Positions 1-64,000 of a stretch of DNA of 64,000 nucleotides are shown here, one piece after another (position 1 is the first letter of the stretch; every line of letters starts with the position of its first letter). A program made the translations under genes and the position numbers. The notes beneath the pieces are model-generated. The model had not been told where the DNA came from. It did not search any database and saw only the letters and a list, made by a program, of their open reading frames with translations. The stretch comes from Brachyhypopomus gauderio (lineage: Eukaryota > Chordata > Actinopteri > Gymnotiformes > Hypopomidae). The DNA is taken from positions 15,623,654 through 15,687,653 of the forward strand of contig NC_135223.1 of assembly GCF_052324685.1 (NCBI RefSeq), written 5' to 3'.

Positions 1-1408
1 TCACTGGACCTTAGTGCAGATTTAATGTGTTGGAAACTATATATATAAATATAAATCTAACTATCTATGTGATCAAATGACTGTTGTCTTTGCTTCCCCC
101 CTCCTGGCACAGGATGGTACAGTCTGCTTCACTGATTCCTGATGCTCCTCCCTCTGCCCAATCTAACAGAATCAATGCTGGTGAACAAATCTGGTGGTGC
201 CCCCCCCACCCCCCCTCCACACACACACTCCATCAAGACATCAAGACCATGCTGGAAAATCTCTAAAGAATTTGTGTTTTTGTGCAAAAACCAATGCTCA
301 TAAAACATTCTTCTGTCCATTCTCAATGTGCAAATAGAAAATAAAAACAGGAAGTGGGCTGAAGTCATCTGCAGACTGTATCTGCATCCCTCAGCGAGCG
401 CTCAGGGCCACACCTCCACAGGATGATGTGATCATGTGATGTCTACACACGGGGCGCAACAGCACCAAGGACCCATTTGACTTCAACAAAAACAAACATA
501 TTGTCAATGAAGAACTAATTCATCCAAAATTAGACTTCATTTCAGGCTCGAGATTCGAAATACTGCATCTTTTCAGTATCCCGTGATTAGGCTAATCTTT
601 CTCACCGAGTGTCAAGCGCCAAGAAGAAACAAACGGAGAGGGGTCCTGTCACTCCTCTCCGTCATCCATTCACGGAGCAGTTTGTTCATTCATTAAAAAG
701 TGCACCGCCCACCCCTAGAGCCCACAGCAACAGGAAACAGCTCGATTTCCTGCCAAGCCCCCGAACGCCCACACCGAATACCAGAGCGAGTAAGTCCTGA
801 TAACACAGAGCCACGCGGCGCCTACGGTTACCTTGGTAGACAGCAGGGTTGCACTGCTGAGAAGGAGCAGAGACGAGAGCATCAGTAGCCCGGCGAAGCT
901 AAAACCACTCTGGGAATCACGCAAAGCTGCTTTGGGGCGATGCCGGATTGAACTTGGAACTCTAACCAGATTCAGTGTCAGTACGGGTTGCTTACACATA
1001 TGCGAGGGGAGGAAAACAAGAATTTATGTCACAAAGGGACTGGGAATCTCTATGGAGATAAGATGGGCGGAAACAGGAAATGTACCGTCCCAGTCTGCAT
1101 CGCCATGCAATCTATGTGCACAAACTTTTCCAACAGAGTGGCTATCCATTACAATAAACATTAGTTCTCTACAGCTAAAGACCTCATGGAGTGCAGGAAG
1201 TCCTTATGATGACCTTCATTTGAGCCCTGCATTTCAACGTGATCACAAATGCGGTTGCTGTGAGGACACGAGGCATTCAACAAGAAGCAGCAGGTGTGTA
1301 TAAGCTCATCACACTGCGGTGTGTCCCTGTGGAGAGGGACTTCCCTTGGTGATGGTGCATAATGGACACCAAACACCACAACTCTCCATCACACGCTAGC
1401 ACACACCA
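1..1408. other. Non-coding stretch, probably arhgap21 first intron
   Basis: I see no exon, RNA gene or clear transposon here. If the minus-strand exon at 6604-6675 is arhgap21 exon 1, this lies in its first intron. Short open frames on both strands have no recognisable protein similarity and no splice context. Confidence 0.4.
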
Positions 1409-2179
1409 CCACACTCCATCAGAGAGAACCATACTCCATCAGATACCACCATGCACCATCAGAGAACCATACACCATCAGATACCACCATACACCATCAG
1501 AGAGAACCATACACCATCAGATACCACCATACTCCATCAGAGAGAACCATACTCCATCAGATACCACCATGCACCATCAGAGAACCATACACCATCAGAT
1601 ACCACCATACACCATCAGAGAGAACCATACACCATCAGATACCACCATACTCCATCAGAGAGAACCATACTCCATCAGATACCACCATGCACCATCAGAG
1701 AACCATACACCATCAGATACCACCATACACCATCAGAGAACCATACACCATCAGATACCACCATACACCATCAGAGAGAACCATACACCATCAGATACCA
1801 CCATACACCATCAGAGAGAACCATACTCCATCAGATACCACCATACACCATCAGAGAGAACCATACTCCATCAGATACCACCATACACCATGAGAGAGAA
1901 CCATACACCATCAGATACCACCATGCACCATCAGAGAGAACCATACACCATCAGATACCACCATACACCATCAGAGAGAACCATACTCCATCAGATACCA
2001 CCATACACCATCAGAGAGAACCATACTCCATCAGATACCACCATACACCATGAGAGAGAACCATACTCCATCAGATACCACCATGCACCATCAGACTCCA
2101 TCAGAGAGAACCATACTCCATCAGATACCACCATGCACCATCAGAGAGAACCATACACCATCAGACTCCATCAGACCAT
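1409..2179. repeat. 40-bp minisatellite
   Basis: A tandem array of about 19 copies with a 40-bp period. Each unit is two related 20-bp halves built on CCATACACCATCAGA, one half continuing with GAGA and the other with TACCA. Variants include A/T and A/G changes in the half-unit and units lacking AG. The repeat has no stop codon in any forward frame, so long open frames cross it; these are not genes. It probably sits in arhgap21 intron 1. Confidence 0.95.
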
Positions 2180-2544
2180 CATCGGCCATCATGAAACACA
2201 CCATACACCAAAACACAATCCGGTAACACTAGAAGACCCCCCACCCCCAGGCCATTCCCCACCCCGAGGACACGGGCTCTCTATAAAATGAAAATTAACA
2301 GTGAGACAGACAACCATGAGCCAGTCAGGACTATACCACATAATAATTAGAAGAAGAAGATCTTGTTGTCCACCAGTTAATATCTCTGCTTCCTGACTGC
2401 TGGCCCCTCAATGCATACACACAAACAAGCATGTGCAAGTGTGCAACACACACACACATACACACACACACACTTATCCTTTTTAGCGTCATAGCAACAC
2501 ACAGTGCCAGGAAAGAAAGAGGAACATTTTTAGATCCCTGGCAG

Positions 2545-2554
2545 ATGCACACAC

Positions 2555-2628
<74 letters not shown>
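2545..2628. repeat. (AC)n microsatellite
   Basis: Almost pure AC dinucleotide tract within a wider CA-rich stretch (about 2446-2690). The open frames crossing it on both strands are repeat artefacts. Confidence 0.95.
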
Positions 2629-2699
2629 GCACACGAGAGTGCACATAGGCATTTTCAGACACATAGACACACACAAATATACACACACACCCTCACCCC

Positions 2700-4627
2700 A
2701 TAAGGAAAGGAAGCTGCAGTGTGTGTGATAAGAGAGAACATGCCACTGTTCTGTTGCTCGGCAACTGTGGCTAGGTAACGCTGGAGTAGCAGGGACTCCC
2801 CAGTTTCGCTTTTACAGTGACAGAGCAGAAAACAGAGAGCCAGACAGATTCACACAGTATTCCACCACACACGTGCTCACACACATCCACACAAACACAC
2901 ACAAGCCCACAAGTACAGTGAACTGCAACGTCTGCACCAAGAGAGCCAGCATTGAAACACTTTACACAAATATTCTGCGCTCGCTAACACTAGATCGATG
3001 TTAATGGAATCGATGAGCTAAGTGAATCACCATAAGCTTGAATTGGTGAGCAGCAGCAGTGGTGTTGTTCTTGAAGGGTGCAGTGTTCCTTTAAAACAGG
3101 TTCAGGCCGGGCATGGTGGAGCAGTGCCAGGGGTTACTCTGGGTCATGCTCAGGTCAGAACCTGGCATGTAGCACTCATTTCCCCAAATATCAGGGGTCG
3201 CTAATTAAACTGTCAAACAAGACAGGACTATTTACACTGGATCTCCTCATCTGGGGTTAAAGAACCTTGGCACGCTCATTCTGAAGAGGAACTCTCTGTG
3301 GAAGAAGAAATCTGTTGGATTAACGGAGAACTACAGTTAGAGGTGGTGCAGATTGCCTCCATTAGGAAGATGAACAACAGCACCTATCTGGCTGGTGTCG
3401 TGGGAGCCCCTGACCTAGACTGGTGCCTGGCGTGAAGGCGCACGAGGGAAACAGCACTTCCTGAACACACACCGGCGTCGGCTTTCGGCTGAAACTCAGC
3501 AGTGCATGGATACGCTCGGAGTGTTCACATTCCATCGAATAGAATTACGTAGACAGGTGAGAACTAGATAAATATGCTGGATAAACAGGGACCAAACAGG
3601 CCTGTTGGCGGGTGTGAGTAACACAGGACCTAATAGGAAACACCGGTGGACACGGCGTGAGCAGGTGGGAATGGATGATGAGGTTTTCCCACTCTGCCAT
3701 GAGCTAAAAATAGACGCATGAAAACCGTGTCGAGACAGAGGGCGACTGAAAGGCATGTGTGCAGGAAAAAGGGGCCTAATTTACAGCTGAGGGAGGGACT
3801 GTAGCTACAGAGTGGAACCAGGAACACATCCTCGCCAAACTGCAGTGCCGCTCTCAAGGTCTCGGAGTCGGAGTCTCATGCCCCCCCGCCCCCCTCTCAA
3901 TTTTCAATTAACCCAAATTTATATAAAATCCTTCATCTGACAAGATCAGTCCATGTGAAGGTGAGATCAGCAACAAATGGATCAGAAGTGCTAGGGGAAC
4001 AAAGTGGAAAGAAAACCTCCCCACAATAACAAAGTGGTTTAATCCACATGACTCAGAGCAATGGTCTAGTTTAAGGGGTGCAGAGGGATAGGTGAAGTTA
4101 AGGGAACTGTTGCCAGTTCACAGCTCAGTAACATGTATATGCAAACAAAACCAGGTACAACTGATTCAGAAGAGTCCATGAACAATTTTCATCCTTTATC
4201 CAGACATAGACCTGAGTCAAAAAAGGTGCCTCAGCTGGCTGTGAAGGGTGGCTGGGTAGGGCGGAGACTTATAATGACCAGGAGCAGCTGGTCTGTAATT
4301 ACCCACCAAAGCTACTGTGGGCTGCGGGGGTGGAGGATAGAGGGATGGAGAGGGAGGGTAAGAGTGGAACCCTGAAATCGTGTCATTATGACCAGAGTAG
4401 TGAAGAAAGTACGCAGTACAGTCAATCACCATCATGGAGAAGCACGTGGTTAACTGCATGTCCCGCCCCTACGCACGTCCGGATCGCTGCACCCCTCCCC
4501 GGCACTCCAACACGCACGAACAACAATGTGCTCTTTACTCCTCCCTCCCTCCGTCTCCTCACCGCAGGGCTGGAGCACCATGTCCCCGACGCATCAACGG
4601 AGAGCAGGAAGGCGTGAAGGCGGGCAG

Positions 4628-4662
<35 letters not shown>

Positions 4663-6600
4663 CCCTCTCACGCGTCATCCTGACTCTGGAAGCTGACTGC
4701 AGGAACACGGACATGCAATGACATCACTGACATGATGGCTGTCAGGTACCAATACCAAACAAATGGGACCAAGCAGCAACACACAATATAAAGGGCCAAA
4801 TATTATAAATCCATCTGGATTAAACCTTAAATTAAAGACAAACTGTCAGTCTGGAATAAGATTTGCAGTTAAGCCAGACCAGGTTGGATGAAAGGCCTAC
4901 TTGGATCAACAGGTATGGTTTAACTTCCCAAAGCCACAATGTAGGGCATGACCTGAGATGACCAAGCTCAACCCCATACCCCATGTCCAAAACATGCCCA
5001 GAGTCAATCCCATGCCTGCCTTGCTGCTACCGCCACCGATTTACACCCATGTTTGGGGACAGAATAACACCGAACACCCAGGCTAGAAATTCCTACGCAA
5101 GTCTCCACAGCTGTTTATTAATTCCTTCAGCGCCTGGCTGGAGATAATGAATCTCAGGCCTTTATGTGGTGGAGCGAGAGCCAGGCTGGGCTGTTTTAAA
5201 TCACTTTAAAGGGAGCAGATGAAGGAGAGGCTACGCGAGAGGCAGAGGCCAGGGGAAACGCTGACGGAGTCAGCCACACGAGCTGCCAAGCCAACGTCAC
5301 CATTAAGCTAGGTCCGTTTGGGAAAGGGGCTGTTTGTGCATGTAAACGCTGTCACAGTCCACACACTATACTCTTCAGTCATCCCCTTAAAGAGCCTGCA
5401 GGTGACGGTATCCAAAACTCAATTCAGCCGCGTATTCCTGAGCATCCCTGCAAAAGCTCTGGACTATGAGACGCTAGATGGAACAAACAGTGTCTTGAGT
5501 GCACTGCATAAAACATAGTGGAACTGGGGTGTGTCCTTATAGCTTCCACTAACCCCGTGTCCCTCTATCTCCCTTTTTCCACTGGATGTTGACGCCAAAA
5601 AGAAAAATCACATATACACAAGCAGATACGTGCACATCTTGGAATTGCCGTTTCTGATAGGTTAATGCGAGCACACTGCTTATCCAATCAAAACACAACT
5701 GTACCTAAGAGTGGAAATTCAATCACCCCTGGTCCTTGAAGCCTGCAGACACAGGATTCTACATCTGACACTGTCAACACACACACACACACACACACAT
5801 TCACCCGCACATACACACTTACAAAAATAAAGTGTTTCATGTAGATGTAGGACTGCTTCTGAGTCAACCATGTATTTGCAGGCCATCAGGAGGCAAGACT
5901 AAGGCAGCCAATATCACACACATTCCATTCATACCGTCATGTGATGCGATCCATAGAGACAGATCACACATGCACAACAGGAGACGCTCGCTGAGCTAAT
6001 ATTCTCCACATTTAAGGGACGCAGGAACAAATACTGCACAAGACTGCAAAGAAATGAGCCCATTAGAACACTGACACACAATTACTCCACAGTGATCAAC
6101 ACTGAGCTGACCAATAAGAGCCTTTGCTTTTTTATTTAATTATTTATTGCATAATTTTGCAATACAATTGATTTGTGTTGACTTCTACTTATAAAGCAAC
6201 CTTGTTGCAGAAATCTAAAAAATCTGTCCATACAGTTTGAGTAAAGATGTTCATGGCATACTGCTGCACTGGCTCATTTCACCATTTGAATCTCTCGAGA
6301 GCCCCTTCTGCTCGTGCTAGGAACACAAAGGAGATCAACGATAACTCAATTTAAGTTGCTCACTGTGCATGGTCTATCAAAATATACCAGCAGAATATTA
6401 AATACGTACGTAATTAATTAACCCTAATGTAGAGAGTAAACGAAAACTATATGTGGGACCCAAACCTCCCTAATCGTATTTATGCAAGCAGAACTTGACT
6501 GGCGCGAGGCACTTGTCCTAACTGACGTCGCGCGGCAGGATAAGGTGCAATTGTGCGTTTGATTCGTTCTTACGTTCGCTTCTCAAGAGTCAGAGAGTAT
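2700..6600. other. Non-coding stretch with microsatellites
   Basis: No exon recognised. It contains a 32-base C run at 4630-4661 and a short (AC)n at about 5779-5799. It is probably the arhgap21 first intron. I looked on the minus strand for the PDZ-encoding second coding exon expected of ARHGAP21 and did not find it, so that exon probably lies left of the window. Confidence 0.4.
4630..4661. repeat. Poly-C tract
   Basis: Uninterrupted run of about 32 C. Its exact length is likely to be unreliable in any assembly. Confidence 0.9.
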
Positions 6601-8290
6601 TACCTCACAAACTGACGACTCGGACGTATTTTTTCCGTCATCTTGGTGCGGAGAACCAGCCCAACGTGTCGCCATTATTTCATTTCAAACCAGAAAGGCA
6701 AAGGTCCTTTGGAGCCCACATTGAGGAGTCGAGAGAAAGAGGGAGGAATTCCAGAAACAAGCGGTACTCCGTGCGGGTAAAACCGTAAAACTCGTCCTAA
6801 TCCACACCGTCCGCTCTTCTCACCTCGCTTGATCTTGCAATCCTATGACGAATGAAAAATGATACAATAAAAGTTACGGAACGGACATAGTGGAGAGCTG
6901 CTGTCCAACAGCAGCTGTAAGCGACCAGTCACCCCCGTCCCGTGATAGACAGACCGCACTGGTCCTAGGCAGAAGAACTGGCCCGTAAAGATATCCGACG
7001 GAGTACGAGCACCTCCCCGGAATGAAGGCTGGGTTCACTCATTGAAAAGTTTGTTTAAATTACTAAGTGTAAACATTGCAGTGAGCAAAAGTTGTTAACG
7101 ACGAATGAAACAAGAAGAGAAAACAGCTGTGACAGGCGTGAATGACCATCGACTTTATTGTGAGCGTCGGTCGTCACTTCGCCCACAATATTCAACACTG
7201 TAACACAGAAACAGGTTTACATCTCATGGGGGGGGGGGGGGTCCTTAAAAAACAAACCCAACAGTGAGGTTCCGTTTCACCGTGGACCATCACAATATCA
7301 CATGTGGCGAGCGAAACAGCCTCTCGTCGCATTAAGGTGTGATAAGTGTACGACGGCATGATCCGAGCCGCCGTTAACTGTAGTGGGCGCATCTGAACCG
7401 ACACCTATGCGTCATATGTAACCTGATGTGATGGACGGACTGGCGTCTCGTTTACATTCGTTTAAATTGCGTGGCGGTTAATAATAATTCGGATACGTTT
7501 GTCCAGAACGTCAAACGAACTTTCTAAACATAATTTAGAAAGTATAGCGTCCTTGTACCTAATTAACATGAACGCAATCGCCTGTAATATGATTGTTGAC
7601 AGTAGTGACAGATAGTGTCATCAAAATCGTTACCTCAGGTTTGGCGTCACAATGGCCCGCGCGCTCGTGCGCGTTACCGCGTTACCGGAGCTGAAGGGTC
7701 GTGACTGTAAACAACTCAATTCACCACGGCAGCTCTGTCATTCACTGCACCTATTGGGTTGAGGGCAGGGTGCTCTCTGGCACGAGAGCGCAATCTTTTG
7801 CAGTCAAAATCATAAACGGAAAAAAGAGAATGTTTGAACCTACCTGTTACAAGCCGTACAAATTGAGTCCATAGCGAAATACATCGTTTCAGTTTCAGCG
7901 ATGAAATGTAAAAGAGCGATACGGTGCGTTTGGTCTAACGTTAAATTGTCCGGCGTTGTATTAAAATGTGCAACGTATCGATTCCATTTCGATTGAGGCA
8001 GGTTACCTGTTATTAGGTAAGATATTTCATTATGTGTCTACTGGAGCCTAAAATGCACAAAAGCACCATATAAAGATTTTGTCGTTCAGATACGTGAGAT
8101 GAAAATAAAGCATGCATTATCGTCATTTAAATGTATATGCATGTGCTTCGTTTTTCATGAGAAAGCGAAAAACATTTTTATCGCGTTTATACTTCCACTT
8201 GGTGGCGCGACGTTAGACGATTGACGAGTGTGTGAATGCTCAGAAACCACGCCCCGCCTCCCCGTCCCGCGGGATTCACATCCAATAGCA
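6480..8290 (-). promoter_or_regulatory. arhgap21: CpG-rich promoter zone of arhgap21
   Basis: CpG dinucleotides are far denser here than in the flanks, for example around 6520-6540 and 7655-7690. Besides the donor of the coding exon, the minus strand shows consensus-like donors at 6818-6823 (GTGAGA), 7628-7633 (GTAACG) and 7838-7843 (GTAGGT). These would suit alternative untranslated first exons. This is inferred from base composition and splice-site form only. Confidence 0.45.
6604..6675 (-). CDS. arhgap21: Probable first coding exon of arhgap21 (Rho GTPase-activating protein 21)
   Basis: On the minus strand an ATG at 6675 opens 24 codons ending exactly at a GTAATA donor (6598-6603). The peptide begins MATRW, is hydrophilic and ends in VCE at the splice. 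Mammalian ARHGAP21 begins MATR, and I recall its first coding exon also ending in a Cys-Glu pair. The family is a large PDZ-PH-RhoGAP protein at Golgi and cell junctions acting on Cdc42/RhoA-type GTPases; none of those domains lies in the window. Support is position (in human, ARHGAP21 is the neighbour of PRTFDC1 with its 5' end facing it, on the same strand), the CpG-rich setting and the exon form. The teleost paralogue (a or b) cannot be told. The call rests on a short exon and synteny. Confidence 0.6.
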
Positions 8291-8381
8291 ATCAGCTTTG
8301 TATTCTTGGTTTATTTCCATCCAACCGGCTTCATTCTTACATAGGTTTGGTATGTCAGTTTGTTCGATTACGTGTAGTGGG

Positions 8382-8382
<1 letters not shown>

Positions 8383-8447
<65 letters not shown>
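8383..8447. repeat. (GT)n microsatellite
   Basis: About 32 GT units at the edge of the CpG-rich zone. Confidence 0.95.
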
Positions 8448-8450
<3 letters not shown>

Positions 8451-11400
8451 CGCGAAATTTGTTAAATATATTGCTTGAGAAGGCATTAAGACCTGTTATT
8501 CCTTTTGAAACGCTGAGTTACTTTAATTAACTGATACATGTACGAAAGCACTGCAAGCACATCACGACGCTCGATCAAATATTTTACACAGTCCAGGGAT
8601 GATCGAGCAGTAACAGATCAAGGGACTGACCATGCACGAAATCCCCCACAGCCCTGCTTTTTCATCTGTGAGCGTTGGGGCTCCATATACCCATCTCTTC
8701 CTCTTCTCCTTTACATCTGTTTGAACTTTCATGTGGCCTAGGAATCGCCTTCTGCTTTGATGATTTGGTGAAGTAAAGAGCTTGAACTCTAGAAATGGGA
8801 AGGAACGGCATTTACAAGTCTAGCCAGTTATGTTTGTTTGCCAAAGACCTTCCTGTAAAGGAGCCTCTCACTCTAACATACACCAAACAGCAGTGAGTAA
8901 CAAATACAAGGGAACTACTAAGTTAAACAAAACCATGTATTTACAAATTTGTTTTCTTCCATGGCTGCCAGGATGCTATTGAACTATATTATTATTGTGA
9001 GGGACAAAACATGGATACCACATGGACCTAAAGAATGCACGAAGAACGCGTTTACAGCTGATCTGGATGAGGACAAAGAAAGCCAGTGTTGTGCCCAGCT
9101 GCGTCTCTATGGCACAATGGATCTGGGACAATTGGGGGAGGATGGGCTCTTAGAGAGGGTGCTTTCTTTCTTTCTTGTTTGAAGGCCTTGTGTGTGTTCC
9201 CCCATAACAATGACAGATTTAAAAGCATATGTGTGTGGACATCACCGTATAGAGTGATATAGAACCAAGGTTGTTATTCACGTGCTTAGATCTGATAAAT
9301 TATCAATAGGATCCTCAGAGGAGTCATTAACAGGAGACAGGTGCATTAGAGTTTGCAAATACAAACACTGGCTTTAGACTGATGACAATATTGCAGACAT
9401 GAAAAACAAAAGCACACTCTGGGAATGCAAATCTGATTAAAAATATGATAGAAACTATATAAACAATTTGTGGGTGCTCTGCTCTGTGTGCTTCTTGTTT
9501 TATATATTAATTAATGAGGAGTTACTGTGCCTGGCATCTAAACTGTCCCAGTGGAAGGGTTTGGGATTAAGTACCTTGCTGAAAGACTACAGTGAAATCT
9601 TTAGGCAAATCCTTGGATCAAATTAGCAGGTCCTGATACTGTGTAATCATGGTCTACTACAATCAGAATGTCACTAACCATTCACAAGAATACGTGTAAC
9701 CACCAGATCCATCATAGGTACTCCTAACTTCCACCTGCACTGCTTAACAGTTGCTTTATACAGTTTACGTGTTCTGTTGTATGAAGTCAGACAGAAGACA
9801 ATCTGTTGCTATGACTAGTTTGTCAGACACATTTTACACACAAAAAGACCTACAAAGGTTGAATTGTGAGGATGAGTGGCATGAATGTTGAAGATGAGAG
9901 TGGCATGAATGTTGAGGATGAGAGAGTCATGAAAGAGGTCAAGAAGCAGCTTCTCCCTCTCAGCTTCTCCACTACTTTCATCTGAAGGTCTCCATGTCTT
10001 ACAAGTCACATGCATAACTCTTCACTAACAACAGCCTACATGGAACCACTTCATAGGCACACCTCCAAAACCCTCTCATTTCAGTATTAAATTCAGGTCC
10101 TGAAACAAACAAACTAACCAACTTGAGTCAATTGAGGAGTTAACAGATCAAGTTTGTTGGAGATATTAAGGCATGCAGTGCTACAAAGTTTCTAGTCCCA
10201 GAGCCCCAAGCCTCTCTTCAGGCCTCACTACACATGCATAGAAGCTCAAAGCCACAAAAACAAAGAAAAGTTTTTGTCTCTTTTGTATGCAAACAGTGTA
10301 CCTGTACCAGAGTCTGTATGCATGCACACCGTGCACCTGTACCAGAGTCTGTATGCTGCCCTCTAGCCTTAATGGTGTATCATAGATACTAAGTATGAGA
10401 AACCTGCCATCCCTATGTTCTCTCTCTCTGTCTCTCTTTCTCTGTCTCTCTCTCCCTCACTCTCGAACCGGATCTAGCTTGGAACTAGGGGACAATAGCA
10501 GCCATGTTCCCACGGAGGTGTGGAGCGTTTATCAGGGAGGTAAGTTAACCGTTCCTAAGTGCCGATGTCTGATAACGGGAAAGGAGCTTGAGCCAAGCCT
10601 ACAAAGGGTGGCTTTGTCACTCCTGCCACACAGACCAAAAAGCACTTTTATCCACAAGACAAGAGCAGGCTTTTCCGGCACACTAATCCCTACCTATACA
10701 TTGGATACCCTGAGACCTCTGTTCCATCATGCCTTGCTTACATGAAGGGCATTACATGTGAAACACCTACTCCAAGCCACCTGGGGTCATACTATATAAA
10801 AGAGAAATTCGATACAGCATTCATTCTGCACTTTAGAAAGCTTTTATTTATTAGCTGCGATAAATCAAGTGTCCGAATTTCACACAGAAACCACTCAGTT
10901 GCCACAGTGGAATTCACATCCGAACAAGATGTGAACACGCACCATCAATCCCCATTAACACACTTATAGTCATGAGCTCCATGAAACTTTAGCTCCTTGG
11001 TTCCATCACCACAGAATCTTTCTTTCTTCTCTAATTCTCAATTTGATTCTTTAAACTCATCGTTAGCCATTGTCAGATACACTGAATAATAAATTGGTGG
11101 TAACAGATGACGGGATGTTATTGTTGGCAGATAAAGGAACACTTTGCTGTGTTCTGTTCCAGAACTCCCATGATGCTCTCTCTGCAGGGTGTGAGGTGAT
11201 ACGTTTAACCCTAGATTTGTTTTTATCACAGATACACAGGAGGTACAGGTAGACACTGATCCATTCACTCCTACTCACTATTGGAAAATAATTAAATAAA
11301 TAAAATAAAACTCATGATGACTCGGGTGTGAGTTAAATGGGTCTTATTAAAGAGTTGGAATGCTGTGCTCTACATAGCAAAACCAACTGCTAAACAAAAA

Positions 11401-12469
11401 GCTGAATGTCTGACTGTGATTTGTGAACATTGGTGAAATGTTTAGTGTGCAATAATGAACAATTTGTAATGACATTGGTTCAGTAGGTGCAAAGGTCAAG
11501 CTGTAAGTATAAATTAGTGGAATTCCAGGAATGACAAATTCGGACAATGTTAAATTCTCATGCTTCTTTCACCACACCCTGAGGGGTATGCATGTGTGTG
11601 TTTAGGAGATGCACATATGGATTCAAAGACCTTTGCAGTTCAGACTGACCTCATACAGTCAGTCTTGCTTATCTGCAGGCCTTACTTTTCACAGCAGAAG
11701 TGCTGGTGCAGCACAGATGTTTGGGAGTGACCACACTCATGGAGGGTTTGGGACCATGGAGTTTTTGTGACGTGTGAACTTATCAGATAGGCATTCAGCC
11801 ACTGCCAGTTATTATACTCCCTAAAACATTCCATTGGAATTCCATTCTGTTAACCATCTTGACATGTGATTTATGTTTGACACTTGTTTTTTTTAAAGCA
11901 TGTGTAATTGGGTTTTGTTGCTGGGGAAGGCAACAATCCTGACCCTCTATTAAACTCCATCGACCACACACTGAAGATACTTTTAAAAATAAACTGAGGT
12001 TAACAAACAAACACCTATGCTACAACAGAGGTGGGGTAAACAAATGGCAATATAATGAGAGATGAGCTCTCCCAAAGTTCAAAAACTCTCCAGATGGATT
12101 CTCTTCTTAGCAATTGTTGTCCAATCCCAATATTCATTATTTTGCATTTTTGCTGTGTGAAAACCTTAGCCCATTAATTACATTAGTTGTAAGGCCCCAG
12201 TGAGGAATTCATCTAGGCGTGGGATTACTTTTAGTTGTTGCGATAGCCAGATAGCATCAAATAGCACCCAGGACTCTGCAATATGGCGGGAAGCTGTTTC
12301 AACAGTTCATCACTGAGGCTTTATTTTCTGATGTTGGTTTTTATGCTGAATTCTCACATTTCTGCTTCACTCATACTTCGTCACATAAAGTACTGTGTGT
12401 GTGTGTGTGTGTGTTCACACCAAACCTAAAGCTCCTCATTATATTAAAACTCTCAAAAGTGTGAGGACA

Positions 12470-12990
12470 GTTGGTTCTGGGTCTGGGGCTAGTCGTGCCC
12501 GGTCCTCTCCCGGCTGCTCCCATGTGGTTACTTCTCCCCTCCAGAGAGGGGGCGCCTTGGGGTTTCGGGGCCCGGCCTGGTGCTCCGGCGTAGCAGTTGG
12601 CCAGCTCCCCTGGGCGGTTGTGGTCTGGGGCAGATCAGGGCTCCTTGTTCCTTGTTGGGAGGAGGGTCCTGCCGGGTGATGGGTGGCTCTCGGGGGGGTG
12701 TGGCGCTGGGGCCTTGCTGCAGGCCCGTGGTGGAGGAGGGGCATCCTGGGGGGTGGCTCTGTTTCGTCTGATTCCCCTGGGCCTGCGCTTTGTGGTTGGG
12801 GGGGGGGGGGGGGGGGGGATTGCTGTCCAGGGTCTCCCTCTCCCACCCACTGGGGCGGGCATGCGGGGGTCACTGGGAAGTGCGGCCCTGGGACCCCACT
12901 GCTCCTGGAGGGGCCGCGGGCGGGTGGGATTCCCTGGTCTTTCTCTGCCTGCCTCTGGCCTCTGGGGGAATTTTGTCGCAACTTTCTACC
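12470..12990. repeat. G-rich low-complexity segment
   Basis: About 500 bases in which the plus strand has many runs of three or more G, including an uninterrupted G run at 12798-12818. Open frames on both strands here (up to about 210 codons) are Gly/Pro-rich and look like composition artefacts. It may be part of a degenerate repeat; I do not recognise the family. Confidence 0.5.
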
Positions 12991-13601
12991 CTTGCTAGTA
13001 AGTACATTCCGTACATTTATCCTATGTTGCACTTACATAAACACACACACTCACACATCACAGTCATTTGTGCTGTACATCTTAGCTACACTTTCTGCTC
13101 TTCTTTCAGGAGCAGCAGTTGGTGAACCATTGCAGTGGTCATTTGAGCTGTTTTTTTCTGCCCTTCTATCTTTTCCCTTTTTACTTTCTCTCCTCTCTTG
13201 TATAGTTCACCTAACCCCAATTATTGTTATCACTATTGTACTGTATTATACAGAATTGTTATCGTTTGATCCGTACATAAAAACAAAGTTGTCCTCCAAA
13301 GACTCTCAAAGGGTATAAAGACTGTACCTAATACATCTGAACTAAAGCAGATGGGAGGAGGAGCATTGGTGTTTATCTTTTCCTTCATGGTGCAGTACAT
13401 TTAATTTCTGTGATCACCTTTCTGAGATATCACATAACCCAAGACAGATGGTCATAAATCATCCCTCCAGTTCCTTCTTCCCCCAGACGTCCACATATAT
13501 AACGTCCGTGAGAAGAAACGGGTTTAAGAAGATTTCTGATGCATAAAGGAATCAGTAATATTTAACATATTTGATATTTAATCTTATTCATCATTAAAAA
13601 G

Positions 13602-13602
<1 letters not shown>

Positions 13603-13665
<63 letters not shown>
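13603..13665. repeat. (AC)n microsatellite
   Basis: About 31 pure AC units. The minus-strand open frame across it is an artefact. Confidence 0.95.
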
Positions 13666-13669
<4 letters not shown>

Positions 13670-15988
13670 ACATGCAAAGAGAACAGGAACCACTGCACTT
13701 CTGTCAACAGGTAATTCTGCTCTTTCATTTGATAATGCTGACATGAACAAGAACAAGACTAGCAGGTGATCCACTTCTGCGGTTTGCACGTGAGTGAGTG
13801 AACCTCCGCCTGTAAGTGTTCCAGCAGCTACAGACGACCTGCTTTCATCTGCTAGCAGAATGCGAATCACCAGACCAATGAGCGTCCTAGAACACACATC
13901 ATTGACGTGAAAAGATTGCTCTTTCACAAGACAAGTTTAGTTTGTCACAGGGATGCTACTCATGGAGCCCAATAAGGTGTAATAAGCACATAGAGGTTAT
14001 TTAGGTTTGTTTGTAACTGCAAACACAGGATGGGATGAAGCACAACATTGGAAATTGGTAGTACACAAAGGTGGAAAACTACAATTCCAACAGTGCATTG
14101 CACTAATCTGTATGGGATTGGTAGCACTGAGTACAGGTGAATGCCATCTGTGGACGTCTGTACGGGCTTGGCTGCTGAGGAGGCCCATATGGATTTTAGA
14201 GTTTAGAAAGTGATTGGTTGAGCAGAGGCAATGCAGCGGGTAAACACAGGGAACTGAATTCAAAGTGTGCTGTTGGTGTAGTGTGTAAAGTCCTTATGGA
14301 ACTGCTAGCACTGCATGCAGTGTCAGTGGTGCTGTGGAGGTACAGTTTTAGTCTCTGATTTAATTGACATTGAATGTAGAGGGGTGCATCTGGGAAACTA
14401 GATCTCAGAGATGAACTCTTCCATGGGTGTTATGTACTTAATTCAGTATAATACAGACAACCCCGGTGCAGAGCTTGCAAGGTAGTGGGGAAAAAAATCA
14501 GGCTCATTGAAATCTTAAACAGACCTGTAATTGCTATCAGAATCATTGTTTACATTTGCAACTGATGTAGAATAATTCCTATTTCTTTGTACTGGAAATG
14601 TAAGGACTCAGAGATACTGGCAGCTTCTCAAATATGAGCTTATGAAAATGATGAGGGGGAAAGGGAAACACACCTGCATCTTCTTCCTTCTGTCAAGATT
14701 ATTTGGTAATGGGAACAAAAGCAAGATTCAAACTAATTTAGAACTAGATAATATTCATGGAGCTGAAGGGACATTTGTATGCCCAAGGGACAGAGGACAA
14801 AGAACAGATGTCAAATTGTTGTATAATCTATATCAAATGTGTGATTAAAGTTTAAATGTAATGAATTTCCAGGTTCAGATTAAATGACTGGAGAATTTTA
14901 CAAAATTATTTCAAGTAGTCTCTCAACTTTATTACTAGAAGTATTAATACAGGGAATTCTCTGGAATATTCCCTCACTTGCTGACCCAAGGGTAATCACA
15001 TTATTCCCCACACCACACAAAAATCTCACACATAATTAATATAAAATAATTCACTGTATTTTTGGCACTAAAAGTAAAGTGAACTTTAAATAAAATAATT
15101 TTGACTTGATAAAAATCTGGCTTTAAAATAGGAAGACACATTGTTAACTTATTTTATTAACCAATGCATCACAGATTTATTTTAGGGTATTTTTTAAGTG
15201 TTTTGTGTGTGTGTGTGTGTGTGTGTGTGCACGCGCGCACCCATCTTGGTTGGTTGACAAATATAGCAGGAGCTGTTTATGAAAACTTAATTGACAATTT
15301 TGATACACTGTAATTGCATATTAGAAGGAAGTCCTTAGAAGAATGTAATTGCATATAACGAAAATATCTCCAGAATCTTTGAACATATATGTGGTTAAGG
15401 CATTCCATATGCAGTTAAGATTATTAAAATATGTTTTAAATCCCCTTAATTTAATGGGGAAAGTGAGGGCAGATAAATGATACATATTAAAGCCCACAGC
15501 ACACGGGTAAATTATCTTCACATTTGTCTGTCAAATCCACGTGTATTGTGGAGCGAATGCTGTGTTTAGATTACATGTGGGTCGACAAAAGTGCCCAACT
15601 GACCAAAAATGCTGTGTCCTCCGATGCTGTAGATATATGCACCTAGTAATACAGACGTCTAAAAACCAAACACGTTCTGAAATGTTTGCCTTAGCCTACC
15701 TTATGAAAGCTAAACCAAAACGTAGCGACAGAGTACCCTAATAACGCCAGTTCATTAGAAAAGTTAGCTATAGCTCAGCAATATAGCAATATTAAATGCC
15801 CAACTATATATAACAGACAGGGTTTCTCTCAAATATGACCGAAGAATGAACGTTGAGCTAGACACGGCGGAATTATTGAGTTACTTGAAGGGACAGCTAT
15901 TAGACCTACTGGACTTTTCCTCTGATTTCCATAACATTATCCAACGAACTCATGACACAATACGCAGATTAGCGGATTGTCACACGTA

Positions 15989-16272
15989 GTGTTGCCACCT
16001 GTCCCGGTTTTCACGTGCCTGTCCCGGTTTTCCCAGGCTGTCCCGGTTTGTCCCGGTTTTTCTTCTTTTTAATATTCGGTCCCGGCAAAAAAACTAGGTT
16101 AGTTCAAACCACGATTCAGACTGTTTCTGCACACTTAAAATCTGCTTTTTTTCTCTCGCTGTGTCCATTTAAAACTCCTCCGGTAACGGTTTACGTTCGC
16201 CACCCCCCGTCAACAGATTACACTCGCCACCCTGTGTCCTTTGTTTTTTGTCAGACCTAGGTGGCAACCCTA
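15989..16272. mobile_element. Short inverted-repeat element in unit 1
   Basis: Present only upstream of copy 1. The other five units read straight through the site (CACACGTAATTAG). The ends are inverted: TAGTGTTGCCACC on the left and GGTGGCAACCCTA on the right, with GTA on both sides as a possible 3-bp target duplication. The interior holds tandem copies of TGTCCCGGTTTT. It has no coding capacity; the family is not recognised. Confidence 0.6.
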
Positions 16273-16338
16273 GTAATTAGTCATCACTAATTGCTGTTAA
16301 TGAAGTCCAGGTGAAACAGGCGCCTAGTCGCGAGTTGA

Positions 16339-16352
16339 TTTGCATTATTTAA
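16339..16352 (+). promoter_or_regulatory. Core promoter of array copy 1 (octamer plus TATA-like box)
   Basis: ATTTGCAT (the reverse of the octamer ATGCAAAT) overlaps the start of TATTTAAA, about 55-70 bases upstream of the start codon, at a distance that suits a TATA box and a short leader. The element recurs in all six copies with variants: copies 3 and 5 have CTGCAT, which breaks the octamer, and copies 4 and 6 carry a deletion that turns the box into TATAAAG. Assigned by motif and position only. Confidence 0.45.
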
Positions 16353-16406
16353 AGCCCAGTCCAAGCGTCAAAATAGTATCGTATTGTTTTTGGGTAAGAT
16401 AGTATA

Positions 16407-16864
16407 ATGGGTGCTCAAAGACTTCTCGTTGTCAGTGTTCTGATCGCTATCCTTTGTCTCGGTAAGTTTCGCTTTGTTTGTGGTTATTTTGTATCTCGTT
16501 TGAAGGTGTGTTGGACGTTCTCAGTCTAACGAACCTCTGATGATATCGTAGCTCTTGCATCTCCGCGTGAGCGTCGACAGCCAAGTGAAGCAGGCCTGCT
16601 ATTACCGCGAGTGATCAGAGCTGAACAAGGTTTGAGTGTACATGACGTTTTGGGCCAATACGATGTTTTTCATTTTGGGGATTTGTGTGTATGCGTGGTC
16701 CTTGTGTCCATGGTTGGATCTAGTTCTCCATATTGTGGCTGAAGTGTGGTATCTGTCCAGGTGTTTTTGGAGAACCCATCAACGATGTGAAGCTGCTAAT
16801 CCATGATATGGATTTTGGTTCAGGCTTAGAGGAGACACTTAATGAGAAGGAAAGTACGAGCTAG
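16407..16864 (+). CDS. Array copy 1: unrecognised small secreted protein, 78 residues
   Basis: Exons 16407-16461, 16552-16629 and 16761-16864 (stop TAG), joined in phase 1 at both junctions with GT-AG introns of 90 and 131 bases. Residues 1-21 form a clear signal peptide: MGAQR, a run of hydrophobic residues, then ALA before Ser22. Next comes SPRERR (22-27), whose RERR is a furin-type R-X-R-R site, then Gln28, which could cyclise to pyroglutamate. The predicted mature chain (28-78) is acidic in its second half, has no cysteine and ends in STS. The exon continues four bases past the stop to a GTAAGT donor. A 3' exon from 17349 carries AATAAA at 17499. This copy differs from the others by Phe47 (Leu elsewhere). 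The intron 2 donor reads GTTTGA, which is weak. I do not recognise the family; a hormone-like or defence peptide is possible but unproven. Confidence 0.6.
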
Positions 16865-16950
16865 AAGGGTAAGTAACCACTGGAGTGATCCAATTGGTAC
16901 TGGAGAACCTGTGTAGTTCAGGCTTCTTCTTTCCTCTAGTAGTGTGGCAG

Positions 16951-17283
16951 CCATGGACGTAGTTTTGATTTCATAAGTGGGGGGGACACAACCTGGGGTG
17001 GCGAACTGTTGAGCGGGGGGGGGTTGAATGAAAATTGTTGAGCGCTGTGAACAAAAATTGTTGAGCGGGGGGGGGGAGCTCGGAGCTGCATGATCCTAGT
17101 GCTAGATTTGTCGCTATTTGGATATTGTTTTTTTAACCGTTAAAAAGTGGGGGGGACATGACTTCGTCGCTACTTAAATATTTGGTTTTAACTGTAAAAA
17201 CTGGGGGGGACCAAAACCGGCTTTTGAAAAAGTGGGGGGGGACATGTCCCCCCCCCCGTCCCCCCCCAAAACTACGTCCGTGG
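16951..17283. mobile_element. Non-autonomous inverted-repeat element in intron 3 of copy 1
   Basis: The ends are inverted: CCATGGACGTAGTTTTG on the left and CAAAACTACGTCCGTGG on the right. TGGCAG flanks both sides (16945-16950 and 17284-17289); an 8-bp TGGCAGCC duplication is equally possible if the element starts two bases later. The other units have the uninterrupted site. The interior is G-rich on the left and C-rich on the right with no gene. The duplication size suggests a hAT-type MITE. Confidence 0.75.
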
Positions 17284-17348
17284 TGGCAGCCCCTTTTTTT
17301 GGTTTCCCTTTGAATTTAAATGGCTCACGAGTAACCTTCTGGTTTCAG

Positions 17349-17504
17349 GGTCTGAATATAAAGGATGCAGTTCTTGCTGTGCCATCAACTTTCCCTAATC
17401 TTCCAGCTCCCATCTTCGGCACCTCTCGAACTGGCCTGGGTCCATGCAAGAGTTAATGGGCCTGAGCAACATCACATCTGCCCAAGAAATGGTTTCTGAA
17501 TAAA
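17349..17504 (+). other. 3' exon of array copy 1 with poly(A) signal
   Basis: The exon follows a pyrimidine tract and CAG at 17346-17348. It contains AATAAA at 17499-17504. If exon 3 of the gene is skipped, this exon continues the main frame for 16 codons and encodes a tail with KGCSSCC before a TAA at 17396-17398. The same exon starts at 26255, 29157, 32088, 35299 and 38425 in the other copies. It is normally untranslated if exon 3 is included. Confidence 0.5.
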
Positions 17505-20219
17505 TGGTTTTGAGGAACTGCTGGTCACTGTCCTTTCTCCAACATTTGGTGTTGTGCTGGGCTAAACCCATGTTACAATCCATCTATCTCCCACCCACTC
17601 CTGTGAAATTTCTTGCTTGAGCTAAAGAAAAGCCTCTGGCAATTGTAGAGAAAATGGTGTACAGCGTTCTTAACTAATGATGGCAGGCGTCGGACTATAT
17701 GGTTCTGAAGTAGTGTCTTTCTGTGGAAGATTTCATTACTGTGCTGCATCAATTTATGAAAAATTTAATCAACCTGAAGTTGGGGGATTTTGTAGAAGAT
17801 TTCACTGGGGGTTGGAAGGTCTAATGCAGAGAAGGAAGGAATACCCACAATTTTGTTGCAATGCGAATCCACCCCTACACTTTTGTCAAATTTTAAACGC
17901 TGATTTCCCAGCACACCCCCAATTTTGAAAAGATTACTACACCCCTGCAGCTATGTACAAGTGCACATGACGTCCCAAAAGGTTCCATGGTATTCCATTA
18001 GTGTAATTCAAATGTTTAATCTAAAGCAGTTATGCCACTAACAAATGACTGAGGTATATGCATGCTTGAATTTCCCGAGCAGAAACGTTCTGATACAGAT
18101 ATTTCAAGGTACACAAATGATATGAAGGACCATAATGAGATTCATAAAGCAGGGGAAAGATTTTTATCATTAATTTATTGTACATTGAATCTAGATTTTT
18201 GTTGTAAATTTAAGATACAAACGAAGTTAACTTTTTGCCATTTAATATAGGTTTTCTATGTAAGCCAAGTGTATTATGCAGCGAATGTAATTTAAAAACA
18301 ACATATGGATCGACAAGAGAACCAATAGATTTTTGTTATGATTTACCAAATATGCAGTAACCTCCAAATGCTGGTAAGATATGCACCTGGTAAGACGTTT
18401 ATAAAGGGGGAAAAATTGAAAACCTATCAAAAGAAACTGATAAATTTGGTTTCATGTTTGTATATAACTACAGATTTTTCTCTTCAGTAACCATAAAGCT
18501 GTATCGGCAAAAATGCTAAAATATGCAAATTCTAATTTCTGGTAGCCAAAACAAATACCTCCTTTGCGTCAGGAATGGAAATATTTTAAATTGTAGACAA
18601 CTTTATATAAAATATACTATTGTGACCCCTACAGTGTCTAAGGCACGTCTACAAATTACCATAACACGGACGCAATTGGCAGTAAGAAAGGCCCCCGAGC
18701 ACTGCGCACTGTTTTTGGAATAATTTCAATAGCTTTTAAGCGGTCCATCATAAGACCGCAAAACAAGTTTTATTACACAAAGTGCATCCTGAATAAAAAC
18801 CTACAACTCTTATAAGGGTATTTCTAACTCTTACCTATTTGTGGTGGTGAGTTTTTGTCTAAGAATTTCAATAGCTATTACAGTTTTTCTCAATTGCTAA
18901 AACACAAAACTGTTGTCTGAACGAAATTCTCAGTGTCCTAAACCCATTTATTGAAATTGTCACCCATTTGGCAAACCATAAGCACATTTCAACTAGTTAG
19001 TCACAACAGGTTGACCCTTTTGGTAGAACCTTAAGCACCTTTCACTTATTAAGAAACAGTTTGCAAATGTATTTTCACCCAATGAAACATATTGCTCTGT
19101 GATGCACTTGGTTTGCATAATGGTAAGCACAGGTAGCAAAAGTGAAACTCAAATAAAGCGCTGGTCTTACAACTGAAACACAGCCACTCTAAATTGATCA
19201 CACATATGACAAATGATCTGAAGAAACCAATATTACCCAGCAGGAGGAGGTCTGGTTGTAGAAGTTTCACTATGGATAGAAACAGTCAGAGAGGCAGGGT
19301 AAGAGGAGGAAGAAGAGGAGGGATGAGACAAAGAATGATAATTTCAGATGAAATATGGGCAACCATCATTGACCACGTTCTTGTCCATGGATTGACTATG
19401 AGGGAAGCAGGACTTTGAGTTCAGCCCAACCCGAGTGGATTCACCGTGTCCACCATAGACACATATGAACATTCATAGAGGACACCAGGTAATTGCTTTA
19501 TTCATTTTGTATATATTTACAGTATGACTCAATACAGATCTGTAAAAAGATGTTTCATTATATGAATTTCCTAAAATATTTGTAGTCTTAGTGCTGCATG
19601 TAATATTTTGTAATGGCATGTTCTTTTGTAGAATTGCAAGACTGCCACGTTGGGGGGAGGACATCTATGTTGAAGCCACAGCACCTGTAAAATCTGATGT
19701 AGCTATTACCCTGAGTCTGAGGTGGCATGCTATTGTGATGGTATGTCTGTGAGAACATATAGGAAAGGGAACAGATTGCCATTGCCATCTTCCTTTATTA
19801 GAAGCCACACGTCCAACACAATCCAGTCAGACAGTAGTCCAGTTCAAACAATAGAATCACATGAATAACAAACATTCCAGTGGTCTATGCTCCATATATA
19901 CACTGCTCAAAAAATAAAGGGAACACTTAAACAACACAATATAACTTCAAGTCAACCACACTTCTGTGAAACCAACCTGTTCAGTTAGGAAGCAACACGG
20001 ATTGTGAATCAATTTCACCTGCTGTTGTGCAAATGGAATAGACAACAGGTAGAAATGAGAGGCAATTAGCAAGACCCCCCCTATAAAGGAGTGGATCTGC
20101 AGGTGGGGACCACAGACCACTTCTCAGTACCTATGCTTTCTTGCTGATGTTTTGGTCACTTTTGAATGTTGGTGGTCCTTTCACACTCGTGGTAGCATGA
20201 GATGGACTCTACAACCCAC

Positions 20220-20502
20220 TGTTACATCCCGGTCTAGGCTACGGGGTATAACAGCAACGAAGACGAACTCAGAGAAATATGCGGAAGTGAATCGGGGTTG
20301 TATTTACATGTGTGCATTTATTTTATACAGTGGAGGGTTGATTTCTCAGGAACCGACAGTGCTCAAAATAACAAACAATAATTCAACAACCAACAAATAA
20401 ACACAAAACTGCAAATAAAAGAGCGTCGTGTTCCCTACTCACCCAAACCACAACCAAACCAAATGTTACGTACAATAATTACAAGACGTGGGCTTTATAC
20501 AG

Positions 20503-20575
<73 letters not shown>

Positions 20576-20927
20576 TGAATGTTTAACCAACAACCAGAAC
20601 CGAAATGGGGCAAAACCAGAATCAATATCGACAAACCAGATCAAATCGGTACACAGAATTCGAATACACAGCACACCAACAATATCGCAACAATGCACGC
20701 TCTCTCTACTCTCCCCTCCTCGTCCCTGCCGACTCTGCGCGGTCTTTATCCGAAGCTGATGGCACACGTCACGTCTTGTCCGCCAATCACCTGGGGAATC
20801 CGGAGGTAAGGCGTGGCGAAGAAGTTAGGGACGAGAGGGTGCGACGGCATCCCGAGGACGACAGCGGAGCAGCAGAAAAACACAACAACAACAACAACAA
20901 CAACAACAGGCACGCAGGGCCGTAACA
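20220..20927. mobile_element. Solo LTR of a retrotransposon
   Basis: A 708-bp insertion begins TGTTAC and ends GTAACA, with the 4-bp duplication CCAC on both sides (20216-20219 and 20928-20931). The TG...CA ends plus short duplication are the signature of an LTR. No internal gag/pol region is present, so this is a solo LTR left by recombination. It contains a long AT microsatellite (20503-20570) and an (ACA)n run near 20880. It interrupts the Tc1 transposase region near its 5' end. Confidence 0.75.
20503..20570. repeat. (AT)n microsatellite
   Basis: About 34 AT units inside the solo LTR. Confidence 0.95.
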
Positions 20928-20929
20928 CC

Positions 20930-21932
20930 ACACAAGTGGCTCAGGTAGTGCAGCTCATCCAGGATGGCACATCAATGCAAGCTGTGGCAAGAAGGTTTGC
21001 TGTGTCTGTCAGCGTAGGGTCCAGAGGCTGGAGGCATTACCAGGAGACAGGCCAGTACACCAGGAGATGTGGAGGAGGCCGTAGGAGGGCAACAACCCAG
21101 CAGAAGGACCACTACCTCCGCCTTTGTGCAAGAAGGAACAGGAGGAGCACTGCCAGAGCCCTGCAAAATGACCTCCAGCAGGCCACAAATGTGCATATGT
21201 CTGCACAAACGGTTAGAAACCGACTCCATGAGGATGGTATGAGGGCCCGACGTCCACAGATGGGGGTTGTGCTCACAGCCCAACACTGTGCAGGACGCTT
21301 GGCATTTGCCAGAGAACACCAGGATTGGCAAATTCGCCACTGGCACCTTGTGCTCTTCACAGATGAAAGCAGGTTCACACTGAGCACGTGACAGACGTGA
21401 CAGAGTCTGGAGATGCCGTGGAGAGCGATCTGCTGCCTGCAACATCCTTCAGCATGACCGGTTTGGCAGTGGGTCAGTAATGGTGTGGGGTGGCATTTCT
21501 TTGGAGGGCCGCACAGCCCTCCATGTGCTCACCAGAGGTAGCCTGACTGCCATTAGGTACCGAGATGAGATCTTCAGACCCTTTGTGAGACCATATGCTG
21601 GTGCGGTTGGCCCTGGGTTACTCCTAATGCAGGACAATGCTAGACCTCATGTGGCTGGAGTGTGTCAGCAGTTCCTGCAAGATGAAGGCATTGAAGCTAT
21701 GGACTGGCCCGCCCGTTCCCCAGACCTGAATCCGATTGAGCACATCTGGGACATCATGTCTCGCTCCATCCACCAACGTCACGTTGCACCACAGACTGTC
21801 CAGGAGTTGGTGGATGCTTTAGTCCAGGTCTGGAAGGAGATCCCTCAGGAGACCATCCGCCACCTCATCAGGAGCATGCCCAGGCGTTGTAGGGAGGTCA
21901 TACAGGCACGTGGAGGCCACACACAATACTGA
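20930..21932 (+). pseudogene. Broken Tc1 transposase
   Basis: The first frame (to 21391) encodes the paired HTH DNA-binding region ([18 protein letters not shown] onward) and reaches the first catalytic Asp in FTDESRF, then stops. Compared with intact relatives, a small deletion near 21387 shifts the frame. The second frame (21480-21932) supplies the second Asp in MQDNARPH and the Glu in NPIEHIWD, giving the Tc1 DDE triad, and ends at TGA near 21932. The start region is separated by the solo LTR. It cannot make an intact transposase. Confidence 0.85.
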
Positions 21933-22185
21933 GCCTCATTTTGACTTGTTTTAAGGACATTACATCAAAGGTGGATCAGCCTGTAGTGTGTTTTTCCACT
22001 TTAATTTTGTGTGTGGCTCCAAATCCAGGCCTCCATTGGTTAATAAATTTGATTTCCATTGATGATTTTTGTGTGATTTTGTTGTCAGCACATTCAACTT
22101 TGTACAGAACAAATATGAGAATATTTCATTCATTCAGATCTAGGATGTGTTATTTGAGTGTTCCCTTTATTTTTTTGAGCAGTGT

Positions 22186-24295
22186 CCTTTGATGCACAAC
22201 ATGGGTCAAAAGTGACCCGGCTGAGTTTTTATTTTCTATATCTTTGCAATAAATTAATTTAATCATTCAGCCTTCAAGGTATTCCTCAATTAACTTGTTT
22301 TGATCATCATATATCCTTAATTATTTTTTTCATTTCTTAGTTTTTGAATAAAAACCCTTTTTGTATCACTACCCCTCTAATGCGCAACATGGGTCTAACA
22401 TGACCCGCATTCATTTTCTATGTTACTTCATATTTGGCTGAGTGTTTCTATGGTATATCTTTTAAATTAATAAATCATTAATCATTTTCTATCCCAAGTT
22501 TGCAGTAAATATCTTGTTTTTGTTTAAAACAAATCTTGATTGTTATTTTCCTTTTTTACTTTCAGAAAAAACACACCTTTTGTATTACATCAAGTTTACA
22601 CACATTGGTCACAAACGACCCACATGCATTTACCATTTCATAACTCACCACAGCTCCCATCACACAAGTATTGTTTTTTCAATTGTTCTAACATTAGAAA
22701 ATATTTTGATGATCTTTGGGAAAGACAATTGTACATACTGTAATATTTCATTAGGTTTAGGTTACCTTGAGAGTGAGTACATTACTTGTAAGAAGGTCAC
22801 AAGTAATTATTATTTACTAGCTAACTGTTGAACCTCGAAGAGGCCTGTGGTTCTCTAGTACAACATGGTGGGTGTTTCCATCCTCAATGTCTACACCAAC
22901 TTCACCTGCACAACACCCTGGTGATATGGGTGGTGTGAACGCTGCATGGCTGCAATTTATCAAGGAACTGAGCAAAAATCTTGTCATGCCACATATAAAG
23001 AGGTACATGGAGGGCTCACCCAAACTCCAACAGCATGTGCTTGAGGCAGTGGGAAGATGTGGGTTACAAAAACAAACCACAGCCACCACCCATCCTCAAA
23101 AAGACATCCCAAAGGAGGGCCAACGACAGAGGAAGAGGTGCGCTCGCTGCCCTCTTCCTGAAGACAGAAAGAGGAAAAGGTCCAAAGACAGAAAGGCCAG
23201 CCAGGCAGGTGAACCAGATGCCTGAACCACCTCAACTGGCTCCTCTCTACAAGACGGAGCAGCGACTCTACTCCGAGTCTCTCCCGGATGACCGTACTCC
23301 TCACCTTATCTCTAAGGGAGACCCAAACACCCAGCAGAGGAAACTCATTTCAGCTGCTTGTATTCGCAGTCTCATTCTTTGTCTCATTGTATTCATGATC
23401 TCATACTAGCCAAAGCTTACAGTATGACCATAGGTGAGACTTGGAATGTAGACCATTAAAAACCCTTCACCACAACTGTGGTTCACAACAGCGTTCGCGA
23501 CACTGCAGAGGCTGCACCGATCTGCCTGTCACCCACCTGTTTTCTGCTCACTGTCCTCACCCGAGCGTCTCTTTTCACCTGTCCCTCATCCCCTTGTCTG
23601 TGTTTGTATTCAAGTCCAGTTTTCTGTTCAGCCTTTGTTGCATCATTAGTCTTCCACACTAAGTGTTGCGGTATTTATCTTATAGTCATCATAGTCAGAG
23701 TCATAATCTTAAGGTCTTGTTGTCCTGTTCTGCTTTCCCTATTTGTCTTGTTCTTCCATTTTCTGTTTTTGGATCTTGCCTATACCCTTTATTGGTTATT
23801 TTGAAGATGCTTTGTTTAAATTTCCTCTGCCTTTGATGTCTGCATTTGGGTGGTCACTTTGAAAACCTGACATTATGTGTGTGTGTGTGATAAAATGAAA
23901 AATATGTGGCAAAAACCAAATGAATGTTTGTCCCCACTCACTACTAGTTTTAAGTAACTACTTAAAACTAGTTATTATTGGATTATGTTACTTTATTTTA
24001 TATCACATTTGGATGAAGGGGTAATTTTGACCCATGTGTGTAAATTCAATGTACTATTATAGAAACTATTTTTGTTCAATAAGTATTAAAGTACAAATGA
24101 AAATAATTATCAGCAGTGATCAAAAACAAGATATTTAATGAATATTTGGAATATTCAATCATAAAAGGAATAGATTCAAAAGACAGGAACACAGAAAAAC
24201 CCTACCAGCATTATATGACACTGGATATGAATGTGGGTCATTTTTGACCCATGTTGTGCGTTAGAGGGGGTATGCATATGTTGCGCATCAAAGGG
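22186..24295 (+). mobile_element. piggyBac-like element, decayed
   Basis: Inverted ends CCTTTGATGCACAACATGGG (22186) and GTTGCGCATCAAAGGG (ending 24295). A second inverted pair lies just inside: CCTCTAATGCGCAACATGGG near 22374 and CCCATGTTGTGCGTTAGAGG near 24250. GGGTC-N6-GACCC type palindromes recur beside each end. The interior encodes a piggyBac-like transposase C-terminus (separate entry). I could not find the TTAA flanks expected for piggyBac, so the family call rests on the protein and the ends. Confidence 0.6.
22837..23225 (+). pseudogene. piggyBac-type transposase C-terminal remnant
   Basis: Read from 22837 the frame gives KRPVVL, a stop, then YNMVGVSILNVYTNF, which resembles the conserved RWPxxLFxNMxDxSxxNA region of piggyBac/PGBD transposases. 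After a frameshift it continues in the frame of 22872-23225 with WLQFIKELSKNLVMPH and later KRCARC, the start of the C-terminal zinc-finger region. The second half of the finger is lost. The N-terminal catalytic part is not recognisable. Recognition is by motif memory, without a database search. Confidence 0.6.
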
Positions 24296-24823
24296 ATATA
24301 CAATACATATAGCTGTAGATGTTTGTTTAATGGTAAAATGATAGTGGACATTTGATGATGGATGGATGTAGCAACAAAGGATGCTTTATGTAATTATGCA
24401 TCCTCAATGGGATTAAACCTCCTGCCCTCTTACATATTTGGTGTGCACAATACAAATGGCCTACTCTAGTTTTTTATACTCTAAGTCTCACCCCCTTCCT
24501 GGAGCAAGAACTTCTGGGATTTGGAGAACAGACTTCTGGGATTCTGAATTCCAAATTCTTCTGGAGTTTTTTTTACACCAAGAGACCCTCATTGCTGACA
24601 TGGCCCATCAGAACAATGCAATCACAGTGCGTGAAATACAGCAGAAAATCATTGAAGACCATGTCAACTGTGACTGCATAAACAATATCAGCCCTTCCAC
24701 CACTGATCGTGTCCTAAAACGCAACAGAATGCAAATGAAGCAACTGTACCTTTGACCGCAATGACTCTGTACAACTCTATGTGGGGTGAATGCACTGTAC
24801 ACATGTTGCAATGTATTTCTTTG

Positions 24824-24826
<3 letters not shown>

Positions 24827-24877
<51 letters not shown>
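24827..24877. repeat. (TA)n microsatellite
   Basis: About 25 TA units inside the right arm of the IS630-like element. Confidence 0.95.
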
Positions 24878-24882
<5 letters not shown>

Positions 24883-25652
24883 TCCAGCTTCAAGATCTGA
24901 TCATCGTGTTTTCCTTTTTAGGTGTTGTGTGTAATGACTGTTCATTGCTGTTTTTATTTTGATTGACACAAGGCCTGATTTTACAACATTGTTTCATTTT
25001 GAGCACTGCTTGAACTGTTTTGAGGCAATAGTTTGGTTCTGCAGGAAGAGTCAAAGGTTTTGTGAATTTAGTGTGTGAACTGGGTTTTGTGTTTACAGTT
25101 TGGAGAAATAGATGCATGGTTTCAGGAAATGTGTCTTGGCAATTGAGAAAAACTGTAAACGGTTCAGAAGTTTAAAAACCAATACCTTTCTGAAATGTTT
25201 GCCAGAAACCTTATGAAAGCTAAACCACCATGTAGTGGCAGAGTACTCTGTGCTATTAAATGAGAAACTTTAGTAATGTGACATTTTCGTATTACAAAAT
25301 TAACAGCTCTGAAACTCAGCTACGCTAACTGCTGAACTAAAATAACAGGATTTCTATCAAATACTAAGAGTGACTGTTGAGCGGGAAACAGTCGGGATGT
25401 AGCAGTATTATTGAATTACTCGAACGAATAACTATAGCTGAACCTTTCCTGTGATTTCCGGGACATTGTGTAACAAGTCAAGACAAAATGCCCAGATTAG
25501 CGGATTGTCACACGTAATTAGTCATCACTAATTGCTGTTAATGAAGTCCAGGTGAAACAGGCGCCTAGTCCCGAGTTGATTTGCATTATTTAAAGCCCAG
25601 TCCAAGCGTCAAAATAGTATACGGTTGTATTGTTTTTGGGTAAGATAGTATA

Positions 25653-26110
25653 ATGGGTGCTCAAAGACTTCTCGGTGTCAGTGTTCTGATTGCTATCCTT
25701 TGTCTCGGTGAGTTTCGCTTTGTTTGTAGTTATTTTGTATCTCATTTGAAGATGTGTTGGACGTTCTCAGTCTAACGAACTTCTGACGATGTCGTAGCTC
25801 TTGCATCTCCACGTGAGCGTCGACAGCCAAGTGAAGCAGGCCTGCTATTACCGCGAGTGATCAGAGCTGAACAAGGTTTGTGTGTACATGACGTTTTAGG
25901 CCAAGACGATGTTTTTCATTTTGGGGATTTGTGTGTATGCGTGGTCCTTGTGTCCATGGTTGGATCTAGTTCTCCATATTGTGGCTGAAGTGTGGTATCT
26001 GTCCAGGTGTTCTTGGAGAACCCATCAACGATGTGAAGCTGCTAATCCATGATATGGATTTTGGTTCAGGCTTGGAGGAGACACTTAAGGAGAAGGAAAG
26101 TACGAGCTAG
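25653..26110 (+). CDS. Array copy 2: unrecognised small secreted protein, 78 residues
   Basis: Exons 25653-25707 (donor GTGAGT, where most copies have GTAAGT), 25798-25875 and 26007-26110 (stop TAG). The 3' exon begins at 26255 with AATAAA at 26405. Relative to copy 1 it has Gly8 for Val in the signal peptide, Leu47 for Phe and Lys72 for Asn. The signal peptide, RERR furin site and Gln28 are unchanged. It lies directly right of the transposon pile, with its own upstream region intact (ATTTGCAT and TATTTAAA both present). Family unknown. Confidence 0.6.
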
Positions 26111-28569
26111 AAGGGTAAGTAACCACTGGAGTGATCCAATTGGTACTGGAGAACCTGTGTAGTTCAGGCTTCTTCTTTCCTCTAGTAGTGTGGCAGCCCC
26201 TTTTTTGGTTTCCCTTTGAATTTAAATGGCTCACGAGTAACCTTCTGGTTTTAGGGTCTGAATATAAAGGATGCAGTTCTTGCTGTGCCATCAACTTTCC
26301 CTAATCTTCCAGCTCCCATCTTCGGCACCTCTCGAACTGGCCTGGGTCCATGCAAGAGTTAATGAGCCTAAGCAATGTCACATCTGCCCAGGAAATGGTT
26401 TCTGAATAAATGGTTTTGAGGAACTGCTGGTCACTGTCCTTTCTCCAACATTTGGTGTTGTGCTGGTCTAAACCCATGTTACAATCCATCTATATCCCAC
26501 CCACTCCTGTGAAATTTCTTGCTTGATCTAAAGAATAGCCTCTGGCAGTTGTAGAGAAAATGGTGTACAGCGTTCTTAACTAATGACAGATGTCGGACTA
26601 TATGGATCTGAAGTAGTGTCTTTCTGTGGAAGATTTCATTACTGTGCTGCATCAATTTATGAAAAATTTAATCAACCTGAAGTTGGGGAATTTTGTAGAA
26701 GATTTCACTGGGGGTTGGAAGGTCTAATGCAGAGAAGGAAGGAATACCCACGATTTTGTTCAAACGCGATTCCACCCCTACACTTTTGTCAAATTTTAAA
26801 GCTGATTTCCCAGCACACCCCCAATTTTGAAAAGGTTTCTACACCCCTGCAGGTATGTACAAGTGCACATGACGTCCCAAAAGGTTCCATGGTATTCCAT
26901 TAGTATAATTCAAAAGTTTAATTTAAAGCAGTTATGCCACTAACAAATGACTATATAGATGGGATTTGATGGATTGAATTTTTTTTTTTTAGAGCAGAAA
27001 CGTTCTGATACGGTTCAAAATACACATGATATGAAGGATCATAAGCGGCTTCATAAAGCCTGAAATTCTTTTATTTATTTTTTTTTATTAATCCGTTTTC
27101 CTTCTAAATTGAACAGATACAAAGTTAACTTTGACATTTAACCTAGGTTTTCTGTGTCAACCAAGTGTATAATTTGGTGAATGTTGTTTAAACATGGGTG
27201 GACAAAATAATACAATTGATTTTTGGTATGCAGTATTCTCCAGATGCTAAAGACATGCACCTGGTAATTTCATAAAGTGAAAAACCAAAAAATAAAGATA
27301 AATTTGAAAACCTATCAAAACTGGTAAAGTTGGTTTCATGTTTGCATATACAGAATTATTTCTTTAACCATAAGGATGTATCAGCAACAGTGCCAAACTA
27401 TGCATACTCATTTCTGAGATTACTTCTTTTGGAGTCATCTTTCAGACATGGATCAAAACCATCAGAGTTCATAGACAGGATTATAAATTTGTACAGGCCT
27501 CAGAGTTCTGTAGCCCAGCGCTGGGAGTACAGATTCACAACACACAGGTGTCAGGAAAGGGTTCCAAAGTTTAATGATAATATATGTAGTTAAATACAGA
27601 ATGAAGATGTCAACCCAATTGGGTAAGAATAATAAAACATATGTATGATTTGTGTTCTCCTGATCAGGAGAGGAGGCACAGTAGACTGGAACTAGGGGAA
27701 GTGTAAAAGTACAGGGAGAGCGGTAGAGAGAGAGGTTCTAACTGAGGAGCAAACACACAGATAACGGAGTGAATTAAATGTCAGTGTTCTGACTGAGGAT
27801 CACAGACAGTAAATCACAAATACCATTACACAAAGTGCATCCTACATAACAAATTACAACTTTTATATGGGTATTTCCATCTTGCACCAATTTGTGGTGG
27901 TCAGTTGTTCTTATTACAATAGCTTTTAAACTGTCCATCATAAGACCACCAACCAAGTTCTATTACACAAAGTACATCCTAAATAAAAACCTACAAATCT
28001 TATATGGATATTTCTACCTCTTATTTATTTGTGGTGGTGAGTGTTTGTCTAAGAATTTCAGAAGCTTTTAAACGATTCAGAAGTTTAAAATTCAAAACAT
28101 TCCTGAATTTTTGCCAGAAAACTTATGAAAGCTAAACCACCATGTAGTGGCAGAGTACTATATGCTATTAAATGAGAAACTTTAGTGATGTAGCATTTTC
28201 CAAATTACACAATTAACAGCTCTGAAACTCAGCTACACTAACTGTTGAACTAAAATAACAGTCAGGATTTCTATCAAATACTAAGAATGACCGTTGAGTG
28301 GGAAACAGTCGGGATGCGACAGGATTATCGAATTACTCGAACGAATAACTATCGCTGAACCTTACCTGTGATTTCCGGGACATTGTGCAACGAGTCAAGA
28401 CAAAACACGCAGATTAGCGGATTGTCACACGTAATTAGTCATCACTAATTGCTGTTAATGAAGTCCAGGTGAAACAGGCGCCGGGTCGCGAGTAGATCTG
28501 CATTATTTAAAGCCCAGTCCAAGCGTCAAAATAGTATACGGTTGTATTGTTTTTGGGTAAGATAGTATA

Positions 28570-29014
28570 ATGGGTGTTCAAAGACTTCTCGTTGTCAGTG
28601 TTCTGATCGCTATCCTTTGTCTCGGTAAGTTTTGCTTTGTTTGTAGTTATTTTGTATTTCGTTTGAAGGTGTGTTGGACGTTCTCAGTTTAACAAACCTC
28701 TGATGTTGTAGCTCTTGCATCTCCTCGTGAGCGTCGACAGCCAAGTAAAGCAGGCCTGCTATTACCGCGAGTGATCAGAGCTGAACAAGGTTTGTGTGTA
28801 CATGAAGTTTTAGGCCAAGACTATGTTCCTTTCATTTTGGGGTTGTGTATGCGTGGTCCATGGTTGGATCTAGTTCTCCATATTGTGGCTGAAGTGTGGT
28901 ATCTGTCCAGGTGTTCTTGGAGAACCCATCAACGATGTGAAGCTGCTAATCCATGATATGGATTTTGGTTCAGGCTTGGAGGAGACACTTAATGAGAAGG
29001 AAAGTACAAGCTAG
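28570..29014 (+). CDS. Array copy 3: unrecognised small secreted protein, 78 residues
   Basis: Exons 28570-28624, 28712-28789 and 28911-29014 (stop TAG). The 3' exon starts at 29157 with AATAAA at 29307. Differences are Val3 for Ala, Glu31 changed to Lys just after the furin site, and Leu47. Intron 2 is shorter than in copy 1 through small deletions. The promoter octamer is altered (ATCTGCAT). It shares Val3 and the promoter change with copy 5, not with the adjacent copies 2 and 4, which shows a two-gene duplication block. Confidence 0.6.
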
Positions 29015-31491
29015 AAGGGTAAGTAACCACTGGAGTGCTCCAATTGGTACTGGAGAACCTGTGTAGTTCAGGCTTCTTTCCTCTAGTAGTGTGGCAGCCC
29101 CTTTTTTTGGTTTCCCTTTGAATTTAAATGGCTCACGAGTAACCTTCTGGTTTTAGGGTCTGAATATAAAGGATGCAGTTCTTGCTGTGCCGTCAACTTT
29201 CCCTAATCTTCCAGCTCCCATCTTCGGCACCTCTCGAACTGGCCTGGGTCCATGCAAGAGTTAATGGGCCTGAGCAATGTCACATCTGCCCAAGAAATGG
29301 TTTCTGAATAAATGGTTTTGAGGAACTGCTGGTCACTGTCCTTTCTCCAACATTTGGTGTTGTGCTGGTCTAAACCCATGTTACAATTCATCTATCTCCC
29401 ACCCACTCCTGTGAAATTTCTTGCTTGAGCTAAAGAAAAGCCTCTGGCAGTTGTAGAGAAAATGGTGTACAGCATTCTTAACTAATGATGGCAGGCGTTG
29501 GACTATATGGTTCTGAAGTAGTGTCTTTCTGTGGAAGATTTCATTACTGTGCTGCATCAATTTATGAAAAATTTAATCAACCTGAAGTTGGGGAGTTTTG
29601 TAGAAGATTTCACTGGGGGTTGGAAGTTCTAATGCAGAGAAGGAAGGAATACCCACAATTTTGTTCAAATGTGATTCCACCCCTACACTTTTGTCAAATT
29701 TAAACGCTGATTTCCCAGCACACCCTCAAATTTGAAATGATTACTACACCCCTGCAGGTATATATAAGTGCACATGACGTCCCAAAAGGTTCCATGATAT
29801 TCCATTAGTAAAATTCAGAAGTTTAATCTAAAACAATTATGCCACTAACAAATGACTATATAGATGGGGTTTATGATGGCTTGAATTTCCTTTTTTTTTT
29901 TAGAGCAGAAACGTTCTGATACAGATACGGTTAAAAATACACATGATATTCGGCTTCATAAAGCCTGAGATTCATTTTTTTTTTTTTTTTTTTTGAAAAA
30001 ATAAATCTAGGGTTTCCTTCTAAATTGAACAGATACAAAGTTAACTGACATTTAACCTAGGTTTTCTGTGTCAACCAAGTGTATAATTTGGTGAATGTTG
30101 TTTAAATATGGGTGGACAAAATAATACAATTGATTTTTGGTATGCAGTATTCTCCAGATGCTAAAGACATGCACCTGGTAATTCCATAAAGTGAAAAACC
30201 AAAAAATAAAATTGAAAACCTATCAAAACTGTGGAAAAGTTGGTTTCATGTTTGCATATACAGAATTCTTTAATAACCATAAGGATGTATCAGCAACAGT
30301 GCCAAACTGCAGATTCTTATTTCTGAGTACGTCTTTGGAGTTATATTTCAGACATGGATCAAAACCATCAGAGTTCATAGGATTATAAATTCGTACAGCC
30401 CTCAGAGTTCTGTAGCCCAGCGCAGGGAGTACAGATTCACAACACACAGGTGTCAGGAAAGAGTTCCAAAGTTTAATGATACTATACGATGATACGATTT
30501 GATTATGTAGTTAAATACAGAGTGAAGATGTGTCAACCCAATTGGGTAAGAATAATAAAACATGTATGATTTGTGTTCTTATCAGGAGAGGAGGCACAGT
30601 AGACTGGAACTAGGGGAAGTGTAAAAGTACAGAAAGAGCGGTAGAGAGAGAGAGGTTCTAACTGAGGAGCAAACACACAGATAACGGAGTGAATTAAATG
30701 TCAGTGTTCTGACTGAGGGTCACAGACAGTAAATCACAAATATCATTACACAAAGTGCATCCTAAATAACAAATTACAACTTTTATATGGGTATTTCCAT
30801 CTTGCACTAATTTGGGGTGGTCAGTTGTTGTCTTATTTTAATAGCTTTTAAACTGTCCATCATAAGACCAACAAACAAGTTCTATTACACAAAGTGCATC
30901 CTAAATAAAAACCTACAACTCTTATATGAGTATTTCTACCTCTTATTTATTTGTGGTGGTGAGTGTTTGTCTAAGAATTTCAGAAGCTTTTAAATGGTTC
31001 AGAAGTTTAAAATTCAAAACCTTCCTGAATTTTTTGCCAGAAAACTTATGAAAGCTAAACCACCATGTAGTGGCAGAGTACTCTATGCTATTAAATGAGA
31101 AACTTTAGTGATGTAGCATTTTCCAAATTACACAATTAACAGCTCTGAAACTCAGCTACGCTAACTTCGGAACTAAAATAACAGTCAAGATTTCTATCAA
31201 ATACTAAGAGTGACCATTAAGCGGGAAACAGTTGGGATGTAGCAAGATTATTGAATTACTCGAACGAATAACTATCGCTGAACCTTTCCTGTGATTTCTG
31301 GGACATTGTGCAACGGACTCATGACACAATACGCAGATTAGCGGATTGTCACACGTAATTAGTCATCACTAATTGCTGTTAATGAAGTCCAGGTGAAACA
31401 GGCGTCTAGTCGCGAGTTGATTTGCATTATAAAGCCCAGTCCAAGCGTCAAAATAGTATACGGTCGTATTGTTTTTGGGTAAGATAGTATA

Positions 31492-31943
31492 ATGGGTGCT
31501 CAAAGACTTCTCGGTGTCAGTGTTCTGATTGCTATCCTTTGTCTCGGTAAGTTTCGCTTTGTTTGTAGTTATTTTGTATCTTATTTGAAGGTGTGTTGAC
31601 GTTCTCAGTCTAATGAACCTCTGACGATGTCGTAGCTCTTGCATCTCCACGTGAGCGTCGACAGCCAAGTGAAGCAGGCCTGCTATTACCGCGAGTGATC
31701 AGAGCTGAACAAGGTTTGTGTGTACATGACGTTTTAGGCCAAGACTATGTTTTTCATTTTGGGGATGTGTGTATGCGTGGTCCTTGTGTCCATGGTTGGA
31801 TCTAGTTCTCCATATTGTGGCTGAAGTGTGGTATCTGTCCAGGTGTTCTTGGAGAACCCAACTATGTGGAGCTGCTAATCCATGATATGGGTTTTGGTTC
31901 AGGCTTAGAGGAGACACTTAATGAGAAGGAAAGTACAAGCTAG
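31492..31943 (+). CDS. Array copy 4: unrecognised small secreted protein, 77 residues
   Basis: Exons 31492-31546, 31636-31713 and 31843-31943 (stop TAG). The 3' exon starts at 32088 with AATAAA at 32238. It is the most changed protein: Gly8, Leu47, loss of Ile51 by an in-frame 3-bp deletion, Asp53 to Tyr, Lys55 to Glu and Asp62 to Gly (copy 1 numbering). The frame, furin site and stop are kept. The promoter has TATAAAG in place of TATTTAAAG, as in copy 6. Confidence 0.58.
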
Positions 31944-33959
31944 AAGGGTAAGTAACCACTGGAGTGATCCAATTGGTATTGGAGAACCTGTGTAGTTCAG
32001 GCTTCTTCTTTCCTCTAGTAGTGTGGCAGCCCCTTTTTTGGTTTCCCTTTGAATTTAAATGGCTCACGAGTAACCTTCTGGTTTCAGGGTCTGATTATAA
32101 AGGATGCAGTTCTTGCTGTGCCATCAACTTTCCCTAATCTTCCAGCTCCCATCTTCGGCACCTCTCGAACTGGCCTGGGTCCATGCAAGAGTTAATGAGC
32201 CTGAGCAATGTCACATCTGCCCAGGAAATGGTTTCTGAATAAATGGTTTTGAGGAACTGCTGGTCACTGTCCTTTCTCCAACATTTGGTGTTGTGCTGGT
32301 CTAAACCCATGTTACAATCCATCTATATCCCACCCACTCCTGTGAAATTTCTTGCTTGATCTAAAGAATAGCCTCTGGCAGTTGTAGAGAAAATGGTGTA
32401 CAGTGTTCTTAACTAATGACAGATGTCGGACTATATGGATCTGAAGTAGTGTCTTTCTGTGGAAGATTTCATTACTGTGCTGCATCAATTTATGAAAAAT
32501 TTAATCAACCTGAAGTTGGGGAATTTTGTAGAAGATTTCACTGGGGGTTGGAAGGTCTAATGCAGAGAAGGAAGGAATACCCACGATTTTGTTCAAACGC
32601 GATTCCACCCCTACACTTTTGTCAAATTTTAAAGCTGATTTCCCAGCACACCCCCAATTTTGAAAAGGTTTCTACACCCCTGCAGGTATGTACAAGTGCA
32701 CATGACGTCCCAAAAGGTTCCATGGTATTCCATTAGTATAATTCAAAAGTTTAATCTAAAGCAGTTATGCAACTAACAAATGACTATATAGATGGGATTT
32801 GATGGATTGAATTTTTTTTTTTTTAGAGCAGAAACGTTCTGATAGATACGGTTCAAAATACACATGATATGAAGGATCATAAGCGGCTTCATAAAGCCTG
32901 AAATTCTTTTATTTATTTTTTTTTATTAATCCGTTTTCCTTCTAAATTGAACAGATACAAAGTTAACTTTGACATTTAACCTAGGTTTTCTGTGTCAACC
33001 AAGTGTATAATTTGGTGAATGTTGTTTAAACATGGGTGGACAAAATAATACAATTGATTTTTGGTATGCAGTATTCTCCAGATGCTAAAGACATGCACCT
33101 GGTAATTTCATAAAGTGAAAAACCAAAAAATAAAGATAAATTTGAAAACCTATCAAAACTGGTAAAGTTGGTTTCATGTTTGCATATACAGAATTATTTC
33201 TTTAACCATAAGGATGTATCAGCAACAGTGCCAAACTATGCATACTCATTTCTGAGATTACTTCTTTTGGAGTCATCTTTCAGACATGGATCAAAACCAT
33301 CAGAGTTCATAGACAGGATTATAAATTTGTACAGGCCTCAGAGTTCTGTAGCCCAGCGCTGGGAGTACAGATTCACAACACACAGGTGTCAGGAAAGGGT
33401 TCCAAAGTTTAATGATAATATATGTAGTTAAATACAGAATGAAGATTTGTGTTCTCCTGATCAGGAGAGGAGGCACAGTAGACTGGAACTAGGGGAAGTG
33501 TAAAAGTACAGGGAGAGCGTTAGAGAGAGAGAGGTTCTAACTGAGGAGCAAACACACAGATAACGGAGTGAATTAAATGTCAGTGTTCTGACTGAGGATC
33601 ACAGACAGTAAATCACAAATACCATTACACAAAGTGCATCCTACATAAATTACAACTTTTATATGGGTATTTCCATCTTGCACCAATTTGTGGTGGTCAG
33701 TTGTTGTCTTATTATTTCAATAGCTTTTAAACTGTCCATCATAAGACCACCAAACAAGTTCTATTACACAAAGTACATCCTAAATAAAAACCTACAAATC
33801 TTATATGGGTATTTCTACCTCTTATTTATTTGTGGTGGTGAGTGTTTGTCTAAGAATTTCAGAAGCTTTTAAACGATTCAGAAGTTTAAAATTCAAAACA
33901 TTCCTGAATTTTTGCCAGAAAACTTATGAAAGCTAAACCACCATGTAGTGGCAGAGTAC

Positions 33960-34291
33960 ATTTACATTACATTTATGGCATTTACCAGACGCTCTTATCC
34001 AGAGCGACTTACAAAAGTGCTATGTAGTTGCTTGGAATCTCCAAGGTAGAATAGATAGTCCTGAACACAAGGTACTCTAAGCTGGAAAAAACCACTAGAC
34101 GAAAGTCAAATGATACCTAACAATTATACCTGAATATACACATCCCCTGAGGAAAAAGACAGTAAACAATTCCTATAACCCAATTATGCACAATACCTGA
34201 GGAAAGAGACGATAAAGTACAATAGACAAAGCATAATTATGCAAAGTGCACTTGAAAGAGGTGGGTCTTCAGTCGGCGTCTGAAGACAGCA
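33960..34291. mobile_element. 332-bp non-autonomous element in unit 4
   Basis: Flanked by the 7-bp duplication AGAGTAC (33953-33959 and 34292-34298); the uninterrupted site is present in units 2 and 3. It begins TTTACATTACATTTATGGC and contains CTTATCCAGAGCGACTTAC, a motif very common in teleost interspersed repeats. A related fragment lies at about 44622-44670. It has no coding capacity. It inserted after the block duplication, because the matching unit 2 lacks it. Confidence 0.75.
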
Positions 34292-34709
34292 AGAGTACTC
34301 TATGCTATTAAATGAGAAACTTTAGTGATGTAGCATTTTCCAAATTACACAATTAACAGCTCTGAAACTCAGCTACACTAACTGTTGAACTAAAATAACA
34401 GTCAGGATTTCTATCAAATACTAAGAATGACCGTTGAGTGGGAAACAGTCGGGATGCAACAGGATTATCGAATTACTCGAACGAATAACTATCGCTGAAC
34501 CTTACCTGTGATTTCCGGGACATTGTGCAACGAGTCAAGACAAAACACGCAGATTAGCGGATTGTCACACGTAATTAGTCATCACTAATTGCTGTTAATG
34601 AAGTCCAGGTGAAACAGGCGCCGGGTCGCGAGTTGATCTGCATTATTTAAAGCCCAGTCCAAGCGTCAAAATAGTATACGGTCGTATTGTTTTTAGGTAA
34701 GATAGTATA

Positions 34710-35156
34710 ATGGGTGTTCAAAGACTTCTCGTTGTCAGTGTTCTGATCGCTATCCTTTGTCTCGGTAAGTTTTGCTTTGTTTGTAGTTATTTTGTATTTC
34801 TTTTGAAGGTGTGTTGGACGTTCTCAGTTTAACAAACCTCTGATGTTGTAGCTCTTGCATCTCCTCGTGAGCGTCGACAGCCAAGTGAAGCAGGCCTGCT
34901 ATTAACGCGAGTGATCAGAGCTGAACAAGGTTTGTGTGTACATGACGTTTTAGGCCAAGACTATGTTCCTTTCATTTTGGGGTTGTGTGTATGCGTGATC
35001 CATGGTTGGATCTAGTTCTCCATATTGTGGCTGAAGTGTGGTATCTGTCCAGGTGTTCTTGGAGAACCCATCAACAATGTGAAGCTGCTAATCCATGATA
35101 TGGATTTTGGTTCAGGCTTAGAGGAGACACTTAATGAGAAGGAAAGTACAAGCTAG
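34710..35156 (+). CDS. Array copy 5: unrecognised small secreted protein, 78 residues
   Basis: Exons 34710-34764, 34852-34929 and 35053-35156 (stop TAG). The 3' exon starts at 35299 with AATAAA at 35449. Differences from copy 1 are Val3, Pro37 to Thr, Leu47 and Asp53 to Asn. The promoter octamer is altered as in copy 3. The furin site and Gln28 are kept. A hAT-like MITE lies 0.75 kb downstream in its 3' flank. Confidence 0.58.
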
Positions 35157-35914
35157 AAGGGTAAGTAACCACTGGAGTGCTCCAATTGGTACAGAAGAAC
35201 CTGTGTAGTTCAGGCTTCTTTCCTCTAGTAGTGTGGCAGCCCCTTTTTTTGGTTTTCCTTTGAATTTAAATGGCTCACGAATAACCTTCTTGATTCAGGG
35301 TCTGAATATAAAGGATGCAGTTCTTGCTGTGCCATCAACTTTCCCTAATCTTCCAGCTCCCATCTTCGGCACCTCTCGAACTGGCCTGGGTCCATGCAAG
35401 AGTTAATGGGCCTGAGCAACATCACATCTGCCCAAGAAATGGTTTCTGAATAAATGGTTTTGAGGAACTGCTGGTCACTGTCCTTTCTCCAACATTTGGT
35501 GTGCTGGTCTAAACCCATGTTACAATCCATCTATCTCCCACCCACTCCTGTGAAATTTCTTGCTTGAGCTAAAGAAAAGCCTCTGGCAATTGTAGAGAAA
35601 ATGGTGTACAGCATTCTTAACTAATGATGGCAGGCGTCGGACTATATGGTTCTGAAGTAGTGTCTTTCTGTGGAAGATTTCATTACTGTGCTGCATCAAT
35701 TTATGAAAAATTTAATCAACCTGAAGTTGGGGAATTTTGTAGAAGATTTCACTGGGGGTTGGAAGTTCTAATGCAGAGAAGGAAGGAATACCCACAATTT
35801 TGTTAAAACGCGAATCCACCCCTACACTTTTGTCAAATTTTAAACGCTGATTTCCCAGCACACCCCCAATTCTGAAAAGGTTACTACACCCCTGCAGGTA
35901 TGTACAAGTGCACA

Positions 35915-36117
35915 CAGGGCTGGTGCCACGGGGGGGTGAATGGGGGCGTTGCCCCCTCAGGTGAGGTGTCCCGCCCCCTCAATGTAAAAAATAAGACCCA
36001 TTTATTTTACAACAATCGCTACATGGTGCCCCCTCGGCCGCTCGACAATCGTACACGCACCTACGCTCAACAACTTGCGTTCGCCCCCTCACTGTATATG
36101 TTCTGGTGCTGGCCCTG
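35915..36117. mobile_element. hAT-type MITE in unit 5
   Basis: A 203-bp insertion with inverted ends CAGGGCTGGTGCCA and TGGTGCTGGCCCTG, flanked by a perfect 8-bp duplication AGTGCACA (35907-35914 and 36118-36125). The 8-bp duplication and CAGGG ends fit hAT elements. Unit 3, its block partner, has the empty site near 29766. It has no transposase, so it is non-autonomous. Confidence 0.85.
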
Positions 36118-37824
36118 AGTGCACATGACGTCCCAAAAGGTTCCATGATATTCCATTAGTATAATTCAGAAGTTTATTCTAAAACAATTATGCCACTAAC
36201 ATGACTATATAGATGGGATTTATGATGGCTTGAATTTCCTTTTTTAGAGCAGAAACGTACTGATAGATACGGTTCAAAATACACATGATACGAAGGACCA
36301 TATTCGGCTTCATAAAGCCTGAGATTTTTTTCTTTTTTTTGAAAAATAAATCTAGGTTTTCCTTCTAAATTGAACACATACAAAGTTAACTTTTTGACAT
36401 TTAACCCAGGTTTTCTGTCAACCAAGTGTATAATTTGGTGAATGGTGTGTTTTAAATATGGGTGGACAAAAGAACACTTGATTTTTGGTATGCAGTATTC
36501 TCCAGATGTTAAGACATGCACCTGGTAATTAATTCCATAAAGTGAAAAACCAAAAATTAAATTGAAAACCTATCAAAACTGTGGAAAAGTTGGTTTCATG
36601 TTTGCATATACAGAATTCTTTAATAACCATAAGGATGTATCAGCAACAGTGCCAAACTATGCAGATTCTTATTTCTGAGTACGTCTTTGGAGTTATATTT
36701 CAGACATGGATCAAAACCATCAGAGTTCATAGGATTATAAATTCGTACAGCCCTCAGAGTTCTGTAGCCCAGCGCAGGGAGTACAGATTCACAACACACA
36801 GGTGTCAGGAAAGAGTTCCAAAGTTTAATGATACTATATATGTAGTTAAATACAGAATGAAGATGTGTCAACCCAATTGGGTAAGAATAATAAAACATAT
36901 GTATGATTTGTGTTCTCCTTATCAGGAGAGGAGGCACAGTAGACTGGAACTAGCGAAAGTGTAAAAGTACAGGGAGAGCGGTAGAGAGAGGTTCTAACTG
37001 AGGAGCAAACACACAGATAACGGAGTGAATTAAATGTCAGTGTTCTGACTGAGGGTCACAGACAGTAAATCACAAATACCATTACACAAAGTGCATCCTA
37101 AATAACAAATTACAACTTTTATATGGGTATTTCCATCTTGCACTAATTTGGGGTGGTCAGTTGTCTTATTTCAATAGCTTTTAAACTGTCCATCATAAGA
37201 CCAACAAACAAGTTCTATTACACAAAGTGCATCCTAAATAAAAACCTACAACTCTTATATGAGTATTTCTACCTCTTATTTATTTGTGGTGGTGAGTGTT
37301 TGTCTAAGAATTTCAGAAGCTTTTAAACGGTTCAGAAGTTTAAAATTCAAAACATTCCTGAATTTTTTGCCAGAAAACTTATGAAAGCTAAACCACCATG
37401 TAGTGGCAGAGTACTCTATGCTATTAAATGAGAAACTTTAGTGATGTAGCATTTTCCAAATTACACAATTAACAGCTCTGAAACTCAGCTACGCTAACTT
37501 CTGAACTAAAATAACAGTCAAGATTTCTATCAAATGCTAAGAGTGACCGTTAAGTGGGAAACAGTCGGTATGTAGCAGGATTATTGAATTACTCGAACGA
37601 ATAACTATCGCTGAACCTTTCCTGTGATTTCTGGGACATTGTGCAACGGACTCATGACACAATACGCAGATTAGCGGATTGTCACACGTAATTAGTCATC
37701 ACTAATTGCTGTTAATGAAGTCCAGGTGAAACAGGCGCCTAGTCGCGAGTTGATTTGCATTATAAAGCCCAGTCCAAGCGTCAAAATAGTATACGGTCGT
37801 ATTGTTTTTGGGTAAGATAGTATA

Positions 37825-38280
37825 ATGGGTGCTCAAAGACTTCTCGGTGTCAGTGTTCTGATTGCTATCCTTTGTCTCGGTAAGTTTCGCTTTGTTTGTG
37901 GTTATTTTGTATCTCATTTGAAGGTGTGTTGGACGTTCTCAGTCTAACGAACCTCTGATGATGTCGTAGCTCTTGCATCTCCGCGTGAGCGTCGACAGCC
38001 AAGTGAAGCAGGCCTGCTATTACCGCGAGTGATCAGAGCTGAACAAGGTTTGTGTACATGACGTTTTAGGCCAAGACGATGTTTTTCATTTTGGGGATTT
38101 GTGTGTATGCGTGGTCCTTGTGTCCATGGTTGGATCTAGTTCTCCATATTGTGGCTGAAGTGTGGTATCTGTCCAGGTGTTCTTGGAGAACCCATCAACG
38201 ATGTGAAGCTGCTAATCCATGATATGGATTTTGGTTCAGGCTTGGAGGAGACACTTAATGAGAAGGAAAGTACGAGCTAG
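37825..38280 (+). CDS. Array copy 6: unrecognised small secreted protein, 78 residues
   Basis: Exons 37825-37879, 37970-38047 and 38177-38280 (stop TAG). The 3' exon starts at 38425 with AATAAA at 38575. It has Gly8 and Leu47 and otherwise matches the common sequence. The promoter has TATAAAG together with an intact ATTTGCAT. The unit ends just past the poly(A) signal, where similarity to the other units stops, so this copy closes the array. The long 3' flank of the other copies is missing. Confidence 0.6.
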
Positions 38281-38599
38281 AAGGGTAAGTAACCACTGGA
38301 GTGATCCAATTGGTACTGGAGAACCTGTGTAGTTCAGGCTTCTTCTTTCCTCTAGTAGTGTGGCAGCCCCTTTTTTGGTTTCCCTTTGAATTTAAATGGC
38401 TCACGAGTAACCTTCTGGTTTTAGGGTCTGAATATAAAGGATGCAGTTCTTGCTGTGCCATCAACTTTCCCTAATCTTCCAGCTCCCATCTTCGGCACCT
38501 CTCGAACTGGCCTGGGTCCATGCAAGAGTTAATGGGCCTGAGCAATGTCACATCTGCCCAGAAAATGGCTTCTGAATAAATTATTTTAAGGAACTGCTT

Positions 38600-39961
38600 T
38601 TCTGTGTGCTTCTTGGCCCAGTGTAGTTGTAGTTCGTGTGACTAACAGGCTGTTTTAAGAAGACTGGTTAATGTTTACTAATCTTGTCTGTCATTGTCAT
38701 TATAGCATATAATGGCTACGTTTTGGTTGGAGTGTCCTTCACACACTAGCAGTACTGCCTCCAATAGGTTTATTATATATGTGAATGCATGGCTCCTGTT
38801 GGGATGGTTCAGGCTGCATTATAGTTGAGGTCTCAATTTGGTGTCCTCTCTGAGGTGACATTTAAAGCGCAGGAGTGATGGGTGTTCAAGCGTTCAATGG
38901 TCATGCCATGCTTACTCTTCACTGCTCACATACTCCAATCTGAAAGGCTCTGTTGGGTTGCTTGTGTCCTGAAGCCTGTGACCCCACTGTGGTGTTTGGT
39001 TAGCGTGGCACCTCTGTTCTAGCTAAGCTTGGTGGTAGGCAGGCAAGAAGCATTGTTGGATTGCACCACCACACAAAGGGAAAGGGCTGGATGTCCAGTG
39101 AGGAGGGTCAGCTTCACAACGGAGGCTTTTGTGGGCCGGGATGTGCATGCTTTGGACTTTGTGACCATATGAGCTGTTCACATGCAATATAATTTTTTGG
39201 GCATACTAAAGGAACGGGAGAAAAGAGAGCAGCTATGTAAATCAGAAATCTATAGTGGGAACATTTTTAAACTTTTTTAATTTTTTTTGGCAGTAATTCT
39301 GCAGACCGTGTCAAAGCCAGTATAAGCATTACTTGTACTTGTGACAAAGGTGTAGTTTATAAACTGTGACGGCAATACAGAGAGCTGTTGATACAATATG
39401 CTTCAAGTCCTCACAGCTGAGCCACATCTCACAGCGTTTTGGGTGGTTTTGTAAATCTAATGTCACTGTCCATTTAAAGCATTAAAATGGCCATTAAGTT
39501 GTATCACTAGTTCCTTCTGTATCGGTTCTTGGTTCAACAGTCATTATAATCAAAACAAACACTAGCATAAAGATCATCTTAAATGAGAGTGCACCAGATA
39601 ATACTCTACCATGTGTAGATCTTGTATTAATTTGGGGAAACTAGTAGTGGTGAATCAGCTATGCAAAACACTTTGGTTAAGCTCTGTTTATGGCCAATAC
39701 ATGACGCTCTTATTAAAAATACTACTTATCCAATAGAATACACACACAAATGCTTTCTGCAGAGCACATTAACATGAAGGACATTAAGGTACAAGTTGAT
39801 ATGACACAATTGAAGGAAACGGGTGTAAAGTCTTTGTATGCTGCGCCAAGTTCCCAAAGTTTTGCTGCACACAGTGGACACATGCAGGTTCAGAGGCGCC
39901 TTCAGAAACGTCCACTAGCCTACAGAAAATGAGAATTTGAACATTCGAGCATGTCGCCTCT
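38600..39961. other. Spacer between the array and prtfdc1
   Basis: No gene recognised. The prtfdc1 3' untranslated region must extend leftward from 39962 into it; the nearest minus-strand AATAAA that I found is distant (38769-38774). A 60-codon plus-strand open frame at 39750-39932 has no similarity that I recognise. Confidence 0.4.
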
Positions 39962-41633
39962 TCACACCTTATACTTCAGCTTTCCCAGCTCGCTGATCAC
40001 ACAGATATGCTGAGAGAGACAGAGACAAGGCAAGAGAGACGGAGGGAACAAGGTACACAGTCTGAAATCACAATCATGTTTGTACAGAGAAACAACCCAT
40101 CATGCATTGGGAATAAGACTCGTATATTTTATTCCGCAATCTGTGTTAAGTTTCATCTCGGCAACTAAGTAAATAATAGTTTAGAAGCCGTGAGCTGCCT
40201 ACTTTCATTACATTTATGTTGTATGCTTTTGTATTCTCAAAGGTTATTTAAATTGCTATGCTCAGAACCTGCATATAAAATAATGTAGAACGGAACCATC
40301 GGAGCCTCAGACCTGTTACTGACTCTCATTCAGAGGTCTGACTGGGAGTGTGAGACCAGTGGCAAACACCAAAGAAGCACCTTCATTCAAAATGACAGAG
40401 CCTGAAAATACTCTGATTAAGGGCTTTGTTGGTGTCAGAGGTATGAAAGTTTAGATTGAGAAAATATAAGTCCATCTGTGTGTGTCCCCTATCCTCTTAT
40501 GTATTGCTCAGAAATTCTGCTGGCTTGAGCTAATTAGCATAAGTTAATGGTTGGAACCAATGCTGGGAAGGACTTTTATTTCCTGAATCTGAACTATTCA
40601 CCTCTCTAGGCCTCTACAGCTGCACCTGCCCAGTAAATCATGTAATGTAATTGCATGTCTCCCTCATCTGTGTGAAACTACGAGTGCTTACCAGCCAGAG
40701 TATGCAAGCCAGTAATTTACATTTTGAAACTGTCATGCCAAGACAAGTGCTGGAAGATTCATTTGCCTATGTAAAACTTGGCAGTCTCAGGGGGTTTCCA
40801 TTGTAAAACACCACTCTGAACATGTCTTCACTCTTTAAAGATCTTACACTGAGGTCTCGGAAGTATTCGTTGTAGTCCAGTGCGTAACCCACAACAAAGC
40901 GATTCGGAATAACGAAACCCACATCTGCAGAGACAGAAATGGATCGGCTGAGCTGCAAATAAAGGTTTGGTTTGTACTCGTACAAAACTAGTATTACTAC
41001 ATCTAATATTTAGGACATTTAATACAACACAACAACATGAGCAACACAGTGGCTTGGTGGTTAGCTCATTTGCCTCTCAGCACTGGGGCCTTGGGTTCAA
41101 GTCCCTATCTGAGTGGAGTTTCCATGTTCTCCCCGTGTCTGTGTGGGTTTCATCTGGGGTCTCTGGTTTCATGGACATGGAGGTTAGGTAAATTGGCCCT
41201 CCCTGATTCCCTGACAAATTCTCTCTGAGTGTGTCTGTGTCTCTCTGTTCAATAAAAGCAGTTGTCTGAGTGTCTGTGCATGAATGTGTGTGTTTGTATG
41301 TCGTGGATGGTGCTCTGTTCTCTCTCCCCTTCCTGCACCCCATTCTGTCCCCCAGGGGGCTGAGAGTACGCTGTGCGGAATTGGCTGCTGCTTCTCGTCG
41401 GTGTGTGATTGGTAGTGTAAGACTTGTACCTGTGTTAAAATTGTAAAGCGACCTTGGATATCTTGAAAGGCGCTATATAAATTGAACATTCATTCAGCAA
41501 CATGGCAACAAAAACAGTCTTATTTCCTTTCAACTTTTTTATAAACATTGAGAACATGACCTGTGCTGGTGTAAAGTGTATGTTGCTCATGGCTGTCCTG
41601 CTGGCGTGCGCGCGCGCGCGTGTGTGTGTGCGC

Positions 41634-41667
<34 letters not shown>

Positions 41668-42529
41668 GTGCAGGGGAGTGGCGGCAAGGGGGTGGGACCA
41701 GGGGCTACTCACAGTCTGGGAGGGTGGCACTACTGCTGTTTGGCCCTCTCTTCACCAACAGGCTACACACACACACACACACACACAGCAGCACGTCAGT
41801 CCTGCTCCACGTTCACACCCCACATCAGAGACATCAACCTCAACCAGAACAGAAATACTTCAAACTGGTAACAACCGTTAGGAGAAGCAAAGTGAGCAGT
41901 TTAGTGTGATGTCCAGACGTGAGCGTGACACGGGACAGGTGAGTTGAGATGCTGATTCACGAGCCCAATCTCACCCTGCTACTTTAATGCTCTCAGGCTG
42001 GAAGGTCATCACATGCTGCAGCAAGGCCTTCATAGTCTTCCCTGTGTCCACTATGGCCTGAGGACAAAGGTCATGGTGCAGGATGACATCACTCACAAGC
42101 ACACTGCCCACAACATCTCTGCTCCAAAATAAGTGCTCTTTTAAAGAGAGATGATAAAATCCCACATTCTGTGTTGTATGTAACTTAATCACTTATTTGG
42201 TAAAATCTGACCTTTCTGAAACAGAGTTAAATGGATCAATAAACTGGTGATGCCAGGTTTACAGAGATCTACAATATAAACTACACACCAGGAACTGCAA
42301 AAGTGTTCAGTGTTCTAAAGACATTTAAATTAAAAGAAAGCTTCCATAATCAAATGCCAGTCAACAATGATAACATCTGCAGTGCTACTAGTCAAATTCT
42401 GAGAGCTGAGAAACTCAGTGTAAAGAAGAAGTTTTGCATGGGTGACTTCAGAGTGAAAAACAACACATCTGAAATGTGATCGGGAGGGAAAATACCTTCT
42501 CTTCCATTCAGAACTAATGCCAAACAGAC

Positions 42530-42618
<89 letters not shown>

Positions 42619-44904
42619 GATTTTTATAATAATGCATGAGAAAGCAAAAACACAAAAATCATGAAGGCAGCAACATTCAAATGGTTTATGGCAGCACACA
42701 AATTTAAGAGTGTGCTCCCCCTTCACTGCCATTTTTTCTTTAAAAAGTTTTCAGAGAAATAAAAGGCAGTTTTTACTTACCTCAACAATCAAGACATTCT
42801 GTTTTGCATAAGAGAAAAAAAAACGAAATTAGTTTGTGTTTGTAGGAAAATCCATAAATGTGTTTAAAACAGGGGAATTCTGTTAAACAGCTGTGACTTC
42901 CACATTCCAAAATCCATGAATGGAAACTAAAAGGAGTCAAACTGTGTAAGTAAACCTCACATGATTATTTTGCAGTACTTTCAAATATGTCTCCACGCCA
43001 ACTCCCCAGCCACTCACATGATTGGTGATTGTTAATGAGAGGAGTTTACTGAGACTGACCCTGCTGGAGAATACATCATAGCAGGCTATTGCAATGTGAT
43101 AGCATATATGATCTGAAATCCTGCTACTGCAGACTGATGTGTAAGAATGTAAAACAGATGAAGACTGATCTTTTAAGGCATATCATGAACATTGGAAATA
43201 CTGCTGTGGTCATCCCAGGGCTGATTCTGAGTTCCCTACCAGAGCAGTTCTGTGGTTCAGTGCAGGGTTTAAGAGGATCCCTTCATTCTTTTCTGTATTC
43301 TATTAATAGGCTTAAGTGAAAACTTGCAAATGAGTTCTACCCTTTCCATCCATACATTGTGGTGCATGAATGACCACAATCATAATAAACTATGGAGATT
43401 TCATCACGTCCAGTCATTTGCAGTGATTTACTCAAATGACTTTGCCAACTATGACATTCTGGATGAACCAAACATGAATAAAAGCTCACAGAACAGTCTG
43501 GAATAGATGGACACAAAGAGCTGTAGGCATGACACTGTTTAAACAGGGCAAACCAGAGACTCCTACTCCATTAAACTCACCACTAATGTGTCTTGCACCT
43601 GTATTTTGAGACTTTACTTGCTGAATTTTGATTGGTGTAAAACTGTGTAGGTGGTGAAGAGTGAAGAGTAACAAACCAACTGACCAATATGATTGTGTGT
43701 AGTGATTCCCCAGCTGGCTCCCCAAAACTGCCCATGTAAACACACTTTACACATGTTACTCCCCAGGCACTCAAAGTGATCAACTCTCATTTAGTGATTT
43801 TCTGCCCAGATGACTCTTTCAGTATAATAAATACCATAAGCCCATGCTTTATGAAATCGTCCTTGCTCTGGCCTTCATGTCCAGGTGACAGTATGGCTTG
43901 GTGAACTTGGTGAACTTGGCCCAGCACAAAACCAGCTCAGCCCTCTAGTAGCTCTGGGACTGTGAGATCACAATTATCTCTGTCCTCACCACCACATGAG
44001 CACATGAGATTCACAGGACAGCTGTACCATCAGAGAAGACTCGCCCAACAAATGGATGGAAATACTGCTGCAACAAACCTTCCTCAGCCATTTCGATTAT
44101 GCAAGGCAAGTGTAAACATGAGGAGAGAGCTGCGTCTGTCTAAACGGGAAGTGGTGTAACATTGAAAGCACAGCACTGCTGGCTTTAGGTACTTTCAGGG
44201 TGAAGTCCATGACATTTCTCAACCTCCTGCTCATGTGGTCAGTAATGCACATAGTTAGCTAAGAGGAATTTTGCTCCTTCAGACACTTTCTGTCTGGGAG
44301 GGACAGTCTGAGCTCTCTTATGTGGGTATGTGTGAATGCTTGTATGTTTGTGTGTGTGTGTGTGTGTGTGGTTTCAAAATGTGACTGTGAATCATTTGAT
44401 CTAAAAATAAATGAATAAAATAGTCAGCAAGGGCGACCCAGACGTGCCTTGAATTCTACCACAATACAACACCACAATCATGCCATGAGGGGGCAGAATT
44501 TCTCCACTAGCATTTACATATGTTTCTTTGTATTTATACTGTAAAGCACTTTGAGTTACATGTATGTATGAAAGGTGCTATACAAATAAAGATTATTATT
44601 ATTATTATTACTATTATTATTATTACATTTAAAGCATTTAGCAAACACTTATCCAGAGTGACTTACAAAGTGGTTTGCATCTGTTCACAGAATGCATCCT
44701 AGATAGTAGCATAGATAGGTCAGAATTCAAGACACCCTGTAGCCAGAGTACTACTAAACTACAGGAAAGTTTAGTAGATATATTTGTACACACATATACT
44801 GCTACTGTACTGCAGTGTCATGCAAAGACATTCCCTAGACCACTCACTCATCTATATGATCTCTTCATGATTCTAATACACTCACACATACACACACACA
44901 TACA

Positions 44905-44944
<40 letters not shown>

Positions 44945-47808
44945 AAAGACACACATAAACATTCACACACTCATAAAACCATGAAATTCATCAACACAGT
45001 AAGGGATGGTTCAGTATGACTGAGGACTAAACCCAGCTAACAACGTGGCCCTTATGGCAGCCATGCTGGGGTTGTGGAGGAAAGTCACATGACAGAGAAA
45101 GACTTTTTCTTTTTGGGAATACAGTACTCTACAAACACACAGTACTCTACAAACACACAGTACTTCACACACACAGTACTCTACAAACACACAGTACTTC
45201 ACACACACAGTACTCTACAAACACACAGTACTCCAAACTCATATGGGGTCCTACATTGCTTCTACACACAGTGTAAGACTGACATCACACACAGATCTCA
45301 AAAAGCAACAGAAGGTCATAAACAGTTTAAAATCACACATCAGGGTATCACAGTCCAGTTCTTATAAAATCTCTCTGGGATGGAGCAATTCTCTGAATTT
45401 GCAGTGAGGGAAAGAAAAAAGAAATTAAGGCTCAAACGCACTCAAAATTCCACAGGAACTAAGTCTAAAGCAACAACAGATCCAAAACTGAATCCAATGA
45501 AATTCAGAACAGAAGGTTTCATTACATTTCACAATCTTGTTACATCTTGATACACCGAGTCTGTATTGCCTTGACCATTTACCAATGTTAAAAAAAATCA
45601 ATAAAGTCCAACTTCAAAAAATACTTCCCATACGGATAGTAGGATGCCAGTAGTCATTGATAAAAACATTACTAACATATTTTGTGTGATGGTACTCCTT
45701 TAACTTTACTTTAGGTGACATGATTAAGGAATGTGTGTGTTACAGAGAAAGATCTGGTGTTTCTACCTTTCCTCTCAGCACTGACAGATCCTCTGGCCCA
45801 GTGATGTTCAGCACTTCAGTGGACTGGTCATTCTGGGTTCATGACAGAGGTAATGTGAGACAAAGGGAAACACACAGAGACAGACTGAAAGCCCCAGAGT
45901 TTGTGGGCTCTGTTAAAATTCATACTCTTCTGTGGTTGTAGTACTGAACAAGCTGATCAGACGTTTCTGAAGCCCCAGGGTTATGGCTCTAGACTGAACA
46001 CTGCTCTGGGAAGTGGACAGACTTCCTGTTCTGTGGAGCCTATGAGAGGACTCGGACTTTCTTTGTGTCATTAGAAATCCAAGATAGTTTTCAAAGGCAT
46101 ATACACTGACCAGCTAAAAATCACAGGCCTAGGAATGATTAGAGTGGTTAGATTAGATGATTAGATTAGATTAGAGTTAAGAGTAAAACAAAAATGTGGT
46201 TTTAGGGGGAAATGTCACCAGATATCATTGCTCTTCCTACTGCACATCACTGTATACTGTATATGTACTGTATGTAAAGGGTAGTCTTCAATTATGCTGA
46301 TGTTTTCTGCTTTTCCATGACTGGTTAGTTTGTGCAATGTATAACAGCGAGGATTCCCACGTGACGACGGTCCTTTTTCTTCAAGGCTAAAATGTAACAT
46401 TAGCGACATCTTCTGGATGAAATTAAATAAACAGTGGAATGAGAAGATCATGATATGTAATTATCAAATACCTGCTACTTTTTTCATCACCTATTTTAAA
46501 GTACACAAGTAAACGCCTGCAATTGCCGCACATGGTCAAACAAGATACAACAAAACATTTAAAAGCATGTGCTTACTTATTTAGGTTTATGGTGAACTGT
46601 AGTGGCTAGAGTTTAGAGTTCTGTCTTGACCAGAGGATATGGGGAGTTATCAGGTTATATTCAGGTTATATCTTATATGATCTTTATTATGAAATCATTA
46701 TTTCAGAGCTCACCCTCTTTGTGCTTTAGGTACTTTAGATAACTTCTGTTGAGAAACTCATATTATTTTGCACATTTATTTTTAACAACAGATGCCAATC
46801 ATACCAGGTAGCTCTTTAGGCGGATGAACTCCACCCTGGTAGTGAGGGCGCGGTTGGTGCTTCTGCTCTGAGCTTTAATAGAGTCAACCAGGTCAGCACA
46901 GAATTTGTAGCCTCCTTTCAGAACGCATAGTACCATCAGCGTGTGATGACCTAAATCTTCCAGGATGTCTCTGGCTAGGGACTCTATCCTATTAAAAACA
47001 GGCAAACAGACAAATTTGTGTTTACACCAATAACTGAACAACTGAAAATGTGCGTGTGGTTTGGGGAGGGGGGGGGGGGTGGTTGTGGTAACCATAGTGT
47101 CACATGAAAGTCCTTTGCGCAATAATGACCAGATTGGTAATGGAATGTCGACAAAGAGAATGAATGAAGGAATTAAGGAATGAACAATTGAATGAGTAAA
47201 CGAAAGAACAACAATTATTATTATTATAAGCAAAAATGATCGGAAGAATAATTAGATCATTTATTATTGTTAGCAATTATCCACAAAAATATTCAGACAC
47301 CTATTTGTAAATTTATGATTTATGATTATCTTTAAACCTATTATTGATGCTCGTATTAGGGCTGTGATTTATTGCAGGTTAACAAATCGAACATTATTAA
47401 AACTATAATAAATGGTGTTAGTATCAAACCGCAGAATCGCATATGAACCTGACAGCGGGAAGGTGGTCAGTGAGCAGGTGTTCTGTTTACCTGTCCATTA
47501 TGACTCCGTTTGGAATGTACACGCACTCGATGTCACCATGGTAATGCTCCGGGTAGTTGAACAGCTCCAAATCGTAGCCTGTCCAGTCATCCTGAATCTG
47601 AAGTCCATGTAAATGCATAAACCTTGGGTGAATGAGTAAACTTTGCAGTGAATGTTACTTTTACAAAACTCTCAAAATGGAAAGTTTTTCCCCCCGCAGG
47701 CTACATTAACAATATTATGTAAAACGGTTTCTAATAAGGATTCGAAAGCTGTTTATTTACCACGATACTTTTCTGTTTTCGCCCGGTCCCATCCAGTCTG
47801 TCAGCCAT
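39962..47808 (-). CDS. prtfdc1: prtfdc1, HPRT-like phosphoribosyltransferase domain protein, 226 residues
   Basis: Nine exons in transcript order: 47808-47761, 47597-47491, 46988-46805, 45832-45767, 42798-42781, 42057-41975, 41762-41713, 40924-40848, 40009-39962, all with GT-AG borders. Lengths of exons 2-6 and 8 (107, 184, 66, 18, 83, 77) equal those of vertebrate HPRT1; exon 7 is 50 instead of 47. Features are [13 protein letters not shown] near the start, the pyrophosphate loop [10 protein letters not shown], the flexible-loop start RLKSY, the PRPP motif around residues 137-149, the hydrophobic [15 protein letters not shown] and the C-terminal KYKV. HPRT converts hypoxanthine or guanine with PRPP to IMP or GMP in the cytosol; human PRTFDC1 has little such activity. 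Oddity: the residue after Glu141 in the PRPP motif is Ala, not Asp, while the catalytic-base Asp145 is kept. hprt1 or hprt1l is the alternative, but position next to enkur-thnsl1 favours prtfdc1. Confidence 0.9.
41047..41495 (+). mobile_element. tRNA-derived SINE-like element in prtfdc1 intron 7
   Basis: Flanked by the 7-bp repeat AGCAACA (41040-41046, 41496-41502). The head resembles a tRNA gene: GGTTAGCTC-type A-box region and a B box GGTTCAAGTCC at 41094-41104. The tail reads TGTAAAGCGACCTTGG...GGCGCTATATAAAT, familiar from many teleost repeats. It lies on the strand opposite the host gene. Confidence 0.75.
42532..42615. repeat. (GT)n microsatellite
   Basis: About 42 GT units in prtfdc1 intron 5. 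Open frames across it on the minus strand are artefacts. Confidence 0.95.
42800..45766. other. prtfdc1 intron 4
   Basis: No nested gene seen. It contains an (ATT)n run near 44593-44625 followed by a fragment related to the 332-bp repeat of array unit 4, a (TC)n run at about 44911-44939 and a short tandem repeat at 45119-45235. Confidence 0.5.
45119..45235. repeat. 16-18-bp tandem repeat
   Basis: Units of ACAGTACTCTACAAACAC alternate with a shorter ACAGTACTTCACACAC form. It lies within prtfdc1 intron 4. Confidence 0.8.
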
Positions 47809-48460
47809 TTCCACACTTAAAGCGGACAAATGAGAGACATCTCTGAACCTTCAACAGGAGCAGAACCAGGACGGGAGACGAGTGCGCAATCCCGCCCCCT
47901 TCCACAATTTCCCAACAAAATACAATTATTTGTGTCTCTCTTAAGTTCCGCACTACACAACTCTATTTTTTGAACATTATTTTGCGACCAAGGCAAGATA
48001 TTAGACGGAAATACAATACTGCAGATTAAAAACTTCTTAAAATGTTTAACCAAACGACATGTGGTTCATGCATACATGAATAATAAAATTGATAAGTAAT
48101 TGATTAGTGCTTTATTCCGCAACACAAGTTTAGCCTTATTGACGGTGTCACTGGACTAACACGTACCGCAAGTCAGGCTGAAGTCATTAGGTATAACAGT
48201 AGAGAATAGGCATCCGATGAGCAGCACACACCCAGTCATTTTATTAAGCACATACTACTCCTTTGTTCTCAGTTTTATTGCTTGGTCTGCTCTGAATATC
48301 TTACTTGTAGATTCAAGGGGGAGAGGGGTTGTTGCTAAAGCAACAACAACAAAAAGATTATCAAGGGAAAAAACAGAAAACATTCTTACCAATAATTAAA
48401 TACATATATAAGGGCAATAAATGTCCTACAGTTTCTTTATTGCTTTTTTCTACATTGCAG
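47809..48460. other. prtfdc1 5' flank and enkur 3' flank
   Basis: The start of prtfdc1 faces this spacer, so its promoter should lie at about 47.8-48.1 kb, moderately CpG-containing around 47860-47900. I see no clear core promoter motif. Confidence 0.35.
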
Positions 48461-48466
48461 TTTATT
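48461..48466 (-). terminator. enkur: Poly(A) signal of enkur
   Basis: AATAAA on the minus strand, about 230 bases after the enkur stop. A second copy lies at 48436-48441. Confidence 0.5.
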
Positions 48467-48531
48467 TCTAAAGCACAGACTGGGTTGAGGCAGGTACTGT
48501 GGGTATTTGATGTTAACACTCTCCCGTCGCT

Positions 48532-48692
48532 AGTGCGGTTGTAGTGTATGTAGTGTGGTTGTAGTGCAGTTGTAGTGTGGTTGTAGTGCGGTTGTAGTGT
48601 ATGTAGTGTGGTTGTAGTGCAGTTGTAGTGTATGTAGTGTGGTTGTAGTGCAGTTGTAGTGTGGTTGTAGTGCGGTTGTAGTGTATGGAGTG
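48532..48692. repeat. 10-11-bp tandem repeat in the enkur 3' untranslated region
   Basis: Variants of GTAGTGTGGTT and GTAGTGCAGTT repeat, with a longer period of roughly 50 bases overlaid. It ends a few bases from the enkur stop codon, so it should be transcribed. Confidence 0.8.
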
Positions 48693-48695
48693 TGG

Positions 48696-50722
48696 TCAGT
48701 TGTTGGTGATGTAGATTGTCTTGTATCGCTCAATCAGGTCAATGTCTTTCTCTAGCTGCTTCAGCTCCAGCTCCAACTGCTCCTTCCTGTGCTTCTTCCG
48801 GATTGTATCCGTGACGACGGAAAGCCCCTGGTACTGGTGGTGTAGTTCGCCCCAGTTCTTCTTAAGTCCCTAGTGGCAGGATTAGAAAAGGATTTTTTAA
48901 AAAATAAATCATTCTGGTTTAATGTTATATAACAATTATCAGTGATGTCTGACGTAACAACATTTAGTTTATACTGCGCATGACCTCATGGGAACAACCA
49001 TGTGCAGGTTTAGAATGACGACTCGTTTACAACGGTGACTCAGTGGGGTGTATTGGCTGGGGTTGGGTTTCTCACCTGCAGGATGTTCTGATGTTCCTCG
49101 TCGGAGAGCTGTTTCATAGCCGCCTCTGTAATGCGCTCCTTCACATAGCTGTCGTACTGCTCTTGAGCTCTCCTCACCTCCTCCCGACGCTGCTCTATGT
49201 ACTCTGGGGTTTGACCATAGTCCTAGAAGGGCACATTCAAACACACACATGTGAGCACCCACTCGCATAGAGCACCTTTCCAAAATAACACATGGAGACA
49301 TGAACACACACAGTCCTGAATGTGCACTATTGCCATAACATCTGCATTACTGTAGATAAATAATTCAATGGCTACAACTACATCAGCCTTAAGCTTATTC
49401 AAAAAGAACTCTGCATACAAACACATGCATGTACACAAATGTATTCACACGTACACAACCTGTAAAACCAATTAAAACAATAATCAGACCTATTGGTGTT
49501 GATACTTTCACCCTCACCTTTTTTCTGATGTACTTTGGGACCAGGCCCGAGTTGTCCAGCAGCTCTTTGTCTCCGTGGACAGTGTGTACATATGCAGGCC
49601 GTGGCAGAGGCGGCACTGCCATGATGTTCCCGATTGCGTTGGACTTCACAAAGTTCTTCTTGGTGTGAATGCCCATGAGCGGGGCTTCTGTTTTAGCAGG
49701 GACATGTGGCTTCCGAGGCTGATTGCAGTGTCCATATGAGAAGGCCTTCTCTGAAATGGCAACAAACCGAATGAAGCTCTAACTTATTGGAAAACAGGTT
49801 TGCAATGATTTCAAAGCAAAGGCCAAAAGCCCAAAAGTTTTATTTGTGTAATATATCCCATCATGCCATTCATCTGATGCTTGTCAATGAACTAACATTT
49901 CTTTTAGATATGTTCTGAATTCATGCTTACTATGAATCTTTTTAATAGTTTGTCTTATTGTTTACTTCTAGTTTTTCACTGTAGTGCACAATCTATGATG
50001 AATGTATGCTATTATTGTTATTATTAGTATTACTACTATTAGTTGTAGTGGTAAAACTAATTATAACAGTAGTAATAATAATAGTGATATTAGTAGTTTC
50101 CTTCACATGGTTTTTCTTTGCTAGTTGTTAATAAACCTAAAAACAAAACTACTACTAAGTCTAAGACTACTTTGTTTACATTGTTACTTACTCTCTGGAA
50201 GTTTCTTTTCCTTGGAATGCTTTAGCAAGTATTTATCTGGAGAAGGCATGTCTACTTTTGCTGGTCCCATAGTCTTGTTGGAGGCTTTGCTCAAGTTTTT
50301 CTCTTGCTTTACTTGATCTCTAAACTTTGACATATACCTGAAAGGAAACATTAACCCCCATAGGTGTTGAGCAGTTTACTAATCAGGACTAGAGAATGCA
50401 CTGTTGCAATGAACAGAGCATATACATTTTAAAAGAAAAAATTAATACAAACAGATTGAAAGGTGTACGTTTCCATTTGAATACAGTTGGGGTTTGAAAT
50501 AAATTTGTGATTTTATAGTGTTTTGTAACATCTTTCTACTACAAGCATCACTGTCTATCTTATGTGGGAATGATAACACAAAGCTAGCTAAGATGAATAT
50601 TGATAATACATCTGTATTTGTAATTGAGACTATAACACCCACCTTGGCGGTTTCACAATTTTCTCCTCTTCTCCTGGAATAAGATTGTATATGCTCTCTG
50701 GCGGGTAGATTGTGTTCGACAT
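48696..50722 (-). CDS. enkur: enkur, enkurin, 259 residues
   Basis: Five exons in transcript order: 50722-50643, 50337-50192, 49750-49518, 49222-49076, 48869-48696, total 780 bases with consistent phases and GT-AG borders. The length is close to human enkurin (256). Start MSNTIYPPESIYNLIP matches the conserved family N-terminus. Then come KTMGPAKVDMPSPDKYLLKHSKEK, a Pro-rich middle (VPPLPRPAYV region), GLVPKYI, and the C-terminal enkurin domain with EYIEQRREEV and the final ITNN. Long charged stretches at the end fit coiled coil. Enkurin is a calmodulin- and TRPC-binding adaptor of sperm flagella and motile cilia, and part of microtubule inner proteins in axonemal doublets. It lies head-to-head with thnsl1, as in human. 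Confidence 0.95.
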
Positions 50723-51270
50723 ATTGTTTCGCTAATAACTCAAAAACAAAACAAAAACAACAGACATATAAAATATATTTCGCTATGACATCAACCTCAC
50801 ACGTTAGACTGACGAAGAAACGTGCTGTTTTCACACGTTACCATGACAGCTGTCGCGGGGTAACAGTCATTCAGTTACACTGCTTATAAATGAAAAACAA
50901 GATCAGCTTACACTTGAGCTGTGTTTCAAACTCGGACAAGAATAAGACATTTATTTTGCGCAAAGACAGAAGTCGCATATATATTTGCCGACTTTGACAT
51001 TTTTGAAGGCAGTAAGAAAAAATAATAAAATCTACTTCGTGTTCTTCATTGAAACCACGAAATGTTCACTCGCAGCCGCCGTCCGACGTCAAATGTACTC
51101 AAAGGCGTCAATACTGCGGCACATTAGCGCAGTGCAGGTCTAGGTGCAGTTGAAAGTGAAACTAGCTAAAATAGTTCCATACAGGCGACCCTGTTTTTAT
51201 AGGTGAACGCGATGATATTAAGCATCTAGCAAAACCACAAACATTTCAAGACGTTTACTTCAGTTTAGTG
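50723..51270. promoter_or_regulatory. Bidirectional promoter region, enkur and thnsl1
   Basis: The two start regions diverge across about 0.5 kb. CpGs cluster at 51060-51125. A GTAAGC donor at 51271 defines the end of an untranslated first exon of thnsl1. No clear TATA box is seen. Confidence 0.5.
50837..50850. promoter_or_regulatory. Possible RFX X-box upstream of enkur
   Basis: GTTACCATGACAGC resembles the X-box GTTGCCATGGCAAC: the left half-site is good and the right half has mismatches. It lies 115 bases upstream of the enkur start codon, a usual place for X-boxes of ciliary genes. Confidence 0.35.
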
Positions 51271-51931
51271 GTAAGCATGCGAGAAGTGCGTTTTGTAGCT
51301 AGCTATGACATACACCACAGGTGTTCACTAGCTAGGGTAGCTATCTAGTTCACTTGGCTACAAAGTTCCAGTCACAGACTGTATGTGCAAGTTCGCTTTA
51401 TCATTTGAACTCTTGCATGTAAAATCCCGCTTCCGACTAATGTATTATTTTATTCATAAATGCCTTTATTTGAAAATCAGCTTTATTTGAAATCGTCTAT
51501 TACATTTCTTAGGTTTACAACTGACTCCTTCAATATACAAATTATTAATTAAAAAAATACTTAGAAATAAGATCATAACCTTTGATTGGATTAAATAGTT
51601 CTGCCTCAATATTTTTTCTTTATCTTCTGCAGAGTAATTAGGAAAGGTTTCATGCATAATTAAATCTCAATGCACCATTCATGCCTTTCATAACGTATTG
51701 GTATGCACATTTTATAAATAAACCTGGAGGTTTTAAGCATGTACATATATTTAAGTTTATGCTAAATGTAAAAAATCATTTGCATATGCATTTATTAGGT
51801 TACTTGGTATTTATGTTGTCGTTAAACCATGTTTTGAGACCAAATGGACAAATGTCAATTCTAATGTAACTACTTGACTTAAAGTGAAATATTTTTTCCC
51901 CCAGATACTTTTCTGAAATTTCTATTTCAAG

Positions 51932-54136
51932 ATGACCAGCAGAGTCTTCTGCCATTTGGTAGCAAAAATTGAGAGACTGTGTTACAATCACTTTCTCCCA
52001 CCTGATGGCTCTCTTTCATATGTCATCAAAGCACAGATGTCTAGTAAGAGTTTTCAGTCAGAAGAGAGAAACATTCTTCTCATGGGTCCTCCAGGGTCAG
52101 GGAAGACGTCTGTGGGTCGGATTCTGTCTGACAAGCTTGGGATGCCTGTCATTGATATAGACGATGATGTTCTGGAGAGGGTGTGGGGGATGCCTGTGGC
52201 AGATAAACTGGCTGAAGTCGGAGGGGAGCTTTTCCTTGAAGAAGAGGGCAAGGCTGTGTGCAACCTGTCTGCCTCTGGCTGTGTGATTTCACTGACGGGC
52301 TCCAATCCTCTTCACACTGACGCCATGCGACACCTCAAACGCTCTGGACTTGCTCTGTATCTGGATGTGGATGGAGATGACATCATAGAGAGGTTATCCA
52401 GAATTAAAGTGAATAGGATTGTGGGTCAGGGTGATGGCATGTCTATGAGAGACATACTGCAGTACAGAAAGCAATTTTATGAGACGTGGGCAGACACAAG
52501 AGTACTTTGTGGGAGAGGAGACAGTGTAGAGCAAGTAGCAGAGAAAGCCCTGCAGGTTCTGGCTAGATATCAGGACTCGGAGTCAGACACTTACACCTCC
52601 ACCCGCAGCCATGTTCTCAGGAAAAATGGGTCTACCAACGACCCAAAGTTCTTCAGTGACGTCGTCGTGGAAGGACTCGCTCCAGATGGGGGTCTTTATG
52701 TGCCTACTAAAGCATTCGCAAAACTGGAGCCTTCACAATGGCTGAGACTAGCCAGCATGTCTTACCCCGAACGAGCTTTAGCCATACTTGAAAAATGCAT
52801 CCATCCTCTGGATATCTCTCTGTTAGAACTTCGCTCGATGGTTAATCAGGCCTACGGGAGGAACTTTGCCAAGGAATCTGTAGCACCTGTTAAGCATCTG
52901 ATTGGGAATCAGTACGTGTTGGAGCTCTTCCATGGCCCCACAGCCTCGTTCAAAGACCTCGCCCTGCAGTTAATGCCTCACCTCTTTGCTCACTGCCTCC
53001 CACGGATGTGCAACTATCTGCTCCTGGTGGCCACGTCTGGAGACACGGGCAGCGCTGTTCTTAGCGGCTTTGATAGCCTCGGGGCAGCTGACAGGCAGCG
53101 GGTCGGCGTGCTGGTGTTTTTCCCAGAGCGTGGCTTGAGCCTCGCTCAGAAACTGCAGATGACCGGGTTTAAAGGCAATGCCAGAGCCCTGGGCGTCCTA
53201 GCTGACTTTGACTTCTGCCAGAAGAGCGTTAAGAGAATGTTGGCTGACCCAAGCTTCACCGGCCACCTGGCTGTGGAGTACACCACCGTGCTCAGCACTG
53301 CTAACTCCATCAACTGGGCGCGGCTTCTCCCACAGGTGGTCTACCACGCCTCAGCGTACCTAGACCTGCTTAGAAATGGGGTGCTCACATTTGGAGACCC
53401 CGTCGATGTGTGCATCCCAACTGGGAACTTCGGCAATGCCATGTCTGCGGTTTATGCGAAACAGATGGGCGTTCCCATAAACCGTGTTATTTGTGCATTC
53501 AATCATAACTGCGTCGTTTCTGACTTTATCTCTACCGGACAGTACGATCTCCGTGGCAGGAAGCTGAGTCTGTCAAGTTCCCCTGCTGTTGACATTCTTA
53601 AATCCTCAAATCTCGAGAGGTTCATCTATCATGTCTCTTGTGGGAACAGTAATCTCGTGAGAGACTTGTTTGTGAGGTTTGAGGACGAGCAAGTGTTTGC
53701 TGTGTCCGAGTATTTACTACAGAGGATACAGCAAGAAATCCAGGCCGGCTGGTGCTCAGAGGAAAACTGTCTGGCTGCTATTCAGGACGTGTACTCTGAA
53801 ACAGGTTACATAATGGACCCTCACACCGCTTTGGCCAAAGTGGTGGCGGACCGTCTGCATGACAGGTCGTGTCCTCTTGTCCTCTGCTCTACTGCACACC
53901 ATGCCAAGTTTGCCCCAGCGGTGCTTAAAGCTCTGCGCTATCCGTATATTCCCCATGACCCCCTAGAGCAGCTAAATGCACTCAGTGCTATTGGAGAAGC
54001 ACAAAGGCACGACGCTCTGTTTAAGTACCTGAGAGAGAGCGGGAGAGAGCGACACACAGTGTGTGAGGCTGATTTTGGTGTGCTTACAGATCAAGTAGAA
54101 TCTATGATACAAGACTCATTTCTGAAAGTCTTGTAG
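51932..54136 (+). CDS. thnsl1: thnsl1, threonine synthase-like 1, 734 residues
   Basis: One uninterrupted coding exon, as in mammals, close to the human length (743). A splice acceptor at 51903-51904 (pyrimidine tract, CAG) lies 27 bases before the ATG, and an untranslated exon probably ends at 51270. Residues about 45-215 form a shikimate-kinase-like domain with Walker A GPPGSGKTS at 52-60 and an IDIDDD segment. From about 230 follows the PLP-dependent threonine-synthase-like domain: DGGLYVP, PTASFKDLALQL with Lys341 as the expected PLP lysine, the phosphate-binding ATSGDTGSA, and GNFGNAMSAVYA. The family descends from threonine synthase, but vertebrates make no threonine and its substrate is uncertain; the related THNSL2 acts as a phospho-lyase. 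The start is supported by the acceptor just upstream. An ATTAAA at 54850 could serve polyadenylation. Confidence 0.97.
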   Translation: MTSRVFCHLVAKIERLCYNHFLPPDGSLSYVIKAQMSSKSFQSEERNILLMGPPGSGKTSVGRILSDKLGMPVIDIDDDVLERVWGMPVADKLAEVGGELFLEEEGKAVCNLSASGCVISLTGSNPLHTDAMRHLKRSGLALYLDVDGDDIIERLSRIKVNRIVGQGDGMSMRDILQYRKQFYETWADTRVLCGRGDSVEQVAEKALQVLARYQDSESDTYTSTRSHVLRKNGSTNDPKFFSDVVVEGLAPDGGLYVPTKAFAKLEPSQWLRLASMSYPERALAILEKCIHPLDISLLELRSMVNQAYGRNFAKESVAPVKHLIGNQYVLELFHGPTASFKDLALQLMPHLFAHCLPRMCNYLLLVATSGDTGSAVLSGFDSLGAADRQRVGVLVFFPERGLSLAQKLQMTGFKGNARALGVLADFDFCQKSVKRMLADPSFTGHLAVEYTTVLSTANSINWARLLPQVVYHASAYLDLLRNGVLTFGDPVDVCIPTGNFGNAMSAVYAKQMGVPINRVICAFNHNCVVSDFISTGQYDLRGRKLSLSSSPAVDILKSSNLERFIYHVSCGNSNLVRDLFVRFEDEQVFAVSEYLLQRIQQEIQAGWCSEENCLAAIQDVYSETGYIMDPHTALAKVVADRLHDRSCPLVLCSTAHHAKFAPAVLKALRYPYIPHDPLEQLNALSAIGEAQRHDALFKYLRESGRERHTVCEADFGVLTDQVESMIQDSFLKVL

Positions 54137-57100
54137 TATGTGAATTCACAGCAGAAATGTTGTACAATGACAAAATGTAATCCCAAACTAGAACACTAGA
54201 TGGTGATGTCTACCAGCAATAAGGGTTTTTTTGTGGTTCAGCATATTAGCCAAATCCAGCCATGTAGCCAAATGACTATACCATTTAGTATGTTCCCTCT
54301 TTGACGTGTGTGATTCAATGCCATTGTATGTTGAATCAGGCAAGTTAAGGTAAAATACTGAGCTGTGCTTTGCTAGACCTGATTTGAGTGTAGAGGTGCA
54401 AAAATCTCCAATGATGCCCAATAGTTGCAGGCTACTTATGAATAATTTACAGACTATTTTAGGATGAGGAACGTATAAACCAGCTACCATGATCAACACA
54501 GTGATAAGAGCTACTTAAAATTGTAAAATCCTTTTTGTGTGATATCCAGAAGCTATTCTGCAATCTTTTATATAGAGTTCCTGTGTGATTGCTCTAATGA
54601 CTATTCTAGTTCATAGCTGTTAGGCCTCTGGGCTCTGATGGGTGCACTGAGGTAACTCAGGTTACTTTGGCTTACTCCTCAAAGCAGGTTTGTGCAATAG
54701 CTCAAACAGCGTTGAGCTAATGTATGTGGTCCCCTAATCTGTTCCATTAATTTCACTTTCAGTCACAATACTTGTACTGTAGGATAATTTGATTGAAAAT
54801 AGGATTGCAGAATATCTTCTAGGCAGCAGAATGCCTGAAAAGGAATTTAATTAAATTACTATCAAGATAATTTTTTAATTAAGACTGTCCTGCAGGAGAA
54901 GTCGCTGGGGACATTCATATAATGTAGCTGTGAATTTTGGTAGAATTTTGAAAATGTATTTTTGTGACCTTGCCTCCTCTACGGACACATGGCAACATAC
55001 ATTAATTTGATTTCCCAGCATGCAGTGTGTTAAATCTGGGTCAAAAGTAAATGTAACAAAACACATGATGTTAAAATAACGTTTATTTTGGCTGATGCCT
55101 TCATGCCACATTCCCCAGTGTGCCTCCTCCAAAGATTTGGTCAACAAAGTGATGGTCCTCTTGTTTTCTTGTGAAGTGGAATCCCCTCATGTTATTGGTC
55201 CCTCATCTGCCACCGAACAACATGAAAGTCCATTGGAATAACCAGTAACACCACCAATCGCAGAGTCTCCCAGTTCATCCCGCACACAGAACCAGGAGAA
55301 ACAAGAGCAGACCTTTCAAAAAGTCATATGTACAGGTAACACTCAGATATTAAGAGACTAAAATGACATCTGAATAACATTTAAACATCGAGCTGACGGG
55401 ACTGGGTTCTCACTCACAAAACTACTGTAAAAGAAATACAGATCTGTAAAGAACATTCAAGCTGTCAAAAAATATGACATGGATATTTTAGCATTAAAAA
55501 TGGCTTGATGTTGCAAAATGATTCCCCAACATGCACAATGAACGCACTGAGATTGACCATGAACATTACATTCAAATGAAGCAGGAAAACCAACTTGAGA
55601 ACTACCCATAAATGCATACATTTTTACAACATGTATATTTTTTCATGTACAGTGTTGTGCAAAAGATTAAAATGCTTTTGTTTCCCATAGTGTTAATTTG
55701 ATAACGTTATAAGTTCCTGCTGGATGTCATCAAACTGTCATCAGGAAACATTTATGATAACTGCAGATAGTAATAAAAAAAGGACCCATTGCACACTACT
55801 GTAGTCCATTAACACTCTCTCGGTAATCACTTAGCTTATGTACAGGTTGGTTTGGGCATGTTATCAACAAAAGTTATATAAAGTGGCTCTTCACGCTCAC
55901 GGTTGAGCGTGACTTGGTGTAATACTGAGGTACAGATGAAATCTTAAATTTCATGCTTTAAAACTCAAAGCCCTGTAAGTGGGCAAAATGAAATTTTTGG
56001 CATGAAACTGAATTGTCTGGCCTCAAACTGGTTGAAAAATAACACTGATTCACCCATGCACAAAATAAAGAATCCCTTAAATATCCAGTGTGATTTATCA
56101 AATAATGATATTTTATGGAATGTCCAAGTGTATCTGATGATAACATTTCATGAGATCAAAAGTTCCAGTGCACAGATGTCCTGTATGTGATTTTGTGGAT
56201 TAAAAATGAGCCTTTAGTGGCTCGTGGTGTATTGAGGAGGTTCCTGGTGAAGGACCGCTCTCTCCTCTCTTAAGGCACAGTGACTGAAACTAGGGCATGT
56301 GCTTGGTTCAGCACTACCACACCAAATAAACGCGGAACTATGATACAAGATCAACAGTCTTACAAAACTTCATGGTCCACACGAGTGATTAATTAAATAA
56401 ATATAATGCCATTTTTGTTTGTTTTTTTTTTGTTTGTTTGTTTTTTTTGTCTGCTGCCCCTTTATCAAAAAAGAGAAAGAAAAATTTAGATATGATTTAA
56501 CACCATTTAAATACATACTTGAGGCTACAAGTTTTCCAAGATCTGGACAAAATTTGAACGCTGTAAAACGAGTTTATCGATTCCCAAATAAATGGTTTTT
56601 GTTTGCTACTTTACATTGGAACGACAGACACGAGCACAATCAGACGTGAGAGCTTTATAAAGTACAATCGCATTCCCCCTTCAAACTTCTTCCATCATGC
56701 TGAACAGCTAGCCAACTCCTGTACCAGACCCATCACTAAAGGCTCTATGCTTCATTTGCAGACTTTGTGCTATAAAACCCTCCTTTGAGTCCCAAGGTTA
56801 TGTCATGGGGGGACAGAGACGTGGGTATGGGTGTGGGGGGCACGGATTGGTTGACACCTCCTGTAGTCCGTTAACATCAGAGCGATTCGTCTATCAAAGT
56901 GACAATCCGGAAACCGCCTCCTCCTCCACTTGACTCTCCCGCCCTCCTGCCCCGCTGGTCACAGAGACGGCGGTGGAGCACCAGCAGGGCGGCGCACCGT
57001 GCTCAAGACGTCTGCAGTCTGCAGAGCTGCAACGGGCTGTAAGTCTGCGCAGGCAGAATGGGAGAGTGAGAGCTGCAGCAGAGGACAAGTGGCCAGCATC

Positions 57101-57280
57101 CACAAGGGGGCGGTCTTGTGTACAGTGGGCCGAACAAGGGCAGTGACCTTGGAGGACAAACTTGGGGGTGGAGAGGCGGGTGGTGGAGAAAAGGAACTCA
57201 GAGGGCCAAAACGAATGGGTTGCATATAGTGTGGTTAAAGGAGCTGGCTTTGTGCTTGGGTGCCAAGGGGGTGGAAGGGG
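54137..57280. other. Shared 3' flank of thnsl1 and dpp6
   Basis: No coding exon seen. The two genes converge here. The dpp6 3' untranslated region should extend left from 57281; a minus-strand AATAAA at about 55084 could end a 2.2-kb version. Open frames near 56930-57230 are shadows of GC-rich non-coding sequence. Confidence 0.4.
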
Positions 57281-59083
57281 CTAACCTTCATCTTCGCTCT
57301 CTTCCTCCAGAGCTTCCTCAAATATTTTGTCCGGTAGCCTGAAGCACTCTTCGAAAAAGTTGACTAGCGACTGGTAGAGGTGCTGCCTCATTATCTCTGT
57401 GTGGATGAAGTGACCCTCATCTGGATAGATCTGTCAGAGGACGAAAACACAATTAAAGGCTGTCTGATTGCACTTGAGTACACGGGCCTCAAACCTCCTC
57501 TGATTAGAGTAATATTTCACCACAAAATACCTATATGCATTAACTGTAAATGCGAGGTAATGGGGATCATTTAGCATTTTTATTAGCATAGCACTAACTG
57601 GTACTTATTAGCACTTATTATTGGAAACATTAGCTTTATTGAATAAACTGATTTTGAAAGTATAGAACAGTAGAAATGTTACAAATTCACAAGGCTGAAT
57701 TTGATACGACGGGAGTTAATGGATTGTCAAACCACAAAGGTTCATAGACTGTCACGCCTCAGCACAGCCTGTGTGCTCCCGTCTTGTGGAGAATGGCCGT
57801 CTTCCTCATTAGCATGCAGTTAGCTGAGGGAAGCGGTCTTGCACCGTAAAGAAACTCATAAACGTCCCGCAGAATGTTTGACCCTAATTAATTCCAGAGT
57901 GATCCAACATCCATCAATTAAAACAGAGGCCTATTAGGGAGCAGAGAGCAAACAGGGATTCTCCTAGTGTTGCGCTCTAATTGGATTAGCTGGTGTGCTA
58001 GCCTGTATAATCTCCTTAAGCGAGGTTCAGGCTTTGTGAGTACACTAATCCTGCTGATGGGACCTAGTCGTGTTGCCACGGGGACACTGCAGCTCGGAAT
58101 CAGCTTGTGTCTACATGTGATTGCATGTGTGGTGTTTTCTTTTGTTTACTGTGTTCATGTGTGTGGAGAGAAGAACACAACACTTATTTCTGCAAGCACA
58201 GAAATCCTCACTGCTACAGTAGTTAATTTACCACACAGTATGAATCTCTAAATTACTAAGGCAATGTGCCTGCTTAACAACCACGAACACAGGGGAGCTA
58301 TTACCTGTAGAGTGTAGTTTGCCTTCTCACTGATTAACTTGGAGATGAATTTGGCTGTGTGCTGAAAATGGACTTTTTCTGTGAAAGAAAAAGACAGCAT
58401 TTTAAACCTGAGCTGATACTACTGGCCAAAGCAACTCCATCTGCCACCAGCAGGGGGAGGTGTGCACTGGGCAGCTGGAGGTTAAGTGCCTTACTCAAGG
58501 ACAAAGCAGAAGCAACTGTCAGCAAAACACATGGTGCCTTGAGTCAGAGCCCAAACCCTCCTCTGTCAAAAAATGCATTATAACTTCAGTCCACAATATC
58601 AAAAGTTTAAAAACTTTAAATCACTGAAGCATGAACTTACCATCTGCAGTCGGATGAATGATCAAAAATTTCTTATCAACAAATTGAGAGGCCCGGTATG
58701 CAAGGTTGGTCATCTGTGGGTGGATTGAAAAGAAAGAAAAAACACCACGTATTATCACTAAAAGCATCGTAATCATCCACCACAACAGAATAGCGCCCAT
58801 ATTTGAAGAGGCGTTAAGGATAGTATACCTCATATGCACGTCTGTCTGGTTTAGGAAGGCCCAGATATCGCTCTGAAAACGCAGATGCTGAAAGGCACAC
58901 CAGAACATGATTAGATAACAATGGTGTTTCTTCTCCCTGGGGTGAAACTCATCTCCAGGGATTTCATCAGATATATACATCAGCCATGACGTTTGGCAGT
59001 CACACATAGAAAAGGGTGAAAAACAGGTACCCTGCAATTACTGCTCTGAGATGTGATAGTGTGTGCAGAGCATGTAGTTCGAC

Positions 59084-59118
<35 letters not shown>

Positions 59119-62100
59119 CACACACATGTATCTGTTTTGAATCTCTCAGTCTTCTCACTTAGTGCTCAGATCTCCTCAAAGTGCTGTTTGTCCTTGACAA
59201 GCAGTGAGCTGATAGCAGGACAAAACCACACACTGTTAACACATCCACACACTCACACTGTCTGCACTGTTCAGGCAGCTTATAATCAAGAGGCAAAACC
59301 AAACAGTCCAATAGTCTCTGTCTCTTCTACACCCAGCCTTACTATTACTATATTACTTCCTTATTCCCTACGCCGTCTCATTCTCTTACACACACATTTC
59401 GTTTTTGATGCACTCACACACTCTCACACATGCAGCCTACCATAGAGCTCGAAGTCTGTGATTGGTGAGAGAACGGCTCCGCACCTCAGGACGGACTCTT
59501 CAGAACTGAGGAGGAGGCTGGTGATGTATCCCCCATAGACCTGTGAAACACAGCAGGCGGTGCTGTGATCCAGCTCCCTGATGAGACCCACCTCCACGGT
59601 GCCTCAGTGACAGAACGGGGGGGGGGGGGGGGGGTGGGGGGGGGGGGGACCCACTAACCCGCTGAAAGATTTCTGTAGCCCCAACAACCCTAAAACACTG
59701 GTGACATGTCAAGATACAGCTGTCACCTGTCACCCACATTAGGCTGTTACACCTGTTCCCACATGCAAAAGGGCCCTAAGAAATATATACTCAGTATATA
59801 GTGGTTAAGACACATAAAACACCACAGAACTAGATAAATGCTCTGCATTTCATATACAGAGTATATACAGAGCTGGCATACTGCAGCTGCTGAAATGTGT
59901 GTTTACTACACTTCACTGGTCGGGGGTTCCCAAAATAACTATAACACAAGTGAGTATTGTATACTATTTAACACTACAGGGCCCCCATTCAGCTGATTTC
60001 CTAGTTAACACGTGGACCTGAGTTAGAGGAATGTGAGCTTACGAGACTGGTTTGAGGAACAAAGGAGACCTGTTACAAACCTTGGAGGCACCGTTTTATC
60101 AAGTCCACTGTAATTATAGTTCTTCTATCACACATATTTATGGACTTCTGTGACCTTTACAGCTTACAGTGACTGAAGGAAAAATATAGTTTTTACCTGC
60201 CCAAAAGCCCCAATCCTGGTTTTATCAATGTATTGCTCCTTAGCAATATTGCTGTAAAACACAGAGATGGACACTTTATTACAAAACACACTGCACCAAC
60301 AACCCCAGCAGTTCTAACGTGAGCAATAGAATTTAGAATGGGGAACATTCCTATCAGGGTCTGACTGGATGCGGCCAAAGGGACTGAAGGCAGTGTGGCA
60401 TGAATGATGACCCCTTGTGCTGAAGACGAGGCGCTGCCACTGCTGGGGCAGGAAAAGGTTGGGCTCTGGGTGCCAGTCTCCACATTGCCCCCTGCTGCTG
60501 TGGCATGGTACTGCAGCTTGTGGCCTGGCACTGCACTGAGGTAGGTGGGACAGCTAAATGTGCTTCTTAAAAGCGTAAGAGCTCTAAAACTCCTACATTA
60601 ATCCAACGATGACAGTCACCCTGAGCATTTTAAATGGGTGCGTCCCTGGAGCTTATTTCAAATGACGTTTAACACCATCTCCCACCAAGTCACCATCATA
60701 AAAGAAGGGACTCTAACCTCACTATCCTGGTTAAATTAGGTTATAAACAAAAAATAGCTCAAAGCTTAATTTTGGTAGACTGAGGCTGCATTTGGAATTG
60801 ACATAAGGGATTTTTGACAGACTAGAGGCCCAGTGGATGAAGTGTACCTGAGGGCCTTGAGTTGGTCCTCTTCCTCAAACTTGCCCAGCCTGCGTTGAAC
60901 TTTGTGGAGGAGGTTAGTGCCTTGGAAGCCGCTGCCACGCCCATCGAAGCGTACGGCTATGACATCGAACCGGCTCACCAGCACGGTGACCCAATCCACC
61001 TGGAACTGCTCAGAGACCACCTGCCCTCCTGGAGTTCCATCACTGATGGGGGAAGAGAGAATTTTAATACTGGAAAGTAATGCATCTTCCAAAGCACATT
61101 TTAATCCAGCACGAGAAGGAATATGCAAGGGTACAAGTTTACTACTCTAAATAATTTATACGATATCCAGAGAAGCTTATAGTCCATACATTTTTAATTA
61201 GGCTAAAATTGGATTTTCTAGAAACGATTTGTGGAAGAATTGTGCTCCTTGTAGACAGCCGTCATCCCTCAACTGCGTTTGAAATGAACTCCTGATCACT
61301 GGCAGTTCACAGATCACTTAAGGATATTAGGGCACTAGGTATTGCTCATGGGAAGAAAAACACACAAAATATCATATGATTATATCATATGATTATGCTG
61401 TTAAAACATCTCAGCTGGAATATATGACAAAATATTTGTGAAAACCTCCAGGCGATGTCTACATTTTTATCAGCATATATATGAGTGCCTGTGAATGGGT
61501 AAAACAGCTGAATGTTTACACTCAAGACTTCTATCAGATCCTCTTAGCCAGAGTGACTTGCAAAGTGCCAACACAAGGCAAAGCGATAACACAGAGAAGC
61601 AGAACGGATTCATTACCTACACAGAGAGACCTACCGAGAGAGACATACAGAGAGAGCACCTACAGACAGAGCACCTACAGACAGAGCACCTACAGACAGA
61701 GTCCCTACAGACAGAGTCCCTACAGACAGAGCACCTACAGACAGAGTCTCTACAGACAGAGTCCCTACAGACAGAGCACCTACAGACAGAGTCCCTACAG
61801 ATAGAGTCCCTACAGGCAGAGTCCCTACAGAGTCCCTACAGACAGAGCACCTACAGACAGAGTCCCTACAGACAGAGTCCCTACAGACAGAGCACCCACA
61901 AGTGTTTCACAGCAAGCCTTCCTGGGTGGCTGGTTAGCATGCTCGTCATGCAACAGTAGGGAGAGATCCGCGATTGATAGGACACTCATTTGCACATTTC
62001 GCATTTTTGTGATGTATATACAATACAGGCAATATATCCAGATGCCTATGCAGTGATAATGAATAAAAGTGATGGACTGGTCTGCCCTTGACCGAGAGGC

Positions 62101-62885
62101 AGTCATTTTAAATGTTTTAAAAGTAGTTCTCATTTACATACTTTTAAATGATCTCACCTTGTGATCAATCATTGTCAGTGGGATTAATGTTTTGATTAGA
62201 GTAGTTCTTTAATTAAACGACTAACCCTAACCTTAAACTTCGTTAATGAATACCTACATATCAGCATTAGCAAACCCATGCCCTGCGTTAATCAGCCACA
62301 CCAGATTCTGAATTTTTAAACGAGAAAAGTGCAGGACTAGTGTAGAAGTCTGATTCCCTTTATTCCCCATGTTCACAGAAACCAAAGACCTTCTGCATTT
62401 GATATGGTTGTGAAATTCATTAGGCTACAATTATGCTTCTCTCAAAATCCGATGAATAAAAATAAGGTGTATGTTTAACAGGGAAAACATGGAACAGGAT
62501 GGACCCGCTGCTCATTACCGCCGCCCTACAGGGCCAGAATAATCGCTTGCTTCACACGTGTGGCTGTATGACATACGTGAACGGTGTGATGTGCGGTGGC
62601 GGGGATGGCGGACTCACACTATCAGCAGGAGAGGGTAATGCGCTGTGTCTGTGAAGCTTGCAGGTTTCAGGATCTGCATAGTCAGCGCTGGGAACAGAAA
62701 CCACAGAGCCCAAATCACTCCACTGGGATAACAACACAGGATGAGTTCAACTCAGTCTGTGGGAGGAGGAGGGGAGACACACGTACTGTAGTCCTCGATG
62801 TCTATCGTCCTGTATTCTGTAATGGGCATCTGCAGGGAGTCCATGGTTGTCCTGAGGTTCAGGTTCAGCTCGATGTCGAACAGCT
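57281..62885 (-). CDS. dpp6: dpp6-type dipeptidyl peptidase-like protein, C-terminal exons (partial)
   Basis: Nine exons in transcript order: 62885-62787, 62687-62618, 61042-60848, 60251-60197, 59540-59441, 58887-58829, 58713-58641, 58378-58305, 57430-57281, all with matching phases and GT-AG borders. The 5' part lies beyond the right edge. They encode the end of the beta-propeller ([24 protein letters not shown]) and the alpha/beta-hydrolase domain ([58 protein letters not shown]). It closes with an acidic tail rich in Glu ([12 protein letters not shown]). DPP6 is a catalytically dead member of the DPP4 family, a single-pass membrane protein that traffics and speeds gating of neuronal Kv4 channels. 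The nucleophile elbow reads GQVYGGY, so Val replaces the catalytic Ser; the Asp and His of the triad remain. DPP10 is less likely from the [15 protein letters not shown] end. Confidence 0.92.
59618..59648. repeat. Poly-G tract in a dpp6 intron
   Basis: Two runs of G interrupted by one T, immediately right of exon 59441-59540. Length is probably uncertain. Confidence 0.9.
61643..61895. repeat. 15-bp minisatellite in a dpp6 intron
   Basis: About 16 tandem copies of CTACAGACAGAGTCC and its variant with GCAC for GTCC. The 15-base period keeps a frame open, giving Tyr-Arg-Gln-Ser type repeats that are not a gene. Confidence 0.9.
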
Positions 62886-63911
62886 CTGCAGCCAGGCCAG
62901 ACACAACACACTGTTTATTCCTCAACTGTCTGTAAACATGCTGTAGTATTCTGACGTGTTCCTCACACAGACAATATGCAATTTCCCACACTGCTGCCAG
63001 GAAGACAGTATGCTAGAGGCCAGACTCGGGAGGCACAGTGCGAGTCCTGAGCAGCTGGGGCTGGCGATAGGGACGGCGAGTCAAAAGGGCACGGCGCCGA
63101 TGCTAGCTTGCTAACCACCAAGGGCTCCGGTTCCAAAGCGCCTGCACAAAGCCAAAGACCCACGCCTGCAAATTACAATTAAAGCCAGGCGGCGTCTGAG
63201 GCCCCCGCGGCCCAAACGGGGTTAGCGCGGCGTGACTGGATTCGAGAATGCCTACTGCGCTTCCACGACCTCGCGCAGCACCGACGGGAACGTGCACGGA
63301 GGACGCGGCAGTAGTCGGCGTGCGTGGGCGTGCAGGGGCAGCATTGCTGCAGCTGCTTTTATTGATGGTGGAGGCAGAGGCCGCTGAGCTGCACCCGCGA
63401 TGCTCTTCCTCTCTCCACTCCAGACAGAGAGCCCTCTCACGCTGCCTGAAGCAGAGAAACTTTCCACCGAAGTTGCCAACAAAACATCGCTGGCAAGAGC
63501 CGCTTTCAAAGTGAAGGACCTCACAATGGCTTCGGTAATTCAATACACACTGCAACAATGGATCCTGCTGCAATATCTGCAATTTTACACGCTAAAAAAC
63601 ACAACTGCTCCTCTCTTACATGGAGAGGTCATCTATTACAGAGAACAGAGAGGACCCTTCAGTAATCCAATCAGCCTAGAGGGCTCTCCGCACAAACTCA
63701 GCCGCATGTAGCTAGTGTGAGTAGGTGGATGTTAAGAGCGTGTGCGTGTGTATGGGTGCATGAGTATGTGTGTAAGCGTGTATATCTGTGTCTGTGCCCT
63801 AGACAGTGTACAGCACAGGTCAGTAATGAGTTCATCAACCTACACTACTGATGCATTACACATGGGCCAGTCTCATGTGTGGGCTTTTTTTGAGTGCTCA
63901 CTCTGTCATTC

Positions 63912-63943
<32 letters not shown>

Positions 63944-64000
63944 TGTCCTGCTGCCATCATTGCTCTGCTCTTAGGGGCAGAGGGTTTATCAGTGAGGAAC
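62886..64000. other. dpp6: dpp6 intron, continuing past the right edge
   Basis: I found no further dpp6 exon on the minus strand. A GC-rich patch at 63000-63420 gives open frames on both strands without recognisable similarity. A (GT)n tract lies near 63917-63950. Confidence 0.45.

Follow-up and report, generated by a model that had tools for sequence, protein, structure and literature searches.

The six-copy tandem array identified in the window (the whole 64,000-nt stretch that was analysed, C13:15623654-15687653) and its relatives elsewhere in the genome are, as a whole, best read as a family of secreted proproteins that was probably amplified for dosage. A total of 25 loci were found, 24 of which carried an intact frame, and these fell into three subfamilies, designated C13/C14, C5/C2 and C3. 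The first-pass annotation had described a six-copy array; the six copies were real, but they did not constitute the whole family, since 19 further loci were found. What was a local curiosity has become a defined family: it comprises three subfamilies, follows a strict gene plan and has a promoter element of its own, and its expression, secretion and copy-number selection become directly testable.

Gene plan of the six-copy array

Six direct copies were located on the + strand between window positions 16296 and 38580, with coding starts at 16407, 25653, 28570, 31492, 34710 and 37825. The repeat unit terminated directly after copy 6. Each copy displayed the same plan, namely a TATA box, an ATG, a signal-peptide exon, a symmetric second exon carrying RERR, an exon ending in TAG, a 3'UTR intron and an AATAAA signal. 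The coordinates of the copies, and of an insertion between the first two, are given below.

16296..17504, + strand: copy 1, 78 aa; promoter element 16296-16311; TATTTAAAG 16346; exons 16407-16461, 16552-16629, 16761-16864 (TAG); exon 4 (3'UTR) from 17349; AATAAA 17499-17504
18881..25155, no strand assigned: insertion between copies 1 and 2, ~6.3 kb, matching inverted ends CAGTTTTTCTCAATTGC, nested repeats; outside the gene
25537..26410, + strand: copy 2, 78 aa; promoter element 25537-25552; TATTTAAAG 25587; exons 25653-25707, 25798-25875, 26007-26110; exon 4 from 26255; AATAAA 26405-26410
28454..29312, + strand: copy 3, 78 aa; promoter element 28454-28469; TATTTAAAG 28504; exons 28570-28624, 28712-28789, 28911-29014; exon 4 from 29157; AATAAA 29307-29312
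31378..32243, + strand: copy 4, 77 aa; promoter element 31378-31393; TATAAAG 31428; exons 31492-31546, 31636-31713, 31843-31943; exon 4 from 32088; AATAAA 32238-32243
34594..35454, + strand: copy 5, 78 aa; promoter element 34594-34609; TATTTAAAG 34644; exons 34710-34764, 34852-34929, 35053-35156; exon 4 from 35299; AATAAA 35449-35454
37711..38580, + strand: copy 6, 78 aa; promoter element 37711-37726; TATAAAG 37761; exons 37825-37879, 37970-38047, 38177-38280; exon 4 from 38425; AATAAA 38575-38580

The coding part of exon 1 measured 55 nt, exon 2 measured 78 nt and exon 3 measured 104 nt to the TAG (101 nt in copy 4), separated by coding introns of 87-90 nt and 121-131 nt in phases 1 and 1. 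The donor of the third intron lay 4 nt past the stop, which makes this a 3'UTR intron. The GT/AG dinucleotides were intact at the three introns of every copy (18/18), and the TAG, RERR followed by Gln, and AATAAA at position +150 of exon 4 were present in 6/6 copies, confirming the six intact tandem copies that had been annotated at first. Every ATG also lay in a strong start context (-3 A, +4 G). The spliced product was 78 aa long except in copy 4 (77 aa), which carried the only coding indel of the array, an in-frame deletion in exon 3 of exactly 3 nt, as had been noted earlier.

All 2569 ATGs of the window, on both strands, were scanned for a hydrophobic start, defined as a 12-residue mean hydropathy of at least 2.9, followed 40-75 nt on by a GTRAGT donor. 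With this threshold, which had been relaxed to admit all six copies, the combination was observed at 6 of the 2569 ATGs, and these were exactly the six array copies; at a stricter hydropathy threshold, 17 ATGs in the window had a hydrophobic start, three of them with the donor too. An isoform skipping exon 3 and acquiring a cysteine-rich tail, GSEYKGCSSCCAINFP, was considered and rejected: its frame was open in 6/6 array copies and lost in the C14 relative, which counts against it.

The spacing of copies 1 and 2 is irregular because of the insertion at 18881-25155, the 9.2 kb between them being made up of the ~2.9 kb unit and ~6.3 kb of inserted sequence. An RNA-family search of the window returned a single match, a LINE 3' element at 33972-34025, and no RNA family inside the array genes. 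On the right of the array, enkurin and a thnsl1-type protein were both clear, and prtfdc1 was tentatively identified by a Pfam match below the cut-off. Arhgap21 was not identified within the window, and the nearest RhoGAP exons were found ~54 kb to its left. For the earlier placement of the array between arhgap21 and prtfdc1, the prtfdc1 side has this sub-cut-off match and the arhgap21 side is no more than consistent.

Relatives in the genome and their common promoter

A protein search of the genome (796.5 Mb, 840 contigs) recovered the six array copies and one copy on C14, and nothing beyond these seven. When copy 3, together with its promoter and introns, served as a DNA query, matches were identified at 14 positions on C5 and at one on C2. 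A further DNA search from a C5 gene revealed more loci, plus one on C3, and a genome search from the C3 gene gave no further loci. Only DNA searching with promoter and introns reached the C5/C2 and C3 genes (65-69% DNA identity), the protein search having stopped at the seven close copies; small secreted precursors that have a single domain and tiny exons are easy to overlook. The final count was six loci on C13, one on C14, 16 on C5, one on C2 and one on C3. No relatives were confirmed in viral and prokaryote contigs.

The C14 copy (16116243-16116698) was intact, with splice sites as in the array, and was flanked by myomesin-1-like and myosin-regulatory-light-chain-like genes, a neighbourhood not shared with C13. 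The 16 modelled C5 loci extended over 215 kb on both strands. An intact 73-residue frame was found in 15 of them, one of which had a 5.1 kb first intron, and the remaining copy was the only frameshifted one among the 17 C5/C2 copies. The single C2 copy was intact, and the single C3 copy encodes 78 residues provided that its last intron is spliced as modelled. Two beta-2-microglobulin genes directly precede the C5 cluster. On the opposite side of the cluster, an irak1-like gene was noted by eye only, with no Pfam match.

The promoter analysis revealed a 16-nt element, GTTAATGAAGKCCAGG, with 21 genomic occurrences, all of which lay 107-120 nt upstream of an ATG of the family. About 0.7 chance occurrences are expected if even base use is assumed, and the reversed-sequence control gave 0 occurrences genome-wide. 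The exact element was present at 6/6 loci on C13, 13/16 on C5, 1/1 on C2 and 1/1 on C3, and was absent at 4/25 loci, namely the C14 copy (0/1), where it carried mismatches, and three copies on C5. Downstream of it, the aligned promoters of all three subfamilies showed a TATA-like box; in array copies 4 and 6, a 2-nt deletion converts TATTTAAAG to TATAAAG, with the TATA box retained. The presence of a common family-private element implies common regulation. The GTTAAT in the promoter resembles half of an HNF1 site, and the remainder may loosely be of the HNF4 or SF-1 type. Such a reading would point towards the liver, gut or kidney.

Many near-identical copies, with one promoter and on several contigs, would also suit a reproductive or chemosensory secretion, that is, an abundant protein of gametes, seminal fluid or the egg coat, or a pheromone protein, with copies raised for output. 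Reproductive roles are common among secreted families that are restricted and evolve rapidly. However, the promoter shows nothing pointing to the gonad, and we consider a reproductive role unlikely.

Divergence inside the array and coding evidence between subfamilies

The mean divergence among the six copies was 2.7% in the coding sequence, compared with 2.5-8.0% in the introns, promoter and flanks. Because the coding sequence varies about as much as the introns, conservation among the six copies cannot by itself prove coding, and the earlier argument from intact frames within the array is weaker than it had appeared. Relative to C14, the exons were 3.6-6.7% different, introns 1 and 2 were 4.8-5.6% different, and intron 3 together with exon 4 reached 12-14%. 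Pairwise dN/dS within the array ranged from 0.32 to 1.01 and was rejected as proof of coding, as the divergence is too small; a substitution permutation test on seven copies (the array and C14) was not significant (P = 0.27). The comparison of dN/dS between copies that had been proposed at the outset did not, therefore, support coding. One coding indel (3 nt) was observed, compared with 14 indels in the 480 nt of neighbouring non-coding DNA (P = 0.02), a result that became P = 0.10 when another non-coding stretch was chosen.

Open frames that arose by chance in a duplicated non-coding block would be in keeping with these values, given that introns 1 and 2 are conserved like the exons, both within the array and relative to C14, and that the substitution test was not significant. 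The decisive comparison is that between subfamilies, where the diverged C5/C2 and C3 genes keep the frame, splice sites, phases, stop and 3'UTR intron. Exon 1 was 55 nt long in all three subfamilies and exon 2 was 78 nt long (75 nt in C3), the phases were 1/1, and the additional intron near the stop was found in all three. An alignment of 23 proteins (seven from C13/C14, 15 from C5/C2 and one from C3, with the long-intron copy left out) contained 19 invariant columns. Mean pS/pN values in the three between-subfamily comparisons were 0.53/0.33, 0.69/0.40 and 0.56/0.31, with pN below pS in each case. The corresponding Fisher P values, obtained from rounded mean counts, were 0.006, 0.00009 and 0.001, and are rough because the pairs are non-independent. 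Within C5/C2, the pooled pN/pS was 0.59. As judged by sequence comparison, the conservation between subfamilies shows that the genes code for protein and are under purifying selection. It already largely refutes the non-coding reading, which we regard as scarcely credible.

Divergence along the array units was mosaic. Copies 2 and 4 were nearly identical over ~1 kb downstream, compared with several bases apart per 150 nt across the gene, which indicates block duplication and gene conversion, and hence homogenisation. The protein sequence was different in every array copy and, since each copy has its own variant, some diversification may have occurred. Nearly equal products, one promoter and block homogenisation nonetheless suggest that the array serves to increase the amount of product and not its variety; most likely, it acts as a dosage device.

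The same mosaic units could have been left by neutral copy-number drift, in which a functional gene was multiplied by unequal crossing-over in repeat-rich surroundings and no selection acted on dosage. Transposons in and around the units and the frameshift in 1/17 C5/C2 copies are consistent with such drift. On the other hand, the frame was intact at 24/25 loci, the exact promoter element was kept at 21/25, and clusters were present on both C5 and C13. We find drift rather doubtful, and amplification for dosage is the preferred reading.

Predicted product and comparison with known systems

In the preferred reading, each copy is a compact gene, transcribed by RNA polymerase II, that encodes a small secreted proprotein. 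The signal peptide would be removed first, with predicted cleavage before the Ser of ALA-S or AFG-S, after which a furin-type convertase would cut at RxxR and shed a propeptide of 6-8 residues. A chain of about 44-51 residues would then be released into the secretory pathway. The RxxR site was found in all three subfamilies, as RERR at residues 24-27 in C13/C14 (in the C14 copy as well as the array), and at residues 26-29 as REQR in C5/C2 and RQQR in C3; its position shifts by two residues between subfamilies, with the site retained. The small secreted precursor proposed earlier, with its furin-type site, is supported, cleavage itself being predicted. Gln after RxxR was present in the C13/C14 subfamily only, so the pyroglutamate start suggested for the array is limited, as a prediction, to C13/C14 and does not extend to C5/C2 and C3. 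A second RxxR, RVIR, was identified in C13/C14 and C5/C2 and was absent from C3; cleavage there could split the chain further in the two former subfamilies. The core E-[AT]-G-LLL-x-RVI ... GE ... GSG was conserved in most members.

The predicted 51-residue chain of the array has a pI of 4.35, with 10 acidic residues against 4 basic ones, and a hypothetical 14-residue N-terminal piece would have a pI of 9.6. The sole cysteine of the array products was at position 17, in the signal peptide, with none downstream. A cationic antimicrobial peptide was rejected, as the chain is acidic rather than positively charged, and bulk secretion or a hormone-like factor would be a better fit. No amidation site (G-K/R) was seen by eye in the aligned array and C14 products, and an amidated neuropeptide precursor was rejected because the site of Gly with a basic end is absent from them.

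Pfam searches returned no family above the cut-off for any product version searched, and the weak matches (a viral model and GPR15L) were limited to the signal peptide. There was no match among solved structures (PDB), and open-literature text searches on the gene, the peptides and the neighbours gave nothing relevant. The family appears, on these searches, to match nothing in Pfam, the PDB or the open literature, and 'undescribed' refers here to absence from these libraries only. Tentatively, it may be an undescribed fish family of prohormone-like or bulk-secretion type, with a private promoter element and an RxxR-processed acidic chain, which dosage selection has expanded across at least five contigs of one genome, to ~25 loci.

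The gene plan strikingly resembles that described for fish hepcidin, in which the second of three coding exons measures 78 nt, the introns measure about 87-114 and 118-191 nt, an RX(K/R)R site is present and the genes form clusters in some fish (PMC3325200). This likeness, together with the two beta-2-microglobulin genes adjoining the C5 cluster, would suit an expanded host-defence array whose peptide kills or binds microbes. However, the mature hepcidin peptide has six to eight conserved cysteines (PMC3325200), while the predicted mature chain of the array is acidic and has none; exon 1 has 55 coding nt rather than 87, a 3'UTR intron is added, and no Pfam family matched above the cut-off. RERR agrees with RX(K/R)R, whereas REQR of C5/C2 and RQQR of C3 fit RxxR only. 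As far as that description goes, hepcidin membership was rejected, the defining cysteines and a profile match both being absent. The array copies are, furthermore, nearly alike, with no arms-race diversification. The defence-type peptide raised by the first-pass annotation is not favoured, given an acidic and cysteine-free product, and we judge it improbable.

GPR15L (PF15854) gave a weak match (E = 0.2; 12.4 bits, the cut-off being 27), in the signal-peptide region only and with a query lacking one Leu. The correct array sequence did not match it within an E-value limit of 1, and the array has no cysteines in the predicted mature chain. In SCPP genes, as far as is known, all introns are in phase 0; an SCPP gene was rejected, as the coding introns of the family are in phases 1 and 1. 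In plasma proteins with short propeptides, among them proalbumin and pro-apolipoprotein A-II, the signal peptide is directly followed by a five- or six-residue propeptide with a basic end, and processing of pro-apolipoprotein A-II also yields an N-terminal Gln. The array has a similarly short propeptide, but no sequence similarity to these proteins was found and the gene plan differs. The features of a secreted proprotein, a signal peptide and a convertase site conserved under selection, were found at the motif level in all three subfamilies.

Predicted products of exon 3 skipping

If exon 3 were skipped, exon 2 would run in frame into GSEYKGCSSCCAINFP in all six copies of the array, and the resulting tail would differ by a single change in copy 3 and likewise in copy 4. 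This tail would originate at the start of exon 4:

17349-17400: start of exon 4 in copy 1, with equivalent starts in the other five copies

The in-frame join of exon 2 to GSEYKGCSSCCAINFP by skipping was absent in the C14 copy, the seventh gene of the subfamily.

Exon 3 of copy 4 (31843-31943) presented a 3-nt deletion and three amino-acid changes, all located within a few codons, whereas the kilobase downstream of this copy was nearly identical to that of copy 2.

Repeats and neighbouring genes

The following repeats were located around the array copies:

15986-16275: repeat of ∼290 nt, immediately upstream of copy 1
33972-34025, minus strand: UnaL2 LINE 3' element, within the copy 4-copy 5 spacer

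Numerous further matches to the former, with identities of 80-90%, occur across the genome (scores cover 40 of the 1242 candidates). The latter accounts in part for the extra length of its spacer.

The related C5 cluster is adjoined by two tandem beta-2-microglobulin exons, which differed from one another:

L031 (a stretch of C5 DNA) 5709-6059 and 8237-8572: the two exons, at C5:4243.8 and 4246.3 kb

The insertion between copies 1 and 2 and a possible origin of the C14 copy

Copies 1 and 2 are separated by an insertion within which a Tc1-like element and other repeats, as judged by eye, were nested:

18881-25155: insertion of ∼6.3 kb, inverted ends CAGTTTTTCTCAATTGC

Sequence 90% identical to its right end and flank also lies upstream of the C14 copy, and this shared sequence suggests that the C14 copy may have been derived from a copy-2-like unit.
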